A stretch of 64,000 nucleotides of DNA, from the NCBI GenBank assembly GCA_027604185.1, contig JADGKB010000069.1, positions 1 through 64,000 on the forward strand, written 5' to 3'. This DNA comes from Boothiomyces macroporosus. Taxonomy: Eukaryota; Chytridiomycota; Chytridiomycetes; Rhizophydiales; Terramycetaceae. Of this stretch, positions 1 through 64,000 are shown piece by piece; position 1 is the stretch's first letter; each line of letters starts with the position of its first letter. The notes under the pieces were generated by a model. That model searched no databases. It worked only from the letters and a program-made list of their open reading frames with translations, and was not told the origin of the DNA. A program made the translations under genes and the position numbers.

Positions 1-150
1 GCATTTCAGCAGCATCCAAGTATAATCACCAGCATACTATAAATTAAACATCCTTATCAATACCCTCGATCAATCTTCCAATCTTTATCTGGAACCTAAT
101 TAAACCCGTTGGAATTTGAAGTCAACATATCTGGGCTTGTAACATATTTT

Positions 151-1753
151 TTATTGTACATTGTTAAATTTATTCAACTTTGAAACCCCCCAATACATTT
201 GCAAAATAGAAATTTCTTCATTTCTTAGCATGAGAGCGTATTTCTGGTTTTGGTTGACAGGCTCAGCGTCAATAGCTGCATACTCGCCTAATCTAGCTTC
301 TACAACCGCTTTGATTGTTGCGTTAACAGTGCTTTGTAGTTTATCGGCCTTTGCTTTGCCCTTCTTTTTTGGTTTTGGAGCTTCTTGCAAATCGTTACGG
401 ATCTTTACCAAAGCTTCAATTGCCAAGTTCAAGTCTATAGCGATAGTTTCAAATGCTTGCTGAGACATGGCCAACAGATTAACGAATGCTGCCAGAGCGA
501 AAGAAGGTTTGCCATCGTGCTCAATGTAAAAATCATCCAACAATGGGTCTTCTTGATCGCAACCTTCACAGTTTTCATCATCGCAGCACATATCGCCTTC
601 GCCGTCATCTCCTTCATGGCCATGTTCTTCGCCACAACAATCGCCAGTGTGTTCATGTTCGTCAAAGTCTTCTTCTGGTTCTTCATTTTCATCCAAAGCC
701 CCCAATTGATCAACAATATCTTTTCCGACTTGATCCCAAAATCCTAGTCTGTCTTCAAGGCTTTCCGGATCTAATCCTTTAAATTGCTCCAAAACATCCT
801 TTCTGTCGATTCTAACACAAGAGAATTCATTTTCTTGATCTACAAATCCATACAAACGAAGCAGTGAGCTGTTGGAATGATCCCCGTATGTATTGAATAG
901 CTCTTCACCTTTCTTTGCAGCTCTGACAGTAACCATTTCCAAAATTTCATTATCCATCGGGGTTTCTTCATCTAATTCAGGTGCTTCTTCCATATCTGCT
1001 AATTCTGGTGCTTCGTCGCCATCTTCTTCAATAGTATCTAATTCCGGGACATCTTCGTCATCCTCCCACTCTTCACCTTCACAGTCACACCCATCGCTGG
1101 ATCCGCAAGTAGGGCACACATCGCCAACACCTTCAAAGTGAACATGCTCAGCACCAGTTTTATGGTTAAACAAGTCAGCTAATGGGACCAAAGATTCACC
1201 ATGAAATTCGTCAACTTGGAAAGCTCTTGATGCAACCAAAGAAGTAGCATTCATCCATCTTTCCAAAGTCATGAATTTAGCATCGAATTCAGCATATTTT
1301 TCAATCAACGGAATCACATGCTCTTTGTAGTCATCTTGCAAATATTGAATGTCTTGGGCAAGAGACTTTCCTACATCAGTGCTGGCTAAAAAAGCTTTAT
1401 CTTCATCCGACCAGAAGCACGGTACGTTTTCAAAAACAGGGATAGATTGCAAGTAATTATACCATGGCGATTTTTCTCCCAAAGAAGCTTCAAACATGAT
1501 GGCAATAGCCAACCCCAAGACACCTCCCAATTCATTCTCTTCCAAAATATCAGCACATGCGGTGTTTCTAATGGACAGCACAGATTCTTTTGGAATGGAA
1601 CAAACTAGTTAATGATACCTTACCTTTGACGCCTTCTTCAATGTCCTCAGTTGCCCTGATGCTGAAGCCATTGTCGTCGCTTACTATTTCAATTTTATCA
1701 AAAGTGATATTGTTGGATTTGAAGAATTCTCTTAGCTTTTCAACCTTGTCCAT
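151..1753 (-). CDS. SET-domain protein-lysine methyltransferase, RKM3/RKM4/SETD6 type
   Basis: Two exons, 1753-1624 and 1604-151, joined over a 19-nt intron (1605-1623, GTAAGGTATCATTAACTAG) to give 527 aa. The join creates the family's early strand (VKVCSIPKESVLSIRNT), which neither frame has alone. The SET core shows the substrate/cofactor motif VPLADLFNHKTGAEHV and the closing GEELFNTYGDHSNSSLLRLYGF, typical of the class that methylates ribosomal proteins (Rkm3/Rkm4) or, in animals, SETD6 targets. A Cys-containing, very acidic insert (CPTCG...CDC, then Asp/Glu runs) sits between the two motifs. A second Cys/His/Asp-rich insert follows the SET core (plus-strand about 530-670) and could bind metal. 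The C-terminal part resembles the Rubisco-LSMT substrate-binding domain. Family is firm; exact substrate is inferred. Confidence 0.87.
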
Positions 1754-1834
1754 TTGAAATTAAAAACTTTTTTTTCAAAAAAAAATAAAACCAAGCCACC
1801 GTTTCAATTTCGGACAAGTAAAACAAAATCTATT

Positions 1835-3310
1835 TTATTGCACTCTACTAACGCGTGATTCAACTTCGCTCGATTTTTTGGATTTGCTGTATGCGTAGGT
1901 TCGCTCTTCGATGAATCGGTCGATTTGCAGAGCCAAAACCAAGTTTAATACTGCATGCAAAGCAAAAGTGAACGCAATATAACTGAAAGAAGCTACCCAC
2001 GCGCGATCACTGCCCAAATACTCTGTGTTATTTCGAAGTTGGTCAATGGTGATATATAGAGCCATGTTTAGCAGCTGCAATACCAATGCGGCACAGAATG
2101 CAGCGTGGTTATCCAACAACATTCGAAGTTGATTGGAAAATGATTTTGCTCTAAACCCTAGCAAGTTGAGCATCACATAAACTGGGATCGAGCAGTTCCA
2201 GATAAACATTATAAGCAACCAGTAAGGAAGATACGTCTTTTTCCAGTCATTTAGCCATCCTGGATTGTGAGCAGGTGTTCTATCCCAACGGTAGTAATTA
2301 GGCCCTGCTAGCGCGAGATGTATTACTACGATTACTGAATACACAATAACGTTTTGATAGAATTTCGTTCGCAAAAAGTTGAGGAACGACCAGGTGATGT
2401 TGACAACTGCGACCAAAGACGCCAGATTCTGCAATGCAAACATTGCTTCATCGATGTTTGGAGTCCACAGGCAAAACGTAGAGTAAATTCTGGTTGCCAA
2501 CCAAGCAGCCCACAAAAGTTGACTGATAAATTGCCCCAAGACATATCTAGTTCTTTTAATGTAAAGGTTGTACCCCATATAAACAATTACCACAAATAAC
2601 GCAATGGATGAAAAAGCGTAACAAATAAGAATGAGAACATCGGAAGTGTAGTGATAATCAGGGAATACGCTACTGGTCGGAATGCTAGCAATCCATGAAT
2701 ATTGTTTGGTGGAATTGTATACTTCTACAATGGATGCGAATGTATTTTTAGCAGTAGTTGAATTTAGTAGATTAGATTCAATTGTTAGTTGGGACCTTTC
2801 AATGAGTGAACTGCAAACTTTGTCGCTGTAGAACGCAAGTGTACCATTGGAGTTGCAGACAACTTTATCATAGCATCCTCCGTCTGCTCTATACCAAGCT
2901 TCGTTGTATCCAAACACTGAAGAGTTTGAACCCTTGAGATAGCAATACTTTTCCCCTTTTGCAGATTCAGGAGCATCAAATGTAGGATTATTTGGGTCTC
3001 GAACTGCTTCTGTTGAACCGCTTCTATATGGAAAAGTGTTTTTAGGAATAGAAGCAGTGACACAGCATCCTTTTGAAAGCGGTGCTTTTAATGCAGACAT
3101 ACAGCGTTGGGGCCATTGGTTAAAGGTCAACTCCAACTGCAGCATTGTGGGCCATGCATCAGTCTTTTTCCTGGTCGAATTATTTACTTTAGAATCCAAA
3201 TTGAAGGTGTACATTACTGCTGGTGAGTCGTTACAGTCTTCCACCAACCATTCTGACGAAATGACTTGGAGGGAATACGACAACTGGATAAATAACGCAG
3301 TCAAGAGCAT
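1835..3310 (-). CDS. seven-TM membrane protein with Cys-rich ectodomain (paralogue A)
   Basis: 491 aa, no intron. A short hydrophobic leader (MLLTALFIQLSYSLQ) is followed by about 220 residues rich in Cys and N-glycosylation sequons, including KGCCVTASIPKNTFPY. Seven hydrophobic segments then run from DVLILICYAFSSIALF to a last helix ending near LNLVLAL, before a charged tail with a KSKKSS stretch. Conserved landmarks shared with the paralogues at 3824-5284 and 10642-12102 are SQLLW.AWL, AGPNYYRWDRTP and the ...QLR..SE.LGSDR.W segment. The topology is GPCR-like, but I recognise no known receptor family, so the function is unknown. It lies in tandem with paralogue B on the same strand. Confidence 0.8.
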   Translation of the reverse strand: MLLTALFIQLSYSLQVISSEWLVEDCNDSPAVMYTFNLDSKVNNSTRKKTDAWPTMLQLELTFNQWPQRCMSALKAPLSKGCCVTASIPKNTFPYRSGSTEAVRDPNNPTFDAPESAKGEKYCYLKGSNSSVFGYNEAWYRADGGCYDKVVCNSNGTLAFYSDKVCSSLIERSQLTIESNLLNSTTAKNTFASIVEVYNSTKQYSWIASIPTSSVFPDYHYTSDVLILICYAFSSIALFVVIVYMGYNLYIKRTRYVLGQFISQLLWAAWLATRIYSTFCLWTPNIDEAMFALQNLASLVAVVNITWSFLNFLRTKFYQNVIVYSVIVVIHLALAGPNYYRWDRTPAHNPGWLNDWKKTYLPYWLLIMFIWNCSIPVYVMLNLLGFRAKSFSNQLRMLLDNHAAFCAALVLQLLNMALYITIDQLRNNTEYLGSDRAWVASFSYIAFTFALHAVLNLVLALQIDRFIEERTYAYSKSKKSSEVESRVSRVQ

Positions 3311-3823
3311 TTCTAAAAAGATTTTTTAATTTGACACTAACCGTTTAAGTATTCGCTGGTTCGGGTATTGCCATTTTTGACCCACGTGGACTCGAGTCTT
3401 TTATGTGATAGCGCTAATGAAAGGATTATGCGAGTGAAGCCTGAGTCCCGGATGTGAAGAGGATATCGGAATGCACATGGTGATATTTGACCAGCGTAAT
3501 CCGCCAAATTTGGTTAATAAAGCTACTCGCTTCAGAATTCTAAATATTTGTTTCAAACACAAGATTTTTGGAGAGCACAGACATCGCCATCTCTACCGCA
3601 AAATGTAACAGACAGTTGTTGAATGTATGATTAGAATCTTTGATACTGAATATTTAGTTATAACCAAGAATCGCCTGTGCCGGAATAATTTCTTATCCGA
3701 TTGGGGTTCACTGATACGGAACATTGACCAATCCATCTGGGGCACATATCATGATCACCACAAGTGTGATAACTATAGGTGCCAGCATACATCACCTGAC
3801 AGAATGCAATTGTAATCTATTTA
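3311..3823. other. intergenic region between seven-TM paralogues
   Basis: About 510 bp holding the presumed promoter of paralogue A and the 3' flank of paralogue B. The short plus-strand ORF at 3627-3815 has no recognisable features. No RNA gene or repeat was seen. Confidence 0.6.
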
Positions 3824-5284
3824 TTAGACTTTTTCATTTTCAATTTCAGACTTTTTAGATTTGCTGTATGCACAAGTTCGTTCTTGAATGAACCTGTCAA
3901 TCTGGATAGAAAGAACACAGTTCAACGCCGCATGTAACGCAAAAGTGAATGCAATGTAGCTGAATGACGCAACCCAGACGCGATCACTCCCTAATACTTC
4001 TGAATTGTTTCTAAGCTGGTCTATAGTAATGTATAAAGCCATATTGAATAGTTGAAACACCAAGGCGATACAGAAAGCAGGATGGTTGTCAATTAGAAAC
4101 AGCAGTTGCTTTGCAACCTTTTTCGCGTTTAAACCAAGTAAATTGAACATTACATAGACTGGAATAGAGCAGTTCCAGATAAACATCATCAAGATCCAGT
4201 ATGGAAGGTACGTTTTCTTCCACTCGTTTAGCCAAAGAGGATTATGAGAAGGGGTCCTATCCCACCTATAATAATTTGGTCCAGCTAGTCCCAAGTGTAT
4301 TGCTATGATTATTGAATAGACGATAACCTTATGGACCAATTTGGCTCGTAAAAAGTTTAGGAATGACCAAGTAATATTAATCACAGCGACTAAAGAAGCA
4401 AGATTTTGTAAGGTGTACATTGCTTGATCAATATACGGTGTCCAAATATAAAACGTAGAGTACATTCTAGTAGCTAGCCAGCTAGCCCATAACAACTGGC
4501 TAACGAATTGCCCTACAATGTATCGAGTTCTTTTCAAACAAACAGAGTATCCCATGTAAATGATGACAATAAACAGTGAAATTGAAGCAAATGAATAACA
4601 GATTAGAATTAGTACGTCAGATGTGTAGTTGTAGTCAGGAAACACGCTGCTGGTAGGGATGCTGGCTATCCAAGAGTATTCTTTGGTAACATTGTACACT
4701 TCTACAAAAGTAGCTTGTACTGGTTTGATGATACTAGTATTGAGCATGGCAGTGGTGATGGTAAGTTGATACCGTTCCATTTCCAAAGAGCAGTTTCTAT
4801 CCTTGTAAAACGAAAGAGTACCATTGGTATTGCAAATGATTCTTTCATGACATTGATCATCAGCCCTGTACCATACTTCTTTATAGCCAAACACAGATGA
4901 ATTTGTGCCTTTTAAATAACAGTATCTTTCACCTTTGGCAGAAATTGCAGCATCGAATGTAGGATTATTTGGGTCTCGAACTGCTTCCGTTGAACCACTT
5001 TTATATGGAAAAGTGTTTTTAGGAATAGAAGCAGTGACACAGCATCCTTTAGATACTGGTACTTTGAGGGCAGACATGCATCGCTGTGGCCAGTGATTAT
5101 TGTAGAGCTCCAGTTGCAGCATAGTCGGCCATGTATCATTCTTCCTAGTTGCATTGCTTACTGTTACATCCAAGTCAAACGTGTACATGATAGCTGGCGA
5201 ATCGTTACAGTCGTCTTGAAGCCATTCTGAGGAAAGGACGAGGAGGGATAAACTGGTCTTGAATAGAGTAGTAATCCAAAGCAT
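3824..5284 (-). CDS. seven-TM membrane protein with Cys-rich ectodomain (paralogue B)
   Basis: 486 aa from the Met at 5284. The open frame runs upstream to 5374, but starting at 5284 puts a signal-like hydrophobic stretch first (MLWITTLFKTSLSLLVLSS) and gives a length matching its paralogues (486-491 aa). It is clearly a duplicate of the gene at 1835-3310: the ectodomain shares SEWL.DDCNDSPA.MYTF and KGCCVTASIPKNTFPYKSGSTEAV, and all seven TM segments align closely. Function is unrecognised; topology suggests a plasma-membrane or endomembrane receptor-like protein. Intronless, unlike most multi-exon genes nearby. Confidence 0.8.
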   Translation of the reverse strand: MLWITTLFKTSLSLLVLSSEWLQDDCNDSPAIMYTFDLDVTVSNATRKNDTWPTMLQLELYNNHWPQRCMSALKVPVSKGCCVTASIPKNTFPYKSGSTEAVRDPNNPTFDAAISAKGERYCYLKGTNSSVFGYKEVWYRADDQCHERIICNTNGTLSFYKDRNCSLEMERYQLTITTAMLNTSIIKPVQATFVEVYNVTKEYSWIASIPTSSVFPDYNYTSDVLILICYSFASISLFIVIIYMGYSVCLKRTRYIVGQFVSQLLWASWLATRMYSTFYIWTPYIDQAMYTLQNLASLVAVINITWSFLNFLRAKLVHKVIVYSIIIAIHLGLAGPNYYRWDRTPSHNPLWLNEWKKTYLPYWILMMFIWNCSIPVYVMFNLLGLNAKKVAKQLLFLIDNHPAFCIALVFQLFNMALYITIDQLRNNSEVLGSDRVWVASFSYIAFTFALHAALNCVLSIQIDRFIQERTCAYSKSKKSEIENEKV

Positions 5285-5619
5285 AAGATAAAAAAGAAAC
5301 GTTCCAGTAATTAAGGGTAAATTACTCGGTGTCACGCCAATCTCGATCACAAAAAGTACAAGCAACCAATTCAACTACAGCCGCTAGTTTACCAGATAGT
5401 ATACTCAATAATCTAGTATTGATTATGACCAAGACTCTAGTGATATTCCACACAATTACCGAACCAGAAATCATTAGAAATTCAGGTATCTTTACACCAA
5501 TTTTCGCTATTAGTTACTCATTCCTTTGATCTGAATCCTTTAAATCAACTCTACCAAAACACTGGCCTTACCAATATCCATAAAAACCAGCCCTAACCAA
5601 ATTCCTTAATAAAACCAAT
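5285..5619. other. intergenic region
   Basis: About 335 bp between the start of paralogue B and the 3' end of the NR2C2AP-like gene, both on the minus strand. AT-rich. No gene, RNA or repeat recognised. Confidence 0.55.
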
Positions 5620-5994
5620 TTATTCCAAATCCAAGTGATAAATTACAATCCGCCCATAGAAATCAGTCCCATCAACAAACAAAATCTTGACTTTCTTGCC
5701 AACAAATTCCAAATCAAATACTTGCAAATCACTAGAATCAGTAGGATAAATATGCTGTAAAAAGACATCATCAACAACGATATCGACATTTTTCCCACAG
5801 AACCCTCCTTGAAACTGAATTTTTAGTTTACTGATTTTTGTAGGTTCGTCAAACTCGATTTGGATGAACTGGCCGTTGCCTTGGGCAGAGTTCCAACAAG
5901 TTTCTGGGTTGTTGTCGGTTAGGAATTGTTTGCCATAGTTCTTGGAGTCTTTGTTGAGGACTGAGCTCGTTTTTATTTTTGCATTTTTCAACAT
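5620..5994 (-). CDS. NR2C2AP (TRA16)-like discoidin-fold protein
   Basis: 124 aa from Met at 5994. An upstream in-frame Met at 6051 would overlap the end of the neighbouring gene, so the internal start is preferred. The protein has the hallmarks of the small NR2C2-associated protein family: SSVLNKDSKNYGKQFLTDNN, ETCWNSAQGNGQFIQIEF, LKIQFQGGFCG, and a C-terminal TDFYGRIVIYHL. The fold is a single F5/8 type C (discoidin) beta-sandwich. In animals the protein binds the nuclear receptor NR2C2; in a fungus the role must be different and is unknown. No intron. Its start lies 40 bp downstream of the stop of the gene at 6035-7197, same strand. Confidence 0.82.
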   Translation of the reverse strand: MLKNAKIKTSSVLNKDSKNYGKQFLTDNNPETCWNSAQGNGQFIQIEFDEPTKISKLKIQFQGGFCGKNVDIVVDDVFLQHIYPTDSSDLQVFDLEFVGKKVKILFVDGTDFYGRIVIYHLDLE

Positions 5995-6034
5995 GAAAAT
6001 AAAATTGCTAAAGAAGGGGTAATAATCATTGACC

Positions 6035-7197
6035 TCACTGATTGAGAGCACTATAGGATTCGCTGTTTTCGAGTCTCATTTTCCTATTAAATTCGCGTGA
6101 CAAATCAATATGCAGTTTATTCTTTAGATTTTGTTCCACATCTTTAGTCTCGTGTATCAAATGAGACACGCCGTTAGATCCTTTACTATAGAACGGATTC
6201 CATGCCTTTTCCGTTGAAGATTTTACATATATAGTCCCTGAATCAAAAGATATTTACCCAAGAGATTGCTAAATATTGGAACAAGCGGGTAGATGTTCTT
6301 GTTACTTCCATTATTTAAAAAAGAAAGGATTGGCGGCAGTGCGGCAATCACCATACCATACGTGCCTGCATTAGCTAATAGTACCATAGTATACATTGAC
6401 AACTGAAGGAAAGATCCAAATAAGTAATTCAAACCCTTTGATGAATCCGATAATAGGCATAGTGTATCCAATTTGAAGCACTTGAAAAACCAAGTAGCCA
6501 GGAATACCACGCTTTTGAGCTATATCAATCATCATTTCAAAGTTGGTTTTTAATTTACCCCACGTTTGCAATGTGATTACTAATCCATAAATTGTAGAGA
6601 ATATTGAGAGAATATAGCTAGTGATTATAACTATTGATAAGTTGTATGGAGCAATTATTTGGCCGTTCACTGAATAAGGATGGTCGATTCCGCGTATATT
6701 CATTTCCACCAAGTACAAAACCACTGCAACAAAGCCAGGGATAATACCCAGTGAAAAGAAAGCAAACGGTCTATTCATTATCCACCGTCTAATTACTGAA
6801 GTCTTTTCATCCATGATAGCATCCAGAGCAAGTATCTGTAAAGTACCTGCTATATAAATAGGCAAACACCCTAAACTAAATAAAGTAGGGTTCAAATAAT
6901 GTATCCAAGAACTATTGGTAAGATTGATATCTGGATGATCGTAAAATAAAGATCCGCTACCCCAATTATAATACAGCAACTCTAATTTTGACAGTATATT
7001 GAAAACACACAGAATAGAGTAGTGTATATTAGTTGCATTATTGAGCTGTACTGCATTGGTTGAAATGTTTTTGTCATGTAGGCTTTGAATAGACCTATAC
7101 CTAAGCAAATGGAGACGAATAAGCCAAGGAAATCGAGTACCAGTACCAAACTGATGAAATAGACTGACAAGCGTTGTAGCGGATCATGGTAATTCAT
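6035..7197 (-). CDS. multi-pass membrane protein, family not recognised
   Basis: Multi-exon. Two introns are well supported: 6366-6384 (19 nt, GTACTATTAGCTAATGCAG) and 6238-6257 (20 nt, GTAAATATCTTTTGATTCAG). The second joins FSNLLG to TIYVKSSTEKAWNPFYSKGS and moves the stop to 6035. A further frame change near 7000 is required. The only combination I found is a 29-nt GT...GAG segment (6980-7008), an outlier, so that exon join is provisional. Start taken at 7197 (MNYHDPLQRLS), directly before the first TM helix; a Met at 7251 is possible. About seven hydrophobic segments, a luminal loop with N-glycosylation sequons (NLTNSS), and a hydrophilic cytosolic C-tail. Function unknown. Confidence 0.6.
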
Positions 7198-7329
7198 TGT
7201 AAGAAAGAAAAACAATCGCGTCTGTATTACACTTGACGGATGGTAGTTCATAAATAATTATTATATTATAGTCCAGTAATCTATTATACATGTAGATACG
7301 TGTTTTGAGGCCATGTTGTAATTTGAAAA

Positions 7330-7941
7330 CTATTCGTGTTTGATGTATGAATCAAATGTTTTGATATTCAGCTTGCTACAACTAAATCGAATCAGTTCAC
7401 CAACAAATAATTCTGTATAATCAGTTAGATAGTCTTGTAATAATATACATAATTGTTTTTGGATATCTGGATCATTCTTGTACTGAATGAAACTTGCGTA
7501 AATATAGTTGGTTAGCAAGTCGCTATGTATTCCTATTGCTTCCAAATCTCTAGCAATCCATTCTTTTAATTCTGGTTTCACAATAATTTCCTTTTTTTGA
7601 ACGATAGTCTGTTTCTTGTGTTTGAAAATGTATTTCCGCAGTGCTATTCCTGCCATTGGCCCTTTACCCCATTTACTTGGCTGTCTTTTCAAATCCTTGA
7701 TCTCTAGTATATCCGTATTATTTGACACTAGTTCTGTTTGCTGCTTACATAGTGGACAAGTAGGGTTATTAATAAGCCATTTCTTTATACAATTAAAACA
7801 GAATTTGTGGAAGCATGGTATTAAGGTTGATTTTGTTGGGTTTGAAAGGCAAATCGAACAAGGCTCCAGCTCCTCTTCAACAGCAACAATTCTCCCCTCT
7901 TCAATAGCAATATTTTCCTCTGTTTCATTAATGGGTGACAT
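7330..7941 (-). CDS. Topors-like RING E3 ubiquitin/SUMO ligase
   Basis: 203 aa, single exon. The N-terminal third holds a C3HC4 RING: CSIC, then CFHKFCFNCIKKW, then CPLC. The C-terminal third (from about KPELKEWIARDLEAIG to FSCSKLNIKTFDSYIKH) matches the conserved region after the RING in Topors-family proteins, with the pattern of a long helical domain ending in a phenylalanine-rich IRFSCSKLN-F-Y signature. Topors acts as a dual ubiquitin and SUMO E3 in the nucleus; this is a minimal version lacking the long Arg/Ser-rich region. It is divergent from the PEX39-like gene with only 43 bp between start codons, so they probably share a promoter. Confidence 0.78.
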   Translation of the reverse strand: MSPINETEENIAIEEGRIVAVEEELEPCSICLSNPTKSTLIPCFHKFCFNCIKKWLINNPTCPLCKQQTELVSNNTDILEIKDLKRQPSKWGKGPMAGIALRKYIFKHKKQTIVQKKEIIVKPELKEWIARDLEAIGIHSDLLTNYIYASFIQYKNDPDIQKQLCILLQDYLTDYTELFVGELIRFSCSKLNIKTFDSYIKHE

Positions 7942-7984
7942 TATTTCTATTTCTGAAATCAGCTTCCAATTTTTTCAAAAAGAA

Positions 7985-8299
7985 ATGGAAAGAATATTCG
8001 AGAGGTTCGACTCGTATGATTTCGACAAGGACGAACGATTCCAAAAAGGAAAAGCCTCACTGGCAGGAGACATTCTACAGATCAAGCATTTCTACTACTC
8101 TAAATATTTCGAAAAATTTGATTTCCAAGAGTATTTGGATTGGAAGAAACCAAAAGAACAGAAGCTTTCTTTTCAAGATATAATGGAAAAAATTCAAAAG
8201 GGAGAAGAGATTCCTGGGATTAAGCAGATCCCAAACACTGTTCATGAAACAAGCAGTTCATCCAATATAAACCCAATAAAGAAACCATGGGAACAGTAG
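7985..8299 (+). CDS. PEX39-like peroxisomal import factor (KPWE-motif protein)
   Basis: 104 aa from ATG at 7985; the frame is open upstream but would then overlap the Topors-like start. The N-terminal half is charged and helical (MERIFERFDSYDFDKDERF). The second half has the two signatures of the C6orf226/YJR012C family recently named PEX39: a short helix followed by GEEIPGIKQIPNTV, and a C-terminal KPWEQ. In that family the KPWE motif takes part in PTS2-cargo import with the receptor PEX7; this is family knowledge, not shown by this sequence. Small size and the motif pair make the assignment good, but the start is open to revision. Confidence 0.72.
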   Translation: MERIFERFDSYDFDKDERFQKGKASLAGDILQIKHFYYSKYFEKFDFQEYLDWKKPKEQKLSFQDIMEKIQKGEEIPGIKQIPNTVHETSSSSNINPIKKPWEQ

Positions 8300-8844
8300 C
8301 TTTCAATTAATTGGTATTACAAGCGAGTGTGACAATATACAATGCAAAAATATCCACGGTGAACATTTGATTTGGGGATACTGGCACCGTTTTCAAACCT
8401 TTACATGGGAAGAGTTTCCGTATTACATTCCATGTCTTCAAAGCACTTTTTAAACAGCAATGGATATGACTTTGACATTCTTTAAAAGGAGATTCGTATG
8501 AATTGCTTTGGTTGAGATTTCAAAGTAGCACATCAATCGCACTCTTAATCACAATTGACAGACTCCCAACCATATACTAGATTGTTATCAAAAACAGTAT
8601 TGCCTTGTCCAATACTTTACCCTCTTTTCTGTCCTCCACTTTTAACACAGTATGAGATAAATGATCCATCAGAAGGAAACATCTTGTAAAGGCTCTGAAT
8701 ACCTTGCAGTATTTCAAATACATCATTATATTCCTGAGATGCTGTATTTTCACCTGCTGCCATTTCTCGCTGAATTGTGTTGGAATTTGGTCTCCGATTA
8801 CTATTTTGATGGTATATCACCAAGCGGTATTTTCGGAAAACGTA
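8300..8844. other. intergenic region upstream of tRNA-Thr
   Basis: About 545 bp. A minus-strand open frame that crosses the tRNA gene has an internal Met at 8763 giving a 48-aa peptide (ending at 8617) rich in polar residues. Nothing supports it as a gene. No repeat or other RNA recognised. Confidence 0.5.
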
Positions 8845-8916
8845 GCCCGTATAGCTCAGTGGTAGAGCGTCAGTCTTGTAAACTGAAGGCCCTGTGTTCA
8901 ATCCACAGTTCGGGCA
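8845..8916 (+). tRNA. tRNA-Thr (anticodon TGT)
   Basis: 72-nt cloverleaf. D arm GCTC-AGTGGTA-GAGC, anticodon stem TCAGT/ACTGA with loop CTTGTAA (TGT at 8877-8879), T arm CTGTG-TTCAATC-CACAG and discriminator A. A- and B-box promoter sequences are internal (TAGCTCAGTGG, GTTCAATCC). No intron. The acceptor stem has a T-T mismatch at position 6-67. An identical copy lies inverted at 13932-14003. Confidence 0.95.
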
Positions 8917-8919
8917 CAC

Positions 8920-8930
8920 TTTTTATTTTT
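8920..8930 (+). terminator. Pol III terminator of tRNA-Thr
   Basis: A run of five T, then A, then more T, beginning four bases after the tRNA 3' end, as expected for RNA polymerase III termination. Confidence 0.75.
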
Positions 8931-8951
8931 TAAAAACACTTTCAAAGCAAT

Positions 8952-9608
8952 TCAACTGTAGTTGGGGAAATCACAGGTGTACAGCAACTTTTCATCTTGA
9001 ACGGCTTCGAGATTAAACAAAGCTAAATCCGTAAAAGTTACTCCCATCTGTGCCGGACTCTTTGGATTCAATACTAGCCTTCCCTTGGATGGCTTTTCTA
9101 CAATCATCCCAGGTCTAGTGACAATCCACTCGATATCCTTTTCACTCGCCAAGTACTTTATCACTTGATCGTTATCCAAAATTTGGTTCTTGATTCCAAC
9201 TCCTAAAGCGACAGTGTTCAACAAGATTGTGCCAAACAGGGAAACACTTTCCCCTGGTTTACAGCTAAACGCACCCGCTTGGTAAAGAATCCTTTTTGTG
9301 TTGTACTTTTTCATTACTGAAACTAAACTCTTGATGAATGGTTCCATGAATGGAGTCTTCTGTTTCGGATCGCCTGCCATTACCACAACGTATGATACTT
9401 TACCATCTTGGAGTGCGTCCTCTAGTACTTGAGACTCGGTAAAGCTTCCCTTGACAATTTGGAGATTTGGGTTTGTACGATCAATTTCAGGGATTTTAGA
9501 TGGATCACGTACTATTACTCTTGTAATGAATCCTTTTTCAAGCGAGTGTTTTATGAAATGCTTTCCTGTTGCACCTGTTGCGCCAATAACCAACACTGTC
9601 TTTGACAT
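8952..9608 (-). CDS. NAD(P)-binding atypical short-chain dehydrogenase (NmrA/BVR-B-like)
   Basis: 218 aa, single exon. A Rossmann fold opens at the N-terminus (MSKTVLVIGATGATGKHFIKH) with the GxxGxxG dinucleotide-binding loop. This is followed by RVIVRDPSKIP, where the basic residues could select NADPH, and VKGSFTESQVLEDAL. The pattern VSYVVVMAGDP..K, an RILYQAGAFS strand and a late ITRPG-like WIVTRPGMI are usual in atypical SDRs of the NAD(P)H-binding/NmrA-like group. No classical YxxxK catalytic pair is obvious. It may be a reductase or a redox-sensing regulator; the substrate cannot be told. Confidence 0.8.
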   Translation of the reverse strand: MSKTVLVIGATGATGKHFIKHSLEKGFITRVIVRDPSKIPEIDRTNPNLQIVKGSFTESQVLEDALQDGKVSYVVVMAGDPKQKTPFMEPFIKSLVSVMKKYNTKRILYQAGAFSCKPGESVSLFGTILLNTVALGVGIKNQILDNDQVIKYLASEKDIEWIVTRPGMIVEKPSKGRLVLNPKSPAQMGVTFTDLALFNLEAVQDEKLLYTCDFPNYS

Positions 9609-9901
9609 TCTTGAAACTTTTTCCGCTCGTTTTTCCGAATGGATTTCCCACTGTAAAAGACACTATACTGAAATCATTGGAAAATACTTGTTTGGTTCAT
9701 GCAGAAACAAACTAGTCAAAAAAGTGTATTTTGGGTCTGACTTTATAGCAGCCAACTTTTGATAGATCTGTGCAAACAAGACCCGGTTAAGATAAAAGTA
9801 GACCAAAAAGTAAATTTTCTTTGCTGAAGATTAGATGAGCACAGACAGCCTTTGATGATTTAAATTGTTCCGTCATTCCGATAGTTCCAGTTTCCAGCGA
9901 C

Positions 9902-10441
9902 ATGACAATCAATCCTGCTGACTCTCCTCCACCATACGATCCACCACAGTATTTCTTGTACCCCACCAAGGTCCACATTGAATTCAATAATAACGAATAT
10001 GTTGTGCTATCAGAAGACAGACAGACTATTCTTTTTAGAATCACGGTTTCTAAAACATTGGAAATGTACTCTACAGAGCATCTACTTTCAATTAAAAAGC
10101 ATTTCAATTCGCATACTTTAATTGATCATCGTAATCACGCAGTTAGGAAATGCAAATACGAATTCAGTGATAGATACGTGATGGGTAATTGGTGCTGGAA
10201 GGGCAGTTATCGATACAGCAGGACAAAGATCTTGCAAGTAAACGACAAAGTTATAGCTAGTTACAAACGGGATAAAGGTGTTTGCTTGGAATTGAGTGGT
10301 GCAAGAAGTGAATTGTATTTAGTGGTTGGTAGTTTTATAGCTGCTATGGAGTGGGAAGGTGTAGATCCCTCAGTATATACACCATGGGAAAATTTGGGGC
10401 TCACAGCACGTTCAGAAGCCTCCTTGCCCCACTCATTTTGA
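9902..10441 (+). CDS. Tubby-C/LURP-one-like domain protein (tentative)
   Basis: 179 aa, single exon. A Pro-rich N-terminus with two PPxY-like motifs (PPPYDPPQY), which could bind WW domains, precedes a beta-rich region of about 140 residues (FNNNEYVVLSEDRQTILFRITV ... ELYLVVGSFIAAMEWEG). The alternating hydrophobic strands and single C-terminal hydrophobic segment are reminiscent of the LURP-one-related/scramblase-like beta barrel, but no diagnostic residue is decisive. The downstream seven-TM gene starts about 200 bp further on. Functional name is low confidence; that it is coding is more likely. Confidence 0.55.
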   Translation: MTINPADSPPPYDPPQYFLYPTKVHIEFNNNEYVVLSEDRQTILFRITVSKTLEMYSTEHLLSIKKHFNSHTLIDHRNHAVRKCKYEFSDRYVMGNWCWKGSYRYSRTKILQVNDKVIASYKRDKGVCLELSGARSELYLVVGSFIAAMEWEGVDPSVYTPWENLGLTARSEASLPHSF

Positions 10442-10641
10442 CATTTTCCCACCAATCAAAAATAAATAATCCGATGCTAAATTATAAGATGAATTCGATT
10501 TCTTTATTTGGCTCGACTTTTTCCGCCAATTGCGGTTTAATTCCTCTTGAAATTCACAAATCAATATCAAACTTGCGGCACAGAGCTCCTGTTTTGCTTT
10601 GGAAAAAAACTTTAAAACGGCTTTCAAAACAGAAAATCATT

Positions 10642-12102
10642 ATGAAACTATATACGATAGCAACTCTTTCAAGTGTGTGGGCAAACTTGGCAATGACACT
10701 GCAATTTCCAGAAAGAGACTGTGGCAATGTTCCAAATTCAATTTATGTATACAATATTCAGTCTATCAAAAGTAAATTCCCTAATAAGAATGAAACTTGG
10801 CCCATTGGATATATTATGCAAGCTAAAGAAAGAGCGGTTGGAGGTAATTGTAGAGGAACTGTCAAAGTCCCATTGTCAGCCGACTGTTGCGCAACATTTT
10901 TAAATCCAGCGCATAGCGTTGCCTCAGCTTCAACAATGCTTGTTACTCCAAATAACATCACTGCACAAATGCTTTCTTCTGTAAATACTAATAATTATTG
11001 TGCAGTTCAATCAAACAGCACTATATACGGATACAGCCAAGTATACTATTTAGCGAATGATTTATGTTCGAGCGAAAGTATGACTTGTTCATCAAACGGC
11101 AGTTTAAAAGTATTCTCGGGACCTAATTGTACTGGGAAAATGGAGCAGTTTCCTTTGACAAGTGCCAACCAGACATTGAACTCTACAATCTTGAAGAACT
11201 TTACTGCAGTGCTTATCAATATTCAGGATGGACAAGGATATATTTCCTGGACTGTTTTTGTGCCATTGTCCCAGCTGTTTCCCGACTTTTCATATGGTAT
11301 TGACATCTTCAACATGGTCTTGTATGCCACTTCGTTTATTTGTATCATTTCAACTATTATTTATTTGGGAAATGAATTCTACAAGAAGCGCACTGTATAT
11401 TTAATGGGGCTGCTTTCTAGTCAATTACTTTGGCTTGCTTGGTTGTCTGTCCGCTTGATGGCCACTTTTTCTGTATTCACCAGCGCTATCAGTGGTACTT
11501 TGAATACTTTGGAAGGAATCGCATCTTTGGCAGCTGTTCTGACATCAGTCTCGTTCTTGCTGTATTTCCTACATTGCAATCGCTCTACCAGCATTATTGT
11601 ATATTTTATGGTTATAGTTAGCCATGCTGTTTTAGCTGGTGGTTTCTATTGCCGATGGGGTATAACACTGCCAGAAGCAATTGTATCTTGGGGCAACTTG
11701 TTTCCATATTGGCTGATTACCATGTTTATAGTGGATTGTATTCCTCCCATATATGTATCATTCGCCATCAACCGAATTCGAGCAAAATCGCTTTCGGAAC
11801 AGCTATTTCTGGTAATCACATCTGATGTGTTATTCTTTATGACACTAGTGTTCCAGTTACTAGTTATCGCTTTGTATATATCATTCGATCAGCTTCGTGA
11901 CCATTCTGAATCTCTTGGAAGCGATCGCACTTGGGTTGCGTTTATTGGGGTTTTATCATGCTGTTTGGCTATCCATGGAGTGCTCAATATTGTTCTAATT
12001 GAACGACTCAGACATATCATAAGCAAGACATCTGCATTTACAAATACTTCGCAATTCAAGTCAACAAACTCTACTGCTGTTGGAACTACTCAAATAAACT
12101 GA
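10642..12102 (+). CDS. seven-TM membrane protein with Cys-rich ectodomain (paralogue C)
   Basis: 486 aa from ATG 10642. The frame is open upstream to 10351, but that part overlaps the preceding gene, while 10642 starts a signal peptide (MKLYTIATLSSVWANLAMT) and gives the paralogue length. The ectodomain keeps the Cys pattern (CRGTVKVPLSADCCATF) and several sequons. Seven TM helices follow with the shared landmarks SSQLLWLAWLSVRL, HAVLAGGFYCRWG and FDQLRDHSESLGSDRTWVAF. It is more diverged from A and B than they are from each other. Function unknown. Confidence 0.8.
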   Translation: MKLYTIATLSSVWANLAMTLQFPERDCGNVPNSIYVYNIQSIKSKFPNKNETWPIGYIMQAKERAVGGNCRGTVKVPLSADCCATFLNPAHSVASASTMLVTPNNITAQMLSSVNTNNYCAVQSNSTIYGYSQVYYLANDLCSSESMTCSSNGSLKVFSGPNCTGKMEQFPLTSANQTLNSTILKNFTAVLINIQDGQGYISWTVFVPLSQLFPDFSYGIDIFNMVLYATSFICIISTIIYLGNEFYKKRTVYLMGLLSSQLLWLAWLSVRLMATFSVFTSAISGTLNTLEGIASLAAVLTSVSFLLYFLHCNRSTSIIVYFMVIVSHAVLAGGFYCRWGITLPEAIVSWGNLFPYWLITMFIVDCIPPIYVSFAINRIRAKSLSEQLFLVITSDVLFFMTLVFQLLVIALYISFDQLRDHSESLGSDRTWVAFIGVLSCCLAIHGVLNIVLIERLRHIISKTSAFTNTSQFKSTNSTAVGTTQIN

Positions 12103-12367
12103 ATTTAAATTTCATTAGATTATCTGGTCTGGTGCATATGCATCTACATTTCCACACACTCAGCCGAACCAATTAGTTCTTGTAAAGTTGAAACCTTATT
12201 ACCTTTTATTTCGTGGCCTTAATCAGTAATCGTTTCTCTCTCACATTTGTGGTGGCTTTTAATAACAGTCAGTTTCCTTATTTGAAATCCAGTCATGGCT
12301 GAACAATTATTTTTTGTACCACATCCTCCACCACCTGTAAACCAGCCCCTGGTGATTCATCACAGTC

Positions 12368-12645
12368 ATGTTTCATGCACCCTCCAAATATAAAAATACA
12401 AAACAAATCACCAAATTCCATATCACAATTGCATGTGACAAGTATAATCCAAAATGTCTAGAATCAACTGCCCACACTGCGCACGAATTTTCGTACCTGT
12501 TCGAAACAAATTCAGCTGCTTCAAAATGTTCTTTAAGAAAGTTACTCCAACTCAAGTTTGCTCCAACTGCAAATTCGTTGTAAATATCCAAACAGGAAAT
12601 GTATCTAGATACTCCAACGCAGGAAAATATCTGCCTATCGCATGA
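12368..12645 (+). CDS. possible small zinc-ribbon-like protein
   Basis: Tentative. Removing a 20-nt GT-AG segment (12439-12458, GTATAATCCAAAATGTCTAG, same length class as the resolved introns) joins an upstream frame from Met 12368 to a frame with CDKINCPHCARIF and VCSNCKFVVN. This gives about 85 aa with two CxxC knuckles typical of a zinc ribbon. A Pro-rich upstream frame from ATG 12296 may belong to the same gene but could not be joined cleanly. Without the intron a 63-aa ORF from 12454 remains. No family recognised. Confidence 0.35.
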
Positions 12646-12836
12646 CTATATGGCCAGTTTTCCTATCTGCTGGCGTTGTTTATTTTGTAAATATAACTGT
12701 ATTATTTTGTAGATATAATTACTTATTTTGCAAATATAATTGTATCGTATTTTTCCCTCAAATGGTGATGCGGCTTGCCTGGCATGGACAAATCTCCATT
12801 CACCATTGGTCAACCACAGTAAGATTTTTTAGAAAA

Positions 12837-13830
12837 ATGGCTCCAACTGCCCACAAAGAATCAACTGGATTAAATTTACAGCAAAATCCTATCACTTTGG
12901 GATGTGTTCCGGAACACTTTAGCGGCCCTCTCTATTTATCTCCGTCCCCTTCAGTTAATATTAAATCATGTCCTGGTGGTACTGGGCAGGTAAACTTTTT
13001 TAATGCAGATGATTAAATACTTGGAAAGTCAGCAAGTAGATGCAGTCATAGCTCTAACTGAGGGCTTGGTATATAGTAAGGGAAAATTAACCAGAAACCT
13101 GTTCTCAATTATTGGAAACCAATTCAACCTCAATTAATCTCAGCGGGTCCTATACCAATTCTTCCCTTTGCTGGTCGGTAGCAGTAGCACCCGATAGTAA
13201 AATTAAAAAACTACAAGATTTAAGAGGTGGAAAAATTGGAATTAGTCGATTAGGAAGTGGGTCCCATATCATGGCCGTTGTATTAGCCATGCAGAATGGA
13301 TGGCCAGATTTTGAATTTGTTATTTTAAACGATATAAATGGATTGATCAAGGGTGTCAATGAAGGAACCGCAGATGCATTCATGTGGGAGGTAATTACCA
13401 CCAAAGTAAAAATCCTTAACCGTAGCCGTATTATGACAAGAAGGTGCTATCGATGCTGGATACATTTTACTCACCTTGGCCAGCATTTATGCTCGCTACT
13501 CGCACACAATCCAGATTTAATATCCCTGAATTCCAGAAATATCTAAAAACCTGTATTTCAGAGTTTGTAGACAATTTCGAAAGCAAAGGGCTTCCATTGC
13601 TAGTAGAGAAAAAGGATGTATTTCACTACCCAGATTCAGCTGATGTTAAAACATGGTTCAAGGATGTAAAGTTTACCTCAGACCCACATTTGGTGCAGCG
13701 CAGCTCACTCCAACACTGTGTAGATACATTGGTCAAAGCCAATCTTATTGATTCAAAGTTGCTCAAAGAATGGGAGGATGCAAATGGCAAAATAGTCGAG
13801 CGTATATGCCAGAACGTCACTTTTGAATGA
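12837..13830 (+). CDS. Ca3427-like type 2 periplasmic-binding-fold protein
   Basis: Four exons (12837-12989, 13009-13075, 13095-13405, 13426-13830) with introns of 19, 19 and 20 nt give 311 aa. The joins restore the family: GCVPEHFSGPLY near the start, PGGTGQ|MIKYLESQQVDAVIALTEG, SGSYTNSSLCWSVAV, DLRGGKIGISRLGSGSHIMA, ADAFMWE..TTKPYYDKK and TFYSPWPAFMLA. These match the two-lobed type 2 substrate-binding fold known in fungi as Ca3427-like, related to thiamine-precursor/aromatic-sulfonate binding proteins. There is no signal peptide or transporter neighbour, so it is probably cytosolic and its ligand is unknown. Confidence 0.85.
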
Positions 13831-13922
13831 ATTCTTTGTCAATTTATAAATCATTACCATAAACAAGTTTTAATATCATAAATACTATCCATGGAGAAGA
13901 AAAAAGAGATCACAGCTCCACG

Positions 13923-13928
13923 AAAAAA
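13923..13928 (-). terminator. Pol III terminator of second tRNA-Thr
   Basis: Six consecutive T on the minus strand, three bases after the tRNA 3' end. The three bases between (CAC) are the same as in the other copy. Confidence 0.75.
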
Positions 13929-13931
13929 GTG

Positions 13932-14003
13932 TGCCCGAACTGTGGATTGAACACAGGGCCTTCAGTTTACAAGACTGACGCTCTACCACTGAGCTATACG
14001 GGC
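13932..14003 (-). tRNA. tRNA-Thr (anticodon TGT), second copy
   Basis: 72 nt, identical base for base to the gene at 8845-8916, on the opposite strand about 5 kb away. The 5' flanks differ, so only the gene and a few 3' bases are shared. Same 6-67 mismatch in the acceptor stem. Confidence 0.95.
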
Positions 14004-14118
14004 TTGAAAGCCGAGAAGGCTGCTTCTCGATAATGCAAAATGCTCCTTTTTGCTATCCCAAATTTTAGCAACTCAAGCAGGTACTTTGATAAGGAATATT
14101 ATAATTATTTATTAGACG

Positions 14119-16406
14119 CTAAACCATTGGCACAAGATCAACCAGGTTAGCATGAGGTTCTCGCATAGAGTCAGGGAAATATTGAAGTAGATCCTGGTAC
14201 AACCCAATCCTGCCACTAAACAAATCTAAATAAACCAACAGTTACCATCATTCTTATTCGCATTCCAAGAAAACAAATTCATGGCTAGCATCTGGAATTG
14301 TTTAGCCTCCTCAGAATTGCAGTGATTAACATATTGTGATACTTTAGTTTGCAAGAACTGTAGTGCTGCTTGAATATCACCCTGCAAGCATTTTTCAATG
14401 AACCATAATTTACGAATTTGGAATTTTGCTCTGCGTAGGATATCTTGACTTGAAGGACGTTGTAAAGTGAGTTCCCACAAGTCATCCAAGCGTAGATTCG
14501 GGTTATTAGTTTCACCAGGGTTGCCACCAAACAAGTATTGTACTTTGCTCTTTTCATTGTACACTAGTTGGTGGGCGAAACGAGGGCGAGGTTCGATATT
14601 GGACATCTTCATCCAATAGTCAGAGCCAATATTGTCGTTTTCGTAAATCTTTAGCCACTTGGCTTTTTTTAAATTGTAGACCCAGAATGCATTCTTTGTA
14701 TCATTCAGACTGTTTTTTTCTCTCATCATACCAGACAAGACATAGAATTCGTTTCTTTGCGGATCAATAGTAGCTCTTTGGGTAAATCCTGCATCAGGGC
14801 CTGTATTAGTGTGATCTACCTCCAGTTTTTGAATAATCGCGGGATATTTCAGTAACTGTATCAGTATCAATGTTATATACATAAAAATCGGCTAAAAAAT
14901 CTTTGTGTCGTTGTCCAGCAAAAATGTAAATCTCACGATTGGCTGGATTGAACAGCATCGAATGGCCAATTCTAGATTTGATTTGAATTGTTGGGGAAGT
15001 AGAAGGCAAATCATCTCGTACCAATTTCCACTTGTTTGTAGGAATGTTGTAGGTATACAACCCAGAGTATCTTTGTGTGCTTTCTTGGCTGACAGTTCTG
15101 CCACCAAACACATAAATAACGCTCTTTTCAGAATCAACGACCATTTGGTGATCATAAATCAATTCTGGACCTCCTTCAAGAGCAGTATTGTTAGATAGCT
15201 TTGTCCACTTTTGTTGAATAATATCATACTTCCAGAAATCTGATTCCAGGCCATTTCCAGGCCTACTCTCAGAATCAACATATTTCCCTAAAGCGTAAAT
15301 GACTTTATGATAAGGATCAAGACAGATTTTGTGACAGGATCTTGTTAGGTTTTAAATACCTTGGCTCTGGCCCATTTTGTTTTCTCGTATCGATTGAAAT
15401 ACATGTCCAAGTGCGTTCTATTTGATTAAACTGCCAAAAATCCGCTAAATCTTTGGTACCATCCCAACCACCAAACAAGTAGATCAAGTTAGCTTCACTG
15501 TCTATACACATTTGATGGCCGCCTCTCATACTTGGAGTAGGCATACCTAGAGGCACAGTTACCCTGGTCCACTTTGGTTTGTAAGGTAAATCAGAAATGT
15601 AATTATCAAACAAATTACGTTCAATAGCTTGGTTCAACAACAACTCTGCATTTTCAAAATCACCATCAACAACAAGCCTGTGGTGTAACTCTGTCAATAG
15701 CGGGTGTTCCAACTGCAGCCCAGTTTGGTTTTGAACAGAGTTGAAACAATCGATATAATTACGTTGACGGAAATGCTTCAGGCATAACCTTACTACTTCA
15801 GTCTCTTTGTAATTCGTATATTCTTTATACGCCTTTTCGACTATATCTGGCTGGTTATGACCCCGGAGTTCAACGTACCAGATAGAGAAATTGAAGTTGG
15901 CTCCCCAGGCAAGAAGCGGAACGATTTTAATGTAGAGACACGGTACTTGAACGCCATTAAATATATGTTTCAAAGCAAAAGTCTCTTGTTCAGAGTCGTT
16001 ATGCAATCCCGCATGTAAAAGTTCATTCATATTACCTGCGTTAACAAATAGTACTTTGATCGAGCCCTCCAAACACTTTAAACTCTTTTAAATTACAGAC
16101 ATGTACTTTGTGATACTTTCCAAACGTAATCGTTTTGACGATACTGATTTTTTCAAGTTTTACAGTGATGAATTGTAATTGGTTGTTTGATCCAGACGAC
16201 CATCGGGAGGACTGATCTTGCGGCTTTGAGACTGTGATATTCTTTGGATGATAGGAAGCAGAGTGCGATGACCAGGAAGAGATTGTAAAGTCTAGCTTCT
16301 CTAGCTGTGTATTCATTTTCGTGTTACTTTTTTTCAGCGTGTTTTTTAATAATCCAGCTGGATTAACGTCGCCAAAGAGGTTGAGAGTAAGATCTTGTCG
16401 ATCCAC
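14119..16406 (-). CDS. MKLN1-like: muskelin (discoidin + LisH/CTLH + kelch protein, CTLH/GID E3 partner)
   Basis: Five exons (16406-16055, 16035-15360, 15340-14820, 14800-14246, 14225-14119) with introns of 19, 19, 19 and 20 nt yield 736 aa, essentially the length of animal muskelin. N-terminal discoidin domain (SWSSHSASYHPKNITV, DQSSRWSSGSNNQ, ITFGKYHKVHVCNLKEFKVFGG), LFVPLLAWG-type KIVPLLAWGANFNFSIWYVEL, LisH/CTLH region (RLCLKHFRQRNYIDCFNSVQNQTG), then six kelch-like repeats (GGHQMCIDSEANLIYLFGGWDG and so on), ending with YFPDSMREPHANLVDL. Each join falls inside a conserved motif, e.g. GPEPR|SCHKICLD. Muskelin is a subunit of the CTLH/GID ubiquitin ligase; that role here is inferred from the family. 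A Met at 16316 is an alternative start. Confidence 0.93.
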
Positions 16407-16435
16407 CTTTTCGTCTAATGAATAATAAATAATGT

Positions 16436-16969
16436 TTATTCAGCAATGAATTTTAGTGATATCGAATTCACACAGAACCTATATTAATCCAACTTGCCTG
16501 TTTTCGTTTTTATCTTGGAACAAGTGACCCAAATGTATCTTGCAATTCGCACAAATCAGTTCATCTCTGGGCATCAAAGGCATTGAATAATCGCGCCTCG
16601 TTTCTATTGTATCATCGTAGCAGTCATTGAATGTGGGCCACCCTGACAGAGTATCAATCTTGTGCTTGTAAGAAAACAGAGGAGTGTTGCATCCTTTGCA
16701 AAGATAATTGCCTTTTTCAGTTTAAGGATACCTATGCGGTTTAATTTCAGGTATTCCCCAGTGAATGCCTGCTCAGTCTTTCCTTCAACCATTACTCTGT
16801 ACTCCAAGTCTGTCAAAATCGCTTTCCACTCCTCCTTGGTTTTCGTCGAGTACCTCTTCATACAAGCGATGTTTAACCCGCGGTTCGTTATTTCTCTCTC
16901 TCTAATGCTGGTCACCAACCTGCTCACTGCTCTCTTCATTCCAAATTCCAAAATTGTTTTTTCAAACAA
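16436..16969 (-). CDS. msrB: peptide-methionine (R)-S-oxide reductase MsrB
   Basis: Three exons (16969-16732, 16711-16498, 16478-16436) give 164 aa. Intron 1 is 20 nt; intron 2 is a 19-nt GC-AG intron (16479-16497, GCAAGTTGGATTAATATAG). MsrB signatures appear in order: KEEWKAILTDLEYRVMVEGKTEQAFTG, first zinc CxxC (CKGC), LFSYKHKIDTLSGWPTF, second CxxC (CANC), HLGHLF, and the catalytic RFCVNSISLKF, which only appears after GC-AG splicing. It reduces methionine-R-sulfoxide using thioredoxin. The basic N-terminus (MKRAVSRLVTSIRER) looks like a mitochondrial presequence. The start lies 11 bp from that of the divergent p24 gene; Met 11 or 37 would widen this. Confidence 0.9.
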
Positions 16970-16980
16970 AAAAGCAATCT

Positions 16981-17631
16981 ATGTTCAAATTCTTGCTTTT
17001 GGGAACAGCGCTCTGCTCTTCGTTTACACTGAATATCAAACCATATACAAAGGAATGCTTCTTTGAAGACTTGAAAAAGGATGGTAATTACAAGATTGAC
17101 TTTAGATAGACTCGAAGTTTCCTTTGAAGTGATTCAAACGCCTGGAGACTGGGCGATAGATTACGAAATCAAGACACCAGGTATTCATTTTTAACCGAGG
17201 CGGCGCAACTATTCACAAAGTTACAGGAGAACGGGCTTCGTCCTTTGGATTCAACGCAGCATCAAATGGAGAACATCACCAGTGCTTTGACAACAGATCC
17301 GGGTACGAAAAGAATGTACAGTTTTCATTCTTGGGTCCTGATGATCAATCTAAAATTGAAATTGGAAAAGATATGAGCGAAGATGAAAAAGAACTTGGAA
17401 GAAATATTCAAGATTTATCCAACCAAATGAGGTACTAATACTTAACCAAGATTCATGAAGGATGAATTGGACTTTTTGAATCGTAGAATCAAGAGACACA
17501 AGTCTACTGCAGAGTCTACTTATTCGCGAGTGTTTTGGTGGACATTCTTTCAACTAATGATTTTATTGGGAGTTGTTGGATTCCAAATCACGTATCTCCG
17601 TCAATTCTTTGAAAAGAAGCGAATAATATAA
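16981..17631 (+). CDS. p24 family cargo receptor (EMP24/GP25L/ERV25 type)
   Basis: Four exons with introns 17084-17105 (22 nt), 17181-17199 (19 nt, acceptor GAG) and 17432-17450 (19 nt) give 196 aa. Order of features: signal peptide (MFKFLLLGTALCSSFTLNI), GOLD domain with YTKECFFEDLKKDD and a late disulfide Cys (HHQCFDNRS), coiled-coil region (MRFMKDELDFLNRRIKRHKSTAEST), one TM helix (WWTFFQLMILLGVVGFQITYL), and a cytosolic tail RQFFEKKRII. The tail carries the FF and KK sorting signals used for COPII and COPI binding in ER-Golgi cycling. Tail type suggests the p24-delta/alpha branch. Confidence 0.92.
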
Positions 17632-17939
17632 TCCTAGTTACCGAATATTGTTTGATTTAACAAGGCTTTGTTTACTATTAGATTTGAATTCAAATTCCTC
17701 AGGGTTAGCTATCCGCTCTGTTCAAGATTGTCGGCTCTTTGATACAACTATTCAAGATTGTTCGCTCTTTGATACAACTGTTCAAAATTGTCCGCTCTTT
17801 GATACAACTGTTCAAGATTGTTCGCTCTTTGAGACAACAGTGTATGGATAGTGTGACTATTCCATATATTTAAACTCGCCCTAAAATCACGTGATCAAGT
17901 AGTGAAATCAAAAAAAAAGAAAAAAAAAGTTACTTTCCA
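17632..17939. other. intergenic region with minisatellite
   Basis: About 310 bp between the p24 gene and the basic small protein gene. It holds the 30-bp tandem repeat listed separately and an A-rich run just before the next start codon. Confidence 0.6.
17721..17840. repeat. 30-bp minisatellite, four copies
   Basis: Four consecutive 30-bp units starting at 17721, 17751, 17781 and 17811, each of the form ttcaagattgt-cggctctttgatacaact with a few substitutions. The period is a multiple of three and one frame is open across it (a repeating DC-LFDTT pattern), but the surrounding 67-aa ORF (17648-17851) has no other sign of being a gene. Confidence 0.85.
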
Positions 17940-18317
17940 ATGGTCGGCCAAGGAGAAAACAACGTCAATGGCAGAAAACGCAACCTATTCAAAGAAAAAC
18001 GCCAAGAAATCCAACGCTTGAAAAAGAAAAGCGGAACAGACGCACTCTCCCTCCTACAAAAAACCAACCAACAAATCACTCCAATAATAGACAGCGTAGT
18101 ATCCGCTTCAATCAAGAAACAAGATTTGATATCCGACAAGCCCTTTAATACGAATAAAATCAAGTTGGTTTCTGGTGTGCGCCCTGGACGAATGGGTAAG
18201 CACGGGGTTTATATTCGTCCAGCAAGGATAAACAAAAAGAAAGTAAAGAAGCTTTTGAAGAATAAGAAATTGGAGATTTTGGAAGCTATTGAAAAGAAGG
18301 ATATAGATATGGATTAA
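17940..18317 (+). CDS. small basic protein, unrecognised
   Basis: 125 aa, single exon. Very basic: N-terminal NGRKRNLFKEKRQEIQRLKKK, a middle segment DALSLLQKTNQQITPIIDSVVSASIKK, then GVRPGRMGKHGVYIRPARI and a lysine-rich end (NKKKVKKLLKNKKLEILEAIEKK). The composition suggests a nuclear or nucleolar RNA-associated protein such as a ribosome-biogenesis factor, but no family motif is certain. An A-rich tract precedes the ATG. Confidence 0.6.
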   Translation: MVGQGENNVNGRKRNLFKEKRQEIQRLKKKSGTDALSLLQKTNQQITPIIDSVVSASIKKQDLISDKPFNTNKIKLVSGVRPGRMGKHGVYIRPARINKKKVKKLLKNKKLEILEAIEKKDIDMD

Positions 18318-18517
18318 GTGCTATAATAAAAATTGTTGATTTTGAATTGGTTTGATTGATTCAATAGAGTAAACAGATAGTCATTACAGAGTCGAACTGG
18401 TAGTCGTCAGGTAATCACTAGCTAGAGTTTGTCAAAGATAATGGCACTCACTAGAGTCAAACAGGTATTCATCAGGTGTGATTGGTTAGAGTAAAACACT
18501 TGGATAATGGAATTTTA

Positions 18518-20842
18518 TTAAAAGGAAGATGGCTTGCCGTCCCAGGTCTGTCCATAGCAATAGTAATCATAAATTGCTGGAGAAAACAATCCAGACTGAC
18601 CAGCACTACTAGGAATAACAAACACAGAGAGAAGCGCACCGAATGCGGATACCAAAGGTGCAGCACAATCAAAAGCGTTTTGGATAGAGAACACATACTT
18701 GTCCCAGAAATCTCTTTGGTATTTAAACAAGTACCATTGAACAAAGATTTGAAGAATGATGATATTAATGAAGCCAGAGTTGACAGTACCGGTACCAGGG
18801 GCCATTGAAGCAACTACAATATACATGTTGACGTAATCCCAAGTGTTGGATGGGTAAATCTTTTTCATGATCCATGGAATGAATGGAGCCAAGAAACCAA
18901 CCAAATATCCGAGGTTAAGAGAAAAGTAAGGAGAACCAGGACCAAACTGTCTAGCTGGACCGAGAGCTCCCCAAATGGCAGCAGCAGAAGCAAAGATCTG
19001 ATAGGATTGGGCCTGGTATTGGGAAGTAGGATCGGTAATATTGACAATGTTATCCATAGCAAAGAACGTCGTAGCAGTGTTACCAATTGCGCCATAAAAA
19101 GTACCAATGCATTGAGCAGCAACCATAGCAATAGGTGAAATGTGCATATAGTGACCAAGCTTCAAATCTCCTAAAAGTGCAACGGCTTGTAACATTACAT
19201 TTGTTGCTAAGGATTTGAAACCCATCACAATAACAGTGTTACCAGGCCAAATGAAACCAGCAATCAATTCAGAAATAATGTTCAATCCAGGTTGACTGCC
19301 AGTGATACCAGTAATAGAAGCAACAGGGATAGCACCAAGAACTGAAAGAGCAAAGGCAAACAGAGTGCCATACCATGGAACATAAAAGACAGATACCTGC
19401 ATAAAGATTGCAGTACACACAAGCAAAATACCCAAGTAGATCAAATAGTACACTTCAGGAATATCTTTGTAGTTCTTCATGATCTTGTAGTGAGGATCTT
19501 TTGCATCCAAGTCAGATTCAGTTTGGTTAATAGCTTCTTTTAGTTGGCGAGCAATATCTTTGCCATAGAATAAAAAGGTTTGGGAGAACATGGCACCAAA
19601 AGTCATAAAGGAAGACAAGTAAGAGAATGCGAAACCCGTGGACATGTAAACCTTGCTTCCAGCGACTGCATACGCGGTAGTGTTAAGGTTATTGTTGTCA
19701 TCCAGCAAATGCGGGTATCCACCTTGATCAAGATAAATTCTGTAACCATTGACGTCAAACAATTTGTTGGAAGAGTATCTAGGTAATGGGTCAGTAGCAA
19801 CACTGGCGTTTTTCCAGGCTTGAGCGGAACCAACATCACCACCACCATAGTTCAAACTTGGCTGAAGAGCTGGTGTACCAAAGGCACCCCAGTAGTATCC
19901 AAGAGGAGCAATGATCCACATACCCAAAATGTTACCAATGATAGAGTTCCAGTTGACATACATTGGAGAGTAAGCGCCGTTGATAAACGTCCAGTCGAAA
20001 GAGAATGATAGAATACCTGGACCTTGGTCATAATATGCAGATCCCAAGAAACGAACAGTTCTATTTTTTGTGATCAAACACAGCAATGAAACAGACATCA
20101 ATGCATTGGCAAAGAATGAAGGAATCCATTCATATACAAACATGAATCCAAATGCAAGCCAGAAAGCGGTATATCTTGACATACTGTGGTAATATTTTCC
20201 ATTAGGATTTTCGGATACGTTGTGGAAAGAGTTGAAGAACCCAACTTGTCCCAGAACAGATGGCCACAACATGGCAGTAGGCTTGATAAAGAATCTTCTT
20301 CCGAGACCAGCAACACCGTATCCCAAGAATTGGGTAAAGAATACAAACAAGAATGAGTTGATGATATTTACATTGTTATCTCCAAACACAAGCTTTTGGG
20401 CAACGATATTATCAATACCATAAGGAGCAGTGGCAGCAGCGGATACAATGGTGTAAATGATAACGTGTTCCTTCAAGTTGAAATGACCTGGATTTAAGCT
20501 AATTCCAAGGATGCTGACATCTGGCAATACAGCAGCAAAGAAAACACCAATTGGATATGCCAAAATGTTTGCAATAGTAGATGGAATCGAGAATACATTG
20601 TTTCTGAAGGAACCAATAGTGTTGATGAATGCTAGTGGGAATGAAAACAAAGTAGCGATAAACAGCCCACGGAGAGTCAAGGCATGCTGGCTAGGATCGT
20701 CTTCCGTTGAAACAACACCACCAATAAAGTCCAATGCGAGATCACCCAATACTTTTTCTACGTCATCATCAGATAGCTCTGTGAATTCATCTATCTGTTT
20801 TTCGACGTCAAGCCCTTTAACTTCTAGTTCCTTTTCAGTCAT
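18518..20842 (-). CDS. oligopeptide transporter, OPT family
   Basis: 774 aa from Met at 20842 (MTEKELEVKGLDVEKQ); the frame is open to 20968 but the added residues are unlike the family. Single exon of over 2.3 kb. An acidic cytosolic N-terminus precedes about 14-16 hydrophobic segments. The OPT signature NPGHFNLKEHVIIYTIVS is present early. Other family landmarks are LWPSVLGQVGFFNSFHN, FLVFFFTQFLGYG-type FLFVFFTQFLGYG, and FGTPALQPSLNYGG. The usual KIPPR motif is replaced by HISPIAMVAAQ. The family imports tetra/pentapeptides, glutathione or metal-chelate substrates with protons at the plasma membrane; the substrate here is not known. Confidence 0.92.
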   Translation of the reverse strand: MTEKELEVKGLDVEKQIDEFTELSDDDVEKVLGDLALDFIGGVVSTEDDPSQHALTLRGLFIATLFSFPLAFINTIGSFRNNVFSIPSTIANILAYPIGVFFAAVLPDVSILGISLNPGHFNLKEHVIIYTIVSAAATAPYGIDNIVAQKLVFGDNNVNIINSFLFVFFTQFLGYGVAGLGRRFFIKPTAMLWPSVLGQVGFFNSFHNVSENPNGKYYHSMSRYTAFWLAFGFMFVYEWIPSFFANALMSVSLLCLITKNRTVRFLGSAYYDQGPGILSFSFDWTFINGAYSPMYVNWNSIIGNILGMWIIAPLGYYWGAFGTPALQPSLNYGGGDVGSAQAWKNASVATDPLPRYSSNKLFDVNGYRIYLDQGGYPHLLDDNNNLNTTAYAVAGSKVYMSTGFAFSYLSSFMTFGAMFSQTFLFYGKDIARQLKEAINQTESDLDAKDPHYKIMKNYKDIPEVYYLIYLGILLVCTAIFMQVSVFYVPWYGTLFAFALSVLGAIPVASITGITGSQPGLNIISELIAGFIWPGNTVIVMGFKSLATNVMLQAVALLGDLKLGHYMHISPIAMVAAQCIGTFYGAIGNTATTFFAMDNIVNITDPTSQYQAQSYQIFASAAAIWGALGPARQFGPGSPYFSLNLGYLVGFLAPFIPWIMKKIYPSNTWDYVNMYIVVASMAPGTGTVNSGFINIIILQIFVQWYLFKYQRDFWDKYVFSIQNAFDCAAPLVSAFGALLSVFVIPSSAGQSGLFSPAIYDYYCYGQTWDGKPSSF

Positions 20843-21609
20843 GCACTTGGCTGGTGTTTTTTGTCTTTTTATAGTACGCAAATCGTTGCGGCCTTGCCTT
20901 GTGTTTGCACAAAAGGAAATGGACAGGGTGCACCATGCGTTTGTACGATTACAACCTGCTTCATCCAAGTTAAATGTAGAACTATATGGATAAAGTGCCT
21001 TGGACGGTCGACTAGATTGCCAAACAAGAGTTTATTGCTATTGTTTTTGAATGCATCCACAGTGCGACTTTGAAACACTTTTGAGTTCCATCCAAATGAC
21101 GCAACCAAAGGGGCCAACCATGCGGTGGGGAAAATTATGTGACCCCACATATCTAAATGATGTTTCTAGTTCACAATTTCTTATAGTCCAGGCGATTTTC
21201 ACCATACGGAAACAAATTCTTGCGTTGGGGGGCCATTATTTCAATGTAGTGTAATTCTCTTTTTGAATTCAACTAAAAAAGCGCAATTGCAAACGGTAAA
21301 GGGTTGTTTCACAAAAACGGTCTGTGCTTGTTGCAGCCCATAAACCTTCGGGGTACATGTAAAAATCACATCAATCACAGTCGATTAGAAACAAAAAGAA
21401 GAAAAATATTGCATTTAGAGCGAGTTACAACGCCCTATTCTTGATTATATTCTGGTCGAATTCAAGGTTGAACTTTACACATCCGTGTTCGGCTTCAAGA
21501 AGTAGTACAAAGTCTGTGGTTGTATTGCTGCGTTTTTTCAATTCGCAACTTCAGCGATATTAAAAAAAATCCACGTGACAATTGCAGAAAAAGTTACGCT
21601 AATCTGATA
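20843..21609. other. intergenic region between OPT gene and transposase
   Basis: About 770 bp: OPT upstream region and left flank of the transposon. No gene, tRNA or convincing terminal inverted repeat could be found by eye. Confidence 0.5.
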
Positions 21610-22655
21610 ATGTCCATTCAAAGTGTAATTCACGCCCATGCAACCCCGGAAGTCAAGGTAATGCAATCTTGCTAATGAAGTATCATTGTATGTACGGCTA
21701 TTTCATGTTGGGGATGTTGCAGATCGAATTGGCGCAGATTTATTGCAAAGACAAGGCCCAAGTAAGTAGATGGATACAACGATACTCAAATGGGGACAAT
21801 CTTACCCGTAAGGAGGTCAGTAGGATCATTAAATTCCAAGAGGAGCATCTCATATGGATTGTTGACTACTTCACAATGAATCCCACAGCATACTTGGTTG
21901 AATGCAGAAAGGACTTTATCAAAAAATTCAATATTTCAATTTCAATTTCCACTATTTTCGTAGTATTGCGAAAGAAGAATTTCACCAGGAAAGTAGTTGA
22001 ACGACGGGCTATGCAAATTAAAATAGCTGATGTGCATAGATTTGAAAATGAAATCAACAGTATCAACTGGACAAAAATACAATTGGTATTTCTGGATGAA
22101 GTTTCCTTCGATAATCGAGAGATGGTACGGAAATACGGGTACTGCATGAAAGGTGAACGGTTGATAGTGCGAGGGGAGTTTAGAAGGAAACCACGGGTGT
22201 CATACTTGGCATTTCTGGGTGTTTCTGGACTCCTGGATTACTACCAAACTCCGGGAACATTCACTAGAAAGGAATTCATAAAATGTTTAGTCCAGTTTGC
22301 AAAATATTGTCCAAAAGTCTCCACATACCCTGGAACCTGTAGTATTTGGATCATGGATGGCGCTAAAATACATACTCATCCTGAAATTGTTAATATGGTT
22401 CGTTCATTTGGTATCATTCCAATTTTCCTTCCAGCGTACTGCCCATTTTACAATCCAATAGAATTTCTTTTTGGAATAATCAAGCATCAATTCCAGGTAG
22501 AGTACCGTGAGGGGCAAGTCTCTAACCTTTCCTTGTTTGTAAATCGTATATTTCAACGTTACACTAACTTTAACTTTTCTAAGATTTTCGACAAATGCGG
22601 TTATGGTATACCTATGGAATTTAACCCTGGTTGTGGATATATACCTGACGAATAA
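21610..22655 (+). mobile_element. Tc1/mariner-IS630 superfamily DD34E transposase with intron
   Basis: Two exons, 21610-21657 and 21681-22655, around a 23-nt GT-AG intron (21658-21680) containing a CTAAT branch element, giving 340 aa. The join makes HATPEVK|YHCMYGYFMLGMLQ, the usual start of this eukaryotic transposase group. An HTH region follows (AQIYCKDKAQVSRWIQRY), then the DDE core: FLDEVSFDNRE, WIMDGAKIHTHPEI, and FYNPIEFLFGIIKHQF with 34 residues between the second Asp and the Glu. All three catalytic acids are present and the frame is intact, so the element may still be active. Element ends could not be placed. Confidence 0.85.
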
Positions 22656-22742
22656 ATTTGCCAACTTCCATATATATTGTTCTTGCACTAAAAATAAGTA
22701 ATTTGTCGTTGATGCTATTTATTTGAAGAATGACCGTGTTGC

Positions 22743-23696
22743 TTACATATGGTCAACATCCGCAATATCTGGTATACGATCTGCAAAGATTCCCACCGTT
22801 GATGTATCTGGCCTAGTGGAAGTGACGAAACCATTAGTTATACCAATCATTCCACCTAACTTGTCAATCAAATTCGTTATACGATTCGAAGTTTGTTGAG
22901 CTTTTATATTCGTAGCTGCCGCTAGTTCTAAAACCGCATTATTTTCTGCTTTCAATAATTCAATTTCTCGTTTAATATCTGTAATGGAATTACTATAAGC
23001 CATTGTAGAGGCATGAATTGTTTGCAACCTTAATGATGGCGCCGTTGGTACTGTTGTGAACCTGTTGACTAGATGGGGTGGTGGTGGTCGGAGTATGTTG
23101 CTATCATGTTCATACAATGGCAATGAAGCAATGTAGGCAGCCCAACTATACCAATTAGCACCTTGACTGAAGAGCTCAGCATCCCATTTAATGTGAAGCC
23201 TTTGCTCTATATCGGTAACAATATTGTTAGTAGGAGCTCCAGCACGATCTTGTTGTTGTGGTAATATGAATTTTTGCTGGAAATCAGACCAATCCTCTTT
23301 TTGCACCAAATTGAACGAATATTTACAAATTACTGTTACTATCGGAGCGTCACTCTTATTAAAAGTACTTAAATTTGTGATTGAAAGTTCGCTTGGAAGC
23401 ATGTATCTATTATACTTCCGGAACCTAATGAATTTGTCCATATCTTCAAACTGGGGTGATTCTTCTGACATTTCAAGTGATCGATCATCATTCCTTATCA
23501 CCTCTTTGCTAGTTTTTCTTCCATATTGCTGCCATACCTTTTCCACAAAGTCTGTTACACCATTGCAGGGAATTGAACCCACAGGCAACTGGGTTGAATT
23601 TCGTATTTGTTGATTCTGAAAATCCTTTACATAAGGGTCAAGTTTTATTCTAAAAACACCTTCATTTTCACTTCCTAGTTCTGAGTGTGGCGGCAT
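22743..23696 (-). CDS. unrecognised ORF next to the transposase
   Basis: 317 aa, single exon, convergent with the transposase and 87 bp from its stop. It has no signal peptide or TM segment. The C-terminal third contains a helical, coiled-coil-like stretch (SITDIKREIELLKAENNAVLELAAATNIKAQ) and the centre has a WYSWAAYI segment followed by LRPPPPH. No known fold recognised. Its position suggests an accessory product of the same mobile element, but without element ends this remains a guess. Confidence 0.5.
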   Translation of the reverse strand: MPPHSELGSENEGVFRIKLDPYVKDFQNQQIRNSTQLPVGSIPCNGVTDFVEKVWQQYGRKTSKEVIRNDDRSLEMSEESPQFEDMDKFIRFRKYNRYMLPSELSITNLSTFNKSDAPIVTVICKYSFNLVQKEDWSDFQQKFILPQQQDRAGAPTNNIVTDIEQRLHIKWDAELFSQGANWYSWAAYIASLPLYEHDSNILRPPPPHLVNRFTTVPTAPSLRLQTIHASTMAYSNSITDIKREIELLKAENNAVLELAAATNIKAQQTSNRITNLIDKLGGMIGITNGFVTSTRPDTSTVGIFADRIPDIADVDHM

Positions 23697-23922
23697 AGAA
23701 AAAAAACGCTGTTATTGCATTTTTCACTAAAACGGCAATACTGTTCGCAAAATTTTTAAACAGCAGGTGGCTTGAAGCTCCCATGAAATGGATGACTACA
23801 CCGCAGACGAAAAAGACCTTCATCGTGATATATACAAGAAAGGCTGAGACCCAGGCAGCCGGAATCACAGGTGGAATCTTGACAGTACTAGTAGCAGCAA
23901 TGAAAGGCCCACTGTAATACAA
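23668..23922 (-). other. short hydrophobic ORF crossing the left edge of the duplication
   Basis: 84 codons between the NIPA-like gene and the ORF at 22743-23696 (29-nt overlap). Hydrophobic (VIPAAWVSAFLVYITMKVFFVCGVVIHFMG), so possibly the remnant or last exon of a membrane protein. The left duplication boundary (23794) falls inside it. Not recognised; could be noncoding. Confidence 0.3.
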
Positions 23923-23958
23923 AAAGTCATTTATTAAATTTAAAAAATATCCATCATA

Positions 23959-26443
23959 TTACACTTCATTTTTTTCAGATTCACTAGGAGCGACTGGCTG
24001 AAGGTTGTCAACTTCAAGGGCTTTCAACCTACCAGCCAACACAATCACACCTATAAAAATAATTACAATTCCCATGATAAATAGAACAAATCGGACGGTA
24101 GTGTAGTTGGCAAATTCATTGTAATAAACCCCTCCACCAACAACATCAAAGATAGTCCAAACTACAAAGTAAACTGGAATCTGAATCAAGGCATCATAGC
24201 GCGCCAAGCCCATGTTGATCCAATATACTTGGGATATAGCGGTACTAAGAGTAATAAAAGTAAACAACCACGCAGAGAATGAATTGAATTGATTCTGGCT
24301 TCCAAATATGGACGTGGATAGCAAATGGATTGTGGCATTTGCAAACAGGACTGTTAAAGTCCCCATAAGCCCCTACTATCAGTATTAATTACCCCGAATG
24401 CAGCATATCCAAAAGGAAGGAAAATTCTAGCAAAAAATGAATTAACTGGGATTTTGTGAGGTAATACCGGAATTAGCTTGAGGTTATACAATTGCTTAAA
24501 TATTGGCCAATTTCTAGTATACTCTATAAATCTAGTTCTCATAGTCTTTTTTGCTGGTATAGCTGGGATTTCTGCAACTATCGGCTTTGGTTCTTGATGC
24601 GAAACTGCAGAAACCGATGATGAACCCGTTGCAGAGATTTCATCAGGGTTGATTTCATTTTTTACTGGAGAAGGAGGTTTCAATGACCCAGTTGGAGAAG
24701 ACGTTTCGGTTTGATCTTGTGGTTTCTTGATTTTAAAAGTCAGAGATACAGAATGGATTGAAGATCGATCACCAGCTTTTGATTTTAAAAATGCGTCAAT
24801 GTTTTCATTGTTTCCATCTACTATCATTTCTATTCCACTTTCATTATCGATAGATGACGTTTCATCTTGGGTCAAGTTGTCTTCATCAGAATTATCCAAG
24901 TTGCCACGCACTGGAGTTGAAATAGTCACTATTCTCTTGATCGCTTCACCTCCATCAACTTCCTCATCTGAAACTACTATCTCTGGATTGTGCGCAGAAG
25001 GCTTTGCTGGTTTGGTTTCAACAGCAACTAAATCTCCTTGGATCACTTTCTTTAGCACTTCGTTTGAATCATCTTTTAGATCCAGATTCTTTTCTACGAT
25101 ACAAATACCAATAAATATAGTAGTAATTAAAGAAGCAATAACTGTGAGATAAATAATCGTTGGTGTCTGTTGAAACAGCTTCAGAAGGACGCAAACATCA
25201 TAGTCCTTTCCTGGAGAACCAGCAAACACAACTACAACTACGGACCCTGATACGATCAAAAATATTCCAACCAAATCGTTATAAGTCCAAACTTCATGAT
25301 TAATTAACGGAGCAACAATAACATTAACCACCAATGATATTGACGAAATAGGTGCTAATAGAGATTGTGCTGCAAAATTTAGCGCCAAGAAATTGCAAAT
25401 ATTTCCAAATATAAATACTACCATTCCCAACAACCATCGCTATCGTTAAAAAAAATTACAGGATTGCTAAACAAGTTTCCCATTCTCAAATCCTTTTGGA
25501 ATTCTGCTTTATCTTTGTCTGCAGTGGGAAAAGATTGTACTTTTTTCACTCTAGTTTCTCCCAGTTGTCTGACAGAATGATCGCGAGAAAGGGATTCCAT
25601 TGGTATTTCAGGAGAGCTTCTCTCTAAACTTTGTGCACCAGACCGATTACTTAGACTGGCATTTGACAAGTTTCTGTAAAATGTTTTGACAGTTGATCGC
25701 AATGATGCCAAGTGATACACTAATCCAACTGTTTCCCTTTCCTTCTTGCGCACCACTTTTTCATGCCTTTTTCTTAAGGCTAGTTTTTGCAAGTTTAGTC
25801 CAATATTAGTAGTTGTTGCAGATATCAAGTTGAGAATTATTCCAATCCACGTGGTTGAAGCTTTGGTAGGAACAACGCATCTGCTAGCATTACTTGATGG
25901 ATCAATATCAGGTGTGCACACTGCCTGTCCAGCACATGTTCCAACACTGTACAACACTGGTTCACATCGTTGCAGCTCAGCAATTCCACCGCAACATCCT
26001 TGTCGATCCAGAGATGTTGACATTGTAGAACTGAAAGGGTCAGATACTGTTTGACAAGATGACTCGATGGTGCAAAAATTTGGTGAGCATATCCCTTCCA
26101 AATACTGTTCAATGTTTTCGGTTGGGTACAAGTAGGTGTGGTTCATTGCAATTGCATTCTTTAAAAATACATACTCTGAACAATCTGAGCTCTGTCTACA
26201 AATCGCACCAGGAGAGACAATGTACGAGCATTTATTATTCAGACATGCGTATCCTGCTTGTGACTGTGGTGTATTATATCCTGATAAAGCTTGTAGTCGC
26301 TGGGTGTATGATAGACAGTCGTTATCGGTCGTGCAATTACCTACCACTAGCGATTGCCCTAGTACTGATGAGATTTGAAATAGTATTAGCATTAAAAAGA
26401 TAAATTTTTGTAAAGTTGATTTGAAATTAAACACTTCAGCCAC
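23959..26443 (-). CDS. NIPA-like magnesium transporter with large ectodomain (copy 1)
   Basis: Three exons (26443-25460, 25439-24393, 24372-23959) separated by two 20-nt introns (25440-25459 GTAATTTTTTTTAACGATAG; 24373-24392 GTAATTAATACTGATAGTAG) give 814 aa. The joins restore SNP|RWLLGMVVFIFGN and AAFG|GLMGTLTVLF, both typical of the NIPA/DUF803 family of Mg2+ transporters. Beyond the conserved nine-or-so TM core it has a signal peptide, an N-terminal Cys-rich ectodomain of about 170 residues before TM1 (TTWIGIILNLISATTTNIG), a roughly 100-residue loop after TM1, and a long acidic Ser-rich loop in the middle. This makes it over twice the usual family length. Endomembrane or plasma-membrane location is likely; transport activity is inferred. 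Confidence 0.86.
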
Positions 26444-26818
26444 ACCCGACTAAACAAATAACAAAGAGCTCAACCCAAATAAACGGAATTCGCAGTTAGT
26501 TTCTGATCTCGGTTAATTCAACTGTTTGGAGGCGAAACCAGATTTGCCTTTATTTTATTGGTGGAATGGTTTTTCTTCATGACACACATCTCATTAAGTT
26601 TCAAAAGTAAATCCGACGCTTAGCACTCTCCTCATGGCTGAATTTGAATTAGCTACTGGGCACGTATAGCGGATGCGTGCAGATATCTGATCGATTCAAA
26701 GTGAACAAAAGCATTCTCTATAGTTTCAGTGTCTCTGGCTCCAGTATCTCTGGTTTATGGTTGGCAAACTTGCTGATAACCAGAGCGCAATGACCAAGAC
26801 ACTTTTTCTAATCTTGAA
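26444..26818. other. divergent intergenic region, copy 1
   Basis: 375 bp between the divergent NIPA-like and 5-phosphatase genes; shared promoter region. No other feature seen. Copy 2 is 44426-44800. Confidence 0.5.
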
Positions 26819-28050
26819 ATGAAAATAACAGTGCAAGTTGGTAGTTGGAATGTGGCTACAAAAGAACCCAACAGCTCACAGCTACAAGATATTTCAAACT
26901 GGCTCGAAAGGTCTCTGTCACCATCTCCGGATATTATATGCTTAGGATTCCAGGAATTGGTGCATCAAGCTCATCTCCATCGTATATCAACATACCAGTC
27001 TTTTTGGAGCCCTACTAGAGAAGGATCTATGCATATACCCGCCTTGGAATCCTGGATAAATCGTGTAGAAAGTGCACTATTGAAAATCCATGGACTTGGC
27101 GCAAAGTACCGTCCGTTATACGCAGGAAAAACAGCAGGGATTGGAATGTTGGTTTTCATCAAGGAGGGTATTCTGTGTTAAATATAGGAACTATTATTAA
27201 TAAAATCGCTACTGGATCCATCGGAACTGGTCTTGGAGGTGTATATGTAAACAAAGGTGCTGTTGGTATATCGTTCGAATGCGAATTAGAGAAATATCCA
27301 GAACAAAGCAGCTCGTTTTGCTTTATCAGTTCACATTTGAATGCACACGCAGGCGAAGCGAATTGCATATGGAGACAGGAGGAAGCAGATCACATCCTGT
27401 CGTGTTTGGTTCTAAAACCATTTAGAAGTGTTCCATTTGTCACTCTTCCTCAAAATCACGAAGTAATATGGTTTCTAGGTGATTTGAACTTTCGATTCAA
27501 AGGTGCAAAAGACAAATGGGCTCATGGGATAATTGGCAATGACTCTACTCTTCCGAAACGATCAAAAATTCTAGAATTAATTCAAAAGATTGATGTGGAA
27601 GAATTGAACGCATTGGATGAACTAAATTATCTCAGGTCAGTCCAACAAGGAACATTAGCTCAGTTTAGAGAACCGAAAATATTGTTTACACCATCCTACA
27701 AATTGAAAGGAGTAAAGAAAGCTGATGTACCACGGACCTATTCGGAAACTAGGATGCCTGCTTATTGCGATAGAATATTATACTTTAGTGACGGCCACCA
27801 CAGTGTATCTCCATTACATTACTTGAGAGTAGAAGAATTCGACTGGAGCGACCATGACCCAGTAGTTGCACTGTTTCATCTAGAGCGGATTGCTGAAGAT
27901 ATGGCCAAGCCAGTATTGGGTTGCAATCTGGCACTCGTTAGTTCTCAAAGATGGTCGAGATTCTTTTATATTAATCAATGGCGCATTATTGCTCTCGTAG
28001 TTTTAGGAGTCGCTCTAGTAGGTTATCACCTGCTGAATAAATTCCTTTAA
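26819..28050 (+). CDS. inositol polyphosphate 5-phosphatase, tail-anchored (copy 1)
   Basis: Two exons (26819-27167, 27188-28050) with a 20-nt intron (GTATTCTGTGTTAAATATAG) give 403 aa. The catalytic domain fills most of the protein: VGSWNVATKEP, ICLGFQELV, VNKGAVGISF, VIWFLGDLNFRFK, ILFTPSYKLKG, RMPAYCDRILYFSD and FDWSDHDPVVA, all expected active-site motifs of Mg2+-dependent 5-phosphatases acting on PI(4,5)P2 and related lipids or soluble inositol phosphates. A single hydrophobic helix ends the protein (IIALVVLGVALVGYHLL), so it is probably tail-anchored in an internal membrane. No RhoGAP, SH2 or Sac domain. Confidence 0.92.
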
Positions 28051-28141
28051 GACTTTAGTTTTCGTTATATGGGATCTCAACAAAGATGGTGGCTGTTTCT
28101 GGCCAGAATAGTTCTAAAGTAGAACTTTTGCTTTTTAAAAA

Positions 28142-29173
28142 ATGAATCGCCTTACTGAAATATTTTTGTGTGCAACTTGCAAAGGGAATGGGCGAGCAAA
28201 CGCAAGGGCAGGAATAGGAATTTATTTCGGGGAAGGAGATCCAAGGAATGCCGCAGGATATCTAGATGGAGTTACAAACAACCAAGCAATCTTATTTGCA
28301 TCCATAGAAGCATTGAAGAGATCCATGAAATCGCCAACTGTGTCTATATACTGCAACTCAAAGTACGTAATCGATGGAATTAATAATTGGATTGCTGGTT
28401 GGAAAAGTAACAACTGGAAGAATGCGAAAAACCAGCCAATAGCCAATGTGGAGCTTTGGATAACTTTTGATTGCCTCTACACCAGCAGAACTGGAGTATC
28501 ATTGAAATACGTAGATTCAAAGTCGTCTCAGTATAGAAAGGCTTCCGAACTTGCGCATCTTGCAGAAAACAATGGAGTCCCAATTTCATATGTAAATATC
28601 CCAACATCAGAAATAACTCAGTCGTTTGAGAAGGCTGCTGCGATCAACAGTGAAAGCAGACAAGGAACTAATGCACCAATCATCCCAGAACCAACTTTAG
28701 ATACTGCTCTGAAATCAACAGCATCAAATCAAGAAGTAATCAAAGTGTATACTGATGGAAGTTGCAGGGGTAATGGGAAAACTGGAGCTAGGGCTGGAAT
28801 TGGGATATTTGTAGCAGATGGAGACTCGCGAAATGTTTCAGAACGATATCTTGACGGACCAACAAACAATAGAGCTGAAATATACGCAGTGATTAGAGCA
28901 CTGGAAATATTTAAAGATGTTCCTAATGTGACGATTTATTCTGATTCGCAATATACAATCAATGGCATCAAGACATGGATAAATAATTGGAAGAAACAAG
29001 ATTGGAAAACAAGTAATGGTCAGCCAGTAGCAAACAAAGACTTGTGGCAGCGATTTGATCAGCTGTATTCTGCCCGTAAAGACGTTTCAATCGAGTACGT
29101 AGAAGCTCATTGTGGAATATACGGAAACGAAAAAGCCGACGAATTTGCCAATAGAGGTGCAATGTTAATGTAA
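28142..29173 (+). CDS. ribonuclease H with tandem RNase H domains, first one degenerate (copy 1)
   Basis: 343 aa, single exon. Two RNase H folds in a row. The second (from about residue 200) is complete: KVYTDGSCRGNG, TNNRAEIYAVIRALE, VTIYSDSQYTINGI, the basic-protrusion-like region NNWKKQDWKTSNGQPV, and EAHCGIYGNEKADEFA, so D-E-D-D are all present. The first (residues 1-150) aligns along its length but each catalytic acid is replaced: LCATC for YTDGS, NNQAI for NNRAE, YCNSK for YSDSQ, RKASE for EKADE. Such a domain cannot be catalytic and may bind RNA/DNA hybrid in place of the usual N-terminal hybrid-binding domain (inference). The enzyme removes RNA from RNA-DNA hybrids. Confidence 0.9.
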   Translation: MNRLTEIFLCATCKGNGRANARAGIGIYFGEGDPRNAAGYLDGVTNNQAILFASIEALKRSMKSPTVSIYCNSKYVIDGINNWIAGWKSNNWKNAKNQPIANVELWITFDCLYTSRTGVSLKYVDSKSSQYRKASELAHLAENNGVPISYVNIPTSEITQSFEKAAAINSESRQGTNAPIIPEPTLDTALKSTASNQEVIKVYTDGSCRGNGKTGARAGIGIFVADGDSRNVSERYLDGPTNNRAEIYAVIRALEIFKDVPNVTIYSDSQYTINGIKTWINNWKKQDWKTSNGQPVANKDLWQRFDQLYSARKDVSIEYVEAHCGIYGNEKADEFANRGAMLM

Positions 29174-29253
29174 ATTTTGCGGGCAATTAAATAGTCATGT
29201 GATTTGCTTTTTTTTAAATTTAATTTCTTACCTCGTAACTTTCACTTGATAGA

Positions 29254-30223
29254 ATGAATGAATTCATAAATACTAACGCTATAACTATATCTGCAACTAC
29301 GAGTGCGCTTATATCAGTATCCATTGGCTATCCAGTAATTTTTTGTTAAACAAAAGTTTGACTCAGTAAAAACAAGAATGCAGGCTTTTAAATATCCATC
29401 CGCCCTGTCTTGCATCAAGAGTACCTTTTATCATGAAGGTGTGTTGGGATTTTATCGTGGGATACTGCCGTTATTGGCATCATCTACCACTTTGCGCGCT
29501 ATTAGCTGGAACTTGTACAGCGGTGGAAAAGAACGAGTGAAAAAAGTAAATCTTGCATAACAAAGATATATCAAGATGACGGTGTTCTTGGTGCAGTGGT
29601 GCCGTCATTTATTGCTGGTGGAGGCACTGGTCTTACAATGTCCATCTTTGGTGCTCCAATCGAATTTATTAAAGTATATTGCAATTAAAAAAGGTCAGAA
29701 GACAGTTACAGAAAGTGGAGGAAGGGTCTGCAAGGTTGAAGAGTCTTGGAGGATGGATTGCACATGTCTATAGACAAGGCGGACTCTTTGGACTATATAG
29801 TACCTTTAATTAATTGTAGCTGGGTATAGAATCCATGCACCAATGGAAATCTTGGGGTGCGGCTCGTATTTTGCGATTTACGAAACTATTAAATATTATG
29901 GACCAAAAACAGAACATGGTACACCGCAGCATTGGGTTTCATTAGTAGGAGGAGGTATATCTGGAGCTCTATCCTGGGTACTAGTGTTCCCATTAGATGT
30001 GTAAGCATTCTTCTAAGCTAGTTTAAAATCAATAGTTCAGAAAGAGGCCTTCTCTGGACACGAAAAAAGCGTTTCCTATTACTTTACTGAGAGATACAAG
30101 GAATTTGGTGTAAGAGGCTTCTTTAGAGGAATGTCCATGCAGTTGATGAGATCAGTTCCAGTACACGCAATCAACTTTTATGTGTATGAAAATATGCTTC
30201 ACTTTTGCACCAATTATAAATAA
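29254..30223 (+). CDS. mitochondrial carrier family (SLC25) protein (copy 1)
   Basis: Six exons with introns 29335-29356 (22 nt), 29546-29565, 29674-29693, 29800-29819 (20 nt each) and 30001-30021 (21 nt) restore 288 aa, the standard size. Three repeats are visible: GYPFDSVKTRMQ, then a degenerate GAPIEFIKVRRQ, then VFPLDVLKSIVQ, each followed by the [GF]..GF.RG element (LGFYRGILP, GLFGLYTGY, RGFFRGM). Two introns interrupt carrier signature motifs exactly, so translation without splicing destroys the protein. It is an inner-membrane transporter; the RRQ contact region and overall pattern resemble the carnitine/ornithine-type branch, but substrate is not determined. Confidence 0.93.
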
Positions 30224-30241
30224 TATATATATATTTAGAGT

Positions 30242-32563
30242 TCAGCTCTTTACCGCTAGTGTAACATCAGGATCAAGTGTTTCAAAGTATTTCAATATTC
30301 CAAATATACCCACATGATCTCCAACCATCGTTCTCGAAATTAATATTTCATTAAATTCTTCCTTTTTCGCCCACCGAGGTTTGTAGAGGTACTTTTCGTC
30401 AACTGGTCTGTGTATTGTGTCAGTTACTTTTTCTTTAATTGCGGTTGTAAATGCTTGAAGAGAAGCGGTTCCTCGTTTCCTCTTTCCATTTACAACTTTT
30501 TGGGCAATGATTTCAATTTTCGCGTCTTTGTTATCCCTTACTTTCTCAAGGTACAGTATTCTGCCAGGCAAGTACATTGGCATTTTCGTGGTTTTCTTTT
30601 CCTTTTGTACTTTTTTCAGGTATGCGATTTCGCTTTCTTGCAAGATGGAATTGGTGCTGTCAGGTATGTTTCCATTTTGTGTCCTTTGAAGTAACGTCTT
30701 TCTATTTTCATTTGTTCTAAACCTGTTGATAACTGCAGAGCCAAAGATTCGATATTTTGGCAAGTTGCAGTTGCTTAAAAGTCTATGAATATCGAATTTC
30801 AATTTTTCCATAGTTTCATGAGTTGTTCGTGTTACAATGTCGTCACCGCATACCACTGAAATACAAAAGTTGTTAAAGAGCGGTGACGTTTTATCGTTTA
30901 CAACACTACCAGGCATAGAATATCCGTAGCATCTACTTTGGTAGTACCCTCGTTTGCGCAAGAAATAAGTGACCAGTGAAGCAACACCCTACAGTTAATT
31001 ATATTTACTGCTCCAAGAGAATGTCCACAAACTACAATTTGGTATTGCGATTCTCTTTGATTAGAGCTTTTCAATATTTTATCCAACAATTCTTTATCGC
31101 AAATTTCTTTGACAATATTAAGAGCAGTCTTTTTAAATCCGGAATGAACCAAATAGTTTTCTGCCCCATCCAAGTCTTCATCAAGAATAACAGGATCAAA
31201 TTGCAAATCTACTAGTATATCTGCTGCACTATAAGTTCCTCTGATGGCAATTACAATTGAGCTCCAGTCATGATCAAGTGAAATCATGTACGGGGACCTG
31301 AATAAATCATTACTTAAAGAGAAATGGATCAACATGTCTAGTTTTCCAGTGATCTCGTTATCCAATTGAATATATGCCATATTTGCATAGTGTGAGAAAT
31401 GAAGAATGTCGATGATATCTGATTGTTTCAAATCCTGCTTCTCCAAAGGCACTGCAAACGAATATGAAGAAAAATTCCAGTCGTTCACATCCCCCTTTGT
31501 ATTTAAAGACTCTTCTGTTTCTATGGAGGTAAATGATCTGAATTTGTTTCCACCGCTTTTTGACAGTTCACTTGCTGAATCAGTGAATCGTCTCGGGGAT
31601 TTTTGGGATTTGCTTGAAGTGTTTGATTTCAGTGAAGTCTTACTTGGCTGTCTTTTCACAACAGCTATTTCAGATATATCCGTGTCCTTTCCAGCTTCTT
31701 CAATAGGGTCATTCAGCACACTTTTTCCATCGCTTATAGATAATGAATTGTTGCTAGCACTTTGCATGATCTTTTCTTCAGTCTGGAACAATGATTTAAA
31801 TGCCAAATATAATTTCTGTTCTCTTTTCAATAGTATTAATCCAACAGCTAAATCAGTCAAACTCCAATCGATATCTTTGTAATACTCTGCTAATGCTGAA
31901 GCTACGTCTGCTATTACAGTTTCACTATCTGTGGAATCAAGTGCTGGTGAACATAGCCATTCAATTCTTCTTTTCCATAGTTTCATGTATTTTCCAAAAT
32001 TCGTACTGGCGCGTCTTTTGGATCTTGAATTGTACATGAAAAATACTACAAAGAATATGAAAAATGACGAGGAAATGAATGCCATGATTGTGACCATCTT
32101 TACCAAATTTAGATTGAATGGAATACACTGTGTGCTGAGCTGGAAGGCATTCTTTTGAAAATAGGCAACTATAATACCGTATACTTGTAGCAGATATTCA
32201 ATAAACATTAATATCGCTTCGATATGACCAAGCGGCCCCATTAATTTCCTTCTTGGCCCAGGACTGCAAACTGTACCAGACATGGAGCATATCACACACG
32301 CCAGTTCGGATAGAAATTGAATACAAGAAAGGATCAGATATGCAGCTAGATATAAACCAAGAGTATTCAGCATATCGCAGCGATCTTTAAGAGCAAAGTA
32401 AAGAGCTATGGATAATATGGGGATTCTACGTTAAAGGGTGATTACGATATACACCGAAATAGCAAGACAAAAGTCGCAGGGAAATACAGATCATCCGGTG
32501 ATAGCTCTATCCTTCTGTAACAGAAGAGGTATCTTGGCTACTTGTGAGAAATATGAATACCAT
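30242..32563 (-). CDS. sn-1-specific diacylglycerol lipase (DAGL) homologue A (copy 1)
   Basis: Four exons: 32563-32561 (ATG only), 32537-32446, 32425-31009, 30988-30242, with introns of 23, 20 and 20 nt, give 752 aa. The join after the initiator gives MPRYLFCYRRIELSPDDLYFP, closely matching the start of animal DAGL. Four N-terminal TM helices, then DVASALAEYYKDIDWSLTDLAVGLILLKREQ, a Ser-rich insert, and the class-3 lipase core: HYANMAYIQLD, VIAIRGTYSAADILVDL, the nucleophile elbow GHSLGA (intron right after it), GYSMPGSVVN, Asp in CGDDIVTR, and His in ISRTMVGDHVGIFG. The enzyme releases 2-acylglycerol from DAG at membranes. Paralogue B lies at 61176-63740. Confidence 0.93.
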
Positions 32564-32850
32564 TTGCGGAAACGGAAGGTAAACATCTTACGTGGATTTT
32601 TGTTTGTTTAAGCTTCCAACATGGCACCAGGTTTCACAAGAAAATTACAATTCTAAAATGAGATAATTATCCCCTTTTGTTGATCATGGAATGCTTGTGC
32701 TTAACAGACGAGGGGAGATGCGCCGGTAGAACATATTTGACACTCAATTCCGACTAGTATAAACTGGAATCCTCACTTGATGTGCACTTGACATTGGAAA
32801 CAACCAAGGGATGTAACTGAAATTGGACCCAACCATTCTTGGAAAAAATA

Positions 32851-33528
32851 ATGAAAATCAAGTACCTGCTAAACACACTGGAACAGCCATTGAATATCCC
32901 TAATATCCCCAAAATGATGGTGTCCACGAGGCAGCTTTCTGGAATATCAGGGTAACGAGTTTTCTAATTTAGCCCTGAAGAATTTCAAAATCCAATTTCA
33001 AATTATAGCTCCAAAACAAATTCTTTTCATTCACTGGCTTTCCATGATACCCAATTAGTAGGTTATGTCTTGGCGACGTTCTATTCTACCACTCCGCTGT
33101 TGTTTGGCTCAAAATCCTATGTCCCAAATTTAAACGGAGATACCTTGATGATAAATGAAATTGCAGTGATGAAAAATCAACAGGGGAACGGGATAGCATC
33201 AAAATTACTTGATTTCACTCTGGCCCAATCCAAAAGCTCTCCTACAAACATTGAGTTTTCTATATTATCTACCAATATTTCTTCAGAAACGCTGTTTACA
33301 AAGTTTGCTGAAAGGCATGGCAATAATATTACCATTGGAGCTGAAGCGTGTACAGAGTGGGGCACTTACTTTGACTGGACAGTCAACATCAATAAATCGA
33401 ACCAAAAACAAAAGCTAGAGATACTGAATCCATGGCTCAATACATTTGGCATTGGCTGGCAGACCTACTTGGACAGGCGAAGCTTGATTACCCGCTCTAG
33501 GGCCAGACAGGAAAAAAGAAGAATATAA
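32851..33528 (+). CDS. GNAT-family N-acetyltransferase (copy 1)
   Basis: Two exons (32851-32951, 32973-33528) with a 21-nt intron give 218 aa. The join reads SGISG|PEEFQNPISNY and continues open. The acetyl-CoA-binding signature is present as INEIAVMKNQQGNGIASKLLDFTL (Q-x-x-G-x-G/A), preceded by a central strand VGYVLATFYSTTP. The 3n-length intron carries an in-frame TAA. Substrate is not evident. The C-terminal tail is basic (SRARQEKRRI). Start at 32851 is the furthest upstream in-frame ATG; inner Mets near 32920 are alternatives. Confidence 0.78.
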
Positions 33529-33659
33529 TTCATCTTTACTTGTTTCATTCATCTTTGCTCGTTTCATTCTGTACCATTCTGGATCGTTTTGATGACACAT
33601 TTTCGAGTCACCAACTAAAGCCTGAATTTGTCCAGATTTTTTTTCAAAAATATAAATCA

Positions 33660-34703
33660 ATGAACGAAAATACTCCAGCTTATTACCCACCGTTGCTGTT
33701 AGAATCCCTAGGAGGAGGAAAACGCCCCATCAAGACAGTAGATATTTCTAATCGTCAGGTTTCAAAGACACCTCCCACGAATATCCAAAAACCACGCCAG
33801 TTGAGATCAAGATCCAGAGAGCGGTCTCTCACACCAGGCATTTACGGATCTCCATCATCAACTAATCTACCCCTTGATGAGGACGCTCCTCCAACCACAA
33901 TGCTCTTCTCGTCTTCCCCTACGAAAAGGTCAACACCAAAACTAAATTTATCTACACAGTCTACGCCAGTCCATACTCCGCATTCGATGCACACACCTGG
34001 GTCGCACATGTCTGTGGATAACTTGAATACACCCGTCTCGATTTTGAATGGGACTACTATAACGGTAATTGGAATTCCACCGCATAGACATGAATTTATT
34101 AAAAAAATGTTTATGGAGCTGGGACCTGTTGCATATATCAATTTACAAGAAGGAAGGAATTATATGGTCGTGACCTACTTACATTCATCAACCGTGGAAC
34201 AGGCTTTGCGATACGATGGGAAAACCTTTGACGATTCATGGGTTATCGTTGTGCGAGTTGGTGATGCATTCAATACCCACCTAGGAAAAGATTCTGAACA
34301 AAAGAGCGTTGGCTCTGAACGCAAAGATAGCATTATTTCAAGTGAAAGAAAAAGCGAAATTGGAACCGAAAAGAAACTGGGATTGGAATCACCTTCTGCA
34401 TATATGGAAACACCATCCAAGTTAAAGCCAAAAAGAAGTCTTGTTTTGACTGAAGCCAGTTTGATGACACCTGCAAAGCCAATTAAACCGATTCTAAAGG
34501 AAACTAGAGCACAAAATTACCCTACTATACACGAAGACCCTGTTGTTATTGCTCAGCCGCAGCATTTCGAACCAGACCAGAATGAAAACCTTTACCCTAC
34601 CATTGACCTCCAACAAGAACGAAGCGAGCACAGACAGGTTACTTTGAATATGAAATCATCTGGTATATTTGAAAGAATATCAGATTTGATTTTTGGTTGG
34701 TAA
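33660..34703 (+). CDS. nucleoporin Nup53/Nup35 family, MPPN RRM-like domain (copy 1)
   Basis: 347 aa from ATG 33660 (frame open upstream but the start gives the usual short N-terminus). A Ser/Thr/Pro-rich region with many TP/SP sites precedes an MPPN domain (TVIGIPPHRHEFIKKMFMELGP, YMVVTYLHSSTVEQALRYDGKTF). A second disordered region leads to a C-terminal amphipathic helix, SSGIFERISDLIFGW, the conserved membrane-binding end of Nup53/Nup35. The family is an inner-ring nuclear pore component that dimerises through the MPPN domain. Convergent with coronin; stop codons are 35 bp apart. Confidence 0.9.
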   Translation: MNENTPAYYPPLLLESLGGGKRPIKTVDISNRQVSKTPPTNIQKPRQLRSRSRERSLTPGIYGSPSSTNLPLDEDAPPTTMLFSSSPTKRSTPKLNLSTQSTPVHTPHSMHTPGSHMSVDNLNTPVSILNGTTITVIGIPPHRHEFIKKMFMELGPVAYINLQEGRNYMVVTYLHSSTVEQALRYDGKTFDDSWVIVVRVGDAFNTHLGKDSEQKSVGSERKDSIISSERKSEIGTEKKLGLESPSAYMETPSKLKPKRSLVLTEASLMTPAKPIKPILKETRAQNYPTIHEDPVVIAQPQHFEPDQNENLYPTIDLQQERSEHRQVTLNMKSSGIFERISDLIFGW

Positions 34704-34738
34704 TAAAAGTATATTTGATTATAAACGAAACCAAAAGT

Positions 34739-36273
<1,535 letters not shown>

Positions 36274-36687
36274 TTTTGCAAAAGTTGGCTTGTCAATTTG
36301 CTTTGTTTAAAAGGCGCAACAAAGAAATAATTGCATTTAAATAATCAATAAAATCCATAGGCGGAAAGGAAATTTACATTTGTTGATGTAATCCAGAGTC
36401 TAAGCTTGATCTGATGGGCGGATTTTAACCCGTACGCGCGCCATTACTTTTTGTATTGGATTAGCATGGGTTATACTAGAATAAAGGGAAATGAAATCCC
36501 GTGAGAATATCCTGCTTAATAGAGAGTAGTCGCAAGGCTAAACGATTTATATTAAATGCTCAGTACTAATTGCGGATTTATATGCTCTAATTGGTGTTTT
36601 TGAAGGGATTGCACTGTTTAGGCTTAGCTGCCTGTTTGATGTCAGCCACAAAGTGAAAAAGCTGGGTGGCTAAACTTCAACCAAAAA
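36274..36687. other. divergent intergenic region, copy 1
   Basis: 414 bp between the divergent coronin and membrane-protein genes. Contains a small GC-rich patch (cccgtacgcgcgcc) in otherwise AT-rich DNA. No gene seen. Copy 2 is 54256-54669. Confidence 0.5.
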
Positions 36688-37425
36688 ATGAAGGATACAG
36701 AGGATGTAGCAGAGAATACAACTGTTGTATCCGCTAGTAGAGGAATTGTCGAATCATTTCAACCCCAAATAGAAAAAGCCATTTATCGAGGCAAATTCAG
36801 TTATTTCATTGATTCTGTGTTGCTGTTGGTTAATATTTCTTCATTCACATTTCTGATCATGTATTGTTACAAAGTGTTTCAATTGGGCGAATTGCAGTAT
36901 GTCAGCTGGAAGATTTTGTTTTGTTTGTTTACTGGGATATTTCTAGAGCGAATCTATGCAATTATTGTGGGGTTGGTGAGAGTCCAATTCAGTTCATGGA
37001 TATACAAGCTTCTCTTTATAGTGTTAACCGTACCTGGTAATTTTGTCTTTATTCAGGAAACACACAGATGCTGTTTCTCAGTCTGTATCCCTATGACAGG
37101 AAAAAGAATATGATTAGAGTGCGAGTAATGGTAATTGTATGTAATCCAGGTTGCAACGATCGTCGGGAGTATTTTGCAAGCGTTTGCCTTGTTTTACACC
37201 CTATTTGATGCCCAAACTTACTGCAAGAGGTTCCCACAAAGTGATTATTGCGGAAACACACCGGATGCCTCATCAAACCGACAGCAGCTGATAATCAGAG
37301 GTGTAGTAGCAATAGTCGGTGGGTTCATCACTTGGCAGTTTATTGTAATCGAGTTGATCAAAGACTTTTGTTGCATCGTTCCATACGAGGACTGGAAGCG
37401 CAACAAGGAAACCCAAGAAATATAA
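36688..37425 (+). CDS. polytopic membrane protein, unrecognised (copy 1)
   Basis: Three exons with introns 37037-37056 (20 nt, GTAATTTTGTCTTTATTCAG) and 37131-37149 (19 nt, GTAATTGTATGTAATCCAG) give 232 aa. The N-terminus is cytosolic-looking, then about five hydrophobic helices (IDSVLLLVNISSFTFLIMYCY, ILFCLFTGIFLERIYAIIVGL, IYKLLFIVLTVPG, VATIVGSILQAFALFYTLF, IIRGVVAIVGGFITWQFIVI). A luminal loop with three Cys (YCKRFPQSDYCGNTP) and a KR-N-K tail complete it. The splice joins keep TM segments continuous, supporting the model. No family assigned. Confidence 0.72.
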
Positions 37426-37526
37426 ATAGAATTGTATCTCTTTTTTAATCTGTATCTCTTTGATGATATTGTAATACAATTCATTAAATTTGACGAGCGA
37501 AATTTTCAAATATTTTCCAAATTGAA

Positions 37527-38436
37527 ATGCTTCGCAATTTCAGAAGACAGGTCGTATTCTCTGTAGGATTCGTAGGAGCAACATTCACCATTGGTATCCG
37601 TTATTAATGCAGCCCATATTCACAGGTCGAATGAATTAGTGGAGGAAATGAAAAGCAACAGACTTCAAATTCTACATTTGTTTGAGCCATCGCAATATCT
37701 TTTAAAGCTGGACGAAAGGCAGAACGTATTTCAGCGTATCCGAACCATAGCAATCAACAAATACCGGGAATTATCAGACTCTCAGAAACTGTGTCTACCG
37801 ATAATTGCCATAAATTCATTGGTGTTTCTTGGTAATTGTTGTTGACATAGCTTGGCAATTCCCTAGGAATCACAGATTTATGGAGAGATACTTTATGCAT
37901 ACGCCCAGTTCATCTCCCATAACGATATTCACTTCAACGATTTCTCACAGGACAGCCTTGCATTTTGGTTTGAATATGGTGGCATTATTTTCATTCTTTC
38001 CGTCGTATCAATACCGTAGCGGATTCAGTGATCAACAAATGATTGCGTTCTATCTATCGACATGTGTATTGAGCAGTCTTGGGTCTGTATTTTCTACGAT
38101 ATATTTAAGAAGGGCGATATTGCCATCACTTGGAGCCAGCGGGGGTAACTCTTTATTAATCAAGGCATTTTTGGGCTAATTAGTGGAATGGCATCTTTAA
38201 ACCCAAATGGCAAAGTCTACCTCGTCTTCCTCCCAGGGCAGGAATTTGAAATGAGACAGGTAGTACCTCTTTTGATTGGTTTTGATTTTCTCGGACTTGT
38301 CCTTGGTTGGCGCGTTTTAGACCATGCTGCTCATTTGGGTGGTGCACTTTACGGTTGGTTTTACACAAATTATGGTTATCAGTGGTGGTCCAAAATACAA
38401 ACAAGCCTATTAAAGTGGAGAACCACTAATAAATAA
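37527..38436 (+). CDS. mitochondrial rhomboid protease, PARL/Pcp1 type (copy 1)
   Basis: Four exons with introns 37594-37612 (19), 37832-37850 (19) and 38145-38164 (20) give 283 aa. A basic N-terminus (MLRNFRRQVVFSVGF) suits mitochondrial import. Rhomboid landmarks: HRTALHFGLNMVAL (oxyanion-side His/Asn), the active-site SLGASGGIFG with the nucleophile Ser (intron 3 lies inside this motif), and the catalytic His in GWRVLDHAAHLGGALYG. The LGWR-DHAAHLGGAL block is closest to PARL. The intramembrane serine protease cleaves inner-membrane proteins such as dynamin-like or kinase substrates; targets here are unknown. Confidence 0.92.
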
Positions 38437-38698
38437 TGATTACTATTTAAAGCCTCAAAGAAAATGGTATTGTTTTTTGGTGCCACAATATTCGCCAAGT
38501 CGTGTATGACAGCAATGGGAACGTGACTTTGCAATCAAAACCAACCTTTAGAGTATTTAATCGCTACTAAATGTACTATCCTTTGTTCAATTTGGTTTAA
38601 TTTGTCTCCGTTCAGTTGTTTCAGTGACACTCGGCTCATGAGTGGGCTCAAACAAGTGGTGTTTTAAATGCCAAAGGAATTTGTAAACAATTTGAAAG

Positions 38699-40324
38699 AT
38701 GAAAATCACTCTATTTTTAATAGGAGTATTATTTGCGAAAAGGCACCATCATGGAGAACATGGTGATGATGGATCCTCACAGAATGGAATCAACAAAGTA
38801 CTTCCCGACTCGAACGTACCAAGTACACCAATATCTCAAATACCCCAAGGAGGAGATGATGATAACAATACAGGCATTCAGTCCAGTAGAAACGAAGATC
38901 AAAAATCATCCCCTCCCAATATTCCTATGTCGATACCCCAACCTCCAACACCTCAACCACAACCCCAGCCTGGAAATATTCCTATATCGCCAGGGAGTAG
39001 TCCTCCAAACACGGATGATGGTCCAGGAATATTTGTAATGTCAAGTGATGACGAAGATGAACATGGGGAATTTGGTGGTCACAGAAAGCATCATCATGAT
39101 GATGGGCTGGGTAGAAATCAACTTGCTTCTGAAACAGTTCCAGTAGCCACTATAACTGCAAATCCGGTTGTGCAGTTACCTATTGCAGGTTCAAATTCAA
39201 ACGACAATTCTACGTCTTCTGATGACGATGCAAGCAAGAAAGGCAAAGATGCGGCTAAACAGGCAGTTCAGACTCCTATTGTATTTGCCTCGTTATTGGC
39301 TATGCTCATATTGCTACCCGCCTTTTTTGCAGGATTCAAATATTATTACAACAAAAAATATAGGAACGAACATGCACCAAGTAGAGAATCAAAAGAGTTT
39401 GATGATTTAGCGATGCCTCCTCCAGCACTGATGCGATTGTCTTTGGAAAATATGGGGAAACCGCGACGAGTGGATAGTGGGGGTTTGAATCCTTTAGGTT
39501 TCGGCTCTAATGGGTCTGATTCAGAATCACTTGTAAACTCTGATGAATACATGCCTAGAGTTGGAAGTGGGTTGTCACTTGGGAGTAGTGTAGTTAGAAA
39601 CAGTAATCTAACTAGTGCTCGAAATAGTAATGTTGTTCAAAATGATTTAAATACTCCTATGGAAGCAGGAAGAGAGAAGAGGTACTCAGCCCAAGTTGAT
39701 CGTCAATCCATTAATTTTAATAGATTGTCTGTTGGCTCGAGTAAAGTTGGAAACGACAGCTTGACGAGAAAAGAAGTCAAGCTTTCAATGGCAAGTGTTG
39801 GTACGCCTTCTCCTTTACGGTTTTCAAATACGTCTGGCCCTATTGAGCCATCCAAACCAGTATCTTTTGGGATTTCCGGAGTAGAAAAGAGATACTCTCC
39901 TTCTCCTTTACGCTTATCAGAGCTGTCCGGACCTATTTCATCCAACATTGAAGCATCAGCAGTACAACTCGCACCGGTATCCGAGTTGGTAGCTTCCTCG
40001 CCGACAGCTGCAGGAATGTCTCCTACTCCTTTAAGATTTTCAAATGTATCTGGGCCAAGAATTTCTTCATCAGATGTTCAGCTAGATTCCCCATATGGAG
40101 TTGGTGCAAGTCCAACAATGAACTCTCCTGTACATTCTCGAGAAGCAACTCTAGGATTTTCACCGACCCTGCCTCAAAGCCCTGTAACACATTCGCCAGT
40201 TGGAAGAATGAACACATTCTCGTTTGTCTCAGTAGAGCGGGATGATCCTCTTCAAAATACACTTGGAGAGCAATCACTTTATGAAAAGTTGCAACAAATA
40301 TACGACCCTAAAAATTCAATGTAA
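38699..40324 (+). CDS. single-pass membrane protein with Ser/Pro-rich tail (copy 1)
   Basis: 541 aa, single exon. Hydrophobic leader (MKITLFLIGVLFA), a disordered His/Asp/Pro-rich outer region of about 180 residues, one TM helix (PIVFASLLAMLILLPAFFAGF), then a long cytosolic tail rich in Ser, Pro and Gly. Three copies of an [ST]PLR[FL]S-x-x-SGP motif are spaced along the tail (SPLRFSNTSGP, SPLRLSELSGP, TPLRFSNVSGP), together with many SP/TP sites. The architecture resembles fungal cell-surface sensors or adhesin-like proteins, but no family is recognised. Translation start choice is natural (first Met, signal-like). Confidence 0.72.
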   Translation: MKITLFLIGVLFAKRHHHGEHGDDGSSQNGINKVLPDSNVPSTPISQIPQGGDDDNNTGIQSSRNEDQKSSPPNIPMSIPQPPTPQPQPQPGNIPISPGSSPPNTDDGPGIFVMSSDDEDEHGEFGGHRKHHHDDGLGRNQLASETVPVATITANPVVQLPIAGSNSNDNSTSSDDDASKKGKDAAKQAVQTPIVFASLLAMLILLPAFFAGFKYYYNKKYRNEHAPSRESKEFDDLAMPPPALMRLSLENMGKPRRVDSGGLNPLGFGSNGSDSESLVNSDEYMPRVGSGLSLGSSVVRNSNLTSARNSNVVQNDLNTPMEAGREKRYSAQVDRQSINFNRLSVGSSKVGNDSLTRKEVKLSMASVGTPSPLRFSNTSGPIEPSKPVSFGISGVEKRYSPSPLRLSELSGPISSNIEASAVQLAPVSELVASSPTAAGMSPTPLRFSNVSGPRISSSDVQLDSPYGVGASPTMNSPVHSREATLGFSPTLPQSPVTHSPVGRMNTFSFVSVERDDPLQNTLGEQSLYEKLQQIYDPKNSM

Positions 40325-40356
40325 ATAAAATCCAATTTGAGAAATTATCATTAATT

Positions 40357-40631
40357 ATGCAGAGCGTCTTGAAATTGTACTGGTCTTCAAACAGGCTCTG
40401 TTTCGTTTCAAGTAACTCACTCTCTATGTGGTGGGAACATTCAACAACTGGAACACATGTGCAGGTATTCCTTGCCTATACAGGTTAATTTGAACAATAG
40501 CGGCGAGTAGAACCCTATTCGATATGGATCCTCGACTGGAACAAGCTGTAACAACCCAAAATGGTATCCTGGATCAAACTTGGACTATCAAGGCACTGCT
40601 CTTGAAACTGAATACGCTTCTTATTGAATAA
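40357..40631 (+). CDS. possible 85-aa gene with a 17-nt intron (copy 1)
   Basis: Tentative. ATG 40357 opens a frame (MQSVLKLYWSSNRLCFVSS) that joins, by removing GTTAATTTGAACAATAG (40484-40500, 17 nt), to a frame ending DPRLEQAVTTQNGILDQTW...LNTLLIE and stop at 40631. Length and fit between two gene ends (32 and 27 bp gaps) are like its neighbours. A 17-nt intron would be shorter than any other here, and a 19-nt alternative (40465-40483) leads quickly to a stop. Product unknown. Copy 2 is 58339-58613. Confidence 0.3.
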
Positions 40632-40658
40632 ACATTAAAGAATTTCAATTTACTTTTT

Positions 40659-41775
40659 TTAAAATAGCAATTCATCTTTTGGCAAGAGATCATTCCATTC
40701 TGGAAGACATTCCTTTACAAAATAATCACGCTTCTCTTCAAATGTTCTAAATCTAGAGACATCTGCAATTACTAATTCCAGTAATAAGTGGTTTTTTGTG
40801 CATAGCAGAAATTGGTATAATGTAGGTGCAAGTGATATCTTTCCTGTTTTTCTATTGTATTCAATCCATTCAATCAGGTTTTGATCGCCTTTTGACGAAT
40901 TGCATGTACTACAAGATTTGACTTTGACAGTCCCTTTTCTTGTGGTTGGTATAACATGATCAGTTGTCAATCTTTTTTGTTCCCCACAGTAAATACATTC
41001 ATATTCTTCATTAAAGAACTCTAATTCCAACGGTTTAGTATAAACCCTGTTAATAGGATTCTTGAATTCAATACTTTGTGCTTTCACATAAGACTGCAGT
41101 AGACTCAAAGCTTCTTCTTTCTTTTCTACTTTTTCATAATCAATGTTTAGCAAATCAGTGATAAATGTGATTGGTTCATCTTCAATAAATTCATCTTGTT
41201 TAGTTTCCTTTTTTTTAAAATAGCCCCATGCAGGTTCTCTGCTTCTATTCCTTTCATGTTTTAGGTTTGACAGAGTTGGGGGTTTACTTTTTTGACGATT
41301 ATACTGGTAGATCATGTGTTGTTCTCCAGCAGAATACCTCCTAATAAGTATATTTTCATCTCCATATTCCAAAGCACTTGTACCAGGATCTTGATCATAA
41401 TATCTAGATTGCCCAAAGGTTTCGCTTTGATGCTTGCTAAATTGGTCATTCGAGTAATCTTTAGTCTTGCTGGAATATGATTTAGTCACTATCTGTGGTT
41501 CCCTTTTGGTCATTTTCTTGAAAGTAGGAAGAGGATCATCATCGGAATCTATAATTTCTATTGGTTCAGCCATAAGCTTCTCTTTTGCCTGCTTTTTAAT
41601 TGGAGGCTTTATCCTCGTTGGCCGCATGGCAGCTGGTGGATCCAAATAAGCAAGTAATTTGGATTCAGTCTTTTCTTTTGACTGATATTTATCATTGGTA
41701 TTTTTCCTGGGTATAGTACCAAAATAAGCAGATATCTTTGGTTTTGTTTTGGTATCTAAAGTACGAGTAATTTCA
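40659..41775 (-). pseudogene. HNH protein gene, 5'-truncated by the duplication junction (copy 1)
   Basis: Holds only the C-terminal half of the 695-aa protein encoded in full at 58641-60728. Reading upstream, the frame reaches the junction at 41775/41776 and meets a TAG at once in the foreign sequence. The first 300-odd residues and the promoter are missing. The HNH motif remains intact, so a shortened product is possible from an internal Met, but expression is unlikely. Confidence 0.85.
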
Positions 41776-41904
41776 GACTACACCGCAGACGAAAAAGACC
41801 TTCATCGTGATATATACAAGAAAGGCTGAGACCCAGGCAGCCGGAATCACAGGTGGAATCTTGACAGTACTAGTAGCAGCAATGAAAGGCCCACTGTAAT
41901 ACAA
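41773..41904 (-). other. hydrophobic ORF truncated at the junction
   Basis: Copy 2 of the ORF at 23668-23922. After 43 codons the frame crosses the junction and stops immediately (TGA at 41775-41773). Confidence 0.4.
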
Positions 41905-41940
41905 AAAGTCATTTATTAAATTTAAAAAATATCCATCATA

Positions 41941-44425
41941 TTACACTTCATTTTTTTCAGATTCACTAGGAGCGACTGGCTGAAGGTTGTCAACTTCAAG
42001 GGCTTTCAACCTACCAGCCAACACAATCACACCTATAAAAATAATTACAATTCCCATGATAAATAGAACAAATCGGACGGTAGTGTAGTTGGCAAATTCA
42101 TTGTAATAAACCCCTCCACCAACAACATCAAAGATAGTCCAAACTACAAAGTAAACTGGAATCTGAATCAAGGCATCATAGCGCGCCAAGCCCATGTTGA
42201 TCCAATATACTTGGGATATAGCGGTACTAAGAGTAATAAAAGTAAACAACCACGCAGAGAATGAATTGAATTGATTCTGGCTTCCAAATATGGACGTGGA
42301 TAGCAAATGGATTGTGGCATTTGCAAACAGGACTGTTAAAGTCCCCATAAGCCCCTACTATCAGTATTAATTACCCCGAATGCAGCATATCCAAAAGGAA
42401 GGAAAATTCTAGCAAAAAATGAATTAACTGGGATTTTGTGAGGTAATACCGGAATTAGCTTGAGGTTATACAATTGCTTAAATATTGGCCAATTTCTAGT
42501 ATACTCTATAAATCTAGTTCTCATAGTCTTTTTTGCTGGTATAGCTGGGATTTCTGCAACTATCGGCTTTGGTTCTTGATGCGAAACTGCAGAAACCGAT
42601 GATGAACCCGTTGCAGAGATTTCATCAGGGTTGATTTCATTTTTTACTGGAGAAGGAGGTTTCAATGACCCAGTTGGAGAAGACGTTTCGGTTTGATCTT
42701 GTGGTTTCTTGATTTTAAAAGTCAGAGATACAGAATGGATTGAAGATCGATCACCAGCTTTTGATTTTAAAAATGCGTCAATGTTTTCATTGTTTCCATC
42801 TACTATCATTTCTATTCCACTTTCATTATCGATAGATGACGTTTCATCTTGGGTCAAGTTGTCTTCATCAGAATTATCCAAGTTGCCACGCACTGGAGTT
42901 GAAATAGTCACTATTCTCTTGATCGCTTCACCTCCATCAACTTCCTCATCTGAAACTACTATCTCTGGATTGTGCGCAGAAGGCTTTGCTGGTTTGGTTT
43001 CAACAGCAACTAAATCTCCTTGGATCACTTTCTTTAGCACTTCGTTTGAATCATCTTTTAGATCCAGATTCTTTTCTACGATACAAATACCAATAAATAT
43101 AGTAGTAATTAAAGAAGCAATAACTGTGAGATAAATAATCGTTGGTGTCTGTTGAAACAGCTTCAGAAGGACGCAAACATCATAGTCCTTTCCTGGAGAA
43201 CCAGCAAACACAACTACAACTACGGACCCTGATACGATCAAAAATATTCCAACCAAATCGTTATAAGTCCAAACTTCATGATTAATTAACGGAGCAACAA
43301 TAACATTAACCACCAATGATATTGACGAAATAGGTGCTAATAGAGATTGTGCTGCAAAATTTAGCGCCAAGAAATTGCAAATATTTCCAAATATAAATAC
43401 TACCATTCCCAACAACCATCGCTATCGTTAAAAAAAATTACAGGATTGCTAAACAAGTTTCCCATTCTCAAATCCTTTTGGAATTCTGCTTTATCTTTGT
43501 CTGCAGTGGGAAAAGATTGTACTTTTTTCACTCTAGTTTCTCCCAGTTGTCTGACAGAATGATCGCGAGAAAGGGATTCCATTGGTATTTCAGGAGAGCT
43601 TCTCTCTAAACTTTGTGCACCAGACCGATTACTTAGACTGGCATTTGACAAGTTTCTGTAAAATGTTTTGACAGTTGATCGCAATGATGCCAAGTGATAC
43701 ACTAATCCAACTGTTTCCCTTTCCTTCTTGCGCACCACTTTTTCATGCCTTTTTCTTAAGGCTAGTTTTTGCAAGTTTAGTCCAATATTAGTAGTTGTTG
43801 CAGATATCAAGTTGAGAATTATTCCAATCCACGTGGTTGAAGCTTTGGTAGGAACAACGCATCTGCTAGCATTACTTGATGGATCAATATCAGGTGTGCA
43901 CACTGCCTGTCCAGCACATGTTCCAACACTGTACAACACTGGTTCACATCGTTGCAGCTCAGCAATTCCACCGCAACATCCTTGTCGATCCAGAGATGTT
44001 GACATTGTAGAACTGAAAGGGTCAGATACTGTTTGACAAGATGACTCGATGGTGCAAAAATTTGGTGAGCATATCCCTTCCAAATACTGTTCAATGTTTT
44101 CGGTTGGGTACAAGTAGGTGTGGTTCATTGCAATTGCATTCTTTAAAAATACATACTCTGAACAATCTGAGCTCTGTCTACAAATCGCACCAGGAGAGAC
44201 AATGTACGAGCATTTATTATTCAGACATGCGTATCCTGCTTGTGACTGTGGTGTATTATATCCTGATAAAGCTTGTAGTCGCTGGGTGTATGATAGACAG
44301 TCGTTATCGGTCGTGCAATTACCTACCACTAGCGATTGCCCTAGTACTGATGAGATTTGAAATAGTATTAGCATTAAAAAGATAAATTTTTGTAAAGTTG
44401 ATTTGAAATTAAACACTTCAGCCAC
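41941..44425 (-). CDS. NIPA-like magnesium transporter (copy 2)
   Basis: Identical second copy of 23959-26443. Introns (20 nt each) are at 43422-43441 and 42355-42374. Its 3' flank is now followed by the truncated HNH copy instead of the transposon. Confidence 0.86.
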
Positions 44426-44800
44426 ACCCGACTAAACAAATAACAAAGAGCTCAACCCAAATAAACGGAATTCGCAGTTAGTTTCTGATCTCGGTTAATT
44501 CAACTGTTTGGAGGCGAAACCAGATTTGCCTTTATTTTATTGGTGGAATGGTTTTTCTTCATGACACACATCTCATTAAGTTTCAAAAGTAAATCCGACG
44601 CTTAGCACTCTCCTCATGGCTGAATTTGAATTAGCTACTGGGCACGTATAGCGGATGCGTGCAGATATCTGATCGATTCAAAGTGAACAAAAGCATTCTC
44701 TATAGTTTCAGTGTCTCTGGCTCCAGTATCTCTGGTTTATGGTTGGCAAACTTGCTGATAACCAGAGCGCAATGACCAAGACACTTTTTCTAATCTTGAA

Positions 44801-46032
44801 ATGAAAATAACAGTGCAAGTTGGTAGTTGGAATGTGGCTACAAAAGAACCCAACAGCTCACAGCTACAAGATATTTCAAACTGGCTCGAAAGGTCTCTGT
44901 CACCATCTCCGGATATTATATGCTTAGGATTCCAGGAATTGGTGCATCAAGCTCATCTCCATCGTATATCAACATACCAGTCTTTTTGGAGCCCTACTAG
45001 AGAAGGATCTATGCATATACCCGCCTTGGAATCCTGGATAAATCGTGTAGAAAGTGCACTATTGAAAATCCATGGACTTGGCGCAAAGTACCGTCCGTTA
45101 TACGCAGGAAAAACAGCAGGGATTGGAATGTTGGTTTTCATCAAGGAGGGTATTCTGTGTTAAATATAGGAACTATTATTAATAAAATCGCTACTGGATC
45201 CATCGGAACTGGTCTTGGAGGTGTATATGTAAACAAAGGTGCTGTTGGTATATCGTTCGAATGCGAATTAGAGAAATATCCAGAACAAAGCAGCTCGTTT
45301 TGCTTTATCAGTTCACATTTGAATGCACACGCAGGCGAAGCGAATTGCATATGGAGACAGGAGGAAGCAGATCACATCCTGTCGTGTTTGGTTCTAAAAC
45401 CATTTAGAAGTGTTCCATTTGTCACTCTTCCTCAAAATCACGAAGTAATATGGTTTCTAGGTGATTTGAACTTTCGATTCAAAGGTGCAAAAGACAAATG
45501 GGCTCATGGGATAATTGGCAATGACTCTACTCTTCCGAAACGATCAAAAATTCTAGAATTAATTCAAAAGATTGATGTGGAAGAATTGAACGCATTGGAT
45601 GAACTAAATTATCTCAGGTCAGTCCAACAAGGAACATTAGCTCAGTTTAGAGAACCGAAAATATTGTTTACACCATCCTACAAATTGAAAGGAGTAAAGA
45701 AAGCTGATGTACCACGGACCTATTCGGAAACTAGGATGCCTGCTTATTGCGATAGAATATTATACTTTAGTGACGGCCACCACAGTGTATCTCCATTACA
45801 TTACTTGAGAGTAGAAGAATTCGACTGGAGCGACCATGACCCAGTAGTTGCACTGTTTCATCTAGAGCGGATTGCTGAAGATATGGCCAAGCCAGTATTG
45901 GGTTGCAATCTGGCACTCGTTAGTTCTCAAAGATGGTCGAGATTCTTTTATATTAATCAATGGCGCATTATTGCTCTCGTAGTTTTAGGAGTCGCTCTAG
46001 TAGGTTATCACCTGCTGAATAAATTCCTTTAA
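44801..46032 (+). CDS. inositol polyphosphate 5-phosphatase, tail-anchored (copy 2)
   Basis: Identical second copy of 26819-28050; the 20-nt intron is at 45150-45169. All catalytic motifs are kept. Confidence 0.92.
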
Positions 46033-46123
46033 GACTTTAGTTTTCGTTATATGGGATCTCAACAAAGATGGTGGCTGTTTCTGGCCAGAATAGTTCTAAA
46101 GTAGAACTTTTGCTTTTTAAAAA

Positions 46124-47155
46124 ATGAATCGCCTTACTGAAATATTTTTGTGTGCAACTTGCAAAGGGAATGGGCGAGCAAACGCAAGGGCAGGAATAGG
46201 AATTTATTTCGGGGAAGGAGATCCAAGGAATGCCGCAGGATATCTAGATGGAGTTACAAACAACCAAGCAATCTTATTTGCATCCATAGAAGCATTGAAG
46301 AGATCCATGAAATCGCCAACTGTGTCTATATACTGCAACTCAAAGTACGTAATCGATGGAATTAATAATTGGATTGCTGGTTGGAAAAGTAACAACTGGA
46401 AGAATGCGAAAAACCAGCCAATAGCCAATGTGGAGCTTTGGATAACTTTTGATTGCCTCTACACCAGCAGAACTGGAGTATCATTGAAATACGTAGATTC
46501 AAAGTCGTCTCAGTATAGAAAGGCTTCCGAACTTGCGCATCTTGCAGAAAACAATGGAGTCCCAATTTCATATGTAAATATCCCAACATCAGAAATAACT
46601 CAGTCGTTTGAGAAGGCTGCTGCGATCAACAGTGAAAGCAGACAAGGAACTAATGCACCAATCATCCCAGAACCAACTTTAGATACTGCTCTGAAATCAA
46701 CAGCATCAAATCAAGAAGTAATCAAAGTGTATACTGATGGAAGTTGCAGGGGTAATGGGAAAACTGGAGCTAGGGCTGGAATTGGGATATTTGTAGCAGA
46801 TGGAGACTCGCGAAATGTTTCAGAACGATATCTTGACGGACCAACAAACAATAGAGCTGAAATATACGCAGTGATTAGAGCACTGGAAATATTTAAAGAT
46901 GTTCCTAATGTGACGATTTATTCTGATTCGCAATATACAATCAATGGCATCAAGACATGGATAAATAATTGGAAGAAACAAGATTGGAAAACAAGTAATG
47001 GTCAGCCAGTAGCAAACAAAGACTTGTGGCAGCGATTTGATCAGCTGTATTCTGCCCGTAAAGACGTTTCAATCGAGTACGTAGAAGCTCATTGTGGAAT
47101 ATACGGAAACGAAAAAGCCGACGAATTTGCCAATAGAGGTGCAATGTTAATGTAA
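46124..47155 (+). CDS. tandem-domain ribonuclease H (copy 2)
   Basis: Identical second copy of 28142-29173, including the four substitutions that inactivate the first domain. Confidence 0.9.
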   Translation: MNRLTEIFLCATCKGNGRANARAGIGIYFGEGDPRNAAGYLDGVTNNQAILFASIEALKRSMKSPTVSIYCNSKYVIDGINNWIAGWKSNNWKNAKNQPIANVELWITFDCLYTSRTGVSLKYVDSKSSQYRKASELAHLAENNGVPISYVNIPTSEITQSFEKAAAINSESRQGTNAPIIPEPTLDTALKSTASNQEVIKVYTDGSCRGNGKTGARAGIGIFVADGDSRNVSERYLDGPTNNRAEIYAVIRALEIFKDVPNVTIYSDSQYTINGIKTWINNWKKQDWKTSNGQPVANKDLWQRFDQLYSARKDVSIEYVEAHCGIYGNEKADEFANRGAMLM

Positions 47156-47235
47156 ATTTTGCGGGCAATTAAATAGTCATGTGATTTGCTTTTTTTTAAA
47201 TTTAATTTCTTACCTCGTAACTTTCACTTGATAGA

Positions 47236-48205
47236 ATGAATGAATTCATAAATACTAACGCTATAACTATATCTGCAACTACGAGTGCGCTTATATCAGT
47301 ATCCATTGGCTATCCAGTAATTTTTTGTTAAACAAAAGTTTGACTCAGTAAAAACAAGAATGCAGGCTTTTAAATATCCATCCGCCCTGTCTTGCATCAA
47401 GAGTACCTTTTATCATGAAGGTGTGTTGGGATTTTATCGTGGGATACTGCCGTTATTGGCATCATCTACCACTTTGCGCGCTATTAGCTGGAACTTGTAC
47501 AGCGGTGGAAAAGAACGAGTGAAAAAAGTAAATCTTGCATAACAAAGATATATCAAGATGACGGTGTTCTTGGTGCAGTGGTGCCGTCATTTATTGCTGG
47601 TGGAGGCACTGGTCTTACAATGTCCATCTTTGGTGCTCCAATCGAATTTATTAAAGTATATTGCAATTAAAAAAGGTCAGAAGACAGTTACAGAAAGTGG
47701 AGGAAGGGTCTGCAAGGTTGAAGAGTCTTGGAGGATGGATTGCACATGTCTATAGACAAGGCGGACTCTTTGGACTATATAGTACCTTTAATTAATTGTA
47801 GCTGGGTATAGAATCCATGCACCAATGGAAATCTTGGGGTGCGGCTCGTATTTTGCGATTTACGAAACTATTAAATATTATGGACCAAAAACAGAACATG
47901 GTACACCGCAGCATTGGGTTTCATTAGTAGGAGGAGGTATATCTGGAGCTCTATCCTGGGTACTAGTGTTCCCATTAGATGTGTAAGCATTCTTCTAAGC
48001 TAGTTTAAAATCAATAGTTCAGAAAGAGGCCTTCTCTGGACACGAAAAAAGCGTTTCCTATTACTTTACTGAGAGATACAAGGAATTTGGTGTAAGAGGC
48101 TTCTTTAGAGGAATGTCCATGCAGTTGATGAGATCAGTTCCAGTACACGCAATCAACTTTTATGTGTATGAAAATATGCTTCACTTTTGCACCAATTATA
48201 AATAA
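47236..48205 (+). CDS. mitochondrial carrier family protein (copy 2)
   Basis: Identical second copy of 29254-30223. Introns: 47317-47338, 47528-47547, 47656-47675, 47782-47801 and 47983-48003. Confidence 0.93.
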
Positions 48206-48223
48206 TATATATATATTTAGAGT

Positions 48224-50545
48224 TCAGCTCTTTACCGCTAGTGTAACATCAGGATCAAGTGTTTCAAAGTATTTCAATATTCCAAATATACCCACATGAT
48301 CTCCAACCATCGTTCTCGAAATTAATATTTCATTAAATTCTTCCTTTTTCGCCCACCGAGGTTTGTAGAGGTACTTTTCGTCAACTGGTCTGTGTATTGT
48401 GTCAGTTACTTTTTCTTTAATTGCGGTTGTAAATGCTTGAAGAGAAGCGGTTCCTCGTTTCCTCTTTCCATTTACAACTTTTTGGGCAATGATTTCAATT
48501 TTCGCGTCTTTGTTATCCCTTACTTTCTCAAGGTACAGTATTCTGCCAGGCAAGTACATTGGCATTTTCGTGGTTTTCTTTTCCTTTTGTACTTTTTTCA
48601 GGTATGCGATTTCGCTTTCTTGCAAGATGGAATTGGTGCTGTCAGGTATGTTTCCATTTTGTGTCCTTTGAAGTAACGTCTTTCTATTTTCATTTGTTCT
48701 AAACCTGTTGATAACTGCAGAGCCAAAGATTCGATATTTTGGCAAGTTGCAGTTGCTTAAAAGTCTATGAATATCGAATTTCAATTTTTCCATAGTTTCA
48801 TGAGTTGTTCGTGTTACAATGTCGTCACCGCATACCACTGAAATACAAAAGTTGTTAAAGAGCGGTGACGTTTTATCGTTTACAACACTACCAGGCATAG
48901 AATATCCGTAGCATCTACTTTGGTAGTACCCTCGTTTGCGCAAGAAATAAGTGACCAGTGAAGCAACACCCTACAGTTAATTATATTTACTGCTCCAAGA
49001 GAATGTCCACAAACTACAATTTGGTATTGCGATTCTCTTTGATTAGAGCTTTTCAATATTTTATCCAACAATTCTTTATCGCAAATTTCTTTGACAATAT
49101 TAAGAGCAGTCTTTTTAAATCCGGAATGAACCAAATAGTTTTCTGCCCCATCCAAGTCTTCATCAAGAATAACAGGATCAAATTGCAAATCTACTAGTAT
49201 ATCTGCTGCACTATAAGTTCCTCTGATGGCAATTACAATTGAGCTCCAGTCATGATCAAGTGAAATCATGTACGGGGACCTGAATAAATCATTACTTAAA
49301 GAGAAATGGATCAACATGTCTAGTTTTCCAGTGATCTCGTTATCCAATTGAATATATGCCATATTTGCATAGTGTGAGAAATGAAGAATGTCGATGATAT
49401 CTGATTGTTTCAAATCCTGCTTCTCCAAAGGCACTGCAAACGAATATGAAGAAAAATTCCAGTCGTTCACATCCCCCTTTGTATTTAAAGACTCTTCTGT
49501 TTCTATGGAGGTAAATGATCTGAATTTGTTTCCACCGCTTTTTGACAGTTCACTTGCTGAATCAGTGAATCGTCTCGGGGATTTTTGGGATTTGCTTGAA
49601 GTGTTTGATTTCAGTGAAGTCTTACTTGGCTGTCTTTTCACAACAGCTATTTCAGATATATCCGTGTCCTTTCCAGCTTCTTCAATAGGGTCATTCAGCA
49701 CACTTTTTCCATCGCTTATAGATAATGAATTGTTGCTAGCACTTTGCATGATCTTTTCTTCAGTCTGGAACAATGATTTAAATGCCAAATATAATTTCTG
49801 TTCTCTTTTCAATAGTATTAATCCAACAGCTAAATCAGTCAAACTCCAATCGATATCTTTGTAATACTCTGCTAATGCTGAAGCTACGTCTGCTATTACA
49901 GTTTCACTATCTGTGGAATCAAGTGCTGGTGAACATAGCCATTCAATTCTTCTTTTCCATAGTTTCATGTATTTTCCAAAATTCGTACTGGCGCGTCTTT
50001 TGGATCTTGAATTGTACATGAAAAATACTACAAAGAATATGAAAAATGACGAGGAAATGAATGCCATGATTGTGACCATCTTTACCAAATTTAGATTGAA
50101 TGGAATACACTGTGTGCTGAGCTGGAAGGCATTCTTTTGAAAATAGGCAACTATAATACCGTATACTTGTAGCAGATATTCAATAAACATTAATATCGCT
50201 TCGATATGACCAAGCGGCCCCATTAATTTCCTTCTTGGCCCAGGACTGCAAACTGTACCAGACATGGAGCATATCACACACGCCAGTTCGGATAGAAATT
50301 GAATACAAGAAAGGATCAGATATGCAGCTAGATATAAACCAAGAGTATTCAGCATATCGCAGCGATCTTTAAGAGCAAAGTAAAGAGCTATGGATAATAT
50401 GGGGATTCTACGTTAAAGGGTGATTACGATATACACCGAAATAGCAAGACAAAAGTCGCAGGGAAATACAGATCATCCGGTGATAGCTCTATCCTTCTGT
50501 AACAGAAGAGGTATCTTGGCTACTTGTGAGAAATATGAATACCAT
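48224..50545 (-). CDS. diacylglycerol lipase homologue A (copy 2)
   Basis: Identical second copy of 30242-32563. The start-codon-only exon is 50543-50545; introns are 50520-50542, 50408-50427 and 48971-48990. Confidence 0.93.
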
Positions 50546-50832
50546 TTGCGGAAACGGAAGGTAAACATCTTACGTGGATTTTTGTTTGTTTAAGCTTCCA
50601 ACATGGCACCAGGTTTCACAAGAAAATTACAATTCTAAAATGAGATAATTATCCCCTTTTGTTGATCATGGAATGCTTGTGCTTAACAGACGAGGGGAGA
50701 TGCGCCGGTAGAACATATTTGACACTCAATTCCGACTAGTATAAACTGGAATCCTCACTTGATGTGCACTTGACATTGGAAACAACCAAGGGATGTAACT
50801 GAAATTGGACCCAACCATTCTTGGAAAAAATA

Positions 50833-51510
50833 ATGAAAATCAAGTACCTGCTAAACACACTGGAACAGCCATTGAATATCCCTAATATCCCCAAAATGAT
50901 GGTGTCCACGAGGCAGCTTTCTGGAATATCAGGGTAACGAGTTTTCTAATTTAGCCCTGAAGAATTTCAAAATCCAATTTCAAATTATAGCTCCAAAACA
51001 AATTCTTTTCATTCACTGGCTTTCCATGATACCCAATTAGTAGGTTATGTCTTGGCGACGTTCTATTCTACCACTCCGCTGTTGTTTGGCTCAAAATCCT
51101 ATGTCCCAAATTTAAACGGAGATACCTTGATGATAAATGAAATTGCAGTGATGAAAAATCAACAGGGGAACGGGATAGCATCAAAATTACTTGATTTCAC
51201 TCTGGCCCAATCCAAAAGCTCTCCTACAAACATTGAGTTTTCTATATTATCTACCAATATTTCTTCAGAAACGCTGTTTACAAAGTTTGCTGAAAGGCAT
51301 GGCAATAATATTACCATTGGAGCTGAAGCGTGTACAGAGTGGGGCACTTACTTTGACTGGACAGTCAACATCAATAAATCGAACCAAAAACAAAAGCTAG
51401 AGATACTGAATCCATGGCTCAATACATTTGGCATTGGCTGGCAGACCTACTTGGACAGGCGAAGCTTGATTACCCGCTCTAGGGCCAGACAGGAAAAAAG
51501 AAGAATATAA
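50833..51510 (+). CDS. GNAT-family N-acetyltransferase (copy 2)
   Basis: Identical second copy of 32851-33528; intron 50934-50954. Confidence 0.78.
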
Positions 51511-51641
51511 TTCATCTTTACTTGTTTCATTCATCTTTGCTCGTTTCATTCTGTACCATTCTGGATCGTTTTGATGACACATTTTCGAGTCACCAACTAA
51601 AGCCTGAATTTGTCCAGATTTTTTTTCAAAAATATAAATCA

Positions 51642-52685
51642 ATGAACGAAAATACTCCAGCTTATTACCCACCGTTGCTGTTAGAATCCCTAGGAGGAGG
51701 AAAACGCCCCATCAAGACAGTAGATATTTCTAATCGTCAGGTTTCAAAGACACCTCCCACGAATATCCAAAAACCACGCCAGTTGAGATCAAGATCCAGA
51801 GAGCGGTCTCTCACACCAGGCATTTACGGATCTCCATCATCAACTAATCTACCCCTTGATGAGGACGCTCCTCCAACCACAATGCTCTTCTCGTCTTCCC
51901 CTACGAAAAGGTCAACACCAAAACTAAATTTATCTACACAGTCTACGCCAGTCCATACTCCGCATTCGATGCACACACCTGGGTCGCACATGTCTGTGGA
52001 TAACTTGAATACACCCGTCTCGATTTTGAATGGGACTACTATAACGGTAATTGGAATTCCACCGCATAGACATGAATTTATTAAAAAAATGTTTATGGAG
52101 CTGGGACCTGTTGCATATATCAATTTACAAGAAGGAAGGAATTATATGGTCGTGACCTACTTACATTCATCAACCGTGGAACAGGCTTTGCGATACGATG
52201 GGAAAACCTTTGACGATTCATGGGTTATCGTTGTGCGAGTTGGTGATGCATTCAATACCCACCTAGGAAAAGATTCTGAACAAAAGAGCGTTGGCTCTGA
52301 ACGCAAAGATAGCATTATTTCAAGTGAAAGAAAAAGCGAAATTGGAACCGAAAAGAAACTGGGATTGGAATCACCTTCTGCATATATGGAAACACCATCC
52401 AAGTTAAAGCCAAAAAGAAGTCTTGTTTTGACTGAAGCCAGTTTGATGACACCTGCAAAGCCAATTAAACCGATTCTAAAGGAAACTAGAGCACAAAATT
52501 ACCCTACTATACACGAAGACCCTGTTGTTATTGCTCAGCCGCAGCATTTCGAACCAGACCAGAATGAAAACCTTTACCCTACCATTGACCTCCAACAAGA
52601 ACGAAGCGAGCACAGACAGGTTACTTTGAATATGAAATCATCTGGTATATTTGAAAGAATATCAGATTTGATTTTTGGTTGGTAA
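51642..52685 (+). CDS. Nup53/Nup35-family nucleoporin (copy 2)
   Basis: Identical second copy of 33660-34703; intronless. Confidence 0.9.
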   Translation: MNENTPAYYPPLLLESLGGGKRPIKTVDISNRQVSKTPPTNIQKPRQLRSRSRERSLTPGIYGSPSSTNLPLDEDAPPTTMLFSSSPTKRSTPKLNLSTQSTPVHTPHSMHTPGSHMSVDNLNTPVSILNGTTITVIGIPPHRHEFIKKMFMELGPVAYINLQEGRNYMVVTYLHSSTVEQALRYDGKTFDDSWVIVVRVGDAFNTHLGKDSEQKSVGSERKDSIISSERKSEIGTEKKLGLESPSAYMETPSKLKPKRSLVLTEASLMTPAKPIKPILKETRAQNYPTIHEDPVVIAQPQHFEPDQNENLYPTIDLQQERSEHRQVTLNMKSSGIFERISDLIFGW

Positions 52686-52720
52686 TAAAAGTATATTTGA
52701 TTATAAACGAAACCAAAAGT

Positions 52721-54255
<1,535 letters not shown>

Positions 54256-54669
54256 TTTTGCAAAAGTTGGCTTGTCAATTTGCTTTGTTTAAAAGGCGCA
54301 ACAAAGAAATAATTGCATTTAAATAATCAATAAAATCCATAGGCGGAAAGGAAATTTACATTTGTTGATGTAATCCAGAGTCTAAGCTTGATCTGATGGG
54401 CGGATTTTAACCCGTACGCGCGCCATTACTTTTTGTATTGGATTAGCATGGGTTATACTAGAATAAAGGGAAATGAAATCCCGTGAGAATATCCTGCTTA
54501 ATAGAGAGTAGTCGCAAGGCTAAACGATTTATATTAAATGCTCAGTACTAATTGCGGATTTATATGCTCTAATTGGTGTTTTTGAAGGGATTGCACTGTT
54601 TAGGCTTAGCTGCCTGTTTGATGTCAGCCACAAAGTGAAAAAGCTGGGTGGCTAAACTTCAACCAAAAA

Positions 54670-55407
54670 ATGAAGGATACAGAGGATGTAGCAGAGAATA
54701 CAACTGTTGTATCCGCTAGTAGAGGAATTGTCGAATCATTTCAACCCCAAATAGAAAAAGCCATTTATCGAGGCAAATTCAGTTATTTCATTGATTCTGT
54801 GTTGCTGTTGGTTAATATTTCTTCATTCACATTTCTGATCATGTATTGTTACAAAGTGTTTCAATTGGGCGAATTGCAGTATGTCAGCTGGAAGATTTTG
54901 TTTTGTTTGTTTACTGGGATATTTCTAGAGCGAATCTATGCAATTATTGTGGGGTTGGTGAGAGTCCAATTCAGTTCATGGATATACAAGCTTCTCTTTA
55001 TAGTGTTAACCGTACCTGGTAATTTTGTCTTTATTCAGGAAACACACAGATGCTGTTTCTCAGTCTGTATCCCTATGACAGGAAAAAGAATATGATTAGA
55101 GTGCGAGTAATGGTAATTGTATGTAATCCAGGTTGCAACGATCGTCGGGAGTATTTTGCAAGCGTTTGCCTTGTTTTACACCCTATTTGATGCCCAAACT
55201 TACTGCAAGAGGTTCCCACAAAGTGATTATTGCGGAAACACACCGGATGCCTCATCAAACCGACAGCAGCTGATAATCAGAGGTGTAGTAGCAATAGTCG
55301 GTGGGTTCATCACTTGGCAGTTTATTGTAATCGAGTTGATCAAAGACTTTTGTTGCATCGTTCCATACGAGGACTGGAAGCGCAACAAGGAAACCCAAGA
55401 AATATAA
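54670..55407 (+). CDS. polytopic membrane protein, unrecognised (copy 2)
   Basis: Identical second copy of 36688-37425; introns 55019-55038 and 55113-55131. Confidence 0.72.
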
Positions 55408-55508
55408 ATAGAATTGTATCTCTTTTTTAATCTGTATCTCTTTGATGATATTGTAATACAATTCATTAAATTTGACGAGCGAAATTTTCAAATATTTTCC
55501 AAATTGAA

Positions 55509-56418
55509 ATGCTTCGCAATTTCAGAAGACAGGTCGTATTCTCTGTAGGATTCGTAGGAGCAACATTCACCATTGGTATCCGTTATTAATGCAGCCCATA
55601 TTCACAGGTCGAATGAATTAGTGGAGGAAATGAAAAGCAACAGACTTCAAATTCTACATTTGTTTGAGCCATCGCAATATCTTTTAAAGCTGGACGAAAG
55701 GCAGAACGTATTTCAGCGTATCCGAACCATAGCAATCAACAAATACCGGGAATTATCAGACTCTCAGAAACTGTGTCTACCGATAATTGCCATAAATTCA
55801 TTGGTGTTTCTTGGTAATTGTTGTTGACATAGCTTGGCAATTCCCTAGGAATCACAGATTTATGGAGAGATACTTTATGCATACGCCCAGTTCATCTCCC
55901 ATAACGATATTCACTTCAACGATTTCTCACAGGACAGCCTTGCATTTTGGTTTGAATATGGTGGCATTATTTTCATTCTTTCCGTCGTATCAATACCGTA
56001 GCGGATTCAGTGATCAACAAATGATTGCGTTCTATCTATCGACATGTGTATTGAGCAGTCTTGGGTCTGTATTTTCTACGATATATTTAAGAAGGGCGAT
56101 ATTGCCATCACTTGGAGCCAGCGGGGGTAACTCTTTATTAATCAAGGCATTTTTGGGCTAATTAGTGGAATGGCATCTTTAAACCCAAATGGCAAAGTCT
56201 ACCTCGTCTTCCTCCCAGGGCAGGAATTTGAAATGAGACAGGTAGTACCTCTTTTGATTGGTTTTGATTTTCTCGGACTTGTCCTTGGTTGGCGCGTTTT
56301 AGACCATGCTGCTCATTTGGGTGGTGCACTTTACGGTTGGTTTTACACAAATTATGGTTATCAGTGGTGGTCCAAAATACAAACAAGCCTATTAAAGTGG
56401 AGAACCACTAATAAATAA
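55509..56418 (+). CDS. mitochondrial rhomboid protease, PARL/Pcp1 type (copy 2)
   Basis: Identical second copy of 37527-38436; introns 55576-55594, 55814-55832 and 56127-56146. Confidence 0.92.
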
Positions 56419-56680
56419 TGATTACTATTTAAAGCCTCAAAGAAAATGGTATTGTTTTTTGGTGCCACAATATTCGCCAAGTCGTGTATGACAGCAATGG
56501 GAACGTGACTTTGCAATCAAAACCAACCTTTAGAGTATTTAATCGCTACTAAATGTACTATCCTTTGTTCAATTTGGTTTAATTTGTCTCCGTTCAGTTG
56601 TTTCAGTGACACTCGGCTCATGAGTGGGCTCAAACAAGTGGTGTTTTAAATGCCAAAGGAATTTGTAAACAATTTGAAAG

Positions 56681-58306
56681 ATGAAAATCACTCTATTTTT
56701 AATAGGAGTATTATTTGCGAAAAGGCACCATCATGGAGAACATGGTGATGATGGATCCTCACAGAATGGAATCAACAAAGTACTTCCCGACTCGAACGTA
56801 CCAAGTACACCAATATCTCAAATACCCCAAGGAGGAGATGATGATAACAATACAGGCATTCAGTCCAGTAGAAACGAAGATCAAAAATCATCCCCTCCCA
56901 ATATTCCTATGTCGATACCCCAACCTCCAACACCTCAACCACAACCCCAGCCTGGAAATATTCCTATATCGCCAGGGAGTAGTCCTCCAAACACGGATGA
57001 TGGTCCAGGAATATTTGTAATGTCAAGTGATGACGAAGATGAACATGGGGAATTTGGTGGTCACAGAAAGCATCATCATGATGATGGGCTGGGTAGAAAT
57101 CAACTTGCTTCTGAAACAGTTCCAGTAGCCACTATAACTGCAAATCCGGTTGTGCAGTTACCTATTGCAGGTTCAAATTCAAACGACAATTCTACGTCTT
57201 CTGATGACGATGCAAGCAAGAAAGGCAAAGATGCGGCTAAACAGGCAGTTCAGACTCCTATTGTATTTGCCTCGTTATTGGCTATGCTCATATTGCTACC
57301 CGCCTTTTTTGCAGGATTCAAATATTATTACAACAAAAAATATAGGAACGAACATGCACCAAGTAGAGAATCAAAAGAGTTTGATGATTTAGCGATGCCT
57401 CCTCCAGCACTGATGCGATTGTCTTTGGAAAATATGGGGAAACCGCGACGAGTGGATAGTGGGGGTTTGAATCCTTTAGGTTTCGGCTCTAATGGGTCTG
57501 ATTCAGAATCACTTGTAAACTCTGATGAATACATGCCTAGAGTTGGAAGTGGGTTGTCACTTGGGAGTAGTGTAGTTAGAAACAGTAATCTAACTAGTGC
57601 TCGAAATAGTAATGTTGTTCAAAATGATTTAAATACTCCTATGGAAGCAGGAAGAGAGAAGAGGTACTCAGCCCAAGTTGATCGTCAATCCATTAATTTT
57701 AATAGATTGTCTGTTGGCTCGAGTAAAGTTGGAAACGACAGCTTGACGAGAAAAGAAGTCAAGCTTTCAATGGCAAGTGTTGGTACGCCTTCTCCTTTAC
57801 GGTTTTCAAATACGTCTGGCCCTATTGAGCCATCCAAACCAGTATCTTTTGGGATTTCCGGAGTAGAAAAGAGATACTCTCCTTCTCCTTTACGCTTATC
57901 AGAGCTGTCCGGACCTATTTCATCCAACATTGAAGCATCAGCAGTACAACTCGCACCGGTATCCGAGTTGGTAGCTTCCTCGCCGACAGCTGCAGGAATG
58001 TCTCCTACTCCTTTAAGATTTTCAAATGTATCTGGGCCAAGAATTTCTTCATCAGATGTTCAGCTAGATTCCCCATATGGAGTTGGTGCAAGTCCAACAA
58101 TGAACTCTCCTGTACATTCTCGAGAAGCAACTCTAGGATTTTCACCGACCCTGCCTCAAAGCCCTGTAACACATTCGCCAGTTGGAAGAATGAACACATT
58201 CTCGTTTGTCTCAGTAGAGCGGGATGATCCTCTTCAAAATACACTTGGAGAGCAATCACTTTATGAAAAGTTGCAACAAATATACGACCCTAAAAATTCA
58301 ATGTAA
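56681..58306 (+). CDS. single-pass membrane protein with Ser/Pro-rich tail (copy 2)
   Basis: Identical second copy of 38699-40324. Confidence 0.72.
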   Translation: MKITLFLIGVLFAKRHHHGEHGDDGSSQNGINKVLPDSNVPSTPISQIPQGGDDDNNTGIQSSRNEDQKSSPPNIPMSIPQPPTPQPQPQPGNIPISPGSSPPNTDDGPGIFVMSSDDEDEHGEFGGHRKHHHDDGLGRNQLASETVPVATITANPVVQLPIAGSNSNDNSTSSDDDASKKGKDAAKQAVQTPIVFASLLAMLILLPAFFAGFKYYYNKKYRNEHAPSRESKEFDDLAMPPPALMRLSLENMGKPRRVDSGGLNPLGFGSNGSDSESLVNSDEYMPRVGSGLSLGSSVVRNSNLTSARNSNVVQNDLNTPMEAGREKRYSAQVDRQSINFNRLSVGSSKVGNDSLTRKEVKLSMASVGTPSPLRFSNTSGPIEPSKPVSFGISGVEKRYSPSPLRLSELSGPISSNIEASAVQLAPVSELVASSPTAAGMSPTPLRFSNVSGPRISSSDVQLDSPYGVGASPTMNSPVHSREATLGFSPTLPQSPVTHSPVGRMNTFSFVSVERDDPLQNTLGEQSLYEKLQQIYDPKNSM

Positions 58307-58338
58307 ATAAAATCCAATTTGAGAAATTATCATTAATT

Positions 58339-58613
58339 ATGCAGAGCGTCTTGAAATTGTACTGGTCTTCAAACAGGCTCTGTTTCGTTTCAAGTAACTC
58401 ACTCTCTATGTGGTGGGAACATTCAACAACTGGAACACATGTGCAGGTATTCCTTGCCTATACAGGTTAATTTGAACAATAGCGGCGAGTAGAACCCTAT
58501 TCGATATGGATCCTCGACTGGAACAAGCTGTAACAACCCAAAATGGTATCCTGGATCAAACTTGGACTATCAAGGCACTGCTCTTGAAACTGAATACGCT
58601 TCTTATTGAATAA
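58339..58613 (+). CDS. possible 85-aa gene with a 17-nt intron (copy 2)
   Basis: Identical to 40357-40631, with the same doubts; the putative intron is 58466-58482. Confidence 0.3.
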
Positions 58614-58640
58614 ACATTAAAGAATTTCAATTTACTTTTT

Positions 58641-60728
58641 TTAAAATAGCAATTCATCTTTTGGCAAGAGATCATTCCATTCTGGAAGACATTCCTTTAC
58701 AAAATAATCACGCTTCTCTTCAAATGTTCTAAATCTAGAGACATCTGCAATTACTAATTCCAGTAATAAGTGGTTTTTTGTGCATAGCAGAAATTGGTAT
58801 AATGTAGGTGCAAGTGATATCTTTCCTGTTTTTCTATTGTATTCAATCCATTCAATCAGGTTTTGATCGCCTTTTGACGAATTGCATGTACTACAAGATT
58901 TGACTTTGACAGTCCCTTTTCTTGTGGTTGGTATAACATGATCAGTTGTCAATCTTTTTTGTTCCCCACAGTAAATACATTCATATTCTTCATTAAAGAA
59001 CTCTAATTCCAACGGTTTAGTATAAACCCTGTTAATAGGATTCTTGAATTCAATACTTTGTGCTTTCACATAAGACTGCAGTAGACTCAAAGCTTCTTCT
59101 TTCTTTTCTACTTTTTCATAATCAATGTTTAGCAAATCAGTGATAAATGTGATTGGTTCATCTTCAATAAATTCATCTTGTTTAGTTTCCTTTTTTTTAA
59201 AATAGCCCCATGCAGGTTCTCTGCTTCTATTCCTTTCATGTTTTAGGTTTGACAGAGTTGGGGGTTTACTTTTTTGACGATTATACTGGTAGATCATGTG
59301 TTGTTCTCCAGCAGAATACCTCCTAATAAGTATATTTTCATCTCCATATTCCAAAGCACTTGTACCAGGATCTTGATCATAATATCTAGATTGCCCAAAG
59401 GTTTCGCTTTGATGCTTGCTAAATTGGTCATTCGAGTAATCTTTAGTCTTGCTGGAATATGATTTAGTCACTATCTGTGGTTCCCTTTTGGTCATTTTCT
59501 TGAAAGTAGGAAGAGGATCATCATCGGAATCTATAATTTCTATTGGTTCAGCCATAAGCTTCTCTTTTGCCTGCTTTTTAATTGGAGGCTTTATCCTCGT
59601 TGGCCGCATGGCAGCTGGTGGATCCAAATAAGCAAGTAATTTGGATTCAGTCTTTTCTTTTGACTGATATTTATCATTGGTATTTTTCCTGGGTATAGTA
59701 CCAAAATAAGCAGATATCTTTGGTTTTGTTTTGGTATCTAAAGTACGAGTAATTTCACCATTTGAATATTCATTGCTTGACAGTTTTTGTGCCCATTTCT
59801 CCAACATATTTTTAGATTTTTCTTTCAGATAACTTACAGTGTCTTGTTTGAAATCATGTTGGCCAACTGTTGGCTTGTCTAGCACTTTGTGGTTATCTTT
59901 TGCAATCTTTGCAAATTTCCTTTGCCCAAGATACTGTTCAAAATGGTTTACTTTTTCAGATGGTATCAGCAGTGAATTTCTAGCAGTGTAAATGCTTTTA
60001 TCTTGAACAATAAAGTCTGCTTTGTTTACACTATGCTTTTGAACTAAAGCCTCTGCTTGCATTGTACTTTTTTCTCGAGCTGGTTGCTCAATATTATTTG
60101 CTTTCTGAATTGGAGGCTCTTCTCGTGGGGTTTGAATTGTTTCAATATTCTTTACACTTGCTTTCTGAACTTGATTTTCTACATTTGCCTTTTGGACAGA
60201 TTCTTTTTTCTTTGCAATATTAGCAAGCAACTCGCACGGCAATTCTTCATAATCACTTTTCGGCTTTTCTAGTTTCATTTCTTCACTTTCCTTTCTTCCC
60301 TTCTTTGATTGCTTTTCCAAATCCACTTTAACATTCTTTCTCTTTTTCTTTTTAAACATGTCTTGGTATTCATCCTTTTCTTCCTCCAACTTTGAGCTCA
60401 ATTCAAACAGAGATTTGAAATCTATCGGCCGTGAATAGTAGTCATCTTCTGATTCGCTTCCTTCCAAATCGTCAATCTGATCTGGTATATCGGTATCTAT
60501 GGGAGAATCTATCTTTGCAGGTTCGCCAGCTCTGTCTGTAAGTGTATCTGCTTCCAATGGGGAATGCGCATTTGGTGGTTCTCCAACAATCATTTTCTTT
60601 TGCAACTCGACCAGCTTTTGTAATTCCCTTACTCTCGACTCTACCTCTTTAAACAGTGGAAATGCGTCGATTTGCTCCTTCATTTGGTTGTTAATTTCCA
60701 GGCATTGTTGCAAGATTTCAGAGTCCAT
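58641..60728 (-). CDS. HNH nuclease-domain protein with SUMO-interaction-like motif
   Basis: 695 aa, single exon, the complete form of the gene cut at 41775. N-terminus: a coiled-coil-prone helix (QCLEINNQMKEQIDAFPLFKEV...RELQKLVELQKKM), then a long charged, probably disordered region. A PIP-box-like KPKISAYFGTIPRK lies near residue 340 and a hydrophobic-acidic SUMO-interaction-like EPIEIIDSDDDPLP near residue 395. The C-terminus has an HNH/Cys4 domain: CIYCGEQKRLTTDHVIPTTRKG, then SCSTCNSSKGDQNLIEWI, with D-H, N and four Cys all present. It is probably a nuclear DNA-processing or repair nuclease; the motif-based links to PCNA and SUMO are inference. Only its 3' part lies inside the duplicated unit. 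Confidence 0.78.
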   Translation of the reverse strand: MDSEILQQCLEINNQMKEQIDAFPLFKEVESRVRELQKLVELQKKMIVGEPPNAHSPLEADTLTDRAGEPAKIDSPIDTDIPDQIDDLEGSESEDDYYSRPIDFKSLFELSSKLEEEKDEYQDMFKKKKRKNVKVDLEKQSKKGRKESEEMKLEKPKSDYEELPCELLANIAKKKESVQKANVENQVQKASVKNIETIQTPREEPPIQKANNIEQPAREKSTMQAEALVQKHSVNKADFIVQDKSIYTARNSLLIPSEKVNHFEQYLGQRKFAKIAKDNHKVLDKPTVGQHDFKQDTVSYLKEKSKNMLEKWAQKLSSNEYSNGEITRTLDTKTKPKISAYFGTIPRKNTNDKYQSKEKTESKLLAYLDPPAAMRPTRIKPPIKKQAKEKLMAEPIEIIDSDDDPLPTFKKMTKREPQIVTKSYSSKTKDYSNDQFSKHQSETFGQSRYYDQDPGTSALEYGDENILIRRYSAGEQHMIYQYNRQKSKPPTLSNLKHERNRSREPAWGYFKKKETKQDEFIEDEPITFITDLLNIDYEKVEKKEEALSLLQSYVKAQSIEFKNPINRVYTKPLELEFFNEEYECIYCGEQKRLTTDHVIPTTRKGTVKVKSCSTCNSSKGDQNLIEWIEYNRKTGKISLAPTLYQFLLCTKNHLLLELVIADVSRFRTFEEKRDYFVKECLPEWNDLLPKDELLF

Positions 60729-61175
60729 GAAAAAAGATTTAAACTTTTAAATTCCTACTCTATTCTTACCCCTCGTAAAATAAGGTTCATTTAAGAGTAT
60801 TTAATACCAGTTAAAGGGTAATGGGGTTCAAAGCAAGTGGTTGATACACGGAATGCTAATTTTTACAAGTCTACAATTGTAAATGAAATTAAGCTATGGA
60901 TATATTCACGAGACCATATTCAATAAACCAACAAGATAATACTCTATTGTATCCAAGGTGCTACAAGGTTAATTGCGGTCATATGATTTTGCTAAATAGG
61001 GATAAAGTATGTTACACAAACATATACCAAGGCTAACCAATCATAGAAACCAATCTAATATTATCCGCATTCTCTTTAGCTTTCAATTGCATATAATATC
61101 TAGCATATTGCTGTTCAAACCCGTTCCCTGGCTCGATCCAAAAGCAAAGAAAGCCACATTCAACCTTTGCGAAAA
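60729..61175. other. divergent intergenic region between HNH gene and DAG lipase B
   Basis: About 450 bp of AT-rich DNA serving as upstream region for both genes. The minus-strand ORF at 61033-61263 overlaps the lipase's first exons and is not considered a gene. Confidence 0.5.
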
Positions 61176-63740
61176 ATGGTAAATTGCAACTAATTAAAGG
61201 GACGGTATCTGTTCTGCAATAGAAGACTTGATCTCGCACCAGATGATTTATACATAAGTACAAGCATCATGTTCTTGTTCCGTCTTGTATGGTGATTATC
61301 ATTAATGTAGGCTTCCTATTTTAATATTGGCTTTCAATGTTGTTTATACCGATCATTGCAACTTGTATAATACCGTTGGATTGTATGTGACTGCAAATAT
61401 GGTACTGGGACTGGCTGGAATAGTGCTGGAAATTATCAATATTAAAATCAGTATGAGCGGGACGGTCAGCAACCCTGAACCAAGAAAGAATTTGAGGTAA
61501 GAAGGAATTAACAAGTAAATGGGGACATGCAGAGACAGCTTTATTGTTGTTTGACTTTTTCCTTCAAATTTATGGAATTTCAGTTACATTTGCCAAAGTA
61601 ACTGTTGATTCTTCATTCTATTGTGTAGAGCAGGATAGCAGGTTTAAAATTTCTCTGGTGAGAATGGTGGCGATTTGGGAATTCGTTACCTGCGCCTTGT
61701 TCTTTCTCATTGTTGGCTTTCTTGTTTATGGTTCAAAATCTAAACGCTTGCTATCTGAAGATTGGAACAATTACATTCTAATGTGGAAAAGAAGGTTTGA
61801 ATGGCTTCTATCTTCTTCAAATTTGTCAAATAGTGATGGCCAGGCAGTCTTGACGGACGTATCGATGGTGTTTGCTGATTATTTCAAAGATGTTGATTGG
61901 GCACCATCGGATATCGCTGTTGGATTGATTCTATTGAAACGAGAACAGAAAATTGCCAGAGAAGTCGCTGAGGCTAGAAATACAAACCCTACTCTTAATT
62001 GGAATGGATGGTATAGTCAAGAAGACATCTACGCTATTGACATTGATAATGAACGCACTGTTAGAGAAATCCCAAAGATTAAATTGGATATGCCTCAATT
62101 TGGCACTTTGGTGGAAAGCGGTTTGGATTCTGCAGTGTTGAATGAGAATGAAAAGTCACATTCACTAACAAGACTTCAACATTCCAAAGGTAGTGAATCT
62201 ACTCTTGGCACATTTTCATTTGATGAACCATCTGGCAGCAGAACTACTGTGGCATCATCTGCTGAAAGCGTGAAATCAAAACGGCCAGTTAGTGATACAT
62301 TTGGCAGCATCAAATTCCAAAATGCATTCAACTTTTTCAAACCAGAATTCAACAAGAAAAAGTTTTTGGGTAGATCCAAATCAGTCAATCTTCCTAAAGA
62401 TTCAAATTTGATTGAAATGCAAGAAAGGAAAAAGAGGTTGTCGCAGGATTGGAGTTTTGGTTCTTATGCTTTTGCTGCGAAAAAAGAGAATTATCAACTG
62501 ACTCAGCATGATATATTGGATGTAATTCACTTTTCACATTATGCTAATATGGCGTATGTTCAACTGGACAATGAAATTACTCGAAAAATGGATATGCTTG
62601 TTCACTATTCACCGTTGAATGATTTATTCAAATCCCCTTACATGGTATCATTGGATCATGATTGGAATTCAATTGTTATTGCTATCAGAGGGACCTATTC
62701 TGCCTCTGACATTCTTGTAGATTTGAAACTGGATCAATCCATTTTAGATGAAGATTTGGAAAATCCAGAACTATACACTGTGCATTCTGGCTTTTATCTT
62801 ACTGCAAAGAATATTGTTGATGATATGATGGCAAATAGAGTTTTAGAAAATATTGTTGGTAATAAGGAATCCAAGGTTCACAACTATCATATAGTAGTTT
62901 GCGGGCATTCTTTGGGAGCGGTAAATATGAGGCTAATCTTAGGCTGTTGGTGCATTAGTAGCTTACTTTTTACGCAAAAAAGGATTTTTCCGAACTAGAT
63001 GTTATGGGTATTCAATGCCTGGAGGGGTGACAAATGAGCTGACTGCGTCTCTGTTTGATGATTTCTGCATATCAATTGTTGCAGGAGACGATTCCGTTTC
63101 TCGAACAACTCATTATACCATGGAAATTCTAAAAGCTGATGTTATCCGTTTACTTGGAAATTGTGATTTGCCAAAATACAAGATATTTGGCTCAGCATTG
63201 GCCAACAGATACTTTCATTCTGAAAAGCGAAAGACCCTGCTGCAAAGGACTAGAAACGGAAACATTCCAGATAACAAAGACACTAACCTCGATGATTCTG
63301 AAATTGAAAAAATTAGAGCGCACACACTTTCCATTCCCAAAAAATGGCGATCTGAGAATGACCAGCATTTTATAGTGCCTTCGATCACCGTTCCTGGAAT
63401 ACCAATGTTTATGCCAGGGCGGATTTTGTATTTAGAAAAACTTAGGGATCACTCAAATAGGCCTGCAATCTTGGATACGCCCTCTGATAGTGGCAGGAGA
63501 CGACGCAGAGGCCAAAGAACACTTCAAGCATTTACAGCTGCAATCAAAGAGCGCGTAGTTGAAGTAACACATATTGCTTCTGATTATAAATACGCATATA
63601 CCCCACGCTGGGCCAGTAAAGATGAATTCCAAGAAATTATTATTTCTAGGACAATGATTAGTGATCACACAGCTGTATTTGGAATCCTGAAGATATTTGA
63701 ACAATTCCATCCCGATGTTCCCTTAAAAGCAAGTAGTTAA
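61176..63740 (+). CDS. sn-1-specific diacylglycerol lipase (DAGL) homologue B
   Basis: Five exons: 61176-61178 (ATG only), 61200-61291, 61311-61496, 61516-62920, 62943-63740, with introns of 21, 19, 19 and 22 nt; 827 aa. The second exon is 92 nt in both paralogues, and MGRYLFCNRRLDLAPDDLY parallels the start of paralogue A. Four TM helices, DVSMVFADYFKDVDWAPSDIAVGLILLKREQ, a Ser-rich regulatory insert, then the lipase core: HYANMAYVQLD, VIAIRGTYSASDILVDL, GHSLGA followed by the intron, GYSMPGGVTN, AGDDSVSRT and ISRTMISDHTAVFG. It has one intron (61497-61515) that A lacks. It lies outside the duplicated unit and is an older duplicate of A. Stop is 15 bp from that of the convergent dehydrogenase. 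Confidence 0.93.
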
Positions 63741-63755
63741 TAAATCAATGTAAAA

Positions 63756-64000
63756 CTATTTTTTATTCATAAAATTTAATGAATTTGTTAGTTGATCCAT
63801 TCGCTTTCCATTCGCGAATTCAGTGATATTTGCCAGAGTAGTTTGAAAGATATTTTGCAGCGCTTCATGTGTATAAAATGCTTGGTGGCTAGTTACAATC
63901 ACATTATTGAATGATAGTAATCGAGATAAGACATCATCGTTGATTACTTGCTCTGACCAATTGTTGAAAAAGTATTCTCCTTCTCCTTCATATACATCTA
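63756..64000 (-). CDS. D-lactate dehydrogenase / D-2-hydroxyacid dehydrogenase, 3' end only
   Basis: Partial: the gene runs off the right edge, and only its last 80 or so codons are present. The minus strand reads [28 protein letters not shown], then [24 protein letters not shown], then a short polar tail. This is the characteristic C-terminal part of the NAD-dependent D-lactate dehydrogenase group, including the late catalytic His in TSHQAF. The enzyme interconverts pyruvate and D-lactate in the cytosol. No intron within the visible part. Confidence 0.88.

What the first reader, a model, noticed from the sequence alone, without database searches (positions are those of the whole stretch)
1605..62942. 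A fungal-type genome whose resolved introns are almost all 19-23 nt
Forty-four distinct introns in 16 genes were resolved by requiring GT(GC)...AG removal to restore a conserved protein across the join. Lengths: 19 (16), 20 (18), 21 (3), 22 (5), 23 (2). Most contain a YTRAY-type branch element 4-8 nt from the AG, leaving only about 9-13 nt between 5' splice site and branch adenosine and no pyrimidine tract. Such lengths are known from a nucleomorph (Bigelowiella) and some ciliates; I know of no fungal genome in which they are the norm. Restored products match the family in length and motif (muskelin 736 aa, coronin 463 aa, carrier 288 aa). The compaction implies an adapted spliceosome.
Basis: partly seen in the sequence, partly recalled or inferred. 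Interest (0 to 1): 0.92.

Follow-up and report, generated by a model that had tools for sequence, protein, structure and literature searches.

The report
Chytrid fungus with tiny 19-22-nt introns
A chytrid (a fungus with swimming spores) close to Boothiomyces interrupts most of the genes examined with introns only 19-22 letters long, close to the smallest known, yet the parts of its splicing machinery that were checked look ordinary, which makes it a promising organism for learning how small an intron can be.

Summary
The window lies in a 15.2-Mb genome whose proteins are 94-96% identical to Boothiomyces (Rhizophydiales). A gene finder with no length preference put 89 of 208 GT-AG introns at 19-22 nt in 200 kb of another contig. 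Five decoy pairs gave 5-10, and longer introns showed no excess, although lengthened introns were recovered nearly as well. After training, 350 of 384 introns in 246 kb were 19-23 nt. Of 33 calls over 25 nt, 19 stay unresolved. A genome-wide pattern gave 81 of 100 listed matches at 19-21 nt. Retaining any of 15 introns in two conserved genes truncates the protein. The introns are U2-type with the branch A 13-15 nt in and 5-6 nt before the end. No RNA was available. No paper listed or 52 was seen to report this in a fungus.

The parts
1605..1623 (-). 19-nt intron, SET-domain gene 151-1753
6238..6384 (-). two introns (6238-6257, 20 nt; 6366-6384, 19 nt) of a gene that by reading encodes a membrane protein
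   Evidence: no family search
12990..13425 (+). three introns (12990-13008, 13076-13094, 13406-13425) of a PBP2_Ca3427-like gene
14226..16054 (-). four introns (14226-14245, 14801-14819, 15341-15359, 16036-16054) of muskelin; Muskelin_N matched at 271 bits
17084..17450 (+). three introns (17084-17105, 17181-17199, 17432-17450) of an emp24/gp25L (GOLD) gene
24373..25459 (-). two 20-nt introns (24373-24392, 25440-25459) of a NIPA-type transporter gene; identical copies at +17982
27168..27187 (+). 20-nt intron, Exo_endo_phos2 gene; identical copy at +17982
29335..30021 (+). five introns (29335-29356, 29546-29565, 29674-29693, 29800-29819, 30001-30021) of a mitochondrial carrier, 288 aa; identical copies at +17982
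30989..31008 (-). 20-nt intron, class-3 lipase gene; identical copy at +17982
32952..32972 (+). 21-nt intron, GNAT gene; identical copy at +17982
34859..36251 (-). seven introns of coronin (463 aa): 34859-34878, 35092-35111, 35316-35335, 35876-35894, 36044-36065, 36201-36222, 36232-36251; a 9-nt exon lies between the two most 5' introns; identical copies at +17982
   Evidence: (six of seven junctions lie in the alignment)
37037..38164 (+). five introns (37037-37056, 37131-37149, 37594-37612, 37832-37850, 38145-38164) of a rhomboid gene or of two neighbouring genes: the finder's 191-nt intron 37353-37543 between them is unresolved; identical copies at +17982
61292..62942 (+). three introns (61292-61310, 61497-61515, 62921-62942) of a gene that by reading is a paralogue of the class-3 lipase at 30242-32283
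   Evidence: label by reading

Best explanation
These are major (U2-type) spliceosomal introns of a chytrid of the Boothiomyces lineage that have shrunk to a near-fixed size of 19-22 nt across the genome. Each works as one composite signal about 20 nt long: a donor GTA(A), 13-15 nt up to the branch adenosine of YTRAY, then 5-6 nt ending mostly in YAG. The spliceosome recognises the intron as a unit (intron definition). SF1 and U2 bind the branch element, and the first AG downstream of it is used without a pyrimidine tract. The lariat circle would be only 14-16 nt with a 5-6-nt tail. The components tested are of the ordinary kind, so a canonical spliceosome can probably handle this geometry. 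The lower length limit is most likely steric, set by the 5' splice site to branch distance. SHOWN: sequences, spacing, genome-wide length peak, restored proteins, presence of snRNAs and factors. INFERRED: that the RNA is spliced, the order of recognition, the steric limit.
For: Flat-length gene finder: GT-AG at 19/20/21/22 nt = 17/43/17/12 (89 of 208 introns) against 5-10 in all for five decoy pairs. Trained model: 351 of 384 introns at 19-25 nt in 246 kb. The same training on three decoy pairs ends with 7 of 279, 7 of 248 and 5 of 237 at 19-22 nt, against 306 of 335 for GT-AG. Introns artificially lengthened by 20-160 nt are recovered exactly at 66-85 of 311 against 89 of 311 at native length. 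Genome-wide GTAATN{0,30}CTAACNTAG: 110 matches against 37 for the reversed control; 81 of the 100 listed are 19-21 nt. Branch A preceded by 13-15 nt in 309 of 328 and followed by 5-6 nt in 281 of 328. Coronin aligns to 2aq5 with no gap at the six of its seven junctions that lie in the aligned range. Retaining any of 15 introns truncates coronin or V-ATPase subunit a. Boothiomyces sp. JEL0866 subunit a shows no indel against ours, which has eight junctions. U1 5' AUACUUACCUG, U2 GUAGUA, U6 ACAGAGA intact. Information in the signal less length freedom is 11.4 bits against about 9.1 needed (computed on the trained intron set).
Against: No RNA evidence. 93 of 351 introns lack a strict YTRAY. Training inflates favourites even in decoys: GA-AG's best 7-nt window (23-29 nt) grew from 26 to 76 of its calls, TG-AC's (28-34 nt) from 21 to 52, so some of the 351 are surely false; the untrained 89 against 5-10 is the safer figure. 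Three of 40 window calls were dropped as doubtful but remain in the 351. 16 of 78 21-nt calls in C1 have no in-frame stop, the least secure class. Of 33 calls longer than 25 nt, a model limited to 17-30 nt keeps 9 within one gene, splits 5 into two genes and loses one flank in 19; those 19, 5% of 384, could include genuine longer introns. Fewer long calls for GT-AG than for decoys may partly reflect that short introns already explain the frame changes. Only 246 kb of 15.2 Mb was read in full. Confidence lowered from 0.92 to 0.90 for the unresolved long calls.
Confidence: 0.9

Rival explanations
1. The spliceosome has been structurally adapted for tiny introns: lost or altered factors, or changed snRNAs, widen or bend the active site.
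For: A lariat circle of 14-16 nt is much tighter than usual (recalled). For Stentor, Slu7, Prp18 and Cdc40 are listed as not found and the Cwc25 Gly plug as absent. Donor +5 G is found in only 55 of 351 introns although U1's 5' end is canonical.
Against: Slu7, Prp18, SF1, U2AF65 and U2AF35 are encoded, the Cwc25 N-terminus reads MGGGDLNLKKSWHP, and the U1, U2 and U6 boxes are unchanged. Most other spliceosomal proteins were not searched.
Confidence: 0.25
2. Reading bias: the genome has ordinary fungal introns too, and only short ones were easy to spot by eye.
For: One of these, C1:149885-149957 (73 nt), has a good donor and branch element by reading.
Against: The flat-length model shows no excess at 31-300 nt (90 calls against 121-136 for decoys) at nearly equal sensitivity to lengthened introns; in the genome-wide pattern 19 of 100 listed matches fall on the 28 other allowed lengths together.
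Confidence: 0.05
3. Insertion errors or frameshifts of the assembly.
For: The assembly has perfect repeats suggesting artefacts.
Against: Errors do not carry GT, a branch motif at fixed spacing and AG; decoy pairs give few calls at these lengths. Protein models of other strains agree at most of the junctions compared.
Confidence: 0.01
4. Removal by something other than the spliceosome (DNA-level excision, self-splicing or ribosomal bypassing).
For: The segments are short and uniform, as some excised DNA elements are.
Against: GTA...YTRAY...YAG matches U1/U2 complementarity, and the genome encodes U1, U2, U6 and SF1 with intact recognition parts.
Confidence: 0.02

Closest known systems
Chlorarachniophyte (Bigelowiella natans) nucleomorph introns, 18-21 bp
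   Same: Narrow range at almost the same length (section 7 of PMC10245619 and passages of PMC5014332).
   Different: A relic endosymbiont nucleus with more than 800 introns in about 300 genes; here a fungal genome with 1.92 short introns per kb of modelled coding sequence.
Stentor coeruleus (heterotrich ciliate) introns, 15-16 nt
   Same: Branch A at a fixed place and a 5-nt tail after it (section 2.1 of PMC9505925).
   Different: Branch A is nt 10-11 there, 14-16 here; 18% of genes have introns there, 90 of 121 modelled genes here; Slu7 and Prp18 are listed as not found and the Cwc25 plug as absent there, present here.
Mikrocytid (Mikrocytos mackini) introns, 16-17 nt
   Same: Uniform tiny introns with conserved sequence (section 7 of PMC10245619).
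   Different: 224 introns and 17-19 identified spliceosomal proteins in an obligate parasite; here many introns and the factors searched were all found.
Paramecium and Nyctotherus introns, around 25 bp
   Same: Only ultra-short introns (PMC5014332 passages).
   Different: Longer; ciliates, not fungi.
Other fungal introns (e.g. Cryptococcus neoformans, mean 63 bp)
   Same: GT-AG, U2-type, recognised by intron definition (recalled).
   Different: About three times longer (PMC8476143 passage).

Membership tests
U2-type spliceosomal introns | GT...AG ends whose removal restores a conserved reading frame | tested here: met
U2-type spliceosomal introns | branch element complementary to U2, at fixed distance from the 3' end | tested here: met
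   258 of 351 YTRAY; 281 of 328 followed by 5-6 nt; U2 GUAGUA present
U2-type spliceosomal introns | donor complementary to U1 5' end | tested here: inconclusive
   GTA strong; +5 G in 55 of 351 only; 3-5 of 6 matches to GTAAGT in 338 of 351; U1 5' end canonical
U2-type spliceosomal introns | removed from RNA with a lariat intermediate | not testable with these tools
   no RNA data
minimal-intron genomes (nucleomorph, heterotrichs, mikrocytids) | nearly all introns in a range of a few nt near 15-25 | tested here: met
   350 of 384 at 19-23 nt; 19 longer calls unresolved; no excess of long introns
minimal-intron genomes of the mikrocytid kind | reduced spliceosome | tested here: not met
   the snRNAs and factors searched were all found; U4, U5 and most other proteins were not searched
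Stentor-like adaptation | Slu7 and Prp18 missing, Cwc25 Gly plug lost | tested here: not met
Boothiomyces lineage (Chytridiomycota, Rhizophydiales) | closest proteins belong to it | tested here: met
   96% Boothiomyces sp. JEL0838; 94% and 95% JEL0866; three proteins only, species not settled

The most novel reading that the evidence does not exclude
A complete, canonical fungal spliceosome, with no loss or change at any point tested, removes on the order of 20,000 introns of 19-22 nt whose 5' splice site to branch spacing is fixed at 13-15 nt. If true, the usual minimum intron size is not set by the basic architecture of the spliceosome, and U2AF, Slu7 and Prp18 are retained in a genome whose introns have no room for a pyrimidine tract and no long branch-to-3'-end distance.
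Probability: 0.5. Interest if true: 0.82.

Novelty: new variant of a known kind. Interest (0 to 1): 0.72.

Why it matters
Introns this small are known from a relic nucleus, some ciliates and mikrocytid parasites; in mikrocytids and Stentor the splicing machinery is reported as reduced or altered. Here they are the rule in an intron-rich fungus, with ordinary recognition elements and factors. That separates 'tiny introns' from 'reduced spliceosome' and offers a way to test the geometric minimum of splicing and what U2AF, Slu7 and Prp18 do when their textbook substrates are gone. In practice, a survey that excluded introns under 30 bp (PMC10639083 passage) and common aligner defaults (recalled) would miss such introns.

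Tried and rejected
Rejected: the idea that Slu7 and Prp18 (needed in yeast mainly for longer branch-to-3'-end distances, recalled) would be lost; both are present. Rejected: loss of the Cwc25 plug as in Stentor; the name Cwc25 rests on the Cir_N match plus Gly2-4, Trp12 and Trp24 as described in PMC9505925. Rejected: changed U1, U2 or U6 boxes. A raw count of all GT...AG pairs showed only a faint bump; the hexamer GTANGT gave no match at 19-22 nt in the window, because +5 G is mostly lost. The carrier matched solved carriers weakly (best 52 bits, 1okc; 2lck over residues 18-280), so it rests on Pfam. No relative's DNA was available, so intron sharing is inferred from protein models only. TIGR01642 for U2AF65 scored 230.7 bits unspliced, below its cut-off of 310.3; the spliced protein shows three RRM stretches. 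U1 scored 68.8 bits, just under its gathering score of 69.5. U2AF35 was re-modelled only in part. The rhomboid protein sent to Pfam included an unresolved 191-nt join.
Full report
WHAT THE WINDOW IS. The window is contig 69 of a 15.2-Mb, 216-contig genome, 36-40% G+C in 4-kb steps. A single-exon oligopeptide transporter is 96% identical to Boothiomyces sp. JEL0838. The spliced coronin and V-ATPase subunit a are 94% and 95% identical to Boothiomyces sp. JEL0866. NCBI places the genus in Chytridiomycota, Rhizophydiales, Terramycetaceae. The species is not settled. Window 23794-41775 recurs without a single change at 41776-59757, so introns in that stretch are counted once.

INDEPENDENT CHECK OF THE INTRONS. 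I wrote a gene finder that scores coding sequence by codon usage and allows GT...AG introns of 10-300 nt with no length preference and no splice motif beyond the dinucleotides. On 200 kb of contig 1, away from the window, it placed 17, 43, 17 and 12 introns at 19, 20, 21 and 22 nt, 89 of 208 in all. Five decoy pairs (GA-AG, GT-AC, AG-GT, TG-AG, GT-GA) gave 9, 5, 10, 6 and 8 in that range. At 31-300 nt GT-AG gave 90 calls, fewer than any decoy (121, 126, 125, 132, 136), so there is no sign of a large class of ordinary-length introns; part of the deficit may arise because short introns already explain the frame changes. This is not blindness to long introns: when the 311 inferred introns of contig 1 were lengthened by 20, 40, 80 or 160 random nt, the same model recovered 68, 70, 66 and 85 of them exactly, against 89 at native length.

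Letting the model learn lengths and motifs on contig 1 plus the collapsed window (246 kb) gave 384 introns: 83, 148, 83, 32 and 4 at 19-23 nt, one of 25, and 33 longer. The same learning on contig 1 with three decoy pairs ended with 7 of 279, 7 of 248 and 5 of 237 calls at 19-22 nt, against 306 of 335 for GT-AG. Learning does inflate favourites: GA-AG's best 7-nt window (23-29 nt) grew from 26 to 76 calls and TG-AC's (28-34 nt) from 21 to 52, so the trained set holds some false calls and the untrained contrast is the safer one. Of the 33 longer calls, a rerun limited to 17-30 nt kept 9 within one gene with short introns or none (among them a 97-nt call in muskelin that is really the 19-nt intron 15341-15359), split 5 into two genes, and lost one coding flank in 19. 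Those 19 are unresolved and could include genuine longer introns.

A search of the whole genome without any gene model, GTAATN{0,30}CTAACNTAG, gave 110 matches against 37 for the reversed pattern. Of the 100 listed, 41, 29 and 11 were 19, 20 and 21 nt long, and the other 19 were spread over the remaining 28 allowed lengths. Some listed matches are copies in the assembly's duplicated stretches.

PROTEIN RESTORATION. Coronin spliced at seven sites aligns to mouse coronin-1A (2aq5) over residues 2-398 with no gap at the six junctions inside that range; the seventh, at residue 424, lies beyond it. With profiles of 108 coronins and 113 V-ATPase a subunits (of 120 listed each; the rest dropped for length), retaining any one of the 15 introns stops the product early, at 12-438 of 463 and 29-709 of 829 residues, and keeping all leaves 13 and 29. 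The four 21-nt V-ATPase introns keep the frame and act only by an in-frame stop. Muskelin_N is matched at 271 bits in the spliced muskelin. Seven further spliced proteins, four from the window and three from contig 1, match Pfam families; the rhomboid one includes an unresolved 191-nt join.

Gene models of related strains mostly agree. JEL0866 subunit a has no indel against ours. In coronin, the JEL0866 and Terramyces models lack the conserved residues encoded by a 9-nt exon between two of the introns, and Terramyces also lacks 16 residues beside another junction. That pattern suggests those genomes have introns at the same places and that automatic annotation handled them only in part. It also means the depositors' models probably already contain such introns.

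ANATOMY. In 351 introns: GTA start (A at +3 in 89%), weak positions after it, +5 G in only 55. YTRAY is present in 258. The branch A is preceded by 13, 14 or 15 nt in 138, 133 and 38 of 328 introns with an assignable motif, and followed by 5 or 6 nt in 150 and 131. Ends: TAG 229, CAG 74, AAG 41, GAG 7. Intron G+C is 30%. Short-intron density in contig 1 is 1.92 per kb of modelled coding sequence, in 90 of 121 modelled genes. Scaling 351 introns per 246 kb to 15.2 Mb gives roughly 20,000 (extrapolation; duplicated contigs and false calls make it an upper-side estimate). Summed information of donor, branch and acceptor less the length freedom is 11.4 bits, against about 9.1 bits needed to single out one site per stretch of coding sequence. 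By this simple measure, taken on the trained set, the short composite signal is enough by itself.

THE MACHINERY. U1 begins AUACUUACCUG, both U2 genes carry GUAGUA, and U6 carries ACAGAGA. The Prp8 PROCN domain (775 bits), Prp18, Slu7 and SF1 score over their cut-offs. U2AF65 (below its cut-off while unspliced) and U2AF35 are found in pieces or frames broken by introns. Spliced U2AF65, SF1, Slu7 and Prp18 show their expected domains. In a model limited to introns of 17-30 nt, these genes and part of U2AF35 hold introns of 19-24 nt themselves. The Cwc25 N-terminus reads MGGGDLNLKKSWHP. For Stentor, with 15-16-nt introns and the branch A mostly at nt 10-11, Slu7, Prp18 and Cdc40 are listed as not found and the Cwc25 Gly plug as absent (PMC9505925, sections 2.1 and 2.6 and table passages). 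Mikrocytids, with 16-17-nt introns, have a much reduced spliceosome (PMC10245619 section 7). Neither feature is met here.

HOW IT PROBABLY WORKS. Inferred: intron definition by a rigid composite signal, SF1 and U2 on the branch element, the nearest AG used, and a lariat circle of 14-16 nt. The sharp lower edge at 19 nt and the fixed branch distance suggest that shrinkage has run down to a steric floor. What U2AF65 binds in introns with no pyrimidine tract is open.

NOVELTY. Tiny uniform introns are a known kind; in the listings of the open-licence searches and the passages I read I saw none reported in a fungus. A survey of 644 fungal genomes names Cryptococcus, mean 63 bp, as short (PMC8476143 passages), and a pan-eukaryotic survey excluded introns under 30 bp (PMC10639083 passages). 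Subscription papers and preprints were not searchable. I therefore call it a new variant of a known kind: fungal, intron-rich, free-living (habit recalled) and, as far as tested, with ordinary splicing factors.

Noticed in passing
window 23794-41775 and 41776-59757: An exact tandem repeat of 17,982 bp; equal hits suggest similar pairs elsewhere (C36 copies 42,184 bp apart, C49/C100, C65). Either an assembly artefact or very recent duplication.
   Followed up: partly
window 36201-36251: Coronin has a 9-nt exon (conserved SKY) between introns of 22 and 20 nt; it is missing from public protein models of Boothiomyces JEL0866 and Terramyces JEL0728.
   Followed up: yes
introns of C1 and window: Donor +5 G is mostly lost (55 of 351) although U1's 5' end is canonical; GTAATT is the commonest donor hexamer.
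   Followed up: partly
C1:149885-149957: A 73-nt candidate intron with donor GTAAGT and a CTAAT branch element right after an ATG: possibly a genuine longer intron.
   Followed up: partly
L029 and L030 (C80, C178): Two diverged U2 snRNA genes, both with intact branch-binding region.
   Followed up: no
window 21603-22655 (+): An open frame that looks by reading like a Tc1/mariner-type DDE transposase; not searched.
   Followed up: no
window 28142-29173 (+): A protein with two RNase H-like halves, the first lacking the usual DGSC start; by reading only.
   Followed up: no
Globomyces sp. JEL0801 protein P0140: Deletions of 24 aa at one and 5 aa near another of our V-ATPase junctions hint that Globomyces may also have introns that annotation mishandles.
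   Followed up: no
C1 21-nt introns: 62 of 78 would bring an in-frame stop if retained, against 45 of 69 (19 nt) and 83 of 132 (20 nt); partly a detection bias.
   Followed up: partly
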